A DNA stretch of 31,322 nucleotides, from positions 1 through 31,322 of the IMG/VR virus record IMGVR_UViG_3300012960_000002. The stretch is one strand, 5' to 3'. The notes beneath the pieces are model-generated. The model saw only the letters and a program-made list of their open reading frames with translations. It made no database searches and had not been told where the DNA came from. Below, piece after piece: positions 1 to 31,322 of this stretch; within the stretch, counting starts at the first letter, position 1, and each line of letters begins with the position of its first letter. The stretch is from a virus. Position numbers and translations under genes: made by a program.

Positions 1-212
1 GAGACGACGATCTCGCGGGCTTCCTTGGCAGCAGCGAGACACAGGTCGGGCTCGTGCCGGGTCAGTGCCCGGGCAATCGCGTCGCCGCGGGGAGCAGGCC
101 ACGGGTTGCCGAAATCGTTCAGGCCGAGAGAGTCGATGCCGCCCTGTAGTACCGACCACACTTCAAGGTGAAGGTCGGTAAGGGAAGGGCTGTTTACACC
201 GATCGAAGTCAA
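1..212 (-). CDS. Hypothetical early protein, C-terminus cut by window edge
   Basis: An open minus-strand frame runs from the left edge to about 212. No family is recognised. The readable peptide is hydrophilic and helix-prone toward its end (ALTRHEPDLCLAAAKEA). The start is uncertain. A TTG at 212 is preceded by a purine-rich stretch (GGAAGGGTAGGG) that could be a ribosome-binding site; a GTG at 161 in the same frame is the alternative. It would be the next gene downstream of the DUF1376 gene in the leftward early operon, separated from it by a repeat-bearing spacer of about 160 bp. The stop lies outside the window, so length and function cannot be judged. Confidence 0.35.
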   Translation of the reverse strand, partial: MTSIGVNSPSLTDLHLEVWSVLQGGIDSLGLNDFGNPWPAPRGDAIARALTRHEPDLCLAAAKEAREIVV

Positions 213-320
213 AAGCCCTACCCTTCCTCTGGATTCTGGACTCTGTGCTTTGGACTGGCATCGGCCATTGCATATGCCGGTGCACCGAAAAAGCCGTGCG
301 AATCAGATGCAACAGGATCT

Positions 321-376
321 GCGTTCGCATATGCGTCTGCATTGCGTTCGCATATGCGTCTGCATTGCGTTCGCAT
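321..376. repeat. 23-bp tandem repeat (two copies plus partial third)
   Basis: The unit gcgttcgcatatgcgtctgcatt occupies 321-343 and 344-366, and its first 10 bases recur at 367-376. Each unit contains the 10-bp palindrome CGCATATGCG. The array abuts and overlaps the stop codon of the DUF1376 gene by one base. Because 23 is not a multiple of three, the repeat is read on the minus strand successively as QTHMRTQ-like, CERNADAYANA-like and RICERN-like peptides, the kind of low-complexity tail I associate with YdaU-type proteins. It may be a decayed gene end, an iteron cluster, or both. Confidence 0.8.
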
Positions 377-753
377 CACGCGGCCTTCGCTTCCTCTTCG
401 GCAGCCTTGCGGGCACGTTCCCGTGCCCACCGTTCGTTCGCCGCCTGCTGAGCTTTTGAGGACTTGGAGAGCGCCTCGGCGCGAACCTCCTCCATCTTCC
501 GGTTGACCAATCCGCCATCGGCGTTCGGGTGCCACTTGTGGGCGAAGGCTGGCCAGAGCTTCGTCAGCTCGCGCTCCGAGCAAGACAACCACCGAGCGTT
601 CCGCTTCACGTCGGCGAAGATCGACCCGCGCTGCCAGGCGATCAGCAGCAGCTTCATGTAGGCGCCGAACTCCTCGTCGGTCAGCCCCATCTCGGTGATA
701 TCCGCGAGCAGGTCGTCGACCCACAGCTTCATGAAGGGGAGATCGCTCGGCAT
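376..753 (-). CDS. DUF1376/YdaU-like replication-associated protein
   Basis: The 125-aa product begins MPSDLPFMKLWVDDLLAD and continues with MGLTDEEFGAYMKLLLIAW, a good match to the winged-helix-like N-terminal DUF1376 domain (YdaU family) of phage replication-region proteins. This covers roughly residues 5-90. The C-terminus (about 95-125) is charged and Ala/Lys/Glu-rich. Family members are typically encoded near replication initiators and helicase loaders; the biochemical role is not established. The TGA stop falls exactly at the edge of the 23-bp repeats. Reading past it gives more family-like low-complexity sequence, so the present C-terminus may be a recent truncation. It is transcribed leftward, 44 bp downstream of the zinc-finger gene. 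Confidence 0.75.
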   Translation of the reverse strand: MPSDLPFMKLWVDDLLADITEMGLTDEEFGAYMKLLLIAWQRGSIFADVKRNARWLSCSERELTKLWPAFAHKWHPNADGGLVNRKMEEVRAEALSKSSKAQQAANERWARERARKAAEEEAKAA

Positions 754-797
754 TCACCGGCGCCCCTTGGTGTTGACAGTGGGCCACGGCATTGCCC

Positions 798-1184
798 CTA
801 CGCGGCCTTGGCCTCGGAGACGGACCGCGGCTCAGAAACCAACACGTAGCGGACCCCTGGCCTACGTCCCTTGTGCTCTCGGTGGTGCTCGATGGAGTAG
901 CCGCGCTCTTCCAGTTCGGAGATGCGCATCGAGGGGTGGCCGGAGAGACCTAGGCGTCGTATCTCGTGCGAGTGGATGCCCTGGCTGCCTCGTGCCTTGA
1001 GGGCGGTGAGGATGCGGTCGCGGTCGAAGGGCTGGGCTAGAACGCGTTCTGAGTCGGGCTGAGCGCCTTGACCCCCTGCTCCCTTCCAATGCCTCGTCCG
1101 GCAGGCATCGGAGCAGTAACGGGCGTGAGGTCGTTTGGCCTCGAAGGCGCTCCCGCAGGCGTTGCAGTGGAGTGAGTAGGTCAC
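798..1184 (-). CDS. Small zinc-finger protein with C-terminal winged-helix-like part
   Basis: The 128-aa product has an N-terminal C4 zinc-binding motif (Cys7, Cys10, Cys24, Cys28: CNAC ... RYCSDACRTRHW), typical of small DNA-associated phage and actinobacterial proteins. The second half, about residues 50-120, contains a helix-turn-helix-like segment (DRDRILTALKARGSQGIHSHEIR, then MRISELEERGYSIE) ending in a probable beta wing (GVRYVLV). That suggests DNA binding with a winged helix that distinguishes alternative sites. The GTG start overlaps the TGA stop of the upstream gene (GTGA), implying translational coupling. Partner or target unknown. Confidence 0.7.
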   Translation of the reverse strand: MTYSLHCNACGSAFEAKRPHARYCSDACRTRHWKGAGGQGAQPDSERVLAQPFDRDRILTALKARGSQGIHSHEIRRLGLSGHPSMRISELEERGYSIEHHREHKGRRPGVRYVLVSEPRSVSEAKAA

Positions 1185-1351
1185 GCTGCGGCTCCTTCGC
1201 TGCGTTCGCGCCGCTCAAGGATGTCCGCGAGCAGCTGCCTGCGAGCCTCATCCGAGCCCAGTGCCCTCGCCCGTCTGACCACGGCCTCATAGGTGTGCTC
1301 CGGGAGGCGATCCTTCAGCTCCTTGGAGAGTCGAGTCAGATCGTCGTTCAC
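1181..1351 (-). CDS. Hypothetical small helical protein
   Basis: The 56-aa product, starting VNDDLTRLSKELKDRLPEH, is highly charged and predicted to be all alpha-helical. No family is recognised. The GTG at 1351 is chosen because the upstream gene ends at 1348, giving a 4-base GTGA overlap, the same coupling used throughout this operon. Its own stop overlaps the next gene's GTG start in the same way. A longer frame extends upstream but would overlap the Cys-rich gene completely. Function unknown; probably a DNA- or protein-binding accessory early protein. Confidence 0.6.
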   Translation of the reverse strand: MNDDLTRLSKELKDRLPEHTYEAVVRRARALGSDEARRQLLADILERRERSEGAAA

Positions 1352-1602
1352 AGAACCAACACCCTCTGCGGGAGCCGCGAGTAGCACACCGTGCACCGGT
1401 CGAGTTGGTCGATGTCCTCCGGGTGCGCGTCGACCATCGGCATCCATCCCGCCTCGTCGACACAGTCGTGACCACACAGGGTCCGGCCGGTTCCCTCAAG
1501 GCGGACGTGGGTAGCGAGAACGCACGATCGACACGCGGTCGAGGTGGGGTCTGAGCGGAAGAACCGGCAGGGGTACTGGCGCTTGACGACTTCGACGTTC
1601 AC
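1348..1602 (-). CDS. Cysteine-rich small protein, probable metal binder
   Basis: The 84-aa product carries seven cysteines in CxxC-like pairs (Cys12; Cys24/Cys27; Cys43/Cys47; Cys70/Cys73) plus histidines, consistent with one or two structural zinc sites. No named family is recognised. The GTG start at 1602 overlaps the upstream stop (GTGA). The gene lies in a run of tightly packed small early genes downstream of the RecT/exonuclease pair. A nucleic-acid-binding or host-interaction role is only inference. Confidence 0.6.
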   Translation of the reverse strand: MNVEVVKRQYPCRFFRSDPTSTACRSCVLATHVRLEGTGRTLCGHDCVDEAGWMPMVDAHPEDIDQLDRCTVCYSRLPQRVLVL

Positions 1603-1793
1603 GCCCCCACCCCGCTCTCCAGCTTCTTGACGATGTTCGCTCGCCGGACGAAGCGGTAGGTGATCCGCTTGGGATCGTCCGGATCGACGTGGAAGCCCTG
1701 GTAAGGAACCCGGTCGCGGATGGTCGCGGGGAAGACGTTGCCGAGCACATTGCACTCGACCCGATCTCCCGGCACGAGCATGGAGGTATCCAC
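1599..1793 (-). CDS. Hypothetical small protein (SH3/Tudor-like composition)
   Basis: The 64-aa product starts VDTSMLVPGDRVECNVLGN and is rich in short beta-strand-like segments with alternating charge (VFPATIRDRVPYQGFHVDP). This fits a small beta-barrel, but no family is assigned. The GTG at 1793 overlaps the last base of the upstream TAG and has GTGGAG as possible Shine-Dalgarno sequence; an ATG at 1781 is the alternative but lacks one. It ends in a GTGA overlap with the next gene. Confidence 0.55.
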   Translation of the reverse strand: MDTSMLVPGDRVECNVLGNVFPATIRDRVPYQGFHVDPDDPKRITYRFVRRANIVKKLESGVGA

Positions 1794-2032
1794 TAAAGCT
1801 CCACCGCCCGGTACTGGTTCGTGCCGGGTTCCTTCACTACGAGCCCTGCCTGCTCCAGCACACCGATCTGGTAGAAGGCGACGGCGTAGTCCTTCGCGCC
1901 GTCGATGCCTTGCTCGAGGATCGATCCGCACGTCCGGCGCGCGGCTACCTCCTCACCCCGCAGGTAGTCGTAGATCGCCATGCGCCGGGGGTCCTTCAAG
2001 GCTTCCTGCTGTTTGTGGGAGTGCTTGACCAT
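1793..2032 (-). CDS. Small winged-helix DNA-binding-like protein
   Basis: The 79-aa product begins MVKHSHKQQEALKDPRRMAI. Its pattern DPRRMAIYDYLRGEEVAARR ... YQIGVLEQAGLVV resembles ArsR/GntR-like winged helices: helix 1 near 18-28, a recognition helix near 50-66, and a wing at the C-terminus. ATG at 2032 overlaps the TGA of the coiled-coil gene (TGATG) and is preceded by GAGAGG. The first helices share the style of the larger regulator at 6654-7271. A transcriptional role in the early operon is inferred, not shown. Confidence 0.6.
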   Translation of the reverse strand: MVKHSHKQQEALKDPRRMAIYDYLRGEEVAARRTCGSILEQGIDGAKDYAVAFYQIGVLEQAGLVVKEPGTNQYRAVEL

Positions 2033-2865
2033 CAGCCTCTCACCGCCAAGGTGCTGACCTGCTTGAACTCGGCGCCGGCCATCTCCGGCGGCCCCCCGGT
2101 CTCCTTCAACGTGTCGTGCATGTAGCGGGTGAGCGCCGCGGCGACGACCACCTTGAGCGGAGTCCCGTTCGGCAGGAAGTCGGGAAGCTGGGTGATATCC
2201 GCGACCTCGGCGACCCACCTTTTCGGGGTCGAGATCCCCTCCGGTTTCTTCGCCGACTCGACGACCGCTTTGGGGAGCTGTACGTCGGGCAGTGAGGCGA
2301 TGGCCGACTCGGCGGTCTGAGCTTCTTGTGCCTTCTCGCGGGCCTCCTGGGCGAGCTTCTCGGCGGTCTCGCGGTCGGCCTCGTCTTTGGCCTTCCTCGC
2401 CTCCTCTTCGGCTTCGCGCTGTTCCTTGGCGGCCTGCTCGGCTTTCGCTCGGGCCTCGGCCTCCTGACGCTCGCGCTCTTCGCGGACCTTCTGCTCCCGC
2501 TCCTGGCGCTCGCGCTCCAGCCGTTCCTCCTCTTCACGGCGGATGCGCTCCTGCTCGTCGGTCCAGTTCTGAACCTTGGAGCGGACGATCGTGTCGGCCT
2601 CGTCGAACGGGGCCATCGCCGCTTTGAAATCGGCGTTGATCGTCTTTACGGTCTTGTTCAGCGGGTCGACGAGTTCGCGCCTTTTCTCCTCGGCCGCCTT
2701 TCGGCGCGCCTTGATTTCGCGGAGGACGCCGGTCGCCAGCGCAGCGGAGGCTTCGTCGCGGACCTCGATCGCTTCAGCCTGGGCGCGGGCCTCGGCGACC
2801 TGGCGCTCGACGTCGGTGACCGCATCCTGCGTGTCGACCGGGACCAGCTCGGCTCCGGCGGTCAT
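2032..2865 (-). CDS. Coiled-coil protein of the recombination cluster
   Basis: The 277-aa product is dominated by a long Glu/Arg/Ala-rich coiled coil (about residues 90-215). It is preceded by a segment (DPLNKTVKTINADFKAAMAP) and followed by a folded C-terminal part (KRWVAEVADITQLP...). This architecture is frequent in phage operons next to RecT or exonuclease genes, but I cannot name a verified function. The ATG at 2865 overlaps the exonuclease stop (ATGA), and the TGA overlaps the next start (TGATG). A role as an accessory of single-strand annealing or as a host nuclease inhibitor is inference from context. Confidence 0.65.
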   Translation of the reverse strand: MTAGAELVPVDTQDAVTDVERQVAEARAQAEAIEVRDEASAALATGVLREIKARRKAAEEKRRELVDPLNKTVKTINADFKAAMAPFDEADTIVRSKVQNWTDEQERIRREEEERLERERQEREQKVREERERQEAEARAKAEQAAKEQREAEEEARKAKDEADRETAEKLAQEAREKAQEAQTAESAIASLPDVQLPKAVVESAKKPEGISTPKRWVAEVADITQLPDFLPNGTPLKVVVAAALTRYMHDTLKETGGPPEMAGAEFKQVSTLAVRG

Positions 2866-3782
2866 GCCATCACCGCCTCTCGGGCCTTGCCGGCGTCTCG
2901 CATCCGTTTCTCCAGGTGCTTGCCGGAGTGGCAGGAGTTGAGCGCCGAGTAGAAGTCGGCCTCCGTCCCGACACACCACTCCTCTCGGTAGGTGCCGTCG
3001 GGCATCAGGATCAGAGCGAGCTGCACGTCGGAAGCACCGATCCCACACGCCCGGTTGGCCACCTCGTAGCCCGGGAGCTGGACGTGGTCGGACTTGCGGA
3101 CCTTGCCCTTCTCGCGGGTCTTCGCGTCAACCAAGACGGTGAATCCGCCGCCGTGGATCGACTCGGGTAGATGCTCGAAGTCGGAAGCGTCGACCGTGGC
3201 CAGGAGGTCGAAGCGACCCGCGAACCCGTTGGAGTGGTCGACCGTCACCTGCTCGGCTGCGATCGGTTCAGGCCGGCGCTCGCGCCACCAGCGCATCGCC
3301 GCCTGTCCGTAGCGGCGCTCTTCCTCGGTCAGCGCGGCAAGGCTTGGTGCTTCACGCCCCGTCGCCAAGGCGAGGAAGATCCGCTCATGGACGTTCGTCC
3401 CGCGGACCGCGGCGCGGTCCCGAACGTGCGCCCACGTCGCCTCGGCCTCTCGAAGGGCAGCGCTGATCGACGGCTCTTCCATCAGCCAGGTCAGGTCACC
3501 CTCGGACTCAATCGCCGCCGATGCCAACTCGGCCACCCCGATCCGGTCCAGCTTCGCCGCCCAGTGCATCAGCGGGTCGGCGTTGGGATCCAGGAACTTG
3601 GAGATCGTCGAGACGCCGGTCAGCCGGGAGGACCGCACGAAGCTGTAGCCGCCCTCGGACTTCGGATTCTCTTTGACTTCGGCGTAGTAGGCGTGGTGCT
3701 TCTCTTCGAAGTAGACCCGTTCGCCGTTGGGCAGGATGAACTCCTCGAAGCGACCGACCTGCTTTCGATCAAGCGTCAGCAT
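2862..3782 (-). CDS. PD-(D/E)XK exonuclease (RecB/Cas4-like), RecT partner
   Basis: The 306-aa product shows the expected nuclease signature in order: His132 in GTNVHERI, Asp192 in GFAGRFDLLA, the Asp219-x-Lys221 pair in VLVDAKT, and the Q235xxxY239 motif in HVQLPGYEVA. These are the metal-binding and DNA-contact residues of RecB-family 5'-3' exonucleases. It would resect double-stranded ends to expose single strands for the RecT protein encoded immediately upstream. The two genes overlap by 14 bases. ATG 3782 is preceded by GGAGG seven bases upstream. The window shows no Gam- or SSB-like gene. Confidence in the nuclease family is high; its polarity is inferred. Confidence 0.88.
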   Translation of the reverse strand: MLTLDRKQVGRFEEFILPNGERVYFEEKHHAYYAEVKENPKSEGGYSFVRSSRLTGVSTISKFLDPNADPLMHWAAKLDRIGVAELASAAIESEGDLTWLMEEPSISAALREAEATWAHVRDRAAVRGTNVHERIFLALATGREAPSLAALTEEERRYGQAAMRWWRERRPEPIAAEQVTVDHSNGFAGRFDLLATVDASDFEHLPESIHGGGFTVLVDAKTREKGKVRKSDHVQLPGYEVANRACGIGASDVQLALILMPDGTYREEWCVGTEADFYSALNSCHSGKHLEKRMRDAGKAREAVMA

Positions 3783-4650
3783 TTGCGGCCTCCGCTTTGT
3801 CGACGGCTTGCTTGAACTCGGCTTCGAGTTCGTAGGCCTGCTCTTCGGTCAGCCCCCGGAACGCCTGAGTGACCCTGTCGTCGACTCCCTCACCGGGCTC
3901 GATGCCATCGAGGCCCAGCGTGCCGAGCAGGAAGTTCAGCCCGTCGAGCTCGTTGACTCCGCCAAGGTGCGGTCCGGCGATCTCGTAGCCCTTGAGTAGC
4001 TCGTCGAGGCGTTCCGGTGGCAGGCCGTCCTCTTGGACGGTCTCGGCCGCAACCGGCCCTGCAGTAACGACCTCTTCGATCTCGTCGTCGGTATAGGCCG
4101 GGCTCCCTGCAGTGATGTCCGGGATGTAGGCACGGGCACCCTCGGTGAGGGCTCGGTTGAAGCACATCGCCCGCGGCCACTTGACCCAGTTGCTCTTCGG
4201 CTTGACGAGTTCGGCCTTCTCGGCGTCATCGACAGTGAACTCCGACTCGCCGAGTAGATCCTCGCCATCGTAGAACTCGATCAGGCAACGCTCGTTCGTG
4301 CGCTCCAGCACCTTGTATTCGTAGGTCGGGTGCCGTTTGATCAGGGTGGCGACGAGGTTGCCGGTGTAGCCCAGCGTGCCCTCGATGATCGTGATGCCTT
4401 TGATCGCGGTCATATGGCCGATCCCGATCTCTTCGCCGGCCATGATCTTCACCACGGCCTGGCTCAGCGACTTCACGTCCGGGAAGAACCCGGAGCGGTA
4501 GAAGTGCTCGGCGATGGACACCGGGTTGCGCTGGCTCAGCGCCTTCGGCTGGTAGACGACGGGCTGGGCCTCCTCAGCCGGAGGCTCGACAACCGGCGTC
4601 GGCTCTGGCGCCTTAACGGGAGCCTCGTACGCCTTGGGGTTCGGGCTCAT
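3769..4650 (-). CDS. recT: RecT-family single-strand annealing protein
   Basis: The 293-aa product has the RecT core between about residues 40 and 180: SIAEHFYRSGFFPDV, then GHMTAIKGITIIEGTLGY, a beta-rich segment, and the diagnostic WVKWPRAMCFNRALTEGAR. RecT proteins bind single-stranded DNA and pair complementary strands, working with the exonuclease encoded next. The N-terminus (about 1-35) is Pro-rich and the C-terminus acidic, as is common in the family. ATG 4650 overlaps the preceding TGA (ATGA); an upstream in-frame GTG at 4656 is possible but less likely. It acts in the cytoplasm during phage replication and recombination. Confidence 0.9.
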   Translation of the reverse strand: MSPNPKAYEAPVKAPEPTPVVEPPAEEAQPVVYQPKALSQRNPVSIAEHFYRSGFFPDVKSLSQAVVKIMAGEEIGIGHMTAIKGITIIEGTLGYTGNLVATLIKRHPTYEYKVLERTNERCLIEFYDGEDLLGESEFTVDDAEKAELVKPKSNWVKWPRAMCFNRALTEGARAYIPDITAGSPAYTDDEIEEVVTAGPVAAETVQEDGLPPERLDELLKGYEIAGPHLGGVNELDGLNFLLGTLGLDGIEPGEGVDDRVTQAFRGLTEEQAYELEAEFKQAVDKAEAANADA

Positions 4651-4898
4651 GAGCACCGCTCCATCAGCAGGGCCACGACGTCGTCCAGGTCGTTGATCTC
4701 GTTCCCCAACCGCAGGTGCAGGTCCCGGTGCTCGGTGCAGTCGGTGAGCTTCATCGCCTCCCGGAGCTGGGTGTGGACGTCTTCCACGATCTCAGCGGCG
4801 ATCTGGAGAGGTGAGGTCCCCAGCTCGATCCGAGCGCGGGTCACCTCGTCGAGATCCGGCTTCCAGCCAATCGGTTGTAGGGTCGGGTCGGCAGCCAT
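4647..4898 (-). CDS. Hypothetical small acidic protein
   Basis: The 83-aa product begins MAADPTLQPIGWKPDLDEVT. It is helical and acidic (IVEDVHTQLREAMKL ... INDLDDVVALLMER). No family is recognised. ATG 4898 is chosen because AAGGAG lies seven bases upstream. A GTG at 4976 in the same frame would overlap the upstream stop (GTGA) and add 26 residues, but that extension runs through a terminator-like hairpin at 4923-4952 and looks non-coding. Position just before recT suggests an accessory role. Confidence 0.6.
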   Translation of the reverse strand: MAADPTLQPIGWKPDLDEVTRARIELGTSPLQIAAEIVEDVHTQLREAMKLTDCTEHRDLHLRLGNEINDLDDVVALLMERCS

Positions 4899-4922
4899 CG
4901 AAGAGTCTCCTTCGCTGGTTGG

Positions 4923-4958
4923 GCGACTGGGGGTTGCAGCCCCGCGAGTCGCGTTTTT
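4923..4958 (+). terminator. Plus-facing intrinsic terminator inside the leftward operon
   Basis: On the plus strand, GCGACT (4923-4928) pairs with AGTCGC (4947-4952). Inside this, GGGG pairs with CCCC around a short loop. The stem is followed directly by GTTTTTG (T5 at 4954-4958). This is a good factor-independent terminator, but only for rightward transcription, opposite to every gene nearby. On the minus strand the hairpin sits in the 74-bp leader before the small gene at 4647-4898 and lacks a T-tract. Confidence 0.6.
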
Positions 4959-4972
4959 GTTGGGGAAGTCGT

Positions 4973-5224
4973 TCACGCGGACCACCGCTCCTCGCTCGGG
5001 ATGTGGTTGCCGCCGACGACGCGAAGATGATCGGACAGTTCCTTGGCGGCGTGCCGTTCGAAGTCAAACCGCTCGGCCGCCTGCTGGTTCTGCCGCTCGC
5101 GGTAATCGCACCAGGCGGTGTAGGCGCCGAGAGCGATCAGCGAGAGCAGGAAGTAGACGACGACGCCGATCCCGACCCTGACCAGCACGTCTCCGATAGA
5201 TGCGAGAGGGGCGAGGGAGGTCAC
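4973..5224 (-). CDS. Small single-pass membrane protein
   Basis: The 83-aa product has one strongly hydrophobic segment (about residues 14-37, VRVGIGVVVYFLLSLIALGA). A charged cytoplasmic-type tail follows (WCDYRERQNQQAAERFDFER). No lipobox or cleavage site is evident, so it is probably an N-out/C-in anchored inner membrane protein. The GTG start at 5224 overlaps the upstream stop (GTGA). Small membrane proteins in early operons often have exclusion or host-takeover roles, but nothing here proves one. Confidence 0.65.
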   Translation of the reverse strand: MTSLAPLASIGDVLVRVGIGVVVYFLLSLIALGAYTAWCDYRERQNQQAAERFDFERHAAKELSDHLRVVGGNHIPSEERWSA

Positions 5225-5556
5225 GTCTGCTCGGCCTCCGCTAGCTCTATGGCGCGGTCAAAAACCGCCAAGGTCGCGGTGTGACCAAGGCGGTCGTTCA
5301 CTGCCGATACACCCTGGCCGAATAGCTCCTGCGCAGCTCCGTAGAGGAGCGGATAGGTGTCCTGGTAGAGGGGGATGCACTCAAAGTCCAAGGAGCCAAG
5401 GGCACAAAAACGAGCCGCTTCCTCGTACTCGCACGGTCGCCGGTCGCTGCCACAAGCCGCAGTCCCCTGCGTCCACCGCTCCGGGTCACTGATCCGCTCC
5501 TTCGCGGCGCGCAGAACATCCACCAATGACCGCTCGGCCACCTCTACCCCGCCCAC
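5221..5556 (-). CDS. DUF6197-like protein
   Basis: The 111-aa product contains features I associate with DUF6197-type actinobacterial and phage proteins: an N-terminal helix (VDVLRAAKERISDPERWTQG), a central Cys-containing RFCALGSLDF segment, and a C-terminal VNDRLGHTATLAVFDRAIEL. Function unknown for the family. GTG 5556 starts directly after the upstream TGA. The stop overlaps the membrane-protein start (GTGA). Confidence 0.6.
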   Translation of the reverse strand: MGGVEVAERSLVDVLRAAKERISDPERWTQGTAACGSDRRPCEYEEAARFCALGSLDFECIPLYQDTYPLLYGAAQELFGQGVSAVNDRLGHTATLAVFDRAIELAEAEQT

Positions 5557-5790
5557 TCAGACCACAGCCTCTTCAAGCTCGTAGGCGACTACCTTCTTGC
5601 CCGTTTCCTCATTGAGGTGTTCGATCCCCTGGCCGGTCGCCAGCAGTTCGATCAACAGGGCGAGTTCGTTCTTCGGAGGTTCAGCCTCGCTTTCGTAGTA
5701 CTGCGCGGCGTCCTCCGGCTCCTCGAAGTGCTTGTAGCGGCTGCGCTTCCCGTAGAGGTCGCGCTCGTAGCTGACTTCGACGGCGTACAT
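5557..5790 (-). CDS. Hypothetical small acidic protein
   Basis: The 77-aa product begins MYAVEVSYERDLYGKRSRYK and looks like a small alpha/beta fold: an N-terminal strand, a helix near FEEPEDAAQYYES, an Asn/Leu-rich helix and a final strand. No family is recognised. ATG 5790 is preceded by GGGAGG about eleven bases upstream and directly follows the TAG of a 17-codon reading frame. It is second or third in the leftward early operon. Confidence 0.55.
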   Translation of the reverse strand: MYAVEVSYERDLYGKRSRYKHFEEPEDAAQYYESEAEPPKNELALLIELLATGQGIEHLNEETGKKVVAYELEEAVV

Positions 5791-5844
5791 CTAGACCGCC
5801 TCCCGATCAGCCTTCAGGATCTTCTCTTCACGAGAGAGAGCCAC
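5791..5844 (-). CDS. Possible 17-aa micro-ORF
   Basis: A GTG at 5844 opens a 17-codon frame (MALSREEKILKADREAV) that ends in TAG one base before the ATG of the next gene. It exactly fills the gap between the XRE-protein stop (5848) and that ATG. The fit and tight spacing argue for a translated micro-ORF coupling the two genes. No strong Shine-Dalgarno sequence and no family support it. Confidence 0.3.
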   Translation of the reverse strand: MALSREEKILKADREAV

Positions 5845-5847
5845 GAC

Positions 5848-6078
5848 CTACGCCGCCTTCCCTGAACTAGCTGGGACTCGATCCCATCCCATTAGCCAGC
5901 CAGGCCCGACGTTCAGGAACTCCGCGACGACCGGCGCCAGGTCCGCCGGGATGGTCGCGCCGTTCGCCCACTTCCGAACCGTGTCTTCGGTGCGACCGAC
6001 GAGGGTGGCGACTTCAGACCGGGACTTGCCCGCTGCCTCCATGGCCTCGGCGAGTCGGTTGTTCGCGTGATCACTCAC
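5848..6078 (-). CDS. XRE-type helix-turn-helix regulator (Cro-like, leftward)
   Basis: The 76-aa product is a single lambda-repressor-like domain: SRSEVATLVGRTEDTVRKWA spans helices 2-3, with recognition helix near TEDTVRKW. Being single-domain and the first gene of the early operon, it is placed like Cro. Its HTH is clearly related to the divergent protein at 6143-6412 (RSEVA..VG.TEDT.RK in both), suggesting duplication. GTG 6078 lies 7 nt after an extended -10 (TGC TACGGT), so the mRNA may be leaderless; no Shine-Dalgarno sequence is visible. It probably binds the 13-bp repeats at 6097-6130. Confidence 0.75.
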   Translation of the reverse strand: MSDHANNRLAEAMEAAGKSRSEVATLVGRTEDTVRKWANGATIPADLAPVVAEFLNVGPGWLMGWDRVPASSGKAA

Positions 6079-6085
6079 GGGGACA

Positions 6086-6094
6086 ACCGTAGCA
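6086..6094 (-). promoter_or_regulatory. Extended -10 promoter for the early operon
   Basis: On the minus strand TGC-TACGGT (TGnTAnnnT) ends 7 nt before GTG 6078, which would place the transcription start on the start codon. No good -35 is present. The region where it would lie is occupied by the operator-like repeats, so activity is probably controlled by the XRE proteins. Confidence 0.5.
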
Positions 6095-6096
6095 GG

Positions 6097-6130
6097 TTCC
6101 AGAACTAGATTCCAGAATTATTTTCGAGAA
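6097..6130. promoter_or_regulatory. Operator-like array, three 13-bp-spaced TTCnAGAA sites
   Basis: TTCCAGAA at 6097-6104, TTCCAGAA at 6110-6117 and TTCGAGAA at 6123-6130 are spaced exactly 13 bp, start to start. The following bases are also similar (CTAGA, TTATT, CTATT). The array fills the gap between two divergent XRE genes and covers the likely -35 region of the leftward promoter. It has the layout of a three-site phage switch operator. Confidence 0.75.
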
Positions 6131-6142
6131 CTATTCTCCAAC

Positions 6143-6412
6143 ATGCGGTTTTGCATTACCGTTGCGGCCGTGGCCACCGGATTAATAGAAGCCCTCGCAT
6201 CGGCAGCAAAGAAAGCAAGGGAAGAGGCGGGGGTCACCCGCAGCGAGGTCGCGGCGAAGGTCGGCAAGACCGAAGACACGATCCGCAAGTTCGAGGAGGG
6301 GCAGACCTTCACGGCCCTCAACGATTTGATCAATGGCTATGAGGGGACGACGGACGCGTCGCTGCTGGACTTGCTCTCCGACGCCGAAGCAACCCTCAAG
6401 AGAAAAGGCTGA
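6143..6412 (+). CDS. XRE-type helix-turn-helix regulator (repressor-like, rightward)
   Basis: The 89-aa product carries one HTH domain (VTRSEVAAKVGKTEDTIRKF, about residues 31-50), close in sequence to the leftward XRE protein across the shared operator region. It lacks a peptidase or dimerisation domain of CI type, so it would be a minimal repressor, and how it would be inactivated is not evident. ATG 6143 follows TATTCT (6132-6137) closely. Later GTG starts would remove the odd hydrophobic N-terminus (MRFCITVAAVATG), so the true start is uncertain. It is one of few plus-strand genes, as expected for an immunity gene divergent from the lytic operon. Confidence 0.7.
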   Translation: MRFCITVAAVATGLIEALASAAKKAREEAGVTRSEVAAKVGKTEDTIRKFEEGQTFTALNDLINGYEGTTDASLLDLLSDAEATLKRKG

Positions 6413-6564
6413 CCGTCTTTCACTTCGTCTTCAAGCTCGGCTAGGGCGGGCTGCCAGGCGGAAGCGGGATCGAGCCTTTCGCGGGCTCGGCGAACCTCGG
6501 CCAAAAGATCGCCGAGTACGTCTTGCTCGATCCCGCTTCCGCCGGCCGGCCTCTCCCTGTCCAC
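6337..6564 (-). CDS. Possible small ORF antisense to the repressor 3' end
   Basis: A 75-codon minus frame from GTG 6564 has GGAGGGG nine bases upstream and a possible promoter just above it. The peptide is acidic and helical in its middle (EQDVLGDLLAEVRRARERLD), which is protein-like. Against it: it overlaps the plus-strand XRE gene by 76 bases, and a perfect 19-bp inverted repeat lies inside it, more typical of a structured non-coding region. I list it as a candidate only. Confidence 0.3.
   Translation of the reverse strand: MDRERPAGGSGIEQDVLGDLLAEVRRARERLDPASAWQPALAELEDEVKDGQPFLLRVASASESKSSSDASVVPS
6457..6543. repeat. Perfect 19-bp inverted repeat with nested 8-bp stem
   Basis: GGCGGAAGCGGGATCGAGC (6457-6475) is exactly complementary to 6525-6543. 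The 49-nt spacer contains a second stem, CTCGGCGA (6486-6493) with TCGCCGAG (6509-6516). The whole could fold as a long hairpin on either strand. No T-tract follows it on either side, so it is not a simple terminator. It lies between the repressor stop and the winged-helix regulator stop, which converge. Confidence 0.8.
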
Positions 6565-6587
6565 CTGTTTGGTCCCCTCCAAAGGTC

Positions 6588-6615
6588 AGATTCTGTGTTG
6601 GCCGGGAGCAGTCAA
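6588..6615 (-). promoter_or_regulatory. Possible sigma-A-type promoter facing the repressor gene
   Basis: On the minus strand TTGACT (6615-6610), a 16-nt spacer and GAATCT (6593-6588) resemble a vegetative promoter. It overlaps a 7-bp inverted repeat (TGTGTTG at 6594-6600 with CAACACA at 6613-6619) that could be an operator. Transcription from it would run through the 19-bp inverted repeat and antisense to the XRE gene. Confidence 0.35.
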
Positions 6616-6626
6616 CACACAGTGAC

Positions 6627-6652
6627 CGGGAATTTCTAGACCCGAGTTTTTT
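6627..6652 (+). terminator. Weak terminator-like element after the repressor gene
   Basis: CCGGG and CCCG flank a 10-nt loop and are followed by AG and T6 (6647-6652). The stem is only 4-5 bp, so this is a weak plus-strand terminator candidate located where rightward transcription from 6143-6412 meets the leftward regulator gene. Confidence 0.3.
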
Positions 6653-6653
6653 C

Positions 6654-7271
6654 TCAGTACCGCGGGACGCTTCGGTCAACCGGCGCGGCCACGAAGGAGG
6701 TCAGGCCGGCGATGACGCGGATCGGCGCCTCCCCTGAAGCGTGCCGGCGCTCGGCACTCGTACGCTCGACGTCGGCGACTTCGTTGAAGGCTCGGCTGAA
6801 GATTCTGTCGACCTCTCTGATGCCCTCGCGGTCGAGCCACATGGGGAAGCGGATCAGGACGTGGTCCGGGTCGAGGTAGAAGCAGCCGTCTTCGAGCGAA
6901 CGAACCATCTCCTCGTGAAGCATCCGAGTGATCGTCGTCTCTGAGGTCGCCTTGACGACCGCAGGCAGTTGCTCCCACTCCTCGGCGTTGATCAGGCGCC
7001 GCTCTACAGCCTTGTAGATGTGTTCCCAGCCCCCACGGGGGCCGCGGCGTTTCTCAACCAGCTCGACAAGCGCCGGCGTCGCGCTCTTCAAGACGTTGAT
7101 CTGATCATAGACCTGGCGCTCTGACTTGCCGGTCACCTTGGCGAGCTGGCCCGGCGTGGCAGGCCCGTCGCCGAGCCGTAGAAGAATCTCATGGCGGAGC
7201 GGGTGCTGCAGCAGCTTATGGACTTCGATCGTCAGCTCGGGGATCGACGCGATGGCAGGTAGGTCAGGCAT
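6654..7271 (-). CDS. ArsR-type winged-helix regulator with C-terminal domain
   Basis: The 205-aa product has an N-terminal winged helix (about residues 12-80): LQHPLRHEILLRLGDGPATP, then LAKVTGKSERQVYDQINVL and a wing with RRGPRGGWEHIYK. The 'hP.R..IL' start and the 'EHiYkA' strand are characteristic of a regulator type abundant in Solirubrobacterales and relatives, which is the main host hint here. The C-terminal 110 residues are helical with a beta segment (CFYLDPDHVLIRFPMWLD) and may sense a ligand or dimerise. ATG 7271 is preferred over an upstream TTG at 7301. It lies between lysis and immunity genes and is a candidate for controlling the late promoters, which is inference only. Confidence 0.75.
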   Translation of the reverse strand: MPDLPAIASIPELTIEVHKLLQHPLRHEILLRLGDGPATPGQLAKVTGKSERQVYDQINVLKSATPALVELVEKRRGPRGGWEHIYKAVERRLINAEEWEQLPAVVKATSETTITRMLHEEMVRSLEDGCFYLDPDHVLIRFPMWLDREGIREVDRIFSRAFNEVADVERTSAERRHASGEAPIRVIAGLTSFVAAPVDRSVPRY

Positions 7272-7339
7272 GCCGTCCGACCCCGTGGAGATGCTTGCCA
7301 AGTCCGCTTACACACGGGCCTCGAAGGGAGGTGACGACC

Positions 7340-7402
7340 TTGCTCCAGATCGCCGAAATCCCCACTGCGGTGCCCACGCTGAAAACCTCGAAGGGCTCCT
7401 GA
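7340..7402 (+). CDS. Possible 20-aa leader peptide
   Basis: GGGAGGTGA lies just upstream of a TTG opening a 20-codon plus-strand frame that ends TGA at 7402, seven bases before a very strong hairpin. The arrangement resembles a leader peptide with attenuator, but no gene follows on the plus strand for almost 2 kb and no family supports it. The rest of 7272-7554 shows no convincing gene. Confidence 0.2.
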   Translation: MLQIAEIPTAVPTLKTSKGS

Positions 7403-7408
7403 ATTGCT

Positions 7409-7447
7409 CGGTCGGGTTGGCTTCCCTCGGCCGGGCCAACCCGACCG
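7409..7447. repeat. Perfect 13-bp hairpin in intergenic region
   Basis: CGGTCGGGTTGGC (7409-7421) is exactly complementary to 7435-7447, with a 13-nt loop. Neither strand has a T-tract after it, so it is not a standard intrinsic terminator. It sits upstream of the winged-helix regulator, where it could be an RNA structure or an operator. Confidence 0.65.
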
Positions 7448-7554
7448 CCTCGTCCCTCGTGGACCGCTCCCCAGATCTCCAGCACGCGGGAAAGCTTAGG
7501 GCGTTGGACGGGAACGTGGGGGTACGCAGACGCACGGCCTACCGAGTTCTCCCC

Positions 7555-7749
7555 TCAGTGCCCGTCCATATCCTCGACGGCTCCATCTCTCCCCACCCAG
7601 AAGTAGTGCCAGATCCTGGAGCCGAAGGCCCGTGCTCGATACATCCCCGCGAGCGTTCCGACCTCCTCAACCGCCTCGCCTTCGCAAGGGGCATCAGGGC
7701 AGCCGACCTCGTGCCAGTCACTCCGGAGTTCTTGGACCGTAAAGAGCAC
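7555..7749 (-). CDS. Hypothetical 64-aa protein
   Basis: The frame from GTG 7749 reads as an ordinary small soluble protein: LFTVQELRSDWHEVGCPDAP, then a strand-rich end (SRIWHYFWVGRDGAVEDMD). Two cysteines lie near residues 17-23. No family is recognised, and the Shine-Dalgarno sequence is poor. It is isolated between the lysis terminator and the regulator gene and would need its own promoter. A longer overlapping frame on the plus strand looks non-coding. Confidence 0.4.
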   Translation of the reverse strand: MLFTVQELRSDWHEVGCPDAPCEGEAVEEVGTLAGMYRARAFGSRIWHYFWVGRDGAVEDMDGH

Positions 7750-7825
7750 CAGAGGAATACTCGACCGTTCCTCACTGCTGCATGTCCGTAGTTCCCCGCC
7801 GAAAGAGGTGCGGCCCCTCGGAACG

Positions 7826-7858
7826 CAAAAAGACCCCCTGCCCGAAGGCAGAGGGTCT
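7826..7858 (-). terminator. Intrinsic terminator of the late/lysis operon
   Basis: On the minus strand AGACCC...CTGCC with a TTCG loop forms a 12-bp stem with one mismatch, followed by TTTTTGCG (T5 at 7826-7830 on plus as A5). It lies 33 bp downstream of the last lysis gene stop and is correctly placed to end leftward late transcription before the regulatory region. Confidence 0.85.
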
Positions 7859-7890
7859 CAGGAGCATGGAGTCGACTAAAGGTCAGAGGG

Positions 7891-8070
7891 TCATCGGCGC
7901 CGCCGGGTCGGTTTCACCAGCTGGCGTTGAGCGAAGCTGATGATCGCCAGCGTCGCCACCGGAATCCACCCCGAGATCTTGTGGGCAGCGGCGGCCGAAG
8001 ACACGCCGATCTGCACCGCCCCCAAGAAGAGGACCGGATCGCTGTAGAAGGCACTCGCGACCGGGCGCAT
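7891..8070 (-). CDS. Small membrane protein, candidate holin
   Basis: The 59-aa product has two hydrophobic segments (about residues 12-29, VLFLGAVQIGVSSAAAA, and 34-47, GWIPVATLAIISFA). It ends in a very basic tail (KPTRRRR), a common holin shape. ATG 8070 overlaps the endolysin stop (TGATG), so the pair is translationally coupled. It is the last gene before a strong terminator. A second small membrane gene at 10280-10474 is the alternative holin; one may act as antiholin. Confidence 0.6.
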   Translation of the reverse strand: MRPVASAFYSDPVLFLGAVQIGVSSAAAAHKISGWIPVATLAIISFAQRQLVKPTRRRR

Positions 8071-9230
8071 CAGTGCTTCCTCCCGTCGTGCAAGAACAAC
8101 CAGCGCTCCTCTTTGCGCCGGTTCAGGAGGCCCTCGACCACGACGCCCCCGGCGTGGCTCCACTTCAGGAACTCGTCGGCGGCGGCCTCGTAGTGGCGGG
8201 CGTTGAGGAGGGACTGCAGCGTGGAGCCTTCGACGGCGCCCGGCCCGCAGTTGAAGGCGAGGGAGATCAGCGCGATCCGCTGGCGGATCGTCAGCGGCAC
8301 ATGGATGTTGCGCTTGACGCCGCGGGCGGCGCTGCGAATGTCGCTGATCAGCCAGCGCATCGCCAGTGCCCGCGAGACGTGCATCCCCGGCTTCACGTCC
8401 GAACCGGTGTGGCCGTAGCCGCCGGTCCACACGTCCGGCTCGGCGATCGTGTCGAGGTAGGCGTGGTCCAGGTAGCCCTCCCACTTCCCGATGAAGCGGG
8501 CGGCGTAGGAGGGCTTCCAGACCGGGCGGGTCGTCTCCGCGGCCGGGGCTTTGATCGCCGAGCTGGCGGCGGCGGAGTGGGTGCCGCGTCGCGGCTTGTG
8601 GTGGCGGGCCTGGTACTGGCGGCGGAAGCTGGCGGCGATGAGCGCCGCAGTGCGCGGGCCGATTTCGCCGTCGACCTCGAGGTGGTGGTCTACCTGGAAG
8701 GCTTCGACGGCTTCCTCAACCCGGCGCCCGAACTTGCGCGGCGGGTGCTTCTTCTTCAGGTAGGCCTTGCCGCCCGGCTCGTGGACGTAGGCGAGGCGGC
8801 GGGTGTACCAGAGGACGCGCTTACCGCGGTCGCCCTTGCGGAGCGTGTCGAAGAGGTCGATGGTGACTTCGCCGGTGAAGTTGACGTGCCACCACTCCTG
8901 GAAGGCTTCGGTCTTCGCCCAGCCGTAGGGGCGACCGTGCTCGTCAATCCAGGCCCGCATCCACGGTTCCTTGAGGTCGACGCAGATCCCGAGGCCGTGA
9001 TTGGACGTGCCAGGGACGGCAGCGTTGCCGCAGAGACCTTTCGCGCACCATTCGTGCCGCTGCTTCTCCTGGCCCGCCAGATCGCGGTAGGTGGATTCGG
9101 GGCCGGTCGGCAGGCACCCCGCCTCAGCCGGGCCGCCGGCGGCGTTCCATGCGCGGGCGGCGGGCTTGGCGAGTCGGCCGCCGGGGATCGCAGCGAGTTC
9201 GGAGGGGGCGAGCTTGCCGTTCTCTGGCAT
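8070..9230 (-). CDS. Three-domain endolysin (M15 peptidase, PG-binding, GH24 lysozyme)
   Basis: The 386-aa product joins three wall-active modules. Residues about 40-120 form an M15/VanY-like DD- or LD-peptidase with zinc ligands His78 (SNHGLG), Asp85 (CVDLK) and His115 (EWWHVNF). Residues about 128-200 are a PG_binding_1 domain (FGRRVEEAVEAFQ, VDGEIGPRTAALI). Residues about 243-386 are a T4-type lysozyme with Glu251 (KWEG), a following Asp and Thr (GGYGHTG), and the RIALISLAFNCGPG helix. It would cut both peptide and glycan of peptidoglycan. There is no signal peptide, so export depends on a holin. The ATG is 7 nt after the -10 box of a late promoter. Confidence 0.9.
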   Translation of the reverse strand: MPENGKLAPSELAAIPGGRLAKPAARAWNAAGGPAEAGCLPTGPESTYRDLAGQEKQRHEWCAKGLCGNAAVPGTSNHGLGICVDLKEPWMRAWIDEHGRPYGWAKTEAFQEWWHVNFTGEVTIDLFDTLRKGDRGKRVLWYTRRLAYVHEPGGKAYLKKKHPPRKFGRRVEEAVEAFQVDHHLEVDGEIGPRTAALIAASFRRQYQARHHKPRRGTHSAAASSAIKAPAAETTRPVWKPSYAARFIGKWEGYLDHAYLDTIAEPDVWTGGYGHTGSDVKPGMHVSRALAMRWLISDIRSAARGVKRNIHVPLTIRQRIALISLAFNCGPGAVEGSTLQSLLNARHYEAAADEFLKWSHAGGVVVEGLLNRRKEERWLFLHDGRKH

Positions 9231-9237
9231 GGGAGCG

Positions 9238-9264
9238 ACGTTAGGCCGACCCCCCGTTGACCCA
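9238..9264 (-). promoter_or_regulatory. Late promoter element, endolysin
   Basis: The minus strand reads GGGTCAACG, 11 nt, TAACGT, CG. The -10-like box ends 7 nt before ATG 9230, so the endolysin mRNA may be leaderless. The GGGTCAA box overlaps, in antisense, the TTGACC of a plus-strand promoter. Confidence 0.75.
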
Positions 9265-9284
9265 TCCGGCCCCAGATCTAGGAT
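9257..9284 (+). promoter_or_regulatory. Plus-strand sigma-A-type promoter
   Basis: TTGACC (9257-9262), a 16-nt spacer and TAGGAT (9279-9284) are followed after 8 nt by GTG 9293. It fits a vegetative promoter producing a leaderless or nearly leaderless mRNA for the plus gene. Its -35 shares bases with the leftward late element. Confidence 0.6.
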
Positions 9285-9292
9285 TCGGCCCG

Positions 9293-9580
9293 GTGAATCC
9301 GTGGGAGCAGATAGGCCGCGTCCTCGCCGAGGCCAAGCGCAACCGACTCCCCTGGAACGCCGCATGGCGCGAAGCAATGCGCACCCTCTCCCCCGAGCGC
9401 ACCGGCGGCCCCGGAATCGACCTCGTCAAGGATGAGCTGGCGAAAGAGCGCGAGCTACAGAAGGAACTGGCACCGTTCTGGCGCGCAGCCTACGAGGACC
9501 GCGAACCGACGTTGGAAGAGTGGGAGAAGGCGTCGAAACAGATCGAGCGCCGTCTAGACGAGATGTTCGCGCCGGCCTAG
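9293..9580 (+). CDS. Hypothetical plus-strand protein in the lysis region
   Basis: The 95-aa product starts MNPWEQIGRVLAEAKRNRLP and is helical and charged (LVKDELAKERELQKELAPFW ... LEEWEKASKQIERRLDEMF), with no signal or membrane segment. No family is recognised. GTG 9293 is chosen because a TAGGAT -10 lies 8 nt upstream. A TTG at 9257 in the same frame falls on the -35. It is divergent from endolysin and overlaps the convergent membrane gene by four bases. Independent strand and promoter suggest a gene expressed in lysogeny. Confidence 0.65.
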   Translation: MNPWEQIGRVLAEAKRNRLPWNAAWREAMRTLSPERTGGPGIDLVKDELAKERELQKELAPFWRAAYEDREPTLEEWEKASKQIERRLDEMFAPA

Positions 9581-10269
9581 CCGGCAGGTCCGCAGCTCGC
9601 CCCAAGCGGACCACAGGCTTTCCCGGTGACGCCTTCGACGGCGTGGTTCACGGAGTCACCCGTTTCCCCTACTACGTCTCCAGCCGCAGAGCCGACGTCT
9701 TCCACTGCTTTACCTGCTCCTTCAGCTATTGGGTTGGCTTTGGAGGACTCAGAGTTGCCATGGCCTTCGGACTTGCCGGGGCTCGCGGCGGCTGGCGCCG
9801 GGTCACCGCGGCTCGGTTCTCCGTTCGTGCCACCTGAAGCCGGCGCAGACGGGGGCTTGCCGCCGCCTTTCGGCGGCACCACGGTCGACGTCGAGTCACC
9901 GCGACCGCGGTCCGGCCTGCCCGATGCAGCCTCGGCGCCGACAGGCGCAACCCGCCCGGGTTCGATCGCACCACCTCCACCCCGCGGCTGCTTGACCTCG
10001 CACTTCGTCAGCTTCAAGAGCTTCCCGCCCTTGTCGACCTTGTAGAAGAGGACGCAGGTAGAGGAGACCGAGCGCTCTTCGTCGGATCGCTGCTTGATGT
10101 TCTGGCACTCGGCGCTGGCCTCTTTGGCGCAGGGGGAATCGGTGACGATGTTGCGGGTATTCTCGCCTCGCAAGCCGACGACCAGGATCAAGGTGAACCC
10201 GAGCACGAAGCCGATCGTCATGCCGGGGTTCCGCTGGACGGCTGAGTAGGAGCGCTGGGCAAAGGTCAT
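9577..10269 (-). CDS. Membrane-anchored, Pro/Gly-rich exported protein
   Basis: The 230-aa product has a short cytoplasmic N-terminus and one membrane anchor (about residues 16-33, GMTIGFVLGFTLILVVGL). A Cys-containing domain (SPCAKEASAECQNIKQ, TCVLFYK, LTKCEVK) follows, then a long disordered Pro/Gly/Ser stretch and a C-terminal CGPLGASCGPAG. Its place between holin-like and endolysin genes suggests a lysis accessory, possibly spanning the wall, but actinobacterial spanin-like proteins are not defined well enough to call it one. ATG 10269 has GAGAGGGA upstream. Confidence 0.6.
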   Translation of the reverse strand: MTFAQRSYSAVQRNPGMTIGFVLGFTLILVVGLRGENTRNIVTDSPCAKEASAECQNIKQRSDEERSVSSTCVLFYKVDKGGKLLKLTKCEVKQPRGGGGAIEPGRVAPVGAEAASGRPDRGRGDSTSTVVPPKGGGKPPSAPASGGTNGEPSRGDPAPAAASPGKSEGHGNSESSKANPIAEGAGKAVEDVGSAAGDVVGETGDSVNHAVEGVTGKACGPLGASCGPAG

Positions 10270-10279
10270 CGCGTCCCTC

Positions 10280-10474
10280 TCAAGGCCCGAAGAAGCGGTC
10301 GACGCCGTGCCCGAGCCAGATCAACACGAGGGCCACCATTGCGGTGATGAGCATGGGATCGATCTGACCCGTGGAGATCTGGCTGTACCCCGCCATCGCA
10401 AGGACGGCGACCGTGATCAGCTTCGCCATAGCCGGCGAGGACTTGCCGTCCCCCTGCTGTCGCTCGCTGGTCAA
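10280..10474 (-). CDS. Small membrane protein, second candidate holin
   Basis: The 64-aa frame (TTG 10474) has two hydrophobic segments (about 17-31, MAKLITVAVLAMAGY, and 41-57, MLITAMVALVLIWLG), separated by a short Gly/Gln/Asp turn, and ends GVDRFFGP. An internal ATG at 10429 would give a 49-aa form, a possible dual start as in some holin/antiholin pairs. It is the first gene after a late promoter element and is followed by the membrane-anchored lysis-region protein. The true start is uncertain because no strong ribosome-binding site is visible. Confidence 0.55.
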   Translation of the reverse strand: MTSERQQGDGKSSPAMAKLITVAVLAMAGYSQISTGQIDPMLITAMVALVLIWLGHGVDRFFGP

Positions 10475-10520
10475 TCACCGGCCCCGCTCGGTTCCTGTGC
10501 TCGGCAGATGCACACTGCCC

Positions 10521-10547
10521 AGTGTGTGCTTCCCGGTCGTTGACCCA
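10521..10547 (-). promoter_or_regulatory. Late promoter element, lysis genes
   Basis: The minus strand reads TGGGTCAACG, 11 nt, CACACT, GGG. It lies in the 74-bp gap between tail fibre and holin-like genes. The -10-like box is part of a 6-bp hairpin (CACACT/AGTGTG, 10511-10526), which could be regulatory. Confidence 0.7.
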
Positions 10548-10548
10548 G

Positions 10549-11313
10549 CTACCAGAGGGTGGCCGTCCAATCCACTTTGATTTTGGTCCCGGCGGCGATT
10601 TTTATGGACCCGATGGCCTTGATTTTGAATTGCGTAGCGGACTTCGATCCTTCTACCAGCCCGGGGACCACCGCGACTTCGGTGGCTTCCGAGCGCCACA
10701 AGGTGAGCTGCACCGCCTTCGGTTCCAGTTTCAGATCGTGCAGCACCGTGATCACGTCGGACTTCTGACCTTCGGCCGTCCAGGTAATTTCCGCCGTCCC
10801 GCTCTGGGTGATCGGAGACCAGTCGTGTGAAGTGGTGCCAGGGGTGATAAGCCCTGCCGTGACGATGGTGAACTCCCGGCGAGCGTTCACCGTTCCCTCC
10901 TGCACGCGGACGGTGGTGCCTGCGCGCAGCTCGCCGGCGCCGTCAGCATCGGTAGCGCGGACCGGCACTGCCCCGACGATCCAGAGGCCGTTTTCTTTCG
11001 TGGTCGTCTGCTTCCAGACCAGGACCCGGTCACCTTCGGCGAGGGTGACCCCGTCGATCGCGTCTCCTGGGTTCAACGCCGTGGCAATTGCGATGTTCGC
11101 GGTCGTGGCGACTCGACACGGCTCCTTGAAGCCGTTCATGGTTGCCGAGCCAGGCGGGCCTTCTTTGCCCGTTTCCCCTTTTTCTCCTTTCGGACCTTCG
11201 GGACCTTCGGGTCCTTCCGGTCCACCCGAAAGCGGCGTGGCGGGCAGCGCCACCTTCGGCCTCACCGCCTTCCTGATCAGGTCCACCGCCAACGTTTTAC
11301 GTGGAACGCGCAT
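10549..11313 (-). CDS. Tail fibre protein with collagen-like segment
   Basis: The 254-aa product has a short N-terminal part and then a Gly-X-Y collagen-like run (about residues 30-56, GPEGPEGPEGPKGEKGE and following), which should form a trimeric stalk. The middle (about 68-165) matches a repeated phage fibre domain (DGVTLAEGDRVLVWKQTTTK, then RATDADGAGEL). The C-terminal 80 residues are beta-rich and may be the receptor-binding or trimerisation tip. ATG 11313 follows the baseplate gene after 3 bp, with GGAGGG about 12 nt upstream. It probably attaches to the distal end of the tail. Confidence 0.8.
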   Translation of the reverse strand: MRVPRKTLAVDLIRKAVRPKVALPATPLSGGPEGPEGPEGPKGEKGETGKEGPPGSATMNGFKEPCRVATTANIAIATALNPGDAIDGVTLAEGDRVLVWKQTTTKENGLWIVGAVPVRATDADGAGELRAGTTVRVQEGTVNARREFTIVTAGLITPGTTSHDWSPITQSGTAEITWTAEGQKSDVITVLHDLKLEPKAVQLTLWRSEATEVAVVPGLVEGSKSATQFKIKAIGSIKIAAGTKIKVDWTATLW

Positions 11314-11316
11314 CGT

Positions 11317-12507
11317 CTATTCACCCTCCGGAACCAGCAAGGTCAGGGCTTCGCCGGTGATCCCGGCCGAGCTGAGCTCCGGCGCGCAGGTCACCTTCAC
11401 CTCGATCTGTCCGGAGGCTCGCTCGGTGACTTTCGCGTCCGTCACGCGCCCGGTCAGCTCCAGCGGTTCGTCGTCTTCGCCGTCGTCGTAGTCGAGGATC
11501 GTGATCGTGTCGCCGAGCCAGTAGTCGATCCCGAACCGGGGCGGCATCCCCTCCCCGGTCTCCTCTTCGTACTGCTCGGGTGCGGCGGTGAAGTCGAAGT
11601 AGGGGATCGGGTAGGCCGCGGCGGCGACGGCGGCTTCCGCGTGAGCTTTCAGCGTCGCGGCTTCCTTTACGTCGTCGAGTTGCTCGCGTTCCTCGAACTG
11701 GCCGTATTTGGCAATCGAGACTGCGTGCTTAGCGAAGTAGGAGGGGTGCAGGGCCTCGGGCGTTTCGCTTTCTTGATCCTTCGGGGCGCCCACGGCCAGG
11801 AACGCGTTGCAGAGTCTCTCGCCAGCGGGGGAGTAGGTGAGCGCGGTCGCGGTGCGCAACCCCCCGCCGGACTCGAAGATCACCGAGTCGGTGAGGTCCG
11901 CGCCTTGGCGCGGGTGGTAGGTGTTGAACTCGACCAGCGTCCCGTCGGTGGCCAGGACCGGGGCGAGCTCGAAGTCGGGGCCGTCGATCACCTCGGACAT
12001 CTCGACCAACGCCTGCCCGATCTCCTTGCTCGGCGCGTAGGTGCGGTCGCGGTTCAACGACGCCGGCAGCGAGCCTTCCACCACGCCGTGATCGGCGGCG
12101 ACGCTCGCGATCAGCGACCACATGATCTGAGACTGGTCTTTGCCGGTGAAGGTCCTTGGTTTCCAGGTGGCGCCTGAGACTTCCCGCACCAGCTTTCGTT
12201 CCAGGTGGAAGAAGGGATCGGAGGCGTTCAGGCCGAGCGTCTGCCCGTCGCCGGATCGGTTGCGCTCAGGGATCACCACCCGGCCGATGAACAGCGGCAG
12301 CGAGAAGCCTTCGGAGTCCTTCAGGGTGATCCGCAGCGCCGTGTCGATCGCGGTCGCCATCTCGCGCGCGTCGTCATCGAGGCTCAGCGGGCAGAAACCC
12401 TGCCGCATCCTGCACAGCCCGAGGTCGGCGTAGCCCCCGGCGTTCCGCTGGTCCAGGCGGGTAAGGACCGTCTGCTCGAGGTCGGTCAAATCGAAGTCGA
12501 GGTACAC
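11317..12507 (-). CDS. Baseplate/minor tail protein (ReqiPepy6 Gp37-like)
   Basis: The 396-aa product resembles the Gp37-like upper-baseplate proteins of actinobacterial siphoviruses. It has an early beta-rich part (TALRITLKDSEGFSLPLFIG), a linker helix with DQSQIMWSLIASVAADHGV, and a late domain (FGIDYWLGDTITILDYDDGE, then GRVTDAKVTERASG). Such proteins form the hub under the distal tail ring. GTG 12507 is 6 nt after the -10 box of a late promoter, so the mRNA may be leaderless; no Shine-Dalgarno sequence is seen. It restarts leftward transcription after the plus-strand island. Confidence 0.7.
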   Translation of the reverse strand: MYLDFDLTDLEQTVLTRLDQRNAGGYADLGLCRMRQGFCPLSLDDDAREMATAIDTALRITLKDSEGFSLPLFIGRVVIPERNRSGDGQTLGLNASDPFFHLERKLVREVSGATWKPRTFTGKDQSQIMWSLIASVAADHGVVEGSLPASLNRDRTYAPSKEIGQALVEMSEVIDGPDFELAPVLATDGTLVEFNTYHPRQGADLTDSVIFESGGGLRTATALTYSPAGERLCNAFLAVGAPKDQESETPEALHPSYFAKHAVSIAKYGQFEEREQLDDVKEAATLKAHAEAAVAAAAYPIPYFDFTAAPEQYEEETGEGMPPRFGIDYWLGDTITILDYDDGEDDEPLELTGRVTDAKVTERASGQIEVKVTCAPELSSAGITGEALTLLVPEGE

Positions 12508-12513
12508 ATGCCC

Positions 12514-12540
12514 AGCGTGGCGCGCGGCCACGTTGACCCC
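12514..12540 (-). promoter_or_regulatory. Late promoter element, baseplate gene
   Basis: The minus strand reads GGGTCAACG, 11 nt, CACGCT, GGG, ending 6 nt before GTG 12507. It lies in the 48-bp gap between divergent start codons, where a leftward promoter is needed. Confidence 0.75.
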
Positions 12541-12542
12541 GC

Positions 12543-12548
12543 TAAGGT
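12543..12548 (+). promoter_or_regulatory. -10 box of the lipoprotein gene
   Basis: TAAGGT (TAnnnT) ends 7 nt before ATG 12556, predicting a leaderless transcript. No -35 is visible at normal spacing, so an activator or a -10-only promoter is likely. Confidence 0.45.
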
Positions 12549-12555
12549 GCGCGCC

Positions 12556-12987
12556 ATGAAGACGCTCGCGGGGGCAGCGGTGGCGGCAGCGATGCTTGTC
12601 GGGTGCGGGTCGGGCGGCAGCACCACGGCGCCAGCGCCGTCGGCAGGCGAGCAGGCGGCGGCGCTCGCCGCCGCGAACGCCTACCAGCGCGCCTTTCTCG
12701 CCCGCGACGCCGAGGCGGCGTGCGACCTCCTCACGGGCGAAGCCAAGCGAGGACTCGCCGACGAACTGGAAATCTCGACCGACCGCGAAGTCAGTTTGAA
12801 AACCGCCTTCGACCTCTTCGGCCCCGAGGACGACGCGAAGCTGCGGCGAGCGATCCGCACCCTTGACGATGGCGATGTGTCGGTCGACGGCGACGCCGCT
12901 ACGGTCGCGCTTCCGAGCGACCGCGCGCTCAAGCTCCAGCGAGTCGAAGGCCGCTGGTACGTGGCCGACACGAATACGAACGGCTAG
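12556..12987 (+). CDS. Predicted lipoprotein (moron)
   Basis: The 143-aa product has a classical lipoprotein signal (MKTLAGAAVAAAMLVGC, lipobox LVGC with Cys17) and a Ser/Gly/Pro linker. Its roughly 100-residue domain resembles NTF2/SnoaL- or DUF4878-like folds of actinobacterial lipoproteins (AYQRAFLARDAEAACDLLTG, VEGRWYVAD). It would be anchored on the outer face of the host membrane. It lies on the strand opposite to the tail genes with its own -10, the usual arrangement of a lysogenic-conversion gene. Superinfection exclusion is a reasonable guess, but no sequence feature proves it. Confidence 0.8.
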   Translation: MKTLAGAAVAAAMLVGCGSGGSTTAPAPSAGEQAAALAAANAYQRAFLARDAEAACDLLTGEAKRGLADELEISTDREVSLKTAFDLFGPEDDAKLRRAIRTLDDGDVSVDGDAATVALPSDRALKLQRVEGRWYVADTNTNG

Positions 12988-13011
12988 CTCCCACACGGAT
13001 CAGCGCGGCGC

Positions 13012-13020
13012 TGCTACCGT
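13012..13020 (+). promoter_or_regulatory. Extended -10 of the secreted-protein gene
   Basis: TGC-TACCGT (TGnTAnnnT) lies about 70 nt upstream of ATG 13091. A start site near 13027 would place the 13039-13065 hairpin in the 5' leader. Confidence 0.35.
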
Positions 13021-13038
13021 CTGCGTACCCGAAAAGCG

Positions 13039-13065
13039 CCCCGGCGGTGCGAGAACACCCCGGGG
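13039..13065 (+). other. Hairpin in the 5' leader of the secreted-protein gene
   Basis: CCCCGG (13039-13044) pairs with CCGGGG (13060-13065), and GGTG pairs with CACC inside, with one bulged base and a 6-nt loop. It ends about 10 nt before the AGGAGG ribosome-binding site and could stabilise the leader or modulate translation. Confidence 0.5.
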
Positions 13066-13090
13066 CATGGTCACCAGGAGGTCAGTCCCG

Positions 13091-13495
13091 ATGACGAAGT
13101 GGATTGTAGTTCTCGCAGTTCTAGCGTCGGTGACGCTGGTGGTCTCTGCGGGCACGCCCTCGGCAGCCGGGAGTGGACTCCGAGCGAGACAGGTCACCTA
13201 CCTATCATTCACTCAGGCCCGCGACACCTTCAAAGCGAGGGAACCGAAGGGTGGCATTCTCCGCTCCGAGCGAGCGTCCGGCACGGCCTTCGTGTTCCGG
13301 GTGATGGTGGTTCTGTCATACACGGAAGCACGCAACGCGGAAGGCAGGCTCCTCGAAAGACACCCTTATCGCCGAGCGGTCTGGTCGAGCATCTGGCCTG
13401 GAGGGTTCGACTTGAGCTGGACCCGCAAGGAAGCGTTCGCCGAGCTACCGCAGCGGCCTAGTAGTAGCCGCGGTCCCAGCTCAGTTTCGCCGTGA
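13091..13495 (+). CDS. Predicted secreted protein (moron)
   Basis: The 134-aa product has an N-terminal signal peptide (MTKWIVVLAVLASVTLVVSA, probable cleavage after the following Ala/Gly-rich stretch) and a mature domain of about 105 residues with strand-like segments (GTAFVFRVMVVLSYTEARN). No family is recognised. ATG 13091 is preceded by AGGAGG at good spacing. It follows the lipoprotein gene on the plus strand and converges on the beta-propeller gene, overlapping its 3' end by 38 bases, so the C-terminal Ser/Arg/Pro tail may be a by-product of that overlap. Confidence 0.7.
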   Translation: MTKWIVVLAVLASVTLVVSAGTPSAAGSGLRARQVTYLSFTQARDTFKAREPKGGILRSERASGTAFVFRVMVVLSYTEARNAEGRLLERHPYRRAVWSSIWPGGFDLSWTRKEAFAELPQRPSSSRGPSSVSP

Positions 13496-14552
13496 CCGCG
13501 ATAGCGACTTTCTCGTTGAGTCGAGCCCGCCCAATGGCGCCTTTTTCCTGCTCGGCCCAATAGATATAGGTGGAGTCAGCCGCCAGATCGGCCGCTCCTT
13601 CCGGGGCCGTGAGTAGCCCCGCCCGGAGCAGCGTTCCGTCCAGGTTGACCCGCCCTATCTGCTCGGCGACGCTCCAGTAGATGCGTCGCGAGGTGACCGC
13701 GATCCCATTGACGAACCCATAGGGGACATCCACAAAGCTGTTGTTTGCTTCGGTGCCGTCGAGTTTGGCCCGGCCGATGGTATCGGCGAGGATGCTGATG
13801 TCTACGTCCGTCCAGTAGACATAGGTGCCATCGAGATATACCCCTCGAGGCGAGACCGGCAGGGTAATGAAGTTGTTATTGGGTGATCCACCTGCCAAAG
13901 TGGCCCGGCCGATGGTGCCCGCCGTGGTATCCGCCCAGAAAATGTGCGTTGCATTGACAGCAACCGCGGTCGGAGCAACCGGCGTGGTGACAAAGCTGTT
14001 GTTTGCTTCGGTGCCGTCGAGTTTGGCCCGGCCGATGGTGCCCGCCGTGGTATCCGCCCAGAAAATGTGCGTTGCATTGACAGCAACCCCGAGGGCGTTT
14101 TCTGGGGCGGCAATAAAGGCCGCGTTGGGTTCACTCCCATTGAGTTTCGAGCGACCTATATTGGTGCCGTCGCCCCAGTAAATGTAGGTGCCGTCAACCG
14201 CGACGCCTGACGGTTCAGACGGGGCGGTGACGAAGGTATTGCTGATTTCAGAGAACGCTTTGAAGACTTCGATCTCCAAATCGTTGATTCCGGACAGCAA
14301 GGGATTGAGAAGCCAGAGATCGGTCTCCAAGGGGTCCAGAAGCGCCGAGCGATCTACCCCGTTCTGATCCTTGATCGTTTGACGGAAGAAATCGAGTACG
14401 AGATCCGCGCCCGCCCATCCAGCTGGAATAGCAAGCGCGAGCCGCTTGCCCGTAGTGGCATTTCGGACGAGAATGTCGAGCTGCTCGGTCGTGGCGGGCA
14501 GGCCCAGTTCCAATAACGGCCTTCGGATGTTCTGTGGAACGTTGAGCGTCAT
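13458..14552 (-). CDS. YWTD-type beta-propeller tail protein
   Basis: The 364-aa product has an N-terminal adaptor region (about residues 1-110, including QNIRRPLLELGLPATTEQLD and FRQTIKDQNGVDRS). Six or so propeller repeats of about 41 residues follow, each of the form GVAVNATHIFWAD..AGTIGRAKLDGT. Such repeats occur in LDL-receptor YWTD and virginiamycin-B-lyase-like propellers and often bind carbohydrate or peptides. In this position (between distal tail protein and baseplate hub) it is probably a receptor-binding or side-fibre protein. ATG 14552 overlaps the upstream stop (TGATG). Confidence 0.75.
   Translation of the reverse strand: MTLNVPQNIRRPLLELGLPATTEQLDILVRNATTGKRLALAIPAGWAGADLVLDFFRQTIKDQNGVDRSALLDPLETDLWLLNPLLSGINDLEIEVFKAFSEISNTFVTAPSEPSGVAVDGTYIYWGDGTNIGRSKLNGSEPNAAFIAAPENALGVAVNATHIFWADTTAGTIGRAKLDGTEANNSFVTTPVAPTAVAVNATHIFWADTTAGTIGRATLAGGSPNNNFITLPVSPRGVYLDGTYVYWTDVDISILADTIGRAKLDGTEANNSFVDVPYGFVNGIAVTSRRIYWSVAEQIGRVNLDGTLLRAGLLTAPEGAADLAADSTYIYWAEQEKGAIGRARLNEKVAIAVTAKLSWDRGYY
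13901..14088. repeat. Near-identical DNA repeats inside the beta-propeller gene
   Basis: A 65-nt block at 13901-13965 is identical to 14024-14088, exactly 123 nt (41 codons) apart. Another 50-nt block at 13990-14039 is identical to 13732-13781. Identity at DNA level, including synonymous sites, indicates recent duplication or gene conversion of propeller blades. Confidence 0.85.
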
Positions 14553-15130
14553 CAGGTGAAGTCCACCGCCAGGTCGGATTCTTTGATTTCGACCGAGTGG
14601 GCCGCGTCGGCCTCGAAGTGCCGTGGGTCCCCAAGCACCAGGCCGATCACCACAGGCCGATGCCACCGCTTGTTCACCTGCCGGTCGACGATCTCGCAGA
14701 GCACCGGCCGCGCTTCATAGAAGACCGGCGGGGCGTCGGCGAACTCGTCGTTGTCCGGGTGCCAGGCCACGTCCATCCGCCCTTCGCGGTTGACCTCGGC
14801 GAAGGCGTCTCGTAGGAGCTGCTCGCCTTCGCGCAACTCCCGCAGCGTCTCGGCTTCCAAGACCCCGGTGTAGGTGACGGACTTCTCGCGGCGCTCCGAG
14901 GGCCGCGCCGTCGAGCCTATGTCGCCGATGCGGGGGTCGCGGTTGTCTTCGGTCGGGCTCAGCGCATGCAGGCCGCCGACCTCGACGATTTTCAGCCGCG
15001 GCGCACCGACGTCGTCCCCAGACCCCGAACCTGAAGCGAGCAGCAGTCCCGAGCGCTGCCCCAGCACCACGGCAGGTTCGCTCGCCCCGGGCGGGGTCCA
15101 AGCGTGCAGCCCCTCGATCCCGGCGATCAT
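14552..15130 (-). CDS. Distal tail (Dit-like) protein
   Basis: The 192-aa product follows the tape measure, as distal tail proteins do. It has the expected beta-rich core (APRLKIVEVGGLHALSP, then KSVTYTGVLEAETLRELREG, a helix, and GRMDVAWHPDN). It ends with a domain containing RHFEADAAHSVEIKES. Residues 33-40 carry a Ser-Gly linker followed by Asp-Asp (SGSGSGDD), as in other structural proteins here. ATG 15130 overlaps the tape-measure stop. It would form the ring that joins tail tube and baseplate. Confidence 0.7.
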   Translation of the reverse strand: MIAGIEGLHAWTPPGASEPAVVLGQRSGLLLASGSGSGDDVGAPRLKIVEVGGLHALSPTEDNRDPRIGDIGSTARPSERREKSVTYTGVLEAETLRELREGEQLLRDAFAEVNREGRMDVAWHPDNDEFADAPPVFYEARPVLCEIVDRQVNKRWHRPVVIGLVLGDPRHFEADAAHSVEIKESDLAVDFT

Positions 15131-18100
15131 CCGATCCCCTTCGCCCGAAGGATCGCGTCGAACTGCGCCATCGCGATCTGCGGGTCGGCGATCGACCCGG
15201 CCGGGGAGACGATTTCGGTGTTGTAGGTGTGGTGGTTGACGCTGCTCGAGCCGCCCCGGAGGCCCGCGGGGAGCGAGAGTTGAGCCGGGGTAGCGGAGAG
15301 CGAGAGGCCGTCAGCCATGACGCGGGCGAGATCCGGCGCGGCTTCTTCGATGCCCGCGGCGAAGTTTTCGATGAGTGCCCGCCCGCGCTTGGGGAGACCA
15401 CGCAGAGGCGAGGACGGGTCCTTCGGTTCGGAGCCTGGCAGCAGACCGGTGACCTTGTCGACGGCGCCCTTCACCTTCGAGTACAGCTCTTCGACCTTCG
15501 ACATGAAGCCGTCGATGAGGTTCTGGATAAGCGCCTGACCGGCCGCGTAGAAGCGAGAGGCGAAGTCGGCGACCTTTTCGACCGCGTTGGTGATCGCCTC
15601 CCCGACTGCGCTGGCGACCTGGCCGGCGACGTCATTGATCCCTCCCTTGACCTTTTCGAAGAGGTTCTTCCCGGCGTTGTAGGCCCTCTCGAAGGCGCCG
15701 CTGACCTTGTCGATCACTGCCTCGATGATGTCCCCGGCGGCGCCCGCAACCGCCGAGAAGGCGGCATTGATCCCCCCACGCACCTTCTCGAAGAGGTTGC
15801 GCCCCGCGTTCAGCGCTCGTTCGAACGCCCCCGTGATCTTGTCGATGACCGCACCAATCACGTCGGCCGCGGCGCCCACTACCGCGGCCCGCGCCGCGTT
15901 GATTCCCCCGGTCACCTTCTGGAACAGGCTGCGGCCGGCATTGAGTGCCCATGAAAACGCCCCGGTGATCTTGCCGACGACCGCCTCGACGACATTTCCG
16001 GCGGCGATGACCACCCAGTCCTTTGCTGCGGCGATCCCCTCCCGGACCTTGCCGAACAGATCCGTCCCGGCCTGCAGCGCTGCAGCACCCCATTCGCTCA
16101 CCTTGTCTACGGCGCCACTGGCAATGTCGCTCGCGGTTGCTGCGACTGCACCCGCCATACTGGAGATGGCGCCCGGGATCTTCTTGAAGGCTCCAATCAC
16201 GCCTTCGGCGAGACCGGTCAGCAGGCTAAGACCACCGAAGGAACCCAGGAACCCACGCACCGAGGCCGGGATTTCCGTCAGCAACAGCAGCAGGCGGTTG
16301 AATAGCTCGACCGCCTTGGTGATCCCCCCGACGATGGGCGTGAAGACCGGGGCCATCACTTGCGTGAACAGCAGCGCGGCCTTGGCGAGGGCGCCGAAGA
16401 GACCCAGAAGCGCCTTGACCAAGGGCATCACGTCCTGGAAGAAGGCCTGAATCCGTTCCTGGCCCTCCGAGGACTTTGCCCAATCCCGCAGCGCGTCGGT
16501 TCCCTTCGTCAGCCATTCGACCAGTTCCTTGCCCGCCGCCGCGGTCTCGCCGCCGAACAGGGCCACCATGAGCCCGCCGATCGACTTCAGCAGCCCGAGC
16601 CAGGCTTCCAGGTGGCTCACCAGCCCGCCGATCGAATCGCGCAGAGCGCCGATGCTCTTCGTCTTGTCCGAGATCCCAGAGAGGAAGTCGCGCACCTTGC
16701 GCAGGCCGGCGACCAGGAACGGCATTGCGGCGACGGCGATGTCCCGGAGGATCTCGGCGAGCTGGCCGAAGGATTCGCCCACCAGCTTCGTGACCTTGGC
16801 GCTCGAGCGGACGAAGAATTTGATTGCCTTCGTCCATTCCGGCCCGGCCAGTGCCTTACCCGCGCTCCGGGCAAGATTCCCTATCACTTCGCCGATCGCG
16901 GTCAGGCCTGGGCGCAATTCGCGGATCAGCGGCACGATCGAGCGCATCGCGTCGCGCAGCCCTTCCAGAACAGCCGTGGTCGCCGGTTTGAAGGCGTTGG
17001 CGAGCGCCTTTTTGACGTCTTCGAGGGTTTCGGCGAATTCGCGGTCCAGGCCGGTGAGTTCCTTGATTCCCGCGCCGGCACCCCCGCCCCCCGCACCTCC
17101 GCCTTCGGCCATCGCTTTGTTCGATTCGCGGATAGCCTGAGCCAGAGACTGGTGAGCGTCGCGCAGGCCCTCAGCGGCGGCGATCACGGCAGCGTTGTCC
17201 CGTACCCCGTCCTTCTGGAGACGCGAGAGCTTTTCGGCGGCCGCGGCGACTTCCGCAGCACCCTTGGCCTGCACGCGGGCGACTTCGGCGCTGGCCTTGG
17301 TCACCCCGCGCTGGGCTTCCGCGACTTCCTCCAGGGCCTGGGCGTAGGGTTCATATGCCTTCAGCCCTTCCTTGGCAAAGGCGTTCACCTGCTCTTGGGC
17401 TTCGGCTACTTCCTCGTGCGATCGAGCCAGCCGTTCGTCGGCATCGGTCAGCCCGGCCGTTGCATCGGAGAGCGTGTTGGTCGCCTTTTCGACGCCGAGC
17501 TGGGAGTGCTGCAGTTCCCGTGCAGAATCCGAGACCTTCTCGATCTGCTCGGGGGTGACGGAGATCCCCACCCCGGCCAACAGCGACCCGATGTCCAGCG
17601 AGGAGAGGTCCGCCGTCGAGAGGGTGGCGAGCACCTTGTCGAGGTCTTCCCCGCTCGCCCCGAGAGATTCGAGCAGCTGCCGCATCGACTCCTGCCGTTC
17701 CTGGAGCGCGTCTTCGGCGTCGGCTAGGTCGAGAGCGCTTTCCTTCTGAGCGGTCCGCGAGTCGCGCACCCCGCGTTCGGCTTCACGCACGCCGCGCATC
17801 GCGTCGGCGAGTTCGCGGTAGGCCGCCACCTGCGCCTTCAAGGCTTCGCGTTCTTGCCGTGCGGCTTCCTTCACCGCCGCCGCCGCGGCCACAACGGCGC
17901 GACGCTGTTCGTTCTTCGCCTCCCGAACGGCGCGCGTCGCTTCTGCTTCGACCTTGCGCACGTCCCGAGCCGCATCGCGGACTTCTTTCCAAGCTGCCGC
18001 CACGGCTTCGCGGTAGCTGCGCGTCGCCGTGACCAGTCCCTCTCGGGCGTCCCGCACAGCAGTGGAAGCCTGATACTCGCGCTCGTGGGCTTCCTTGAGC

Positions 18101-18981
18101 TTTTTTGACTCCTCGCCGGTCTTGTGGAGCGCGTTGCCGAGGGCGCTGGTGGACGCACCTGCTTTCAGCGCGGAGGCGCCGGCGCTCGAGGTCGAACCGC
18201 TGAGCGTGCTCATGATTCCCGAGACGCGGACGCCCGTTGCCCCGACGACGCCGAGGGCCGGTCCCATCGCCGCGCCGAGCGCTATCGCCAGGGCGCCGGC
18301 TGCCGCCGCTGCTGCGCCGAGCGACCCCGCAAGGGCCCCGAGCGCCGCCACCAGCGAGAAGAGGATCGGGATCAGCGCCGCCCCTGCCGCCAGCAGGGCT
18401 TTCAGCCCACCCCCGGCCGGCCCGAGAGACCCGCTCAGGGACCCGAAACCGCCGCCGGCGCCACTAGCGGCTGACTCCACCAGCTGCAGCCCCCGACTGC
18501 CGTCCTCAGAGGCCGAAGCGATCCCCCCGAGTGCGCGCTGCAGGGCCAGGGCACGCTCTGCCACCCCGCGGCGCACATCGACGTCGACCGTCACCTGCTT
18601 GTGGTCGATCTTCTCCAGGCGAGCATCGAGCGCCTGGAGCGCCAGCAGCGCTTTGGTGACTTTCGCGTTGACCTCTGGCGAGACGTTCTCGTGGTCAAGC
18701 CGTGCCAGGTCGGCTTTCAGCCGCTCGAGGTTCGCCCGAGCGCCCGTGGTGTCCAAGTCGACGTCGGCGGTCGCGGTGCGGTTCGCGAACTCGGCAAGCT
18801 CCCGCTCGGCGGTCCGCATCTTGCGCCCGACGGCGCGATCGTTAACGTCAAGCGTCGCCTCTGCTTCCAGGGCGGCGAACTCAGCGAACTCGCGCTTGAC
18901 CTTGGCTTGGGCTTTGTCGAAGTCCCCAGTCTCGCCGAGGACGCGCATTATCGTGTCGTGTATCGAGCGAGAGGCGGCCAC
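15127..18981 (-). CDS. Tail tape measure protein
   Basis: At 1284 aa this is the longest gene, just downstream of the tail assembly chaperone pair, as expected. The N-terminal third is coiled coil. About residues 190-260 are a very hydrophobic Ala/Gly-rich stretch that could insert into the host membrane. Long Glu/Arg/Ala helices follow to about 640. A hydrophobic central part ends in four related blocks of about 41 residues (GKITGAFSWALNAGRSLFQK, then DKITGAFERALNAGRNLFEK and later variants). The C-terminus carries the conserved PGSEPKDPSSPLRGLPKRG. It sets tail length and probably aids DNA entry. GTG 18981 lies 11 nt after a late promoter -10 box. Confidence 0.93.
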   Translation of the reverse strand: MAASRSIHDTIMRVLGETGDFDKAQAKVKREFAEFAALEAEATLDVNDRAVGRKMRTAERELAEFANRTATADVDLDTTGARANLERLKADLARLDHENVSPEVNAKVTKALLALQALDARLEKIDHKQVTVDVDVRRGVAERALALQRALGGIASASEDGSRGLQLVESAASGAGGGFGSLSGSLGPAGGGLKALLAAGAALIPILFSLVAALGALAGSLGAAAAAAGALAIALGAAMGPALGVVGATGVRVSGIMSTLSGSTSSAGASALKAGASTSALGNALHKTGEESKKLKEAHEREYQASTAVRDAREGLVTATRSYREAVAAAWKEVRDAARDVRKVEAEATRAVREAKNEQRRAVVAAAAAVKEAARQEREALKAQVAAYRELADAMRGVREAERGVRDSRTAQKESALDLADAEDALQERQESMRQLLESLGASGEDLDKVLATLSTADLSSLDIGSLLAGVGISVTPEQIEKVSDSARELQHSQLGVEKATNTLSDATAGLTDADERLARSHEEVAEAQEQVNAFAKEGLKAYEPYAQALEEVAEAQRGVTKASAEVARVQAKGAAEVAAAAEKLSRLQKDGVRDNAAVIAAAEGLRDAHQSLAQAIRESNKAMAEGGGAGGGGAGAGIKELTGLDREFAETLEDVKKALANAFKPATTAVLEGLRDAMRSIVPLIRELRPGLTAIGEVIGNLARSAGKALAGPEWTKAIKFFVRSSAKVTKLVGESFGQLAEILRDIAVAAMPFLVAGLRKVRDFLSGISDKTKSIGALRDSIGGLVSHLEAWLGLLKSIGGLMVALFGGETAAAGKELVEWLTKGTDALRDWAKSSEGQERIQAFFQDVMPLVKALLGLFGALAKAALLFTQVMAPVFTPIVGGITKAVELFNRLLLLLTEIPASVRGFLGSFGGLSLLTGLAEGVIGAFKKIPGAISSMAGAVAATASDIASGAVDKVSEWGAAALQAGTDLFGKVREGIAAAKDWVVIAAGNVVEAVVGKITGAFSWALNAGRSLFQKVTGGINAARAAVVGAAADVIGAVIDKITGAFERALNAGRNLFEKVRGGINAAFSAVAGAAGDIIEAVIDKVSGAFERAYNAGKNLFEKVKGGINDVAGQVASAVGEAITNAVEKVADFASRFYAAGQALIQNLIDGFMSKVEELYSKVKGAVDKVTGLLPGSEPKDPSSPLRGLPKRGRALIENFAAGIEEAAPDLARVMADGLSLSATPAQLSLPAGLRGGSSSVNHHTYNTEIVSPAGSIADPQIAMAQFDAILRAKGIG

Positions 18982-18992
18982 GGCTACAACCG

Positions 18993-19019
18993 AATCTCCC
19001 GATCAGCGGCGTTGACCCC
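18993..19019 (-). promoter_or_regulatory. Late promoter element, tape measure
   Basis: The minus strand reads GGGTCAACG, 11 nt, GAGATT, CGG, ending 11 nt before GTG 18981. It lies just after the frameshifted chaperone's stop at 19025, so tape-measure expression may be separate from that of the tail tube. Confidence 0.75.
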
Positions 19020-19024
19020 GGCAC

Positions 19025-19689
19025 CTACTTGCCGCGCTCCCACCACTTCTCGCCGACCTCGACCGGCGCACTCGGCTCGCGCGCCTTGAACAGCTCTTTC
19101 AGCTTGTCCGGCGCGTTTACGGCGGTCGCGAAGGCGATCGCCTGGACCTGCAGCTCATCGGCGACGCGCCGCTTGCGGGCGTCGAGTAGGTCTAAGAGGC
19201 GGGGGAGGGTGAGGCCGAGGGGTCGTCCGACGGCGTTGGGGGCGTCGGTGTAGAACTCGTCGACGGTGACTCCCCACTCTCGGACCGCGAGCTCAGCGAG
19301 ACCTCCGACAAAGCGGTCAGCGCTTCCCGCCGCAGCAGCTTCTGCAGACCGTCCGGACCCAGTATTGATTTTCCCAGGCGCACGAGCCGATCTGCGCCGT
19401 TGACGCGGTAGATGGCATCGACGGCGTCGAGAATCTGCGGCAGCGTCGGTTCGGTCTGAAGCGCCGCCGCCTCGTCATCTTGCTTACCCAGGAGGTCATC
19501 CAAGGGAGCGATATCCGGGATGAAGGTCTGGAGGAGGTCGTAGAGCTGAGAGTCGACCTCGCCGTCAAAGTCGCCCGAGCCCTCGCCGAACTGCATGAGC
19601 TTGACCAGCTTCTTGCGGATGCGGCCGATGCCCTGCGGAACGATCGTGTGAGAGCGCTGCCCGAGGGTGACGGAGACGCTGTCAGGCAT
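19025..19689 (-). CDS. Tail assembly chaperone, long -1 frameshift product (G-T type)
   Basis: Frame 0 from ATG 19689 reads to Lys107, within the slippery heptamer, then continues in the -1 frame to TAG at 19025. The product is about 221 aa. The -1 extension reads as a real protein (DRFVGGLAELAVREWGVTVD, then RLLDLLDARKRRVADELQ, ending EKWWERGK), with 114 residues and no other start. Long chaperones of this type bind the tape measure and deliver tail-tube subunits, and the frameshift fixes the ratio of short to long forms. The gene lies between major tail protein and tape measure, as in lambda G/T. Confidence 0.85.
19192..19689 (-). CDS. Tail assembly chaperone, short product (G type)
   Basis: The in-frame 165-aa product is helical (SHTIVPQGIGRIRKKLVKLM ... 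LLDDLLGK) with the usual acidic middle. Beyond the slippery site its tail turns into Ser/Thr/Pro-rich sequence (SSTPTPPTPSDDPSASPSPA), as expected if frame 0 is under weak constraint there. ATG 19689 overlaps the major tail protein stop (TGATG). It coats the tape measure and is absent from mature virions in the well-studied relatives. Confidence 0.8.
   Translation of the reverse strand: MPDSVSVTLGQRSHTIVPQGIGRIRKKLVKLMQFGEGSGDFDGEVDSQLYDLLQTFIPDIAPLDDLLGKQDDEAAALQTEPTLPQILDAVDAIYRVNGADRLVRLGKSILGPDGLQKLLRREALTALSEVSLSSRSESGESPSTSSTPTPPTPSDDPSASPSPAS
19369..19375 (-). other. Slippery site G GGA AAA for -1 frameshifting
   Basis: On the minus strand the heptamer GGGAAAA lies in frame 0 as G-GGA-AAA, giving G-GG/A-AA pairing after a one-base backward slip. 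It fits the X-XXY-YYZ rule and resembles lambda's GGGAAAG. The -1 frame is open on both sides of it; the +1 frame closes shortly downstream. No specific stimulating pseudoknot was worked out. Confidence 0.85.
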
Positions 19690-20375
19690 CAGGAACCGCT
19701 ACCGGACGCGAGGTCCGCGGAGTTCTCGAACAGCCAACGCCCATAGGCTTTCTTGGCCGGCTGCCCCGGCTCGGGGAAGCCTTCGAACTGAAGCGGCGCG
19801 CTCATCAGGTTGCCCTTGGTCACCTCGACCTCGGAGTCGTCGGCAGAGATGCTGACGCGGTTGAGCACGACCGCGACCAGCCGGCCGCGTTCGGTGCCAT
19901 CGGGCTCGATGACGGCGCCGGAAGAGAGCTTGCGCTGACCGATGAGAACGATGCGATATTCGGGGAACTCCGAGACCGAGCCAATCGGGACCGAATCCTG
20001 CCCGGCAGCTTCTGCCGTAGCAGCGATGGTCTCGACGGCGATGTCCGTGCCCTCGACGATCTTCATGTTCTCGGGCGAGATCTCGGCGACATTCAGCGAA
20101 ATGGAGCGGTTCGCATCGGTGATGTCGTTGAAGATCGCGCCGTTGGACTGCTCGATTCCAAGCGCCTCCGTCTCGAAGCCGCGGCTGTAGCTCGCGCCGT
20201 CGCCTTCGGGGGCTGCACCGAAGTCCTCCCAGCCGGTGACCGGCGTGTAGTCGTCGGCTTCCGTCAGTTTGATGATGTCCTGGAGTTTGGTCGGGATCGC
20301 AACGCTGGTCGGCGCGTACAGGACGCGGGCCGGCCCAACGGCGAGCTTGGTGATGTCGAAAACGGAGAGTCCCAT
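19689..20375 (-). CDS. Major tail (tube) protein
   Basis: The 228-aa product begins MGLSVFDITKLAVGPARVLY and is beta-rich with features of tail-tube proteins: a loop with GWEDFGAAPEGDGASYSRGF, then ISLNVAEISPENMKIVEGT, and a late LVAVVLNRVSISADDSEVEV. It precedes the chaperone pair, the canonical position. It ends LASGSGS, one of the recurrent Ser-Gly tails. ATG 20375 overlaps the upstream stop and lies 11 nt after a late promoter -10, consistent with a protein needed in many copies. Confidence 0.85.
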   Translation of the reverse strand: MGLSVFDITKLAVGPARVLYAPTSVAIPTKLQDIIKLTEADDYTPVTGWEDFGAAPEGDGASYSRGFETEALGIEQSNGAIFNDITDANRSISLNVAEISPENMKIVEGTDIAVETIAATAEAAGQDSVPIGSVSEFPEYRIVLIGQRKLSSGAVIEPDGTERGRLVAVVLNRVSISADDSEVEVTKGNLMSAPLQFEGFPEPGQPAKKAYGRWLFENSADLASGSGS

Positions 20376-20674
20376 CAGTTACCCCCACCGTAGGCACCGC
20401 GACCGTTGACCCACTCGGGGTCATCACCGCTGCCCGAACCCGAGCCCGAGCCTGAGCCCGAGGTAACAAAGGTCGTCGTCTCGGCGCCCTGGTCGTTCTG
20501 GATGACCTCAACCTCATCGCCGATCGCGAAGGTGTGGCCCTCCACGTCCAGCAGCGACTCGGCCAGCGGCTCAGGTATCGCCAGCGCCTTGCCCTTCTCC
20601 AGCTCGAACCACTCGCCCTCGTACTCGGTCGAGTAGCAGCCGCTCGGACCGTGGTAGGTGACCTCTACGTTCAC
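20375..20674 (-). CDS. Small tail-region protein with Ser-Gly linker
   Basis: The 99-aa product has a compact N-terminal domain (about 1-70, beta-rich: FELEKGKALAIPEPLAESLL, HTFAIGDEVEVIQND). Then comes a Ser-Gly repeat with acidic end (residues 72-85, six SG units and DD) and a short tail WVNGRGAYGGGN. No family is recognised. GTG 20674 overlaps the upstream TGA (GTGA). It lies between tail terminator and tube genes. The late promoter for the tube gene is embedded in its last codons, which explains the odd Trp-Val-Asn in the tail. Confidence 0.6.
   Translation of the reverse strand: MNVEVTYHGPSGCYSTEYEGEWFELEKGKALAIPEPLAESLLDVEGHTFAIGDEVEVIQNDQGAETTTFVTSGSGSGSGSGSGDDPEWVNGRGAYGGGN
20387..20413 (-). 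promoter_or_regulatory. Late promoter element, major tail protein
   Basis: The minus strand reads TGGGTCAACG, 11 nt, TACGGT, GGG, ending 11 nt before ATG 20375, inside the 3' end of the preceding gene. Confidence 0.75.
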
Positions 20675-21135
20675 GAGAACTCCAGCGGTTCGGCGATCAC
20701 CATGTTGGCGAACATCCGCCGACCGGAGGTCGTGTCGGGCCGCTCCTCGAAGGGCTCGGCGAGAGACGCGGTGAGGAAAGGCGATGCCATCGGGACTCTG
20801 TCGCCGAGCGTAAGGTCGGCCAGCGTTGACCCAATCAGGGCTTCGGCGAAATCTTCGACCGCTTTTTGGGCTGCATCCTCGCCGCCGACCCCTTCCTCCT
20901 GCGGGACCATGATCGAAAGCTCGATCACCCACTCCTTTAACCCGTCGACCTGCTCCAAGGCGGCGAACGGGAAGTTGTCGGGATCGCTTTTGACGGTGCG
21001 AATGTCTTGAACAACAACAACGACGTCGGGTAGGTCCCCCGATTCGGCAAGCGGATGCGGGTAGCCCGCCTTCAGGACCGGGATCTGCTCCCGAGCCCAC
21101 GCGACCACCCCCTCGGCGATTTTCCTGGAGGTCAA
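20671..21135 (-). CDS. Tail terminator/completion-like protein
   Basis: The 154-aa product has the alpha/beta pattern of neck proteins: an N-terminal helix (IAEGVVAWAREQIPVL), a strand-rich centre (DVVVVVQDIRTVKSD, then EWVIELSIMVPQ), a helix (AAQKAVEDFAEALIG) and a final strand pair. Position before the tube protein suggests a tail terminator that caps the tube and joins it to the head. The TTG start at 21135 overlaps the upstream stop (TTGA). A complete late promoter element lies within the gene at 20806-20832. Confidence 0.6.
   Translation of the reverse strand: MTSRKIAEGVVAWAREQIPVLKAGYPHPLAESGDLPDVVVVVQDIRTVKSDPDNFPFAALEQVDGLKEWVIELSIMVPQEEGVGGEDAAQKAVEDFAEALIGSTLADLTLGDRVPMASPFLTASLAEPFEERPDTTSGRRMFANMVIAEPLEFS
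20806..20832 (-). promoter_or_regulatory. Intragenic late promoter element
   Basis: The minus strand reads TGGGTCAACG, 11 nt, TACGCT, CGG, inside the tail terminator-like gene. An in-frame ATG lies 16 nt after the -10 box (20790). The element agrees with the consensus at every conserved position although it is within coding sequence. Confidence 0.55.
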
Positions 21136-21590
21136 GCGGAGACCCCCTGCAGCTGGCGGCCGATACGGCGGGCCGAGCGGGCGATGTGCGGCTGGGCGGC
21201 GCGCTCGGTGCCATCGGCCCAGTCACCCGCGGGCTTGTAGCCGCGCACGCGCTTGCGGACGATCGTTTTCCCGCCGACCGTGAAGGCGAGCGCCTTCTTT
21301 CGCTTGGGGATGATCGGACCGCGGCCAAACCGCGTGACGCCCGTGTAGGGGAAGCCCTCTTTGGAGCGGACGGTGGACTTCAGCTCGACCGAGAGCCCCG
21401 GGCCGACTCCAGCTCGCAGTCCCCGCGCCAACCCACCGTGCTCGTAGGGCGCGGTCTGCCGCCCGACGCGGACAAGGCGCGGGCCGAGCTCGGTCTTGAA
21501 CTCCCGGAGCATGATGCGGCTTGCCCGGCGCCCACCAAAGAAGTCCCAAGCGCGACCGACGATCTTCTGGGTGAAGGTCACTCGGGGCAT
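21132..21590 (-). CDS. HK97 gp10-like neck/tail-joining protein
   Basis: The 152-aa product is basic and has the pattern of HK97 gp10-type proteins: an N-terminal helix (REFKTELGPRLVRVGRQTAP) and then a strand-rich domain that includes VELKSTVRSKEGFPYTGVTRFG and KRKKALAFTVGGK. It ends in a basic helix (PHIARSARRIGRQL). Such proteins link connector and tail. ATG 21590 overlaps the upstream stop (TGATG). Confidence rests on position and overall pattern. Confidence 0.6.
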   Translation of the reverse strand: MPRVTFTQKIVGRAWDFFGGRRASRIMLREFKTELGPRLVRVGRQTAPYEHGGLARGLRAGVGPGLSVELKSTVRSKEGFPYTGVTRFGRGPIIPKRKKALAFTVGGKTIVRKRVRGYKPAGDWADGTERAAQPHIARSARRIGRQLQGVSA

Positions 21591-21931
21591 CAGGAGCCCC
21601 TCGTCTCTTGCAGGCGAAGCTCGACATGGGGCAGGAAGTCGTGGCGCACGGCAGCGAGGACGCCGAGTCGGCGACCGGGCGGCGCCTCGTCGTCGCCGCT
21701 GCCCGAGCCGGCCTCCAGTTCCTCCTCGGAGTCCACGATGAACAGGCGCCGGTTTGCTTTGCCGATCAGCAGCTCAGCAGACTCGATCTCCGCCTCGCCG
21801 CTCCAGTTCCACACCTTCCCCGCCGGGGTTTCCCGAGGGTCAGGCGTCTCCCAAACAGACAGGCGGATGACGCCGAGGATCTCGTTGGAGGTGCCGGTGA
21901 CCGCGGCGAACTGCCGAAACGGGAGCGTCAC
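21590..21931 (-). CDS. Head closure-like connector protein
   Basis: The 113-aa product is small and beta-rich (FAAVTGTSNEILGVIRLSVW, IESAELLIGKANRRLFIVDS) with the size and position of head-closure or stopper proteins. Residues 75-81 are a Ser-Gly linker with Asp-Asp (GSGSGDD), interrupting what is otherwise a beta domain. GTG 21931 overlaps the upstream stop (GTGA). Confidence 0.5.
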   Translation of the reverse strand: MTLPFRQFAAVTGTSNEILGVIRLSVWETPDPRETPAGKVWNWSGEAEIESAELLIGKANRRLFIVDSEEELEAGSGSGDDEAPPGRRLGVLAAVRHDFLPHVELRLQETRGS

Positions 21932-22608
21932 GCGAGCGCCCCGGCCGCACCGCTCCAGCGGTAGCCCTTGAGCAGTCGCCGGACCCGAGTCGAGACGGCG
22001 GGCTCGCCCTTGCCGAGTTCGATCGAGAGGCCGCCCTGGTTCACCGACGAGAGCCCGAGCGCGCGCGCCGACCGCACGGTGTCAGCGAGGGCATGGCCAT
22101 TGGCGAGCGCCCGGTCCTCCATATCGAAGCGAAGCGCCGTCGTGATCGCCTCCGGGTATTCGTCGTCGGCCCAGCCCCACACGCCCGTCACCTGCACAGT
22201 GCCGGCACCCGCGACAAACAGGGCTCGTGGCCGCTCGCTGTATTCCGCGGCGGCCTGGGCGAGCCAGTTCGTGTTGCCGCCCTCCTCGATGATGCTCAGG
22301 CGGTCGTGCCTGTCGTTCAGCTCCACGTCGCCAGCGTCGATCGCAGCGCCGGCAACGCTCAGGTCGTGTAGGGAGGCAAGGCGGCGCGGAAGGTAGAGGG
22401 TTCGCGACCCGGTGCCATCGATTGCGAGCGTGGTGAACTCGTCGCCCGAGCCTGATGCGCTACCGGCCTCAGCGGTGAAGGATTGGCGACAGTGCCCCTC
22501 GATCGCCAGGATCGCCTCGGCACGAAGTGCGTCCTGCTCGGCCTCGCCGAGCGCTTTCAACTCGGCGTTCGAGGAGGCGTCAACCAGCTCTTTGGTCGTC
22601 GGGTACAT
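21928..22608 (-). CDS. Head-tail connector (adaptor) protein
   Basis: The 226-aa product has an N-terminal helical part (residues 1-45, STTKEL-like start with ALRAEAILAIEGHCRQSF), a beta domain (about 60-160: SRTLYLPRRLASLHDLSVAG and later) and a long helix. This fits gp6/gp15-type adaptors that bind the portal. Residues 49-56 are another Ser-Gly stretch with Asp (GSASGSGD). ATG 22608 lies 10 nt downstream of a late promoter -10 box that is embedded in the end of the glycosyltransferase gene. Confidence 0.6.
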   Translation of the reverse strand: MYPTTKELVDASSNAELKALGEAEQDALRAEAILAIEGHCRQSFTAEAGSASGSGDEFTTLAIDGTGSRTLYLPRRLASLHDLSVAGAAIDAGDVELNDRHDRLSIIEEGGNTNWLAQAAAEYSERPRALFVAGAGTVQVTGVWGWADDEYPEAITTALRFDMEDRALANGHALADTVRSARALGLSSVNQGGLSIELGKGEPAVSTRVRRLLKGYRWSGAAGALA

Positions 22609-22618
22609 CGCCCGACCG

Positions 22619-22645
22619 ACGTTAGACAGGGGCTACGTTGACCCC
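22619..22645 (-). promoter_or_regulatory. Late promoter element, connector genes
   Basis: The minus strand reads GGGTCAACG, 11 nt, TAACGT, CGG, ending 10 nt before ATG 22608. Its upstream box encodes the GVN near the C-terminus of the preceding protein. Confidence 0.75.
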
Positions 22646-23617
22646 GGCTGCTTCTCGGATGGCCTCGGCGGCGCGGTCGGCGGCCTCGCCGCGGTGCGGG
22701 TAGACAGCGGCGACGATCTGCTGTCGACGCCCACGAATCTCGGGCGGGTCGGTCAGCGCGTGCCAGATCGACTCGCCCAGCTCGGGCGGCCGCTCTACCT
22801 GCAGACCCACGTCAGCGAACTCCCAGAAACGCAGCCCGTGCTCGACCTCCCGCCGGTACTCAGGGATGTTCAGCACCACCACAGGCATCACCGTCGCCGC
22901 CTCGTAGAGGGTGCTCGAGCAGTCGTTGACGTAGAGGTCGGCGCGGGCCAGAACGTCACGGAAGTCGGGCACCCACTCGACGCCCATCTTCCCCGCCCAG
23001 CGGGCGAGTCCGTTCTGCATCCGAGGGTGGCCGTGGATGATCAGGTCGTAGGGGCGTTTCGCCCGGACCAGATCTTCTACGGCGCGGCGGTAGTGGCGCC
23101 ATGCGCTCCAGGTCTCGCGGATCTTGTTGCCAGCCTGCTTGGTGTCCCAGTGAAAGGAGATGGCGACGACGGGACGGGCTCCGGGCTCGCGGTGGCGCAC
23201 CGGCAGCTGGTCGAGCTTGGGGCAGCCGACCACGTCGACCGGGATGCTCGGGTAGCTCGCGCGCCAGAGCACGGCGTTGTGCTCGTTGGGCGAGAGGAAG
23301 CGTACGACGCGGTCGAGGCCGGGACCACCCGCATAGCCCTTGTGCTCTCCGGTGACGAAGCCCTGACCGTTGCCGTGGGCCATGTAGACGACAGGTCCCT
23401 TGACGCGGTGGTAATCGCCGCGGGCAGCGCAGACGGTGAGCGTGTCGGCCGGGATCGGCGGGGCGGCGCCCTCGTAGCCGGTGGGAGTGATGCCGAGATC
23501 GAGTGCGTGGTCGACCAGCGCAGTCGGCACGTAGAAGTCGCCGCCGACCTGATGCCACACCGGCGCCAGGTGGTCGATGAAGTGGCGCATCCGGCCGGTG
23601 AAGGCGATGGGGGTCAC
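22622..23617 (-). CDS. GT-B glycosyl/glycerophosphotransferase-like protein
   Basis: The 331-aa product resembles CDP-glycerol glycerophosphotransferases and related GT-B enzymes: an N-terminal Rossmann part with HG (81-82), GCPKLD (131-136), an SFHWDT segment, HGHPR (195-199) and NDCSSTLYEAA (231-241), which matches the donor-binding 'S-S..E' loop. It would transfer a sugar or polyol phosphate in the cytoplasm. Being first-downstream of two other glycosyltransferases within the head module, it may decorate the capsid or modify host wall glycans. ATG/GTG start near 23617 overlaps the previous gene by 4 bases. Confidence 0.75.
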   Translation of the reverse strand: MTPIAFTGRMRHFIDHLAPVWHQVGGDFYVPTALVDHALDLGITPTGYEGAAPPIPADTLTVCAARGDYHRVKGPVVYMAHGNGQGFVTGEHKGYAGGPGLDRVVRFLSPNEHNAVLWRASYPSIPVDVVGCPKLDQLPVRHREPGARPVVAISFHWDTKQAGNKIRETWSAWRHYRRAVEDLVRAKRPYDLIIHGHPRMQNGLARWAGKMGVEWVPDFRDVLARADLYVNDCSSTLYEAATVMPVVVLNIPEYRREVEHGLRFWEFADVGLQVERPPELGESIWHALTDPPEIRGRRQQIVAAVYPHRGEAADRAAEAIREAAGVNVAPV

Positions 23618-24384
23618 CGGTGGTACCGACGATCCGACGGCTTCACGCCGCGCTCGATCTCTTCGGTTTCATCCCCTTTCACGGGTACGTCTAGGGGGTC
23701 CACTGCTCCTTCGGCCACCAGCTCCCGCATCGCCTCAACGTCCCCCCGCGCCGCGACGTAGCGCCCCTGCAAGGCGTGATTCCCAGGCGAGGTCTCGTGT
23801 TTTCCGTCCCGTAGCACGGGGGGGTGCCAGAGGTGGATCAGCGGCTTCCCGCTCTGGCGCCACTCCATGCCGACCAGCGTCCGCAGAGCGTCTCGCCAGG
23901 CGCAGTCCTCGCTCCCCCAGCCCGTGAAGCGCCGGTCGGGTGGCACCTGTTCCAGGGTCTCACGGCGGGCGACGAGAATCCCGCCGCCGGCGTGGCCGCG
24001 GTAGGGACGCTTCTCGGTCGCCAGCGCCTCGGGCGCCCTGCAGCCCGCGAGCAGTTCGCCGGTGGCGATCGGCGTCAGCCGGTGAACCTTCTCGTGCGGA
24101 ACCGCCCACGGCGCCCCTTCGCGCACCGCCTGCACGGCTTCACCGATCCCGTCACACCAGGAGTCGGCGTCGTTGACGATGACGATCTCGCGAGCGTCCG
24201 GCAGGGCGGATCGGATCGCCCCGCCCTTGCACCACTCGCCGTCGCTCGGTGGGCTGACCGCCAGGGCGCTCGCGTCACCCAGCAGATAGCCCGAGTAGCG
24301 CCCCAGCACGTAGTTCAGCGCCGCGGTGCGGTGGTCGCACTCCAGGCCCCAGTGCCAGGGGACGATGACGCTTACGTCGCCCAA
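23614..24384 (-). CDS. GT-A glycosyltransferase (GalNAc-transferase-like)
   Basis: The 256-aa product shows a GT-A fold: SVIVPWHWG near the N-terminus, an Asp-Ala-Asp motif (72-74, VNDADSWCDG) for metal and nucleotide sugar, and GGGILVARRETLEQV ... FTGWGSEDCAWR (155-160). The last is the acceptor/catalytic motif of galactosyl- and GalNAc-transferases. The TTG start at 24384 overlaps the preceding gene by 13 bases. No signal or membrane segment is present, so it should act on intracellular acceptors such as phage structural proteins. Confidence 0.8.
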   Translation of the reverse strand: MGDVSVIVPWHWGLECDHRTAALNYVLGRYSGYLLGDASALAVSPPSDGEWCKGGAIRSALPDAREIVIVNDADSWCDGIGEAVQAVREGAPWAVPHEKVHRLTPIATGELLAGCRAPEALATEKRPYRGHAGGGILVARRETLEQVPPDRRFTGWGSEDCAWRDALRTLVGMEWRQSGKPLIHLWHPPVLRDGKHETSPGNHALQGRYVAARGDVEAMRELVAEGAVDPLDVPVKGDETEEIERGVKPSDRRYHR

Positions 24385-25079
24385 AGCTTCCGTCGCTCTC
24401 GGAGCAATGCCTGGTCGGCGTCCCGGTTGGCCCGGTTTCCCTTGGCATCCGTGTCGTCGACCGGCCGGTTGCCGTGGTCGGGATGCAGGTGCTCGATGAT
24501 CGAGTTGGGAGCGTGGACGAAGAGCCCGCGCGCCTGCGCCGTCTCGCAGAGCTCTACGTCGATGCAGTTGTGGTGGTAACCCTCGTGGAAGACCTTGCCC
24601 GGTTCGTCGACAGTGCCGAGCTTGTCGATGTACCAGCGGGCAACGAGGATCTGCGTCGCGTACCGGCCGGTGCGGGTGTGGCGATTATGCAGATCGTAGG
24701 TCCCGATCACGCCAAAGCTGGGGGCGGGAAAGCTCGTCTCAGACAGGTTCGCGATGACTTCCCGATCTCGCTCCATCGCCTCCTCCCACCAGCGGGGGTG
24801 GAACTTCACGTCGTCGGCCGTCAGCAGCACCCAGGGCTCAGTCGTCGCCGCCACCGCCGCGTTGATCTTGTGCGGGTAGGTCCCGTCCTCCACCATCACC
24901 CGGACGTAGGGCTTGTCGAGGCGCTTGATCTCCCTGTAGGTCTCGGCGTCGTCGCGGTCAAGCACGAACACCACGGAGTAGATGCCCGTGGGAGTGTTGG
25001 CCTCGAGCGACTCCAGCAGCGGCGCCAGGGCGTGGGGCCGGCGCAGCGTGGGAACGAGGATCGCGACCGACGGGGCCAC
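24372..25079 (-). CDS. GT-A (family 2-like) glycosyltransferase
   Basis: The 235-aa product has the typical N-terminus (SVAILVPTLRRPHALAPLL), an Asp pair (VFVLDRDDAE), and the metal-binding region TADDVKFHPRWWEE (about 88-101). It also has a later acceptor-region His/Asp-rich segment (HEGYHHNCIDVELCETA). It lacks membrane segments. GTG 25079 lies 22 bp after the upstream stop, without a clear Shine-Dalgarno sequence. With the next two genes it forms a three-enzyme glycosylation cassette that would build a short glycan stepwise. Confidence 0.8.
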   Translation of the reverse strand: MAPSVAILVPTLRRPHALAPLLESLEANTPTGIYSVVFVLDRDDAETYREIKRLDKPYVRVMVEDGTYPHKINAAVAATTEPWVLLTADDVKFHPRWWEEAMERDREVIANLSETSFPAPSFGVIGTYDLHNRHTRTGRYATQILVARWYIDKLGTVDEPGKVFHEGYHHNCIDVELCETAQARGLFVHAPNSIIEHLHPDHGNRPVDDTDAKGNRANRDADQALLRERRKLWAT

Positions 25080-25100
25080 GGTCAGACAGTCATCGGTGCA

Positions 25101-25862
25101 CTAGCCCTCGACCAGGGTCTCGACGACGATGGTGGGGCCGACCTTGCCGGGGGTGCCGGTGGTGACGGAGACTTTCGGCGCGGTGCCTCCGGTCAGGCCG
25201 GAGCCGTCGGCGGTGATCGCCGCCACGTCTTTGCCGCCCAGCCCGGCCGCGAAGGTGCAGACGTACGGGCCGTTGCCGGAGATTGAGATCTCGTCGTCGG
25301 CGATCGTCGCCAGCGCGCGCAGGGCGGTCTGGACTTCTGCCCCGGTCGCGTTGTATTTGATGCTCGCGGTCTGTGCGCCGCCGAAGGACAGTTTGAAGTT
25401 CCCGCCCGTCGGTGCGCCTTCGACGGTGACGGTCTGGACCTCATTGACGCCGACCCCCGTGCCGGTGATCGCAGCCACGTTGTCGCCCTCGTACTGGCCT
25501 CCTTCGAGGAAGCGGATGCTCCAGGGTCCACCGGTGGCGCCGGTGACGTCGATGTCCCCCGGCCCGATGTTGGAGAGCGCTTCGAGCGCCGTCTTCACCT
25601 GGGCCGCGGTGGCGGTGTCCCGGTTCAGCGCTGCGGTGGTCTGTCCGGAGAAGGTGAGCGTGAAGGTGGTGCCGGCGTCGCCGCCGGTATCGGAGACCCG
25701 CTGGGACTCTTCGGCGGCATGGACGACGCCTTTCTCGACACTCTCGACCTTCGGCAGGTCATCGGTGCCGGTTCCATCCTTCTTCGGGTCCGGCTCATCC
25801 GGGCCGCCTACAGGCCAGCCCGAGTCCTTGCCGGTGACGTGGATGCCCGAGCGCTCGGCCAT
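25101..25862 (-). CDS. Two-repeat decoration/head-fibre-like protein
   Basis: The 253-aa product has an acidic disordered N-terminus (about 1-60) and two tandem beta-rich repeats of about 85-90 residues (roughly 64-148 and 149-240). Each carries FTLTFSGQTTAALNRDTATA or the matching KLSFGGAQTASIKYNATGAE, followed by ..TALEALSNI and a G/D-rich loop. Such domains recur in phage and bacterial surface proteins. Immediately downstream of the capsid gene, a decoration or head-fibre role is likely. It is rich in Thr/Ser and could be the substrate of the adjacent glycosyltransferases. ATG 25862 has GGTAGGA upstream. Confidence 0.65.
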   Translation of the reverse strand: MAERSGIHVTGKDSGWPVGGPDEPDPKKDGTGTDDLPKVESVEKGVVHAAEESQRVSDTGGDAGTTFTLTFSGQTTAALNRDTATAAQVKTALEALSNIGPGDIDVTGATGGPWSIRFLEGGQYEGDNVAAITGTGVGVNEVQTVTVEGAPTGGNFKLSFGGAQTASIKYNATGAEVQTALRALATIADDEISISGNGPYVCTFAAGLGGKDVAAITADGSGLTGGTAPKVSVTTGTPGKVGPTIVVETLVEG

Positions 25863-25872
25863 CGGGTCCTAC

Positions 25873-26877
25873 CTAGAAGCCCGAGCCGGAGCCAGCGCCG
25901 ATGGTGATCGGGTCGAGACCGTGGAGGTCGGCGACGGCCGCCTCTTCCTCGATGATCAGGTCGGCAGTCAGGAAGGTGACGTAGCCGCGCTTGCGCCGCA
26001 TCGCGAGCTCCCAGTCGGTCGCACCGGTAACCCGGTAGCGCTGGGTGTCCCAGGTGATGACGCGGTCGAAGTTCTCGGGGTCGGCCGGGATAATCCGGCC
26101 GTCCGGCATAAACGGGACGCCAGGCATAGGGGCCGAGGCGTCGCTGGCAGCGCCGACGAAGGGCGGGATGCCCAGCGGGAACAGATCCTTTGCCATGAGA
26201 GCGGCGTCGCCGGCAGCCGTCTCGCGATCGGTCAGGTATTCGATCCAGCTCGTCCAGCGGTTCGGAGACATGAACCAGCGCAGGCGGCCCGAGTTGACGT
26301 AGATGTCCGGCATCGCGTACTTGAGCGCGAACCAGACTTCCTTGTCCATCGCTCCGCCGGAGGTGAGACCCTGGGCATCGACGCGGTGAACGTCGGAGCT
26401 GGTCTCGCAGATCTTGAGGATGCCGTCGTCGAGCGAGACGAAGTCGTCGGAGTCTTCTTCGTCGCCGATCCAGTTCAGGTCATCGAGGTCGAGGGCGAAC
26501 TGGCGCGCCATGCGATCGACGATCTTGGGCTCGACCGCCTCGCCCTCGAGGTTGGTGTGGAAGAAGTTCTCCGTGATCTCGAACGGGAGGTGGACGGTCT
26601 TCGCGTCGTACTCGATGTCGTCCGTGGTGATGCCGGCGCGGTAGCCCGTGTCCGTGTTCTCGTTGTGGCGACGGATCAGCCGGGGGCTGTTGCCCATCTT
26701 GGTGAATTCGCCTTTTGGCTCGGGGCCGGGGCGCACCAGGTTGATCGCTTTGCCGAAGGCCGAGACCTCCATGACGCGCTGGATAAAGGCCTTGTCCTGC
26801 TTCGGGTTGAGCTGGCCGCCTGCACCCGTTTCAATCGTGGCCTTCTGGATTTTGGCCAGCAGTTCAGCGCGATTCAT
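25873..26877 (-). CDS. Major capsid protein (HK97 fold)
   Basis: The 334-aa product has an N-terminal helix, an E-loop-like region (LIRRHNENTDTGYRAGITTD), a strand and long helix (HLPFEITENFFHTNLEGEAV, then IVDRMARQFALDLDDLNWIG), and a C-terminal P-domain/A-domain part with VITWDTQRYRVTGATDWELA. There is no large cleaved N-terminal delta domain, so a separate scaffold is needed and is encoded just upstream. It ends GAGSGSGF, one of the Ser-Gly tails. ATG 26877 follows the scaffold stop after two bases. Confidence 0.88.
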   Translation of the reverse strand: MNRAELLAKIQKATIETGAGGQLNPKQDKAFIQRVMEVSAFGKAINLVRPGPEPKGEFTKMGNSPRLIRRHNENTDTGYRAGITTDDIEYDAKTVHLPFEITENFFHTNLEGEAVEPKIVDRMARQFALDLDDLNWIGDEEDSDDFVSLDDGILKICETSSDVHRVDAQGLTSGGAMDKEVWFALKYAMPDIYVNSGRLRWFMSPNRWTSWIEYLTDRETAAGDAALMAKDLFPLGIPPFVGAASDASAPMPGVPFMPDGRIIPADPENFDRVITWDTQRYRVTGATDWELAMRRKRGYVTFLTADLIIEEEAAVADLHGLDPITIGAGSGSGF

Positions 26878-26879
26878 GG

Positions 26880-27212
26880 TTAGACGATCCCCGCAAGGTC
26901 AGGGTCGAGGCCGGCAGCCTCGAACGATTTCGTGATCTCCTCGGGGGTCACCGGATCGGTGTCCTTGGAGCCATCCGTCTGCGAGGAGTCGCCCTCGCCG
27001 AGCTTCTCGACCTTCTCGCCGAGAGCCTTCACGAGAGTGGCGACGTCGCCCAACTCCTTCTTGACGTCCTCGACCGTCGGAGCCTCGGGCTCAGGCTTGA
27101 CCGCCTTGGCGATGTCGGCCACACCGTCGGTGAGCTTGGTGATCCCCTCGGCCAGGTCGGCCTGGGTTTTCTCCAGCTTCTCGAAGCGCTCTTTGGTCTC
27201 GGCGTCAGTCAT
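26880..27212 (-). CDS. Nested scaffold protein from internal in-frame start
   Basis: ATG 27212 (codon 309 of the protease frame) has GGAGAGGA upstream, and a late promoter -10 box ends 13 nt before it. It would yield a 110-aa acidic coiled-coil protein (TDAETKERFEKLEKTQADLA, then VKKELGDVATLVKALGEKVE), the size and composition of a scaffold. Separate expression would supply the excess of scaffold over protease needed for procapsid assembly. The same C-terminus, attached to protease, would target the enzyme into the procapsid. Confidence 0.7.
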   Translation of the reverse strand: MTDAETKERFEKLEKTQADLAEGITKLTDGVADIAKAVKPEPEAPTVEDVKKELGDVATLVKALGEKVEKLGEGDSSQTDGSKDTDPVTPEEITKSFEAAGLDPDLAGIV

Positions 27213-28136
27213 CGTGTCCTCTCCGAAGGTAGGGGTCGGCGGCGTTGACCCATCCGGGGCCGCGCCGAAGGCTTTGGCAAGCGCCTCTTCGCGCTCGGTC
27301 TTCTCGACGGGAACCGTGTCGAGCATCTCCAGCGCCCAGGCTTTGAACTCGTCGCAGGACTCGGAGATCAGGGTCTTGGGGTCGGCCGAGTCCTTGTCGA
27401 TGGGGAAGAAGGCGCCCCACACCGCATCGCGGAAGGCATCGAAGGCGAGTGGCAGAGCCTCATCGAATTCCCGCTGGGCGACGATCTCCCCGAAGGTGCG
27501 ATCCGACTTCTCGACCACCTCCGCGGGAAGGTCGCCCCGCTTCACCAAGACATCAACCACACGTTTCAGCAGGCTTTGTTCGGCCACGGAACCGACGGTA
27601 CGGCCGGCCCGCGTTGACCCCTTGCCCTTCTCGACGAGTTCGCGCACCGCGGTCCCCTCGATCGACACGCCCGTGAATTCGCCCTTCTCGATGGCGGCCT
27701 TGCCGTCCTCGGTCGGGGTGATGGCGATGTACCAGGAGCCCTTGGTGATGGTCTCCCCGTTGACGGTGAAGTCGGCCAGGGCGACGGCGTTCTCGACCAG
27801 CTGACCGAAGGGGTCGAGCGACTCGTGCAGCTTCGTGACGAGCCCGCCGTTGGCCATGAAACGGTGCGCGGCCTTGCGGATCTCATCCTCGCCCGCCCAC
27901 ACGTCATCGATGCCCGGAGCGCTCGCGCCCTGGCCGGGGTTCTCAGCCCAGCCGGGCTCGGCGACGACGCAGTAGACCGTCGACCAGTCCTCGGCTTTCA
28001 CCAGCCGGTGCGTGTTCGTCAGCGTCTCGGCTTCGTCGCCTTCGGCCTTGGTGAGGAAGAAGCGCTTGCGGTTGGCGCCCTTGTCGACGATGGAGATCGC
28101 CTTGATGTCAGCGTCGCGCAGGAGGTGGACCGGCAT
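26880..28136 (-). CDS. Prohead protease (XkdF-like) fused in frame to scaffold
   Basis: The 418-aa product begins MPVHLLRDADIKAISIVDKG and matches XkdF-type phage serine proteases: His104 (VTKLHESLDPFG), then GSWYIAITPTEDGKAAIEKG, and Ser158 in EFTGVSIEG as probable nucleophile. The protease domain covers about residues 1-180. A helical middle (184-300) leads to an acidic coiled-coil C-terminus (309-418) that looks like a scaffold. ATG 28136 lies 6 nt after a late promoter -10 box. A longer ATG at 28226 would run through a strong hairpin and looks non-coding. The layout mirrors lambda C/Nu3. Confidence 0.8.
   Translation of the reverse strand: MPVHLLRDADIKAISIVDKGANRKRFFLTKAEGDEAETLTNTHRLVKAEDWSTVYCVVAEPGWAENPGQGASAPGIDDVWAGEDEIRKAAHRFMANGGLVTKLHESLDPFGQLVENAVALADFTVNGETITKGSWYIAITPTEDGKAAIEKGEFTGVSIEGTAVRELVEKGKGSTRAGRTVGSVAEQSLLKRVVDVLVKRGDLPAEVVEKSDRTFGEIVAQREFDEALPLAFDAFRDAVWGAFFPIDKDSADPKTLISESCDEFKAWALEMLDTVPVEKTEREEALAKAFGAAPDGSTPPTPTFGEDTMTDAETKERFEKLEKTQADLAEGITKLTDGVADIAKAVKPEPEAPTVEDVKKELGDVATLVKALGEKVEKLGEGDSSQTDGSKDTDPVTPEEITKSFEAAGLDPDLAGIV
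27226..27252 (-). promoter_or_regulatory. Late promoter element, scaffold and capsid
   Basis: The minus strand reads TGGGTCAACG, 11 nt, TACCTT, CGG, inside the protease frame and 13 nt before the nested scaffold ATG 27212. Confidence 0.75.
27595..27621 (-). promoter_or_regulatory. Intragenic late promoter element in protease gene
   Basis: The minus strand reads GGGTCAACG, 11 nt, TACCGT, CGG, ending 7 nt before an in-frame GTG (27587, codon 184). It could give a leaderless mRNA for a 235-aa protein lacking the protease domain, and adds transcripts for scaffold and capsid. Confidence 0.7.
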
Positions 28137-28142
28137 GGAGTT

Positions 28143-28169
28143 AGCGTGCCGACCGGCCGCGTTGACCCC
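28143..28169 (-). promoter_or_regulatory. Late promoter element, protease
   Basis: The minus strand reads GGGTCAACG, 11 nt, CACGCT, AA, ending 6 nt before ATG 28136. The hairpin at 28176-28215 lies just upstream. Confidence 0.75.
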
Positions 28170-28175
28170 GAATAG

Positions 28176-28215
28176 CGAAGAGGGGCACAGGTCGCGAGAC
28201 CCGCACCCCTCTTCG
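28176..28215. other. Perfect 10-bp hairpin with inner stem between MuF and protease genes
   Basis: CGAAGAGGGG (28176-28185) is fully complementary to 28206-28215, and GGTC (28190-28193) pairs with GACC (28198-28201) inside. There is no T-tract on either side. It sits between two late promoter elements and so would be in the leader of transcripts from the upstream one. It could act as a terminator-like insulator, RNA processing site or stabiliser. The remaining sequence in 28137-28290 shows no convincing gene. Confidence 0.75.
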
Positions 28216-28264
28216 TGATCCACCATGGCAAGCAGATCGACCGACGTGACAGGCCGGCTTGCTC

Positions 28265-28291
28265 AGTCTCTCGACCACCAGCGTTGACCCC
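28265..28291 (-). promoter_or_regulatory. Late promoter element after the MuF-like gene
   Basis: The minus strand reads GGGTCAACG, 11 nt, GAGACT, GAG, directly overlapping the MuF-like gene's TAG stop. No gene start follows at the usual distance; the next ATG in the protease frame (28226) is 38 nt away. Its RNA would begin with the hairpin region. Confidence 0.65.
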
Positions 28292-28932
28292 TATGGCAGC
28301 ATCGTTGCCCCCGGCCAAGGCGCGACCGCCTCGCACCGGCAGTTCCCCCCGTGCAGCGTCCCCGGCCACCCGATGCTGGGAGGGACCAGGGCCGAGAAGT
28401 TCCCACCGTGGGAGGCGAAGCACTCCGGGGTGGTGCGGTTGTCGCGGGTCGCCCTCCACCCGAGGATCGGCCCCCACTTCGCAGCGGCGCGGTCGATCCT
28501 CCGCGCTCCCTCGATGCGTCCTTCCTCCGCTCGCAGGTGCGCCCCGAACAGCGAGCGCTCGGCTTTCTCGGAGCCGCCTTCGCTCACCCTCCGCACCGCG
28601 GCGAGGATGTAGCGAGCTCGGCGGCCCACGGCGTTGCGGCGCATGGTGGCGACCGCCGGTCCCTCGTCGGGGAGCAGGTCCGGCCCGAGGTCATCGCGCC
28701 CGTCGGAGAACTTCACGCCCGCCGCCCCGATGATCCCCAGCACCAACAGGGTCGAGGGAGCGGGGATACCGGCGGCGGCGAGTAGCTGCACGACCCGGCG
28801 GGAGAGGATCAGGAACGGCAGCGGCGAGAGCAGGATCAGGACCAGCGCGATCAGCAGGGCTTCGTCGGCGCGGTCGCGTTCTTCGGCTTCGCGTTCTTCG
28901 CCTTCCCGGCGCTGCTTGGCGCGGCTAGGCAT
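28291..28932 (-). CDS. MuF-like minor head protein with membrane-like N-terminus
   Basis: The 213-aa product ends with a recognisable Mu-F C-terminal segment: GWRATRDNRTTPECFASHGG, then GWPGTLHGGNCRCEAV, with paired Cys/His. Unlike typical members, its N-terminal half has a charged start and two hydrophobic segments (about 25-43 and 57-73, ALLIALVLILLSPLPFLIL), so it may insert in a membrane or line the portal. MuF proteins are injected or internal head proteins encoded next to portal. ATG 28932 overlaps the upstream gene by 8 bases. Confidence 0.75.
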   Translation of the reverse strand: MPSRAKQRREGEEREAEERDRADEALLIALVLILLSPLPFLILSRRVVQLLAAAGIPAPSTLLVLGIIGAAGVKFSDGRDDLGPDLLPDEGPAVATMRRNAVGRRARYILAAVRRVSEGGSEKAERSLFGAHLRAEEGRIEGARRIDRAAAKWGPILGWRATRDNRTTPECFASHGGNFSALVPPSIGWPGTLHGGNCRCEAVAPWPGATMLP

Positions 28933-29287
28933 CGTCGATCGGGGTCCCCTTGCAAGAGCACCCGAAACAACAGGGCTTGTCGTACGGAAACTTCCGGCAC
29001 ATGTCCGGCCGGTCCTCGTAGATCCCGCACAACCGCGTCTCCTCATCCCAGTGCTTGCAGGTGAAGACGCGACCGCGGTCGCGCGCCCATCGGTATGGCG
29101 CGTCGCCCCCCAAGGCGGCGTTCCGCTCGTTTGCCTCTTTCGGCGTGAGAGGGATCACCATCTCGGCGATCTGCGCCCGTTCCTCGTCGCCGTGCTTGCC
29201 GGCCGCCCGGAGGGATGCGCGGGTCTCGGGGATTCGGAACGCGGCGCAGCACAGACCTGAGCAGCCGTTGCTCGCCTCGGTGCTCAT
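28925..29287 (-). CDS. YkgJ-like Cys-cluster protein
   Basis: The 120-aa product carries the CxxxCC start (Cys9, Cys13, Cys14: NGCSGLCCAAF) and a second set (FTCKHWDEETRLCGIYEDRP, then MCRKFPYDKPCCFGCSC), with the Y-x-x-R-P-x-x-C-R-x-F-P signature of the YkgJ/UPF0153 family. These proteins are predicted to coordinate Zn or an Fe-S cluster; their reaction is not settled. Being placed between portal and MuF genes with ATGA overlap to portal suggests co-expression with head assembly. It has no signal peptide. Confidence 0.8.
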   Translation of the reverse strand: MSTEASNGCSGLCCAAFRIPETRASLRAAGKHGDEERAQIAEMVIPLTPKEANERNAALGGDAPYRWARDRGRVFTCKHWDEETRLCGIYEDRPDMCRKFPYDKPCCFGCSCKGTPIDDA

Positions 29288-30765
29288 TCCTCAATGCCGG
29301 TGGGAGTCGGGTTCCCCTCAGCCAACAGCAGGGCGGCTTTGCGCGCGCCGTCGAGGATGTCCCCGTGCGAGGCGTCGCCGCTGACCTCCACCAGCATCCC
29401 GTTCCAGCCGTGCTCCACCTCGCCGACCTCGGGCTCCTGGCCCTCCTCGGCCTCGGGGAGCGGGGCGAGGCCGTGGGATTCACGGAGCTCCCCGTAGGTG
29501 ATCGCCTCGTGCTCGGCGAGGGAGTCCGCCCCTTCGGCCTGGGCCTTGTCGTCGGTGACGTCGATCTCGGCGAACTTGAAGGTCATGTGCTCGGCGCCCA
29601 TGTCGCGCAGGATGGTGTGGGCGAGGATGTCCTGCCAGCGGTCCTGCTCGGGATCGAAGACCTGCTCCTTGGTCAGCCGGCGCTCGGTCTCGGCCGTCGA
29701 GTAGTTCGTGTCCTCGATGTCCGCGGTGAAGATCGGGGAGAGGCGGAAGGCGCCGTGGGTCGCCCGCCGGTTGTCTTTGCGGAACTCGATGAAGCCCATG
29801 TCGCGCTCCGACAGGGTGGCGAGGTCGATCGAGTCAGCGTCCACCCCCTCGGGTAGAGCGACGACGGCGACTCGGTGGCGCTTGTCGCCGTCGCCGCTGA
29901 GGGTCTGCGTGATCCGGGTCGCGACGTCGGGCGGGATCTCCAGGTCGACGGCCTCCTCGTCGTCTTTCGGCAGCGGCACCTTGACGAAGATCACCGTCGG
30001 CGGCACACCGCTGGCGCCGAAGAACCCGACGTTCGCCTCAGCAGCGTTGCGGTCCCCGAGGTAGTCGATCGCCAGGTGAGCGTCTCGGGGCAGCCCGTAG
30101 TCCCGGCTCTCGGAGGTGTAGATCTGGAAGGCGATGATCTCGTTGCGGTCCCAGCGCTTCTGCAGCGGGCCACCCTCGGCCAGGCGAGCCTCCGGGCGGC
30201 CGTCGGCGCTGTACTGGACCTTATCGCCGAAGTCGTAGAACTCGACCATCTCGTGCGGAGCGCCGTTCTTCGGTCCGACCACCCATCCCTTGCGGTCCTC
30301 ACGGCGGCGCACCAGCTTGCCGGGGACGTGAAAGAGGCCGTCGATATCCCCGGTGACCCGGTTGCGCGAGACCTCGAGGTAGCCGTTGCCCACCTCCTCC
30401 TCATCCCACTTCACCGTCGAGAGCAGGCGCTTGAGGTTCGGCCGCTGCAGCCGCACGTCGCGGCGGGCCATGTCGTTGAGGGCCTGCAGGAGCTCGGCGC
30501 CCTCATCCTCCTTGGCCTCGTCCTCCATGCCCTCTCGGGGCACCACCTCCACCCCGCGGCCCACCGTGTTCAGGGTGATCGCCTCGATGCACGAGCGCCG
30601 GGTGCGGGCGAACTGCGTGAAGCCGGCCAGCGCGTCGAGGTCCGCCGGCGGCTGCAAGGCGTGTTCGGGCGTCCAGCGGTCAGCGTTGTCCTCGGGCTGG
30701 GCGGTAACGCCTTCGGGCATCGGGGCCACCCGTGCCCGGACCGCCTTTCGGACTAGGTCGCTCAC
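29284..30765 (-). CDS. Portal protein
   Basis: The 493-aa product matches phage portal proteins of the PBSX/HK97-like type: FARTRRSCIEAITLNTVGRG in the wing, VKWDEEEVGNGYLEVSRNRV, and the clip/stem region with EIIAFQIYTSESRDYGLPRD followed by LAIDYLGDRNAAEANVGFFG. A late IEFRKDNRRATHGAFRLSPI follows. It forms the dodecameric DNA channel that docks terminase. GTG 30765 lies 7 nt after a late promoter -10 box and also has GGGGGA immediately upstream, so both leaderless and SD-led translation are possible. It is normal in length for the family. Confidence 0.9.
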   Translation of the reverse strand: MSDLVRKAVRARVAPMPEGVTAQPEDNADRWTPEHALQPPADLDALAGFTQFARTRRSCIEAITLNTVGRGVEVVPREGMEDEAKEDEGAELLQALNDMARRDVRLQRPNLKRLLSTVKWDEEEVGNGYLEVSRNRVTGDIDGLFHVPGKLVRRREDRKGWVVGPKNGAPHEMVEFYDFGDKVQYSADGRPEARLAEGGPLQKRWDRNEIIAFQIYTSESRDYGLPRDAHLAIDYLGDRNAAEANVGFFGASGVPPTVIFVKVPLPKDDEEAVDLEIPPDVATRITQTLSGDGDKRHRVAVVALPEGVDADSIDLATLSERDMGFIEFRKDNRRATHGAFRLSPIFTADIEDTNYSTAETERRLTKEQVFDPEQDRWQDILAHTILRDMGAEHMTFKFAEIDVTDDKAQAEGADSLAEHEAITYGELRESHGLAPLPEAEEGQEPEVGEVEHGWNGMLVEVSGDASHGDILDGARKAALLLAEGNPTPTGIEE

Positions 30766-30772
30766 TCCCCCG

Positions 30773-30799
30773 ACTCTGGCGAGGGGCTGCGTTGACCCC
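30773..30799 (-). promoter_or_regulatory. Late promoter element, portal
   Basis: The minus strand reads GGGTCAACG, 11 nt, CAGAGT, CGG, ending 7 nt before GTG 30765. The upstream box directly follows the TAG stop of the small preceding gene. Confidence 0.75.
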
Positions 30800-30954
30800 T
30801 AAGAACCTGAGTGCTGCGAGCTTCGCAAGATTCGCACGCGCCCTTCGCGCTTGGCCTGCTCGATTGCGTCGAGCAACTTTGCAGCGTCCCGAATCGCCGC
30901 GGCGCGCGCTGGCCCCATGTGCTCCACGATGCGCTCTGCGAGGGCGTTCTCCAT
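30799..30954 (-). CDS. Hypothetical 51-aa protein between terminase and portal
   Basis: The product (MENALAERIVEHMGPARAAA and following) is helical and basic toward its end (KREGRVRILRSSQ). No family is recognised. ATG 30954 is 14 bases after the terminase stop; a longer frame upstream would overlap the terminase nuclease domain. It ends in TAG next to the portal promoter. A role in packaging is only suggested by position. Confidence 0.55.
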   Translation of the reverse strand: MENALAERIVEHMGPARAAAIRDAAKLLDAIEQAKREGRVRILRSSQHSGS

Positions 30955-30968
30955 ACCTGCACACTCTA

Positions 30969-31322
30969 CTACCGAGCGCCGGCCTTGACCTTGCGGCGCT
31001 TCTGCGTGCCGACACCTTTCATCAGGGCGGTGATTCCCCACACCAGGGCGTCCATGCGGTCGGGCGAGGGAATGCCGGGCTCGCCAGTCCAGTTGCACTG
31101 CTGGTCTTCGAGGTCTGGGAACTCGCCGACGTGGTGGACCATCGGCAGGTCGCGGTTGAAGCCCTGCTCGTAGAGCATCGCCACGGGCTCGGCGCGGGTC
31201 CGCTTGCCGTCTGAGGCGTGAACCTCCAGCACCGGGACTCGTAGGCCGAGGTCGTTCATCACCTGCTCCAGCAGCTCCAGCAGGAACGCCCCGCCGTGGT
31301 TCTTCTCGACGACGATCGCAGC
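30969..31322 (-). CDS. terL: Large terminase subunit, C-terminal nuclease part (partial)
   Basis: The frame is open to the right edge, so only about 117 C-terminal residues are visible. They begin IVVEKNHGGAFLLELLEQ, matching the 'E.N.GG' strand of the RNase H-like terminase nuclease, and end with GIPSPDRMDALVWGITALM, whose Asp in SPDRMDAL is the usual third metal ligand. The protein cuts concatemeric DNA and powers packaging with an N-terminal ATPase that lies outside the window. It marks the start of the late structural operon. Confidence 0.88.
   Translation of the reverse strand, partial: AAIVVEKNHGGAFLLELLEQVMNDLGLRVPVLEVHASDGKRTRAEPVAMLYEQGFNRDLPMVHHVGEFPDLEDQQCNWTGEPGIPSPDRMDALVWGITALMKGVGTQKRRKVKAGAR

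What the first reader, a model, noticed from the sequence alone, without database searches (positions are those of the whole stretch)
9238..30799. A 12-copy, rigidly spaced late-promoter family with an unusual upstream box
The 9-mer GGGTCAACG occurs 12 times on the minus strand and I found none on the plus strand; about 0.1 per strand is expected by chance. All copies lie between 9238 and 30799. In every copy a second box nAnnnT begins exactly 12 nt after GTCAAC, with A at position 2 and T at position 6 in 12 of 12, and usually CGG or GGG after it. GTCAAC occurrences lacking the GGG...G context (18668, 19398, 13645) do not have the second box. Nine of the 12 second boxes end 6-13 nt before an annotated or nested start codon, giving 6-7 nt leaders before portal, protease, baseplate and endolysin. 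If the second box is a -10, the upstream box is centred near -28, too close for a normal -35. The nearest analogy is the T4 MotA box plus -10 architecture, or an unusual sigma factor. L5-like stoperators are an alternative, but the fixed second box argues for a promoter. I infer a phage-encoded or phage-induced activator.
Basis: partly seen in the sequence, partly recalled or inferred. Interest (0 to 1): 0.92.

Follow-up and report, generated by a model that had tools for sequence, protein, structure and literature searches.

The report
Phage late promoters with private box
A small group of viruses of soil bacteria (order Solirubrobacterales) carries the same two-part DNA switch, 11-14 times per genome, in front of its virion and lysis genes; one part is the host's own start signal and the other is a 9-base tag that the host does not use, so the virus probably makes a protein that calls the host polymerase to these genes.

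Summary
Confirmed and extended. All 12 GGGTCAACG copies lie on the minus strand and are followed, after exactly 11 nt, by [TCG]AnnnT. Two related IMG/VR contigs (virion proteins about 50-94% identical) carry 11 and 14 more copies, all on the late-gene strand: 37 of 37 have the second box (34 at spacing 11, three at 12). Across orthologous sites box 1 is 99% identical and the A and T of box 2 are 100% identical, while spacer and flanks are 39-51% identical. The element also precedes non-homologous genes (two terminase modules, lysis genes, an HNH insert). Box 2 is very probably the host housekeeping -10: in 382 kb of a Solirubrobacterales genome TAnnnT peaks 6-7 nt before start codons, the distance seen in about half of the phage sites (leaderless mRNAs). 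Box 1 is not a host motif: the two-box pattern occurs at control level in 232 genomes of the order. Best reading: dispersed, leaderless late promoters served by host sigma-A RNA polymerase and a phage activator bound at -32 to -24, functionally like T4 MotA. The activator is not identified; no sigma or WhiB family was found. An unrecognised sigma factor, or a repressor at -10-only promoters, remain rivals. No transcript has been mapped.

The parts
30773..30798 (-). late promoter element 1: box 1 30790-30798, box 2 CAGAGT 30773-30778; portal GTG at 30765, 7 nt downstream
   Evidence: conserved at the portal gene in G1 and G2
28265..28290 (-). element 2 (GAGACT); nearest ATG 28226, 38 nt away; G2 has a small virion-like gene with its own element in the matching interval, so this may be a leftover
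28143..28168 (-). element 3 (CACGCT); XkdF-like protease ATG at 28136, 6 nt downstream
   Evidence: conserved in G1
27595..27620 (-). element 4 (TACCGT), inside the protease ORF; in-frame GTG at 27587, 7 nt downstream, giving the 235-aa C-terminal (scaffold-like) product
   Evidence: conserved in G1 and G2
27226..27251 (-). element 5 (TACCTT), inside the same ORF; in-frame ATG at 27212, 13 nt downstream (110 aa)
   Evidence: conserved in G1 and G2
22619..22644 (-). element 6 (TAACGT); head-tail adaptor ATG at 22608, 10 nt downstream
20807..20832 (-). element 7 (TACGCT), inside the 154-aa ORF; in-frame ATG at 20790, followed by an overlapping downstream gene
   Evidence: conserved in G1 and G2
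20387..20412 (-). element 8 (TACGGT); major-tail-protein-like gene ATG at 20375, 11 nt downstream
18993..19018 (-). element 9 (GAGATT); tape measure gene GTG at 18981, 11 nt downstream
12514..12539 (-). element 10 (CACGCT); minor tail gene GTG at 12507, 6 nt downstream; homology to G1 and G2 begins close to this start, not at the longer ORF start 12996
10521..10546 (-). element 11 (CACACT); nearest GTG of an ORF of 36 aa or more at 10478, 42 nt away
   Evidence: conserved in G2
9238..9263 (-). element 12 (TAACGT); endolysin ATG at 9230, 7 nt downstream
6654..7301 (-). winged-helix protein, the only recognisable regulator outside the late module found in all three genomes; candidate factor with a counter-argument (recognition helix differs)

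Best explanation
The elements are the late promoters of a temperate siphophage group of Solirubrobacterales. Box 2 ([T/C/G]AnnnT plus [C/G]GG) is the -10 element (-12 to -7) read by the host's housekeeping sigma-A RNA polymerase; transcription starts about 7 nt later, so about half of the genes are leaderless (start codon at +1 or +2) and the rest have leaders of a few nt. Box 1 (GGGTCAACG, -32 to -24) replaces the -35 element and is bound by a phage-encoded activator that contacts the polymerase at fixed spacing and switches on many late cistrons separately, including nested ones. Shown here: the boxes, their spacing, conservation, link to start codons, the match of box 2 to the host signal, and the absence of box 1 as a host promoter class. 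Inferred: that transcription starts there, that box 1 is read by a phage protein, that it activates, and which protein it is.
For: 37/37 box-1 copies in three phages carry the A..T box at 11 nt (34) or 12 nt (3), all on the late-gene strand. Footprint over 29 ortholog pairs: upstream 39% identical, box 1 99%, spacer 51%, A and T 100%, box-2 middle bases 52%. By mechanical scan 16 of 37 sites have the start codon of an ORF at exactly 6-7 nt, against 2.8% for random late positions (binomial p about 1e-15; sites are partly orthologous, so the p value is only indicative). In 382 kb of a Solirubrobacterales genome TAnnnT occurs 31 times at 6-7 nt before 273 first start codons and 0-3 times at most other distances, with hexamers such as TAGCGT, TACGGT and TAACGT that the phages also use. 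Mycobacterial and actinobacterial -10s are TANNNT with no -35 consensus (PMC3898074, PMC3160421). Box 1 is phage-specific: two-box pattern in 9 of 232 genomes of the order, no more than the reversed-pattern control; the 9-mer 5 times in 382 kb of host DNA, about what composition predicts. First base of box 2 is T in 21/37 and C in 12/37, whereas the host shows no peak for CAnnnT, which fits activator dependence. The element also precedes non-homologous genes: two different TerS/TerL modules, different lysis genes, an HNH insert.
Against: No transcript has been mapped. The activator is not identified: the winged-helix protein present in all three is only 26-30% identical, and its recognition helix differs although box 1 is invariant. 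Four of 37 elements have no start codon within 20 nt. Which host strain the window phage uses is inferred from one relative's flanking dnaG. Leaders of 10-19 nt are not all explained by a Shine-Dalgarno sequence.
Confidence: 0.72

Rival explanations
1. Both boxes are read by an alternative sigma factor, phage-encoded but too divergent to recognise, or a host ECF sigma. Read that way the element is GTCAAC-N15-CnT[C/G], close to ECF spacing, and resembles the bipartite late promoters GTAAtg-(16)-aCTA of phage 7-11 and its own sigma.
For: Spacing is compatible with ECF-type promoters (recalled knowledge). A phage sigma reading many late promoters is known in 7-11 (PMC8948821). Position 25 T is invariant, and 26 C/G and 27 G are favoured.
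Against: No Sigma70_r2 and no above-cut-off Sigma70_r4_2 in the three contigs. Box 2 and its distance to start codons match the host housekeeping -10. The invariant A at position 21 is not expected of an ECF -10. A host sigma should have its own regulon, but the motif is at control level in 232 genomes.
Confidence: 0.15
2. The promoters are -10-only, like host promoters, and box 1 is an operator: a repressor bound at -32 to -24 keeps the scattered late promoters silent in the lysogen, similar to the many-site immunity of Cluster A mycobacteriophages (stoperators).
For: Host promoters show no -35. The group is temperate (integrase and flanking host dnaG in G2). Stoperators are asymmetric, about 13 bp, many per genome and mostly in one orientation (PMC6550527, PMC9283540). 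The winged-helix protein lies where a repressor gene could be.
Against: A repressor does not need a fixed 11-nt spacing to the -10. About 40% of box 2 copies lack the T at position 1 that host promoters show, so many would be weak alone. No box 1 is found near early genes, which an immunity repressor would have to silence.
Confidence: 0.1
3. Box 1 is an elongation-blocking or anti-terminator-loading site, not a promoter part; the A..T box is coincidental or part of the same site.
For: Sites are oriented with transcription and spread through one long late transcription unit, as stoperators are.
Against: Start codons sit at 6-7 nt in about half of the sites, as for host -10s. Spacer and box-2 middle bases vary freely while A and T do not. 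No RNA family match in the window.
Confidence: 0.03

Closest known systems
T4 middle promoters (MotA box + sigma70 -10; AsiA/MotA sigma appropriation)
   Same: Phage-specific box in place of the -35, centred near -28 to -30, at fixed distance from a host -10 (T4: 12 +/- 1 bp; here 11 or 12); many copies over the genome; host RNA polymerase (PMC2988021, PMC6755090).
   Different: Different sequence (GGGTCAACG versus (a/t)(a/t)(a/t)TGCTTtA); box 1 almost invariant whereas MotA boxes vary; -10 imperfect whereas T4 needs a good one; late virion genes rather than middle genes; leaderless starts; small temperate actinophage; no MotA or AsiA relative specifically searched for or seen.
Late promoters of phage 7-11 (phage ECF-like sigma gp47)
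   Same: Bipartite consensus in front of late genes, several copies.
   Different: No sigma family found here; -10 part is the host's; spacing and sequences differ (PMC8948821).
Start-Associated Sequences (SAS/ESAS) of Cluster K mycobacteriophages
   Same: Repeated, oriented short sequence just upstream of start codons of genes of different families in an actinophage.
   Different: Different sequence (GGGATAGGAGCCC), no two-box -10 arrangement described, function unknown (PMC3203893).
Stoperators of Cluster A mycobacteriophages (L5, Bxb1, TipsytheTRex)
   Same: Many asymmetric sites in one orientation.
   Different: Repressor sites mostly not tied to promoters; no fixed second box or start-codon distance reported in what was read (PMC9283540, PMC6550527).
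Actinobacterial leaderless promoters (TANNNT about 12 bp before the start codon)
   Same: Box 2 and its position.
   Different: No upstream box in host promoters (PMC3160421, PMC3898074).

Membership tests
Actinobacterial sigma-A (-10 TANNNT) promoters, leaderless class | A and T at fixed positions of a hexamer, 6-9 nt before the start codon | tested here: met
   37/37 sites have A..T; 18 of 37 chosen starts (16 by the mechanical rule) at 6-7 nt; host sample peaks at the same distance
Actinobacterial sigma-A (-10 TANNNT) promoters, leaderless class | T at the first position | tested here: inconclusive
   T in 21/37, C in 12, G in 4; host shows a T peak, a weak G signal, none for C
T4 MotA-type middle promoter | activator box about 12 bp upstream of a host -10, no -35 | tested here: met
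   spacer 11 (34 sites) or 12 (3 sites)
T4 MotA-type middle promoter | MotA box consensus (a/t)(a/t)(a/t)TGCTTtA | tested here: not met
   box 1 is GGGTCAACG in 36/37
T4 MotA-type middle promoter | dependence on phage MotA and AsiA | not testable with these tools
   needs transcription assays; no such gene recognised in the proteins scanned
Phage sigma-factor late promoter (7-11 / phiEco32 type) | phage-encoded sigma factor | tested here: not met
   no Sigma70_r2 match, no Sigma70_r4_2 match above cut-off in the window, G1 and G2; contigs may be incomplete
Cluster A stoperator | repressor-bound sites not tied to promoters | tested here: inconclusive
   sites are tied to a -10 and to start codons; binding not testable here
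Cluster K SAS | sequence 5'-GGGATAGGAGCCC | tested here: not met
   different conserved sequence

The most novel reading that the evidence does not exclude
An independent, actinobacterial counterpart of sigma appropriation: a phage protein without recognisable relatives binds an almost invariant 9-bp box at -32 to -24 and recruits or remodels sigma-A RNA polymerase at imperfect -10s, so that a small temperate phage drives 11-14 separate, largely leaderless late cistrons, including scaffold-like products nested in frame, instead of one long operon.
Probability: 0.4. Interest if true: 0.8.

Novelty: new variant of a known kind. Interest (0 to 1): 0.63.

Why it matters
Late gene control in phages of the Solirubrobacterales seems unstudied; the searches made here returned nothing on it. 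The element gives an exact, testable map of late promoters, corrects several gene starts (endolysin, protease, minor tail protein), explains nested virion products by promoters instead of internal ribosome sites, and predicts a new phage transcription factor acting on an actinobacterial polymerase that normally ignores the -35. If the factor is found it would be a second natural design of the MotA kind and a compact late-expression switch.

Tried and rejected
Direct phage relatives in GenBank: no nucleotide match; protein matches below 60% identity. More relatives by portal and MCP alignments in IMG/VR: only G1 and G2. Two pattern scans of IMG/VR: no other contig with several copies. Portal relatives in bacterial genomes: none in the GTDB contigs, one distant in 399 genomes of the host class, and that prophage lacks the element. 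RNA families: none in the window. WhiB: none. AlphaFold of the winged-helix protein: mean pLDDT 63, fold hits only say ArsR/MarR-like. AlphaFold of the pre-terminase zinc protein: mean pLDDT 56, not searched further. A back-to-front use of box 1 as a TTGACC -35 for a divergent gene was seen in two of three phages, but the upstream sequence shows no general conservation.
Full report
What was checked. The window is a 31,322-base linear viral contig, 66% G+C. Nearly all recognisable genes are on the minus strand. In transcription order they are a terminase end (by homology to G2), portal, an XkdF-like protease ORF, a capsid-like virion structural protein (MCP), tail genes, tape measure, minor tail genes, endolysin, then a regulatory stretch and RecT/exonuclease/primosomal genes. 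GGGTCAACG occurs 12 times, all on the minus strand, against 0.42 expected on both strands, and each copy has A and T at the stated positions of a second box. All lie in the late part; none is in the early part (8 kb and below).

Relatives. The MCP finds one contig, IMGVR_UViG_3300005337_000511 (here G1, 41.9 kb, MCP 94% identical), and a two-box pattern scan finds a second, IMGVR_UViG_3300044837_000268 (G2, 44.6 kb). They share the late module with the window at about 30-94% protein identity. G1 has 11 and G2 14 elements (G2 includes one with GGGTCAACA), all on the late strand. Taken together, 37 of 37 elements have box 2, 34 after 11 nt and three after 12 nt. The three 12-nt sites comprise the TerS genes of G1 and G2 and one orphan. 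Searches with portal and MCP alignments, and a broader pattern scan, found no further member.

Footprint. Over 29 orthologous site pairs, identity is 39% in the 40 nt upstream, 99% in box 1, 51% in the spacer, 100% at the A and T, 52% at the three middle bases, 72% in the next three bases ([C/G]GG) and 45% beyond. Two separate contacts with a free spacer point to protein-DNA recognition rather than a coding or RNA-structure constraint. The element is also found in front of genes that are not homologous: the TerS/TerL modules of G1 and G2 look different from each other (by inspection of the sequences), the genes after the lysis-region element differ, and G2 has it before an HNH endonuclease gene and a small virion-like gene inserted relative to the window. 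So it travels with late-gene starts, not with a gene family.

Start codons. Distances from the end of box 2 to the start codon cluster at 6 and 7 (16 of 37 by a mechanical rule, 18 if the homology-supported start is taken for G1 TerS and the G1 lysis-region gene), then 8-19; four have none within 20 nt. Random late positions have a qualifying start at 6-7 nt in 2.8% of cases. Homology between the phages begins close to the element-defined start for the protease and the minor tail protein, not at the longest ORF start. Two elements lie in frame inside the protease ORF and one inside the 154-aa ORF, each followed by an in-frame start codon in all three phages: nested products from nested promoters, comparable in outcome to nested scaffold genes of other phages (general knowledge).

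Host. G2 ends in a tRNA-Asn gene and a cellular dnaG whose best matches are 78-86% identical and come from Solirubrobacterales/Thermoleophilia MAGs, and it starts with an integrase-like gene (read by eye), so the group is temperate in that order. In 382 kb of one Solirubrobacterales genome (273 genes by a simple caller, first in-frame ATG or GTG), TAnnnT occurs 16, 15, 5 and 9 times at 6, 7, 8 and 9 nt before the start codon and 0-3 times at most other distances; these host hexamers include TAGCGT, TAGCCT, TACGGT and TAACGT, and no upstream box is visible. GAnnnT shows a weak signal and CAnnnT none. This agrees with published work: TANNNT -10 without -35 in M. tuberculosis (PMC3898074) and TANNNT about 12 bp before start codons as the mark of leaderless genes in Actinobacteria (PMC3160421). 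Box 2 is therefore very probably the host -10. Box 1 is not a host signal: the two-box pattern appears in 9 of 232 genomes of the order, no more than the reversed control, and the 9-mer 5 times in the 382 kb sample, about what base composition predicts (my estimate, 4.8).

Mechanism. With box 2 at -12 to -7, box 1 covers -32 to -24, where a -35 would be contacted. The constant spacing, despite free spacer sequence, suggests contact between the box-1 protein and RNA polymerase. Box 2 lacks the first T in 16 of 37 cases, which in host promoters seems disfavoured, so many of these promoters should be weak alone. Both points favour an activator over a repressor. T4 middle promoters have the same design: MotA box centred at -30, 12 +/- 1 bp from a host -10, replacing the -35 (PMC2988021; PMC6755090). 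This is a likeness of design, not membership: the box sequence differs and no MotA or AsiA relative was recognised.

Which protein. No sigma-70 region 2, no above-cut-off region 4 and no WhiB domain is found in the three contigs. The only recognisable regulator outside the late module present in all three is a winged-helix protein (window 7301-6654; G1 13622-13026; G2 16401-15781; HTH_20 just above cut-off). It is only 26-30% identical, and the recognition helix differs (RQVYDQIN, SVVARHVR, NNVAYHVR), which is odd for a reader of an invariant box; it could as well be the immunity repressor. Two zinc-binding-type genes directly upstream of TerS are about 50-55% identical between G1 and G2 and have no box 1 of their own; by position they fit a late regulator, but the window contig ends before them. 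The factor stays open.

Rivals. A sigma factor that escapes the profiles remains possible; phage 7-11 shows such a bipartite late class (PMC8948821), and the spacing of box 1 to the CnT[C/G] part is near ECF spacing (recalled knowledge). A repressor acting on -10-only promoters is possible for a temperate phage with host promoters that need no -35; the fixed spacing, the weak -10s and the absence of box 1 near early genes speak against it. Stoperators and SAS sequences (PMC6550527, PMC9283540, PMC3203893) share repetition and orientation but not the two-box design.

Verdict. It is a family of late promoters with high probability (about 0.9), served by host sigma-A polymerase and a phage activator with moderate probability (about 0.7). 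It is a new variant of a known kind. No experiment has been done.

Noticed in passing
window 9257-9580 (+); G1 16069-16386 (+); G2 19063-19383 (+): A plus-strand gene of about 105 aa, conserved in all three phages (41-52% identity) and without family match, diverges from the lysis-region element. It has its own TA/CA-nnnT box 8 nt before its likely start; in the window and G2 the complement of box 1 gives TTGACC exactly 16 bp upstream of that box, so the late factor could also control this gene.
   Followed up: partly
window 26880-28136: Protease ORF with two in-frame internal elements and start codons (GTG 27587, ATG 27212), conserved in G1 and G2: possible nested scaffold products made from nested promoters.
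   Followed up: partly
window 22622-25079: Three genes, two with glycosyltransferase-like matches, between tail and head-tail genes; no counterpart found in G1 or G2. Probably a cargo (moron) insert.
   Followed up: no
L032 2824-3584, L029 2341-2891: Zinc-type genes directly upstream of TerS in G1 and G2; the first (G2) has an endonuclease-VII-like N-terminal zinc part and a helical tail that looks like actinobacterial IHF (recalled resemblance, not tested; AlphaFold confidence low).
   Followed up: partly
G2 (L030, L032): G2 is a prophage lying next to tRNA-Asn and the host dnaG, with an integrase-like gene at the other contig end.
   Followed up: partly
G1 39692-40285 and G2 40995-41507, with the TerL genes after them: TerS/TerL modules that look non-homologous between G1 and G2, both with the element at 12-nt spacing and a leaderless GTG start.
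   Followed up: partly
window 28265-28290; G2 35263-35289: Elements without a nearby long ORF; probably left behind after gene loss or an HNH insertion.
   Followed up: no
window 5848-6412: Two divergent Cro/CI-like HTH genes, a possible lysogeny switch.
   Followed up: no

What the first reader, a model, noticed from the sequence alone, without database searches (positions are those of the whole stretch)
26880..28136. Protease/scaffold nested gene with two internal late promoters
The XkdF-like protease frame runs without a stop into a 110-aa acidic coiled coil. An internal ATG (27212) has its own ribosome-binding site and promoter element. A second element precedes an in-frame GTG at codon 184. 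Together with the element at 28143 this stacks three promoters before scaffold and capsid. It resembles lambda C/Nu3 but would set the protease:scaffold ratio transcriptionally, with possibly three nested products.
Basis: partly seen in the sequence, partly recalled or inferred. Interest (0 to 1): 0.7.

Follow-up and report, generated by a model that had tools for sequence, protein, structure and literature searches.

The report
Phage protease gene hiding a scaffold
A soil-bacterium phage encodes its capsid protease and, nested in the end of the same gene, a scaffold protein with its own internal promoters; the nested start turns out to be shared by a whole family of phage capsid proteases, and the layout resembles the one herpesviruses use.

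Summary
The 418-aa XkdF-type protease gene (minus strand, 28136-26880) contains two internal copies of a repeated element, at 27620 and 27251, each followed by an in-frame start (GTG codon 184; ATG codon 309 with an SD). The element is GGGTCAACG, then 11-12 nt, then YANNNT. This phage and two relatives hold 36 copies, all on the coding strand; 36/36 carry the -10-like half at fixed spacing (chance 5%). Starts pile up at the predicted +1 (20/36). It is confined to the late region and at background level in host-order (Solirubrobacterales) genomes: a phage-specific late promoter, laid out like T4 MotA-box promoters. Both internal copies are conserved in both relatives down to rare codons.

The unexpected result: the nested scaffold start is family-wide. 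In 32 other XkdF representatives, mostly from unrelated phages, the homologous codon is always ATG, GTG or TTG, even where the residue is Val or Leu, and usually carries an SD. So translational nesting (lambda C/Nu3-like) is general in the sampled family, while internal promoters, as in herpesvirus UL26/UL26.5, are specific to this phage group. The third product (GTG 184) and the trans-acting factor are inferred. No transcript or protein data exist.

The parts
26880..28136 (-). XkdF-type head maturation protease fused in frame to an acidic coiled coil, 418 aa
28143..28168 (-). promoter P1: box GGGTCAACG 28168-28160, 11-nt spacer, -10 CACGCT 28148-28143; ATG 28136 at offset 32 (predicted +1, leaderless)
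27595..27620 (-). internal promoter P2: box 27620-27612, -10 TACCGT 27600-27595
   Evidence: same site, spacing and codons in both relatives:
26880..27587 (-). inferred nested product 2: 235 aa from GTG 27587 (codon 184, offset 33 from the box in all three phages)
   Evidence: translation itself inferred
27226..27251 (-). internal promoter P3: box 27251-27243, -10 TACCTT 27231-27226
27217..27222 (-). Shine-Dalgarno AGAGGA of the nested scaffold ORF
   Evidence: sequence; relatives have AGAGGA and AAGGAG:
26880..27212 (-). nested scaffold ORF, 110 aa, ATG codon 309
   Evidence: family-wide internal start; coiled coil
25873..26877 (-). capsid gene (phrog_1623, XkdG-like); no element of its own, nearest upstream is P3
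28282..28290 (-). further copy of the box upstream of P1 (with a GAGACT -10-like half); no start at the usual offset
28176..28215 (-). 18-bp perfect hairpin between the 28290 box and P1 (-35 kcal/mol, z -6.4), possible terminator or processing site, no U run

Best explanation
The gene is a nested protease/scaffold gene. Full-length protein from P1 carries the XkdF protease plus a C-terminal coiled-coil scaffold domain. The same reading frame is entered again at ATG 27212 to make free 110-aa scaffold, which should be needed in excess over protease. In this phage group the internal start is fed by two further phage-specific late promoters inside the gene (P2 and P3), whose transcripts also run into the capsid gene, so that protease is served by one promoter and scaffold and capsid by up to three. 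P2 also places an in-frame GTG at its predicted +1, so it probably makes a leaderless middle product (helical domain plus scaffold). The promoters most likely work by a phage-made activator binding GGGTCAACG at about -28 and the host primary sigma factor reading YANNNT, as MotA does in T4. Shown from sequence: gene, elements, spacing, strand, conservation, family-wide internal start. Inferred: transcription start points, translation of the three products, ratio control, and the activator.
For: Elements: 36 exact copies in three phages, all on the coding strand; xAnnnT at spacer 11 or 12 in 36/36 against 5.1% by chance, start codons at offset 32/33 in 20/36 against 1.6 expected; sharp score gap to all other sites, none in the early arm. 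In 14 genomes of the host order, about 45 Mb, the pattern is near the reversed-control level (8 against 4). Internal copies occur in both relatives at the same protein positions with identical codons GGG TCA ACG (TCA is 5.6% of Ser codons), although elsewhere the same element is read in another frame (V-N instead of G-S-T), so the constraint is on DNA. Scaffold start: among 33 XkdF representatives under 80% identity, 28 have an in-frame start with SD of 5 or more nt 88-120 codons before the stop (synonymous shuffles mean 11.4, max 16); at the aligned column 32/32 non-window rows have ATG 18, GTG 12, TTG 2, with GTG only 19% of Val codons in the GTG-start genes and at least 8 switches among start codons on the tree.
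Against: No transcript or protein data. The predicted +1 of P3 lies inside the SD, so P3 messages would have a very short leader and the SD may serve mainly messages from P1 and P2. GTG 184 could be an ordinary Val codon (GTG is 32% of Val codons here). Only three phages carry the promoters, and the window is probably an incomplete contig. No activator or sigma factor was identified. Scaffold function of the coiled coil is inferred from gene order and composition; the structure prediction failed (pLDDT 35).
Confidence: 0.72

Rival explanations
1. The internal elements are real promoters but exist to drive the capsid gene; no separate scaffold or middle product is made from them, and free scaffold arises by proteolysis or not at all.
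For: The capsid gene has no element of its own in any of the three phages; P3 is its nearest promoter.
Against: A start codon with SD directly follows P3 in all three phages though the surrounding residues are not conserved, and the homologous start is kept family-wide.
Confidence: 0.15
2. Translation only, as in lambda C/Nu3: the nested start is used on the long message, and GGGTCAACG is not a promoter but a binding site with another role (antitermination, packaging, replication).
For: The family-wide internal start needs no promoter.
Against: Fixed spacing to YANNNT, strand bias and start codons at the predicted +1 fit a promoter and not a general binding site.
Confidence: 0.1
3. The promoters are read by an alternative (ECF-type) sigma factor rather than by the primary sigma factor with an activator: AAC-N15-CGTC-like geometry. 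(This rival concerns only who reads the promoter, not the nesting.)
For: Several sites contain AAC, then CGTC, 15 nt apart.
Against: The conserved -10 bases are A and T three apart (33/36 and 34/36), not CGTC; no Sigma70_r2 or r4_2 match over cut-off in the three phages; pattern near background level in host-order genomes.
Confidence: 0.25
4. The internal elements are coincidental: they encode a conserved G-S-T linker peptide.
For: Both internal copies read G-S-T.
Against: Identical rare codons, the exact intergenic element, -10 half at exact spacing, and other gene-embedded copies read in another frame.
Confidence: 0.03

Closest known systems
Phage lambda C / Nu3 (protease / scaffold, in-frame nested)
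   Same: Scaffold is the C-terminal part of the protease gene, started at an internal ATG with its own SD; free scaffold plus protease-scaffold fusion.
   Different: Unrelated protease family (here XkdF, S78-like); here the nested ORF has promoters inside the gene and a possible third product. Lambda comparison from general knowledge.
Herpesvirus UL26 / UL26.5 and cytomegalovirus assemblin nested gene family
   Same: Scaffold message starts from a promoter inside the protease gene, in frame and 3'-coterminal; in cytomegalovirus four nested messages (PMC4498786 and its references 6-7; PMC10284419).
   Different: Eukaryotic promoters, different protease fold (S21); likely convergent.
XkdF / phrog_3017 head maturation proteases (Lactococcus 28201, Enterococcus EG-TP1, Bacillus PBP180 and others)
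   Same: Homologous protease, similar gene order from portal to XkdF to capsid, no separate scaffold gene annotated in the four records inspected, homologous internal start in 32 of 33 representatives.
   Different: The GGGTCAACG promoters were found only in this window and two relatives.
T4 middle promoters (MotA box)
   Same: A phage box of about 9 bp centred near -30, 12 +/- 1 bp from a primary-sigma -10, replaces the -35 (PMC2988021); here a 9-bp box 11 (12) bp from YANNNT.
   Different: Other box sequence, invariant instead of tolerant; late not middle genes; no MotA or AsiA homologue found; starts often leaderless.
Leaderless promoters of actinobacteria and cluster O mycobacteriophages
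   Same: +1 coincides with ATG or GTG of the first codon (PMC4633059, PMC4351075).
   Different: Here the leaderless starts belong to one phage-specific late promoter class, and one lies inside a gene.

Membership tests
XkdF protease family (PF14550, phrog_3017) | Peptidase_S78_2 domain over curated cut-off | tested here: met
   62.7 bits against cut-off 24; phrog_3017 E 1.9e-40
XkdF protease family (PF14550, phrog_3017) | gene lies between portal/morphogenesis genes and an XkdG-type capsid gene | tested here: met
   compare
Nested protease/scaffold gene (lambda C/Nu3 type) | in-frame internal start codon with SD before a coiled-coil C-terminal domain | tested here: met
   codon 309, AGAGGA; both relatives; 32/32 family rows have a start codon
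Nested protease/scaffold gene (lambda C/Nu3 type) | both products made and found in procapsids | not testable with these tools
   no culture or proteomics
Internal-promoter nesting (herpesvirus UL26/UL26.5 type) | promoter inside the protease ORF upstream of the scaffold start | tested here: met
   P2, P3 by sequence and conservation; transcription itself not shown
Internal-promoter nesting (herpesvirus UL26/UL26.5 type) | 3'-coterminal transcripts with mapped internal 5' ends | not testable with these tools
   no RNA data
MotA-type sigma-appropriation promoter | phage box 12 +/- 1 bp upstream of a primary-sigma -10 | tested here: met
   spacer 11 in 33/36, 12 in 3/36
MotA-type sigma-appropriation promoter | MotA and AsiA homologues | tested here: inconclusive
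   none named among 23 G001 early and right-end proteins, but the PHROG list was cut at 25 of 35 families
ECF-sigma promoter | conserved CGTC-type -10 | tested here: not met
   -10 conserved as YAnnnT
ECF-sigma promoter | cognate sigma gene in the phage | tested here: inconclusive
   no sigma domain over cut-off, but the contigs may be incomplete

The most novel reading that the evidence does not exclude
A phage counterpart of the herpesvirus protease/scaffold gene: three stacked phage-specific promoters, two of them inside the gene, make three 3'-coterminal messages for protease-scaffold, a leaderless middle product and free scaffold, superimposed on an internal translation start that is old and widespread in the XkdF capsid-protease family but not annotated in the records inspected.
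Probability: 0.5. Interest if true: 0.77.

Novelty: new variant of a known kind. Interest (0 to 1): 0.63.

Why it matters
The XkdF-type phage records inspected have no annotated scaffold gene; the family-wide internal start says where it probably is, in a large set of phage and prophage genomes, and can be tested at once in cultured Lactococcus, Enterococcus or related phages. If the internal promoters are used, phages and herpesviruses, which share capsid ancestry, have arrived at the same transcriptional solution for the protease:scaffold ratio. The promoter itself is a well-defined late promoter class in phages of a bacterial order (Solirubrobacterales) for which the reference phage collection held no close relative of the proteins searched.

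Tried and rejected
Structure prediction of the 418-aa protein from three sequences failed (pLDDT 35), so no fold search was made. A scan of bacterial genomes with the portal alignment found no relative. A bipartite pattern scan of IMG/VR gave 45 loci, each with one or two isolated copies except the relative G002, that is, chance. Host regulon: disfavoured, pattern near control level in 14 host-order genomes. Phage sigma factor: no domain over cut-off; the better weak hit, in G001 41358-41447, falls in a protein that looks like a small terminase subunit with an HTH. A wHTH protein shared by all three phages (window 6654-7301) was considered as the activator, but at about 30% identity it is poorly conserved for a reader of an invariant 9-mer. 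A weight-matrix scan added one clear site only (G001 31373, GGGTCAACA), so there is no large class of weak sites. Paper searches for XkdF with scaffold gave nothing relevant; subscription journals are mostly not held.

Full report
What is there. The gene lies on the minus strand, 28136 to 26880, and encodes 418 aa without a stop. Residues 51-165 match Peptidase_S78_2 (XkdF) and residues 6-393 match phrog_3017, head maturation protease. Upstream lie portal and morphogenesis genes, downstream the capsid gene (phrog_1623). The last 110 residues from ATG 27212 (codon 309) are acidic (pI 4.3) and match designed coiled coils in the PDB.

The element. GGGTCAACG occurs 12 times in the window, always on the minus (coding) strand; 0.42 are expected. 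Two relatives were found in IMG/VR: G001 (44.6 kb) and G002 (41.9 kb), with 13 and 11 copies, again all on one strand. It is the commonest 9-mer of the coding strand in the window phage and in the three phages together, and first or within one copy of first in each relative. Downstream, after 11 nt (33 sites) or 12 nt (3 sites), every copy has xAnnnT (36/36; 5.1% at random positions), mostly YANNNT followed by G-rich sequence. This is the form of a primary-sigma -10 with discriminator. If +1 lies 7 nt after the T, the box spans -32 to -24. ATG or GTG lies at offset 32 or 33 (the predicted +1) at 20 places, 1.6 expected; most other sites have a start at offset 36-45. Orthologous sites mostly keep their class (leaderless or short leader) in the three phages. 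A weight-matrix scan adds one near copy and leaves a clear score gap. The copies lie in the structural and lysis region; none is in the early arm.

The host. G001 has an integrase gene at one end and a bacterial dnaG at the other, so it is a prophage in its host's chromosome. The best dnaG matches (up to 86% identity) are Solirubrobacterales and other Thermoleophilia or Actinomycetota MAGs. In 14 of those genomes, about 45 Mb, the box plus -10 pattern occurs 8 times against 4 for the reversed control, so it is not a host regulon. T4 MotA boxes are about 9 bp, centred at -30 and 12 +/- 1 bp from the -10 (PMC2988021); the geometry here is close to that.

The internal copies. Copies at 27620 and 27251 lie inside the protease gene. 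Both are present in both relatives at the same protein positions, although the relatives carry about 100-140 extra residues just before the first one. The codons GGG TCA ACG are identical in all three phages at both sites; TCA is 5.6% of Ser codons. At the end of another late gene the same element is read as V-N rather than G-S-T, so the constraint acts on the DNA. After the first copy an in-frame GTG (codon 184) stands at offset 33 in all three phages; after the second, an ATG with SD (AGAGGA, AGAGGA, AAGGAG) stands at offsets 39, 45 and 42. The capsid gene has no copy of its own, so its transcripts would come from these promoters.

The family test. Distant XkdF proteins of Enterococcus phage EG-TP1, Lactococcus phage 28201 and Dulem virus 37 also have an in-frame start with a strong SD just before the coiled coil. 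I collected about 100 XkdF loci, of which 97 gave a whole gene, and clustered them to 33 representatives under 80% identity. In 28 of 33 an in-frame start with SD of at least 5 nt lies 88-120 codons before the stop (synonymous shuffles mean 11.4, max 16); with SD of at least 6, 23 against 6.1 (max 12); density inside the zone 0.022 per codon, elsewhere in the gene 0.0007. In the alignment the column is ATG 18, GTG 12, TTG 2 in 32 of 32 non-window rows. The residue changes between Met, Val and Leu but the codon stays a start codon; GTG is 19% of Val codons in the genes that use it there, and the tree needs at least 8 switches. The rows are related, so the product of frequencies is not a formal probability. 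The one representative left out of the alignment (L116, the Bacillus PBP180 group) has no start in that zone.

Interpretation. Internal translation of a scaffold from the protease gene looks like a general trait of the sampled XkdF family, by the lambda C/Nu3 principle. The window phage and its two relatives add promoters inside the gene. That is the herpesvirus arrangement: UL26.5 has its own promoter inside UL26, and cytomegalovirus makes four nested 3'-coterminal messages (PMC4498786 and its references; PMC10284419). The likely use is to make scaffold and capsid in excess of protease. The middle product from GTG 184 would be leaderless; in mycobacteria ATG or GTG at the 5' end is necessary and sufficient for leaderless initiation (PMC4633059).

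Limits. Three phages carry the promoters. Transcription starts are inferred from spacing; for P3 the inferred +1 falls within the SD, so its messages may have a leader of about 7 nt in the window phage. Scaffold function is inferred. The paper library lacks most subscription journals, so absence of a report on nested XkdF scaffolds is weak evidence.

Noticed in passing
20832-20671 (minus); G001 29587; G002 27697: A further element lies inside a tail-region gene in all three phages, followed by an in-frame ATG that would give a 39-40 aa C-terminal product just before the next gene.
   Followed up: partly
9295-9580 (plus): A roughly 95-aa plus-strand ORF, conserved in all three phages (43-52% identity), sits alone in the minus-strand late region, divergent from the endolysin; the reverse complement of the element there contains TTGACC, with TAGGAT about 16 nt on.
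   Followed up: partly
28215-28176 (minus): Perfect 18-bp hairpin (-35 kcal/mol, z -6.4) between two element copies upstream of the protease gene.
   Followed up: partly
10546-10470 (minus); G001 20338: The element here precedes a 12-14 codon leaderless-type ORF and a shared stretch GAACCGAGCGGGGCCGGTGATTG before a small membrane protein gene (possibly holin).
   Followed up: no
22622-25079 (minus): Two glycosyltransferase-like genes and a 331-aa gene of unknown family sit between the tail and connector genes; no counterpart was found in G001.
   Followed up: no
L006 5420-6001: G001 carries an HNH endonuclease-like gene before the protease gene, with its own element and a GTG at the predicted +1.
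   Followed up: partly
6654-7301 (minus): A winged-helix regulator (HTH_20) is shared by all three phages at the border of early and late regions, about 30% identical.
   Followed up: partly
320-365: Two identical tandem copies of a 23-bp unit.
   Followed up: no
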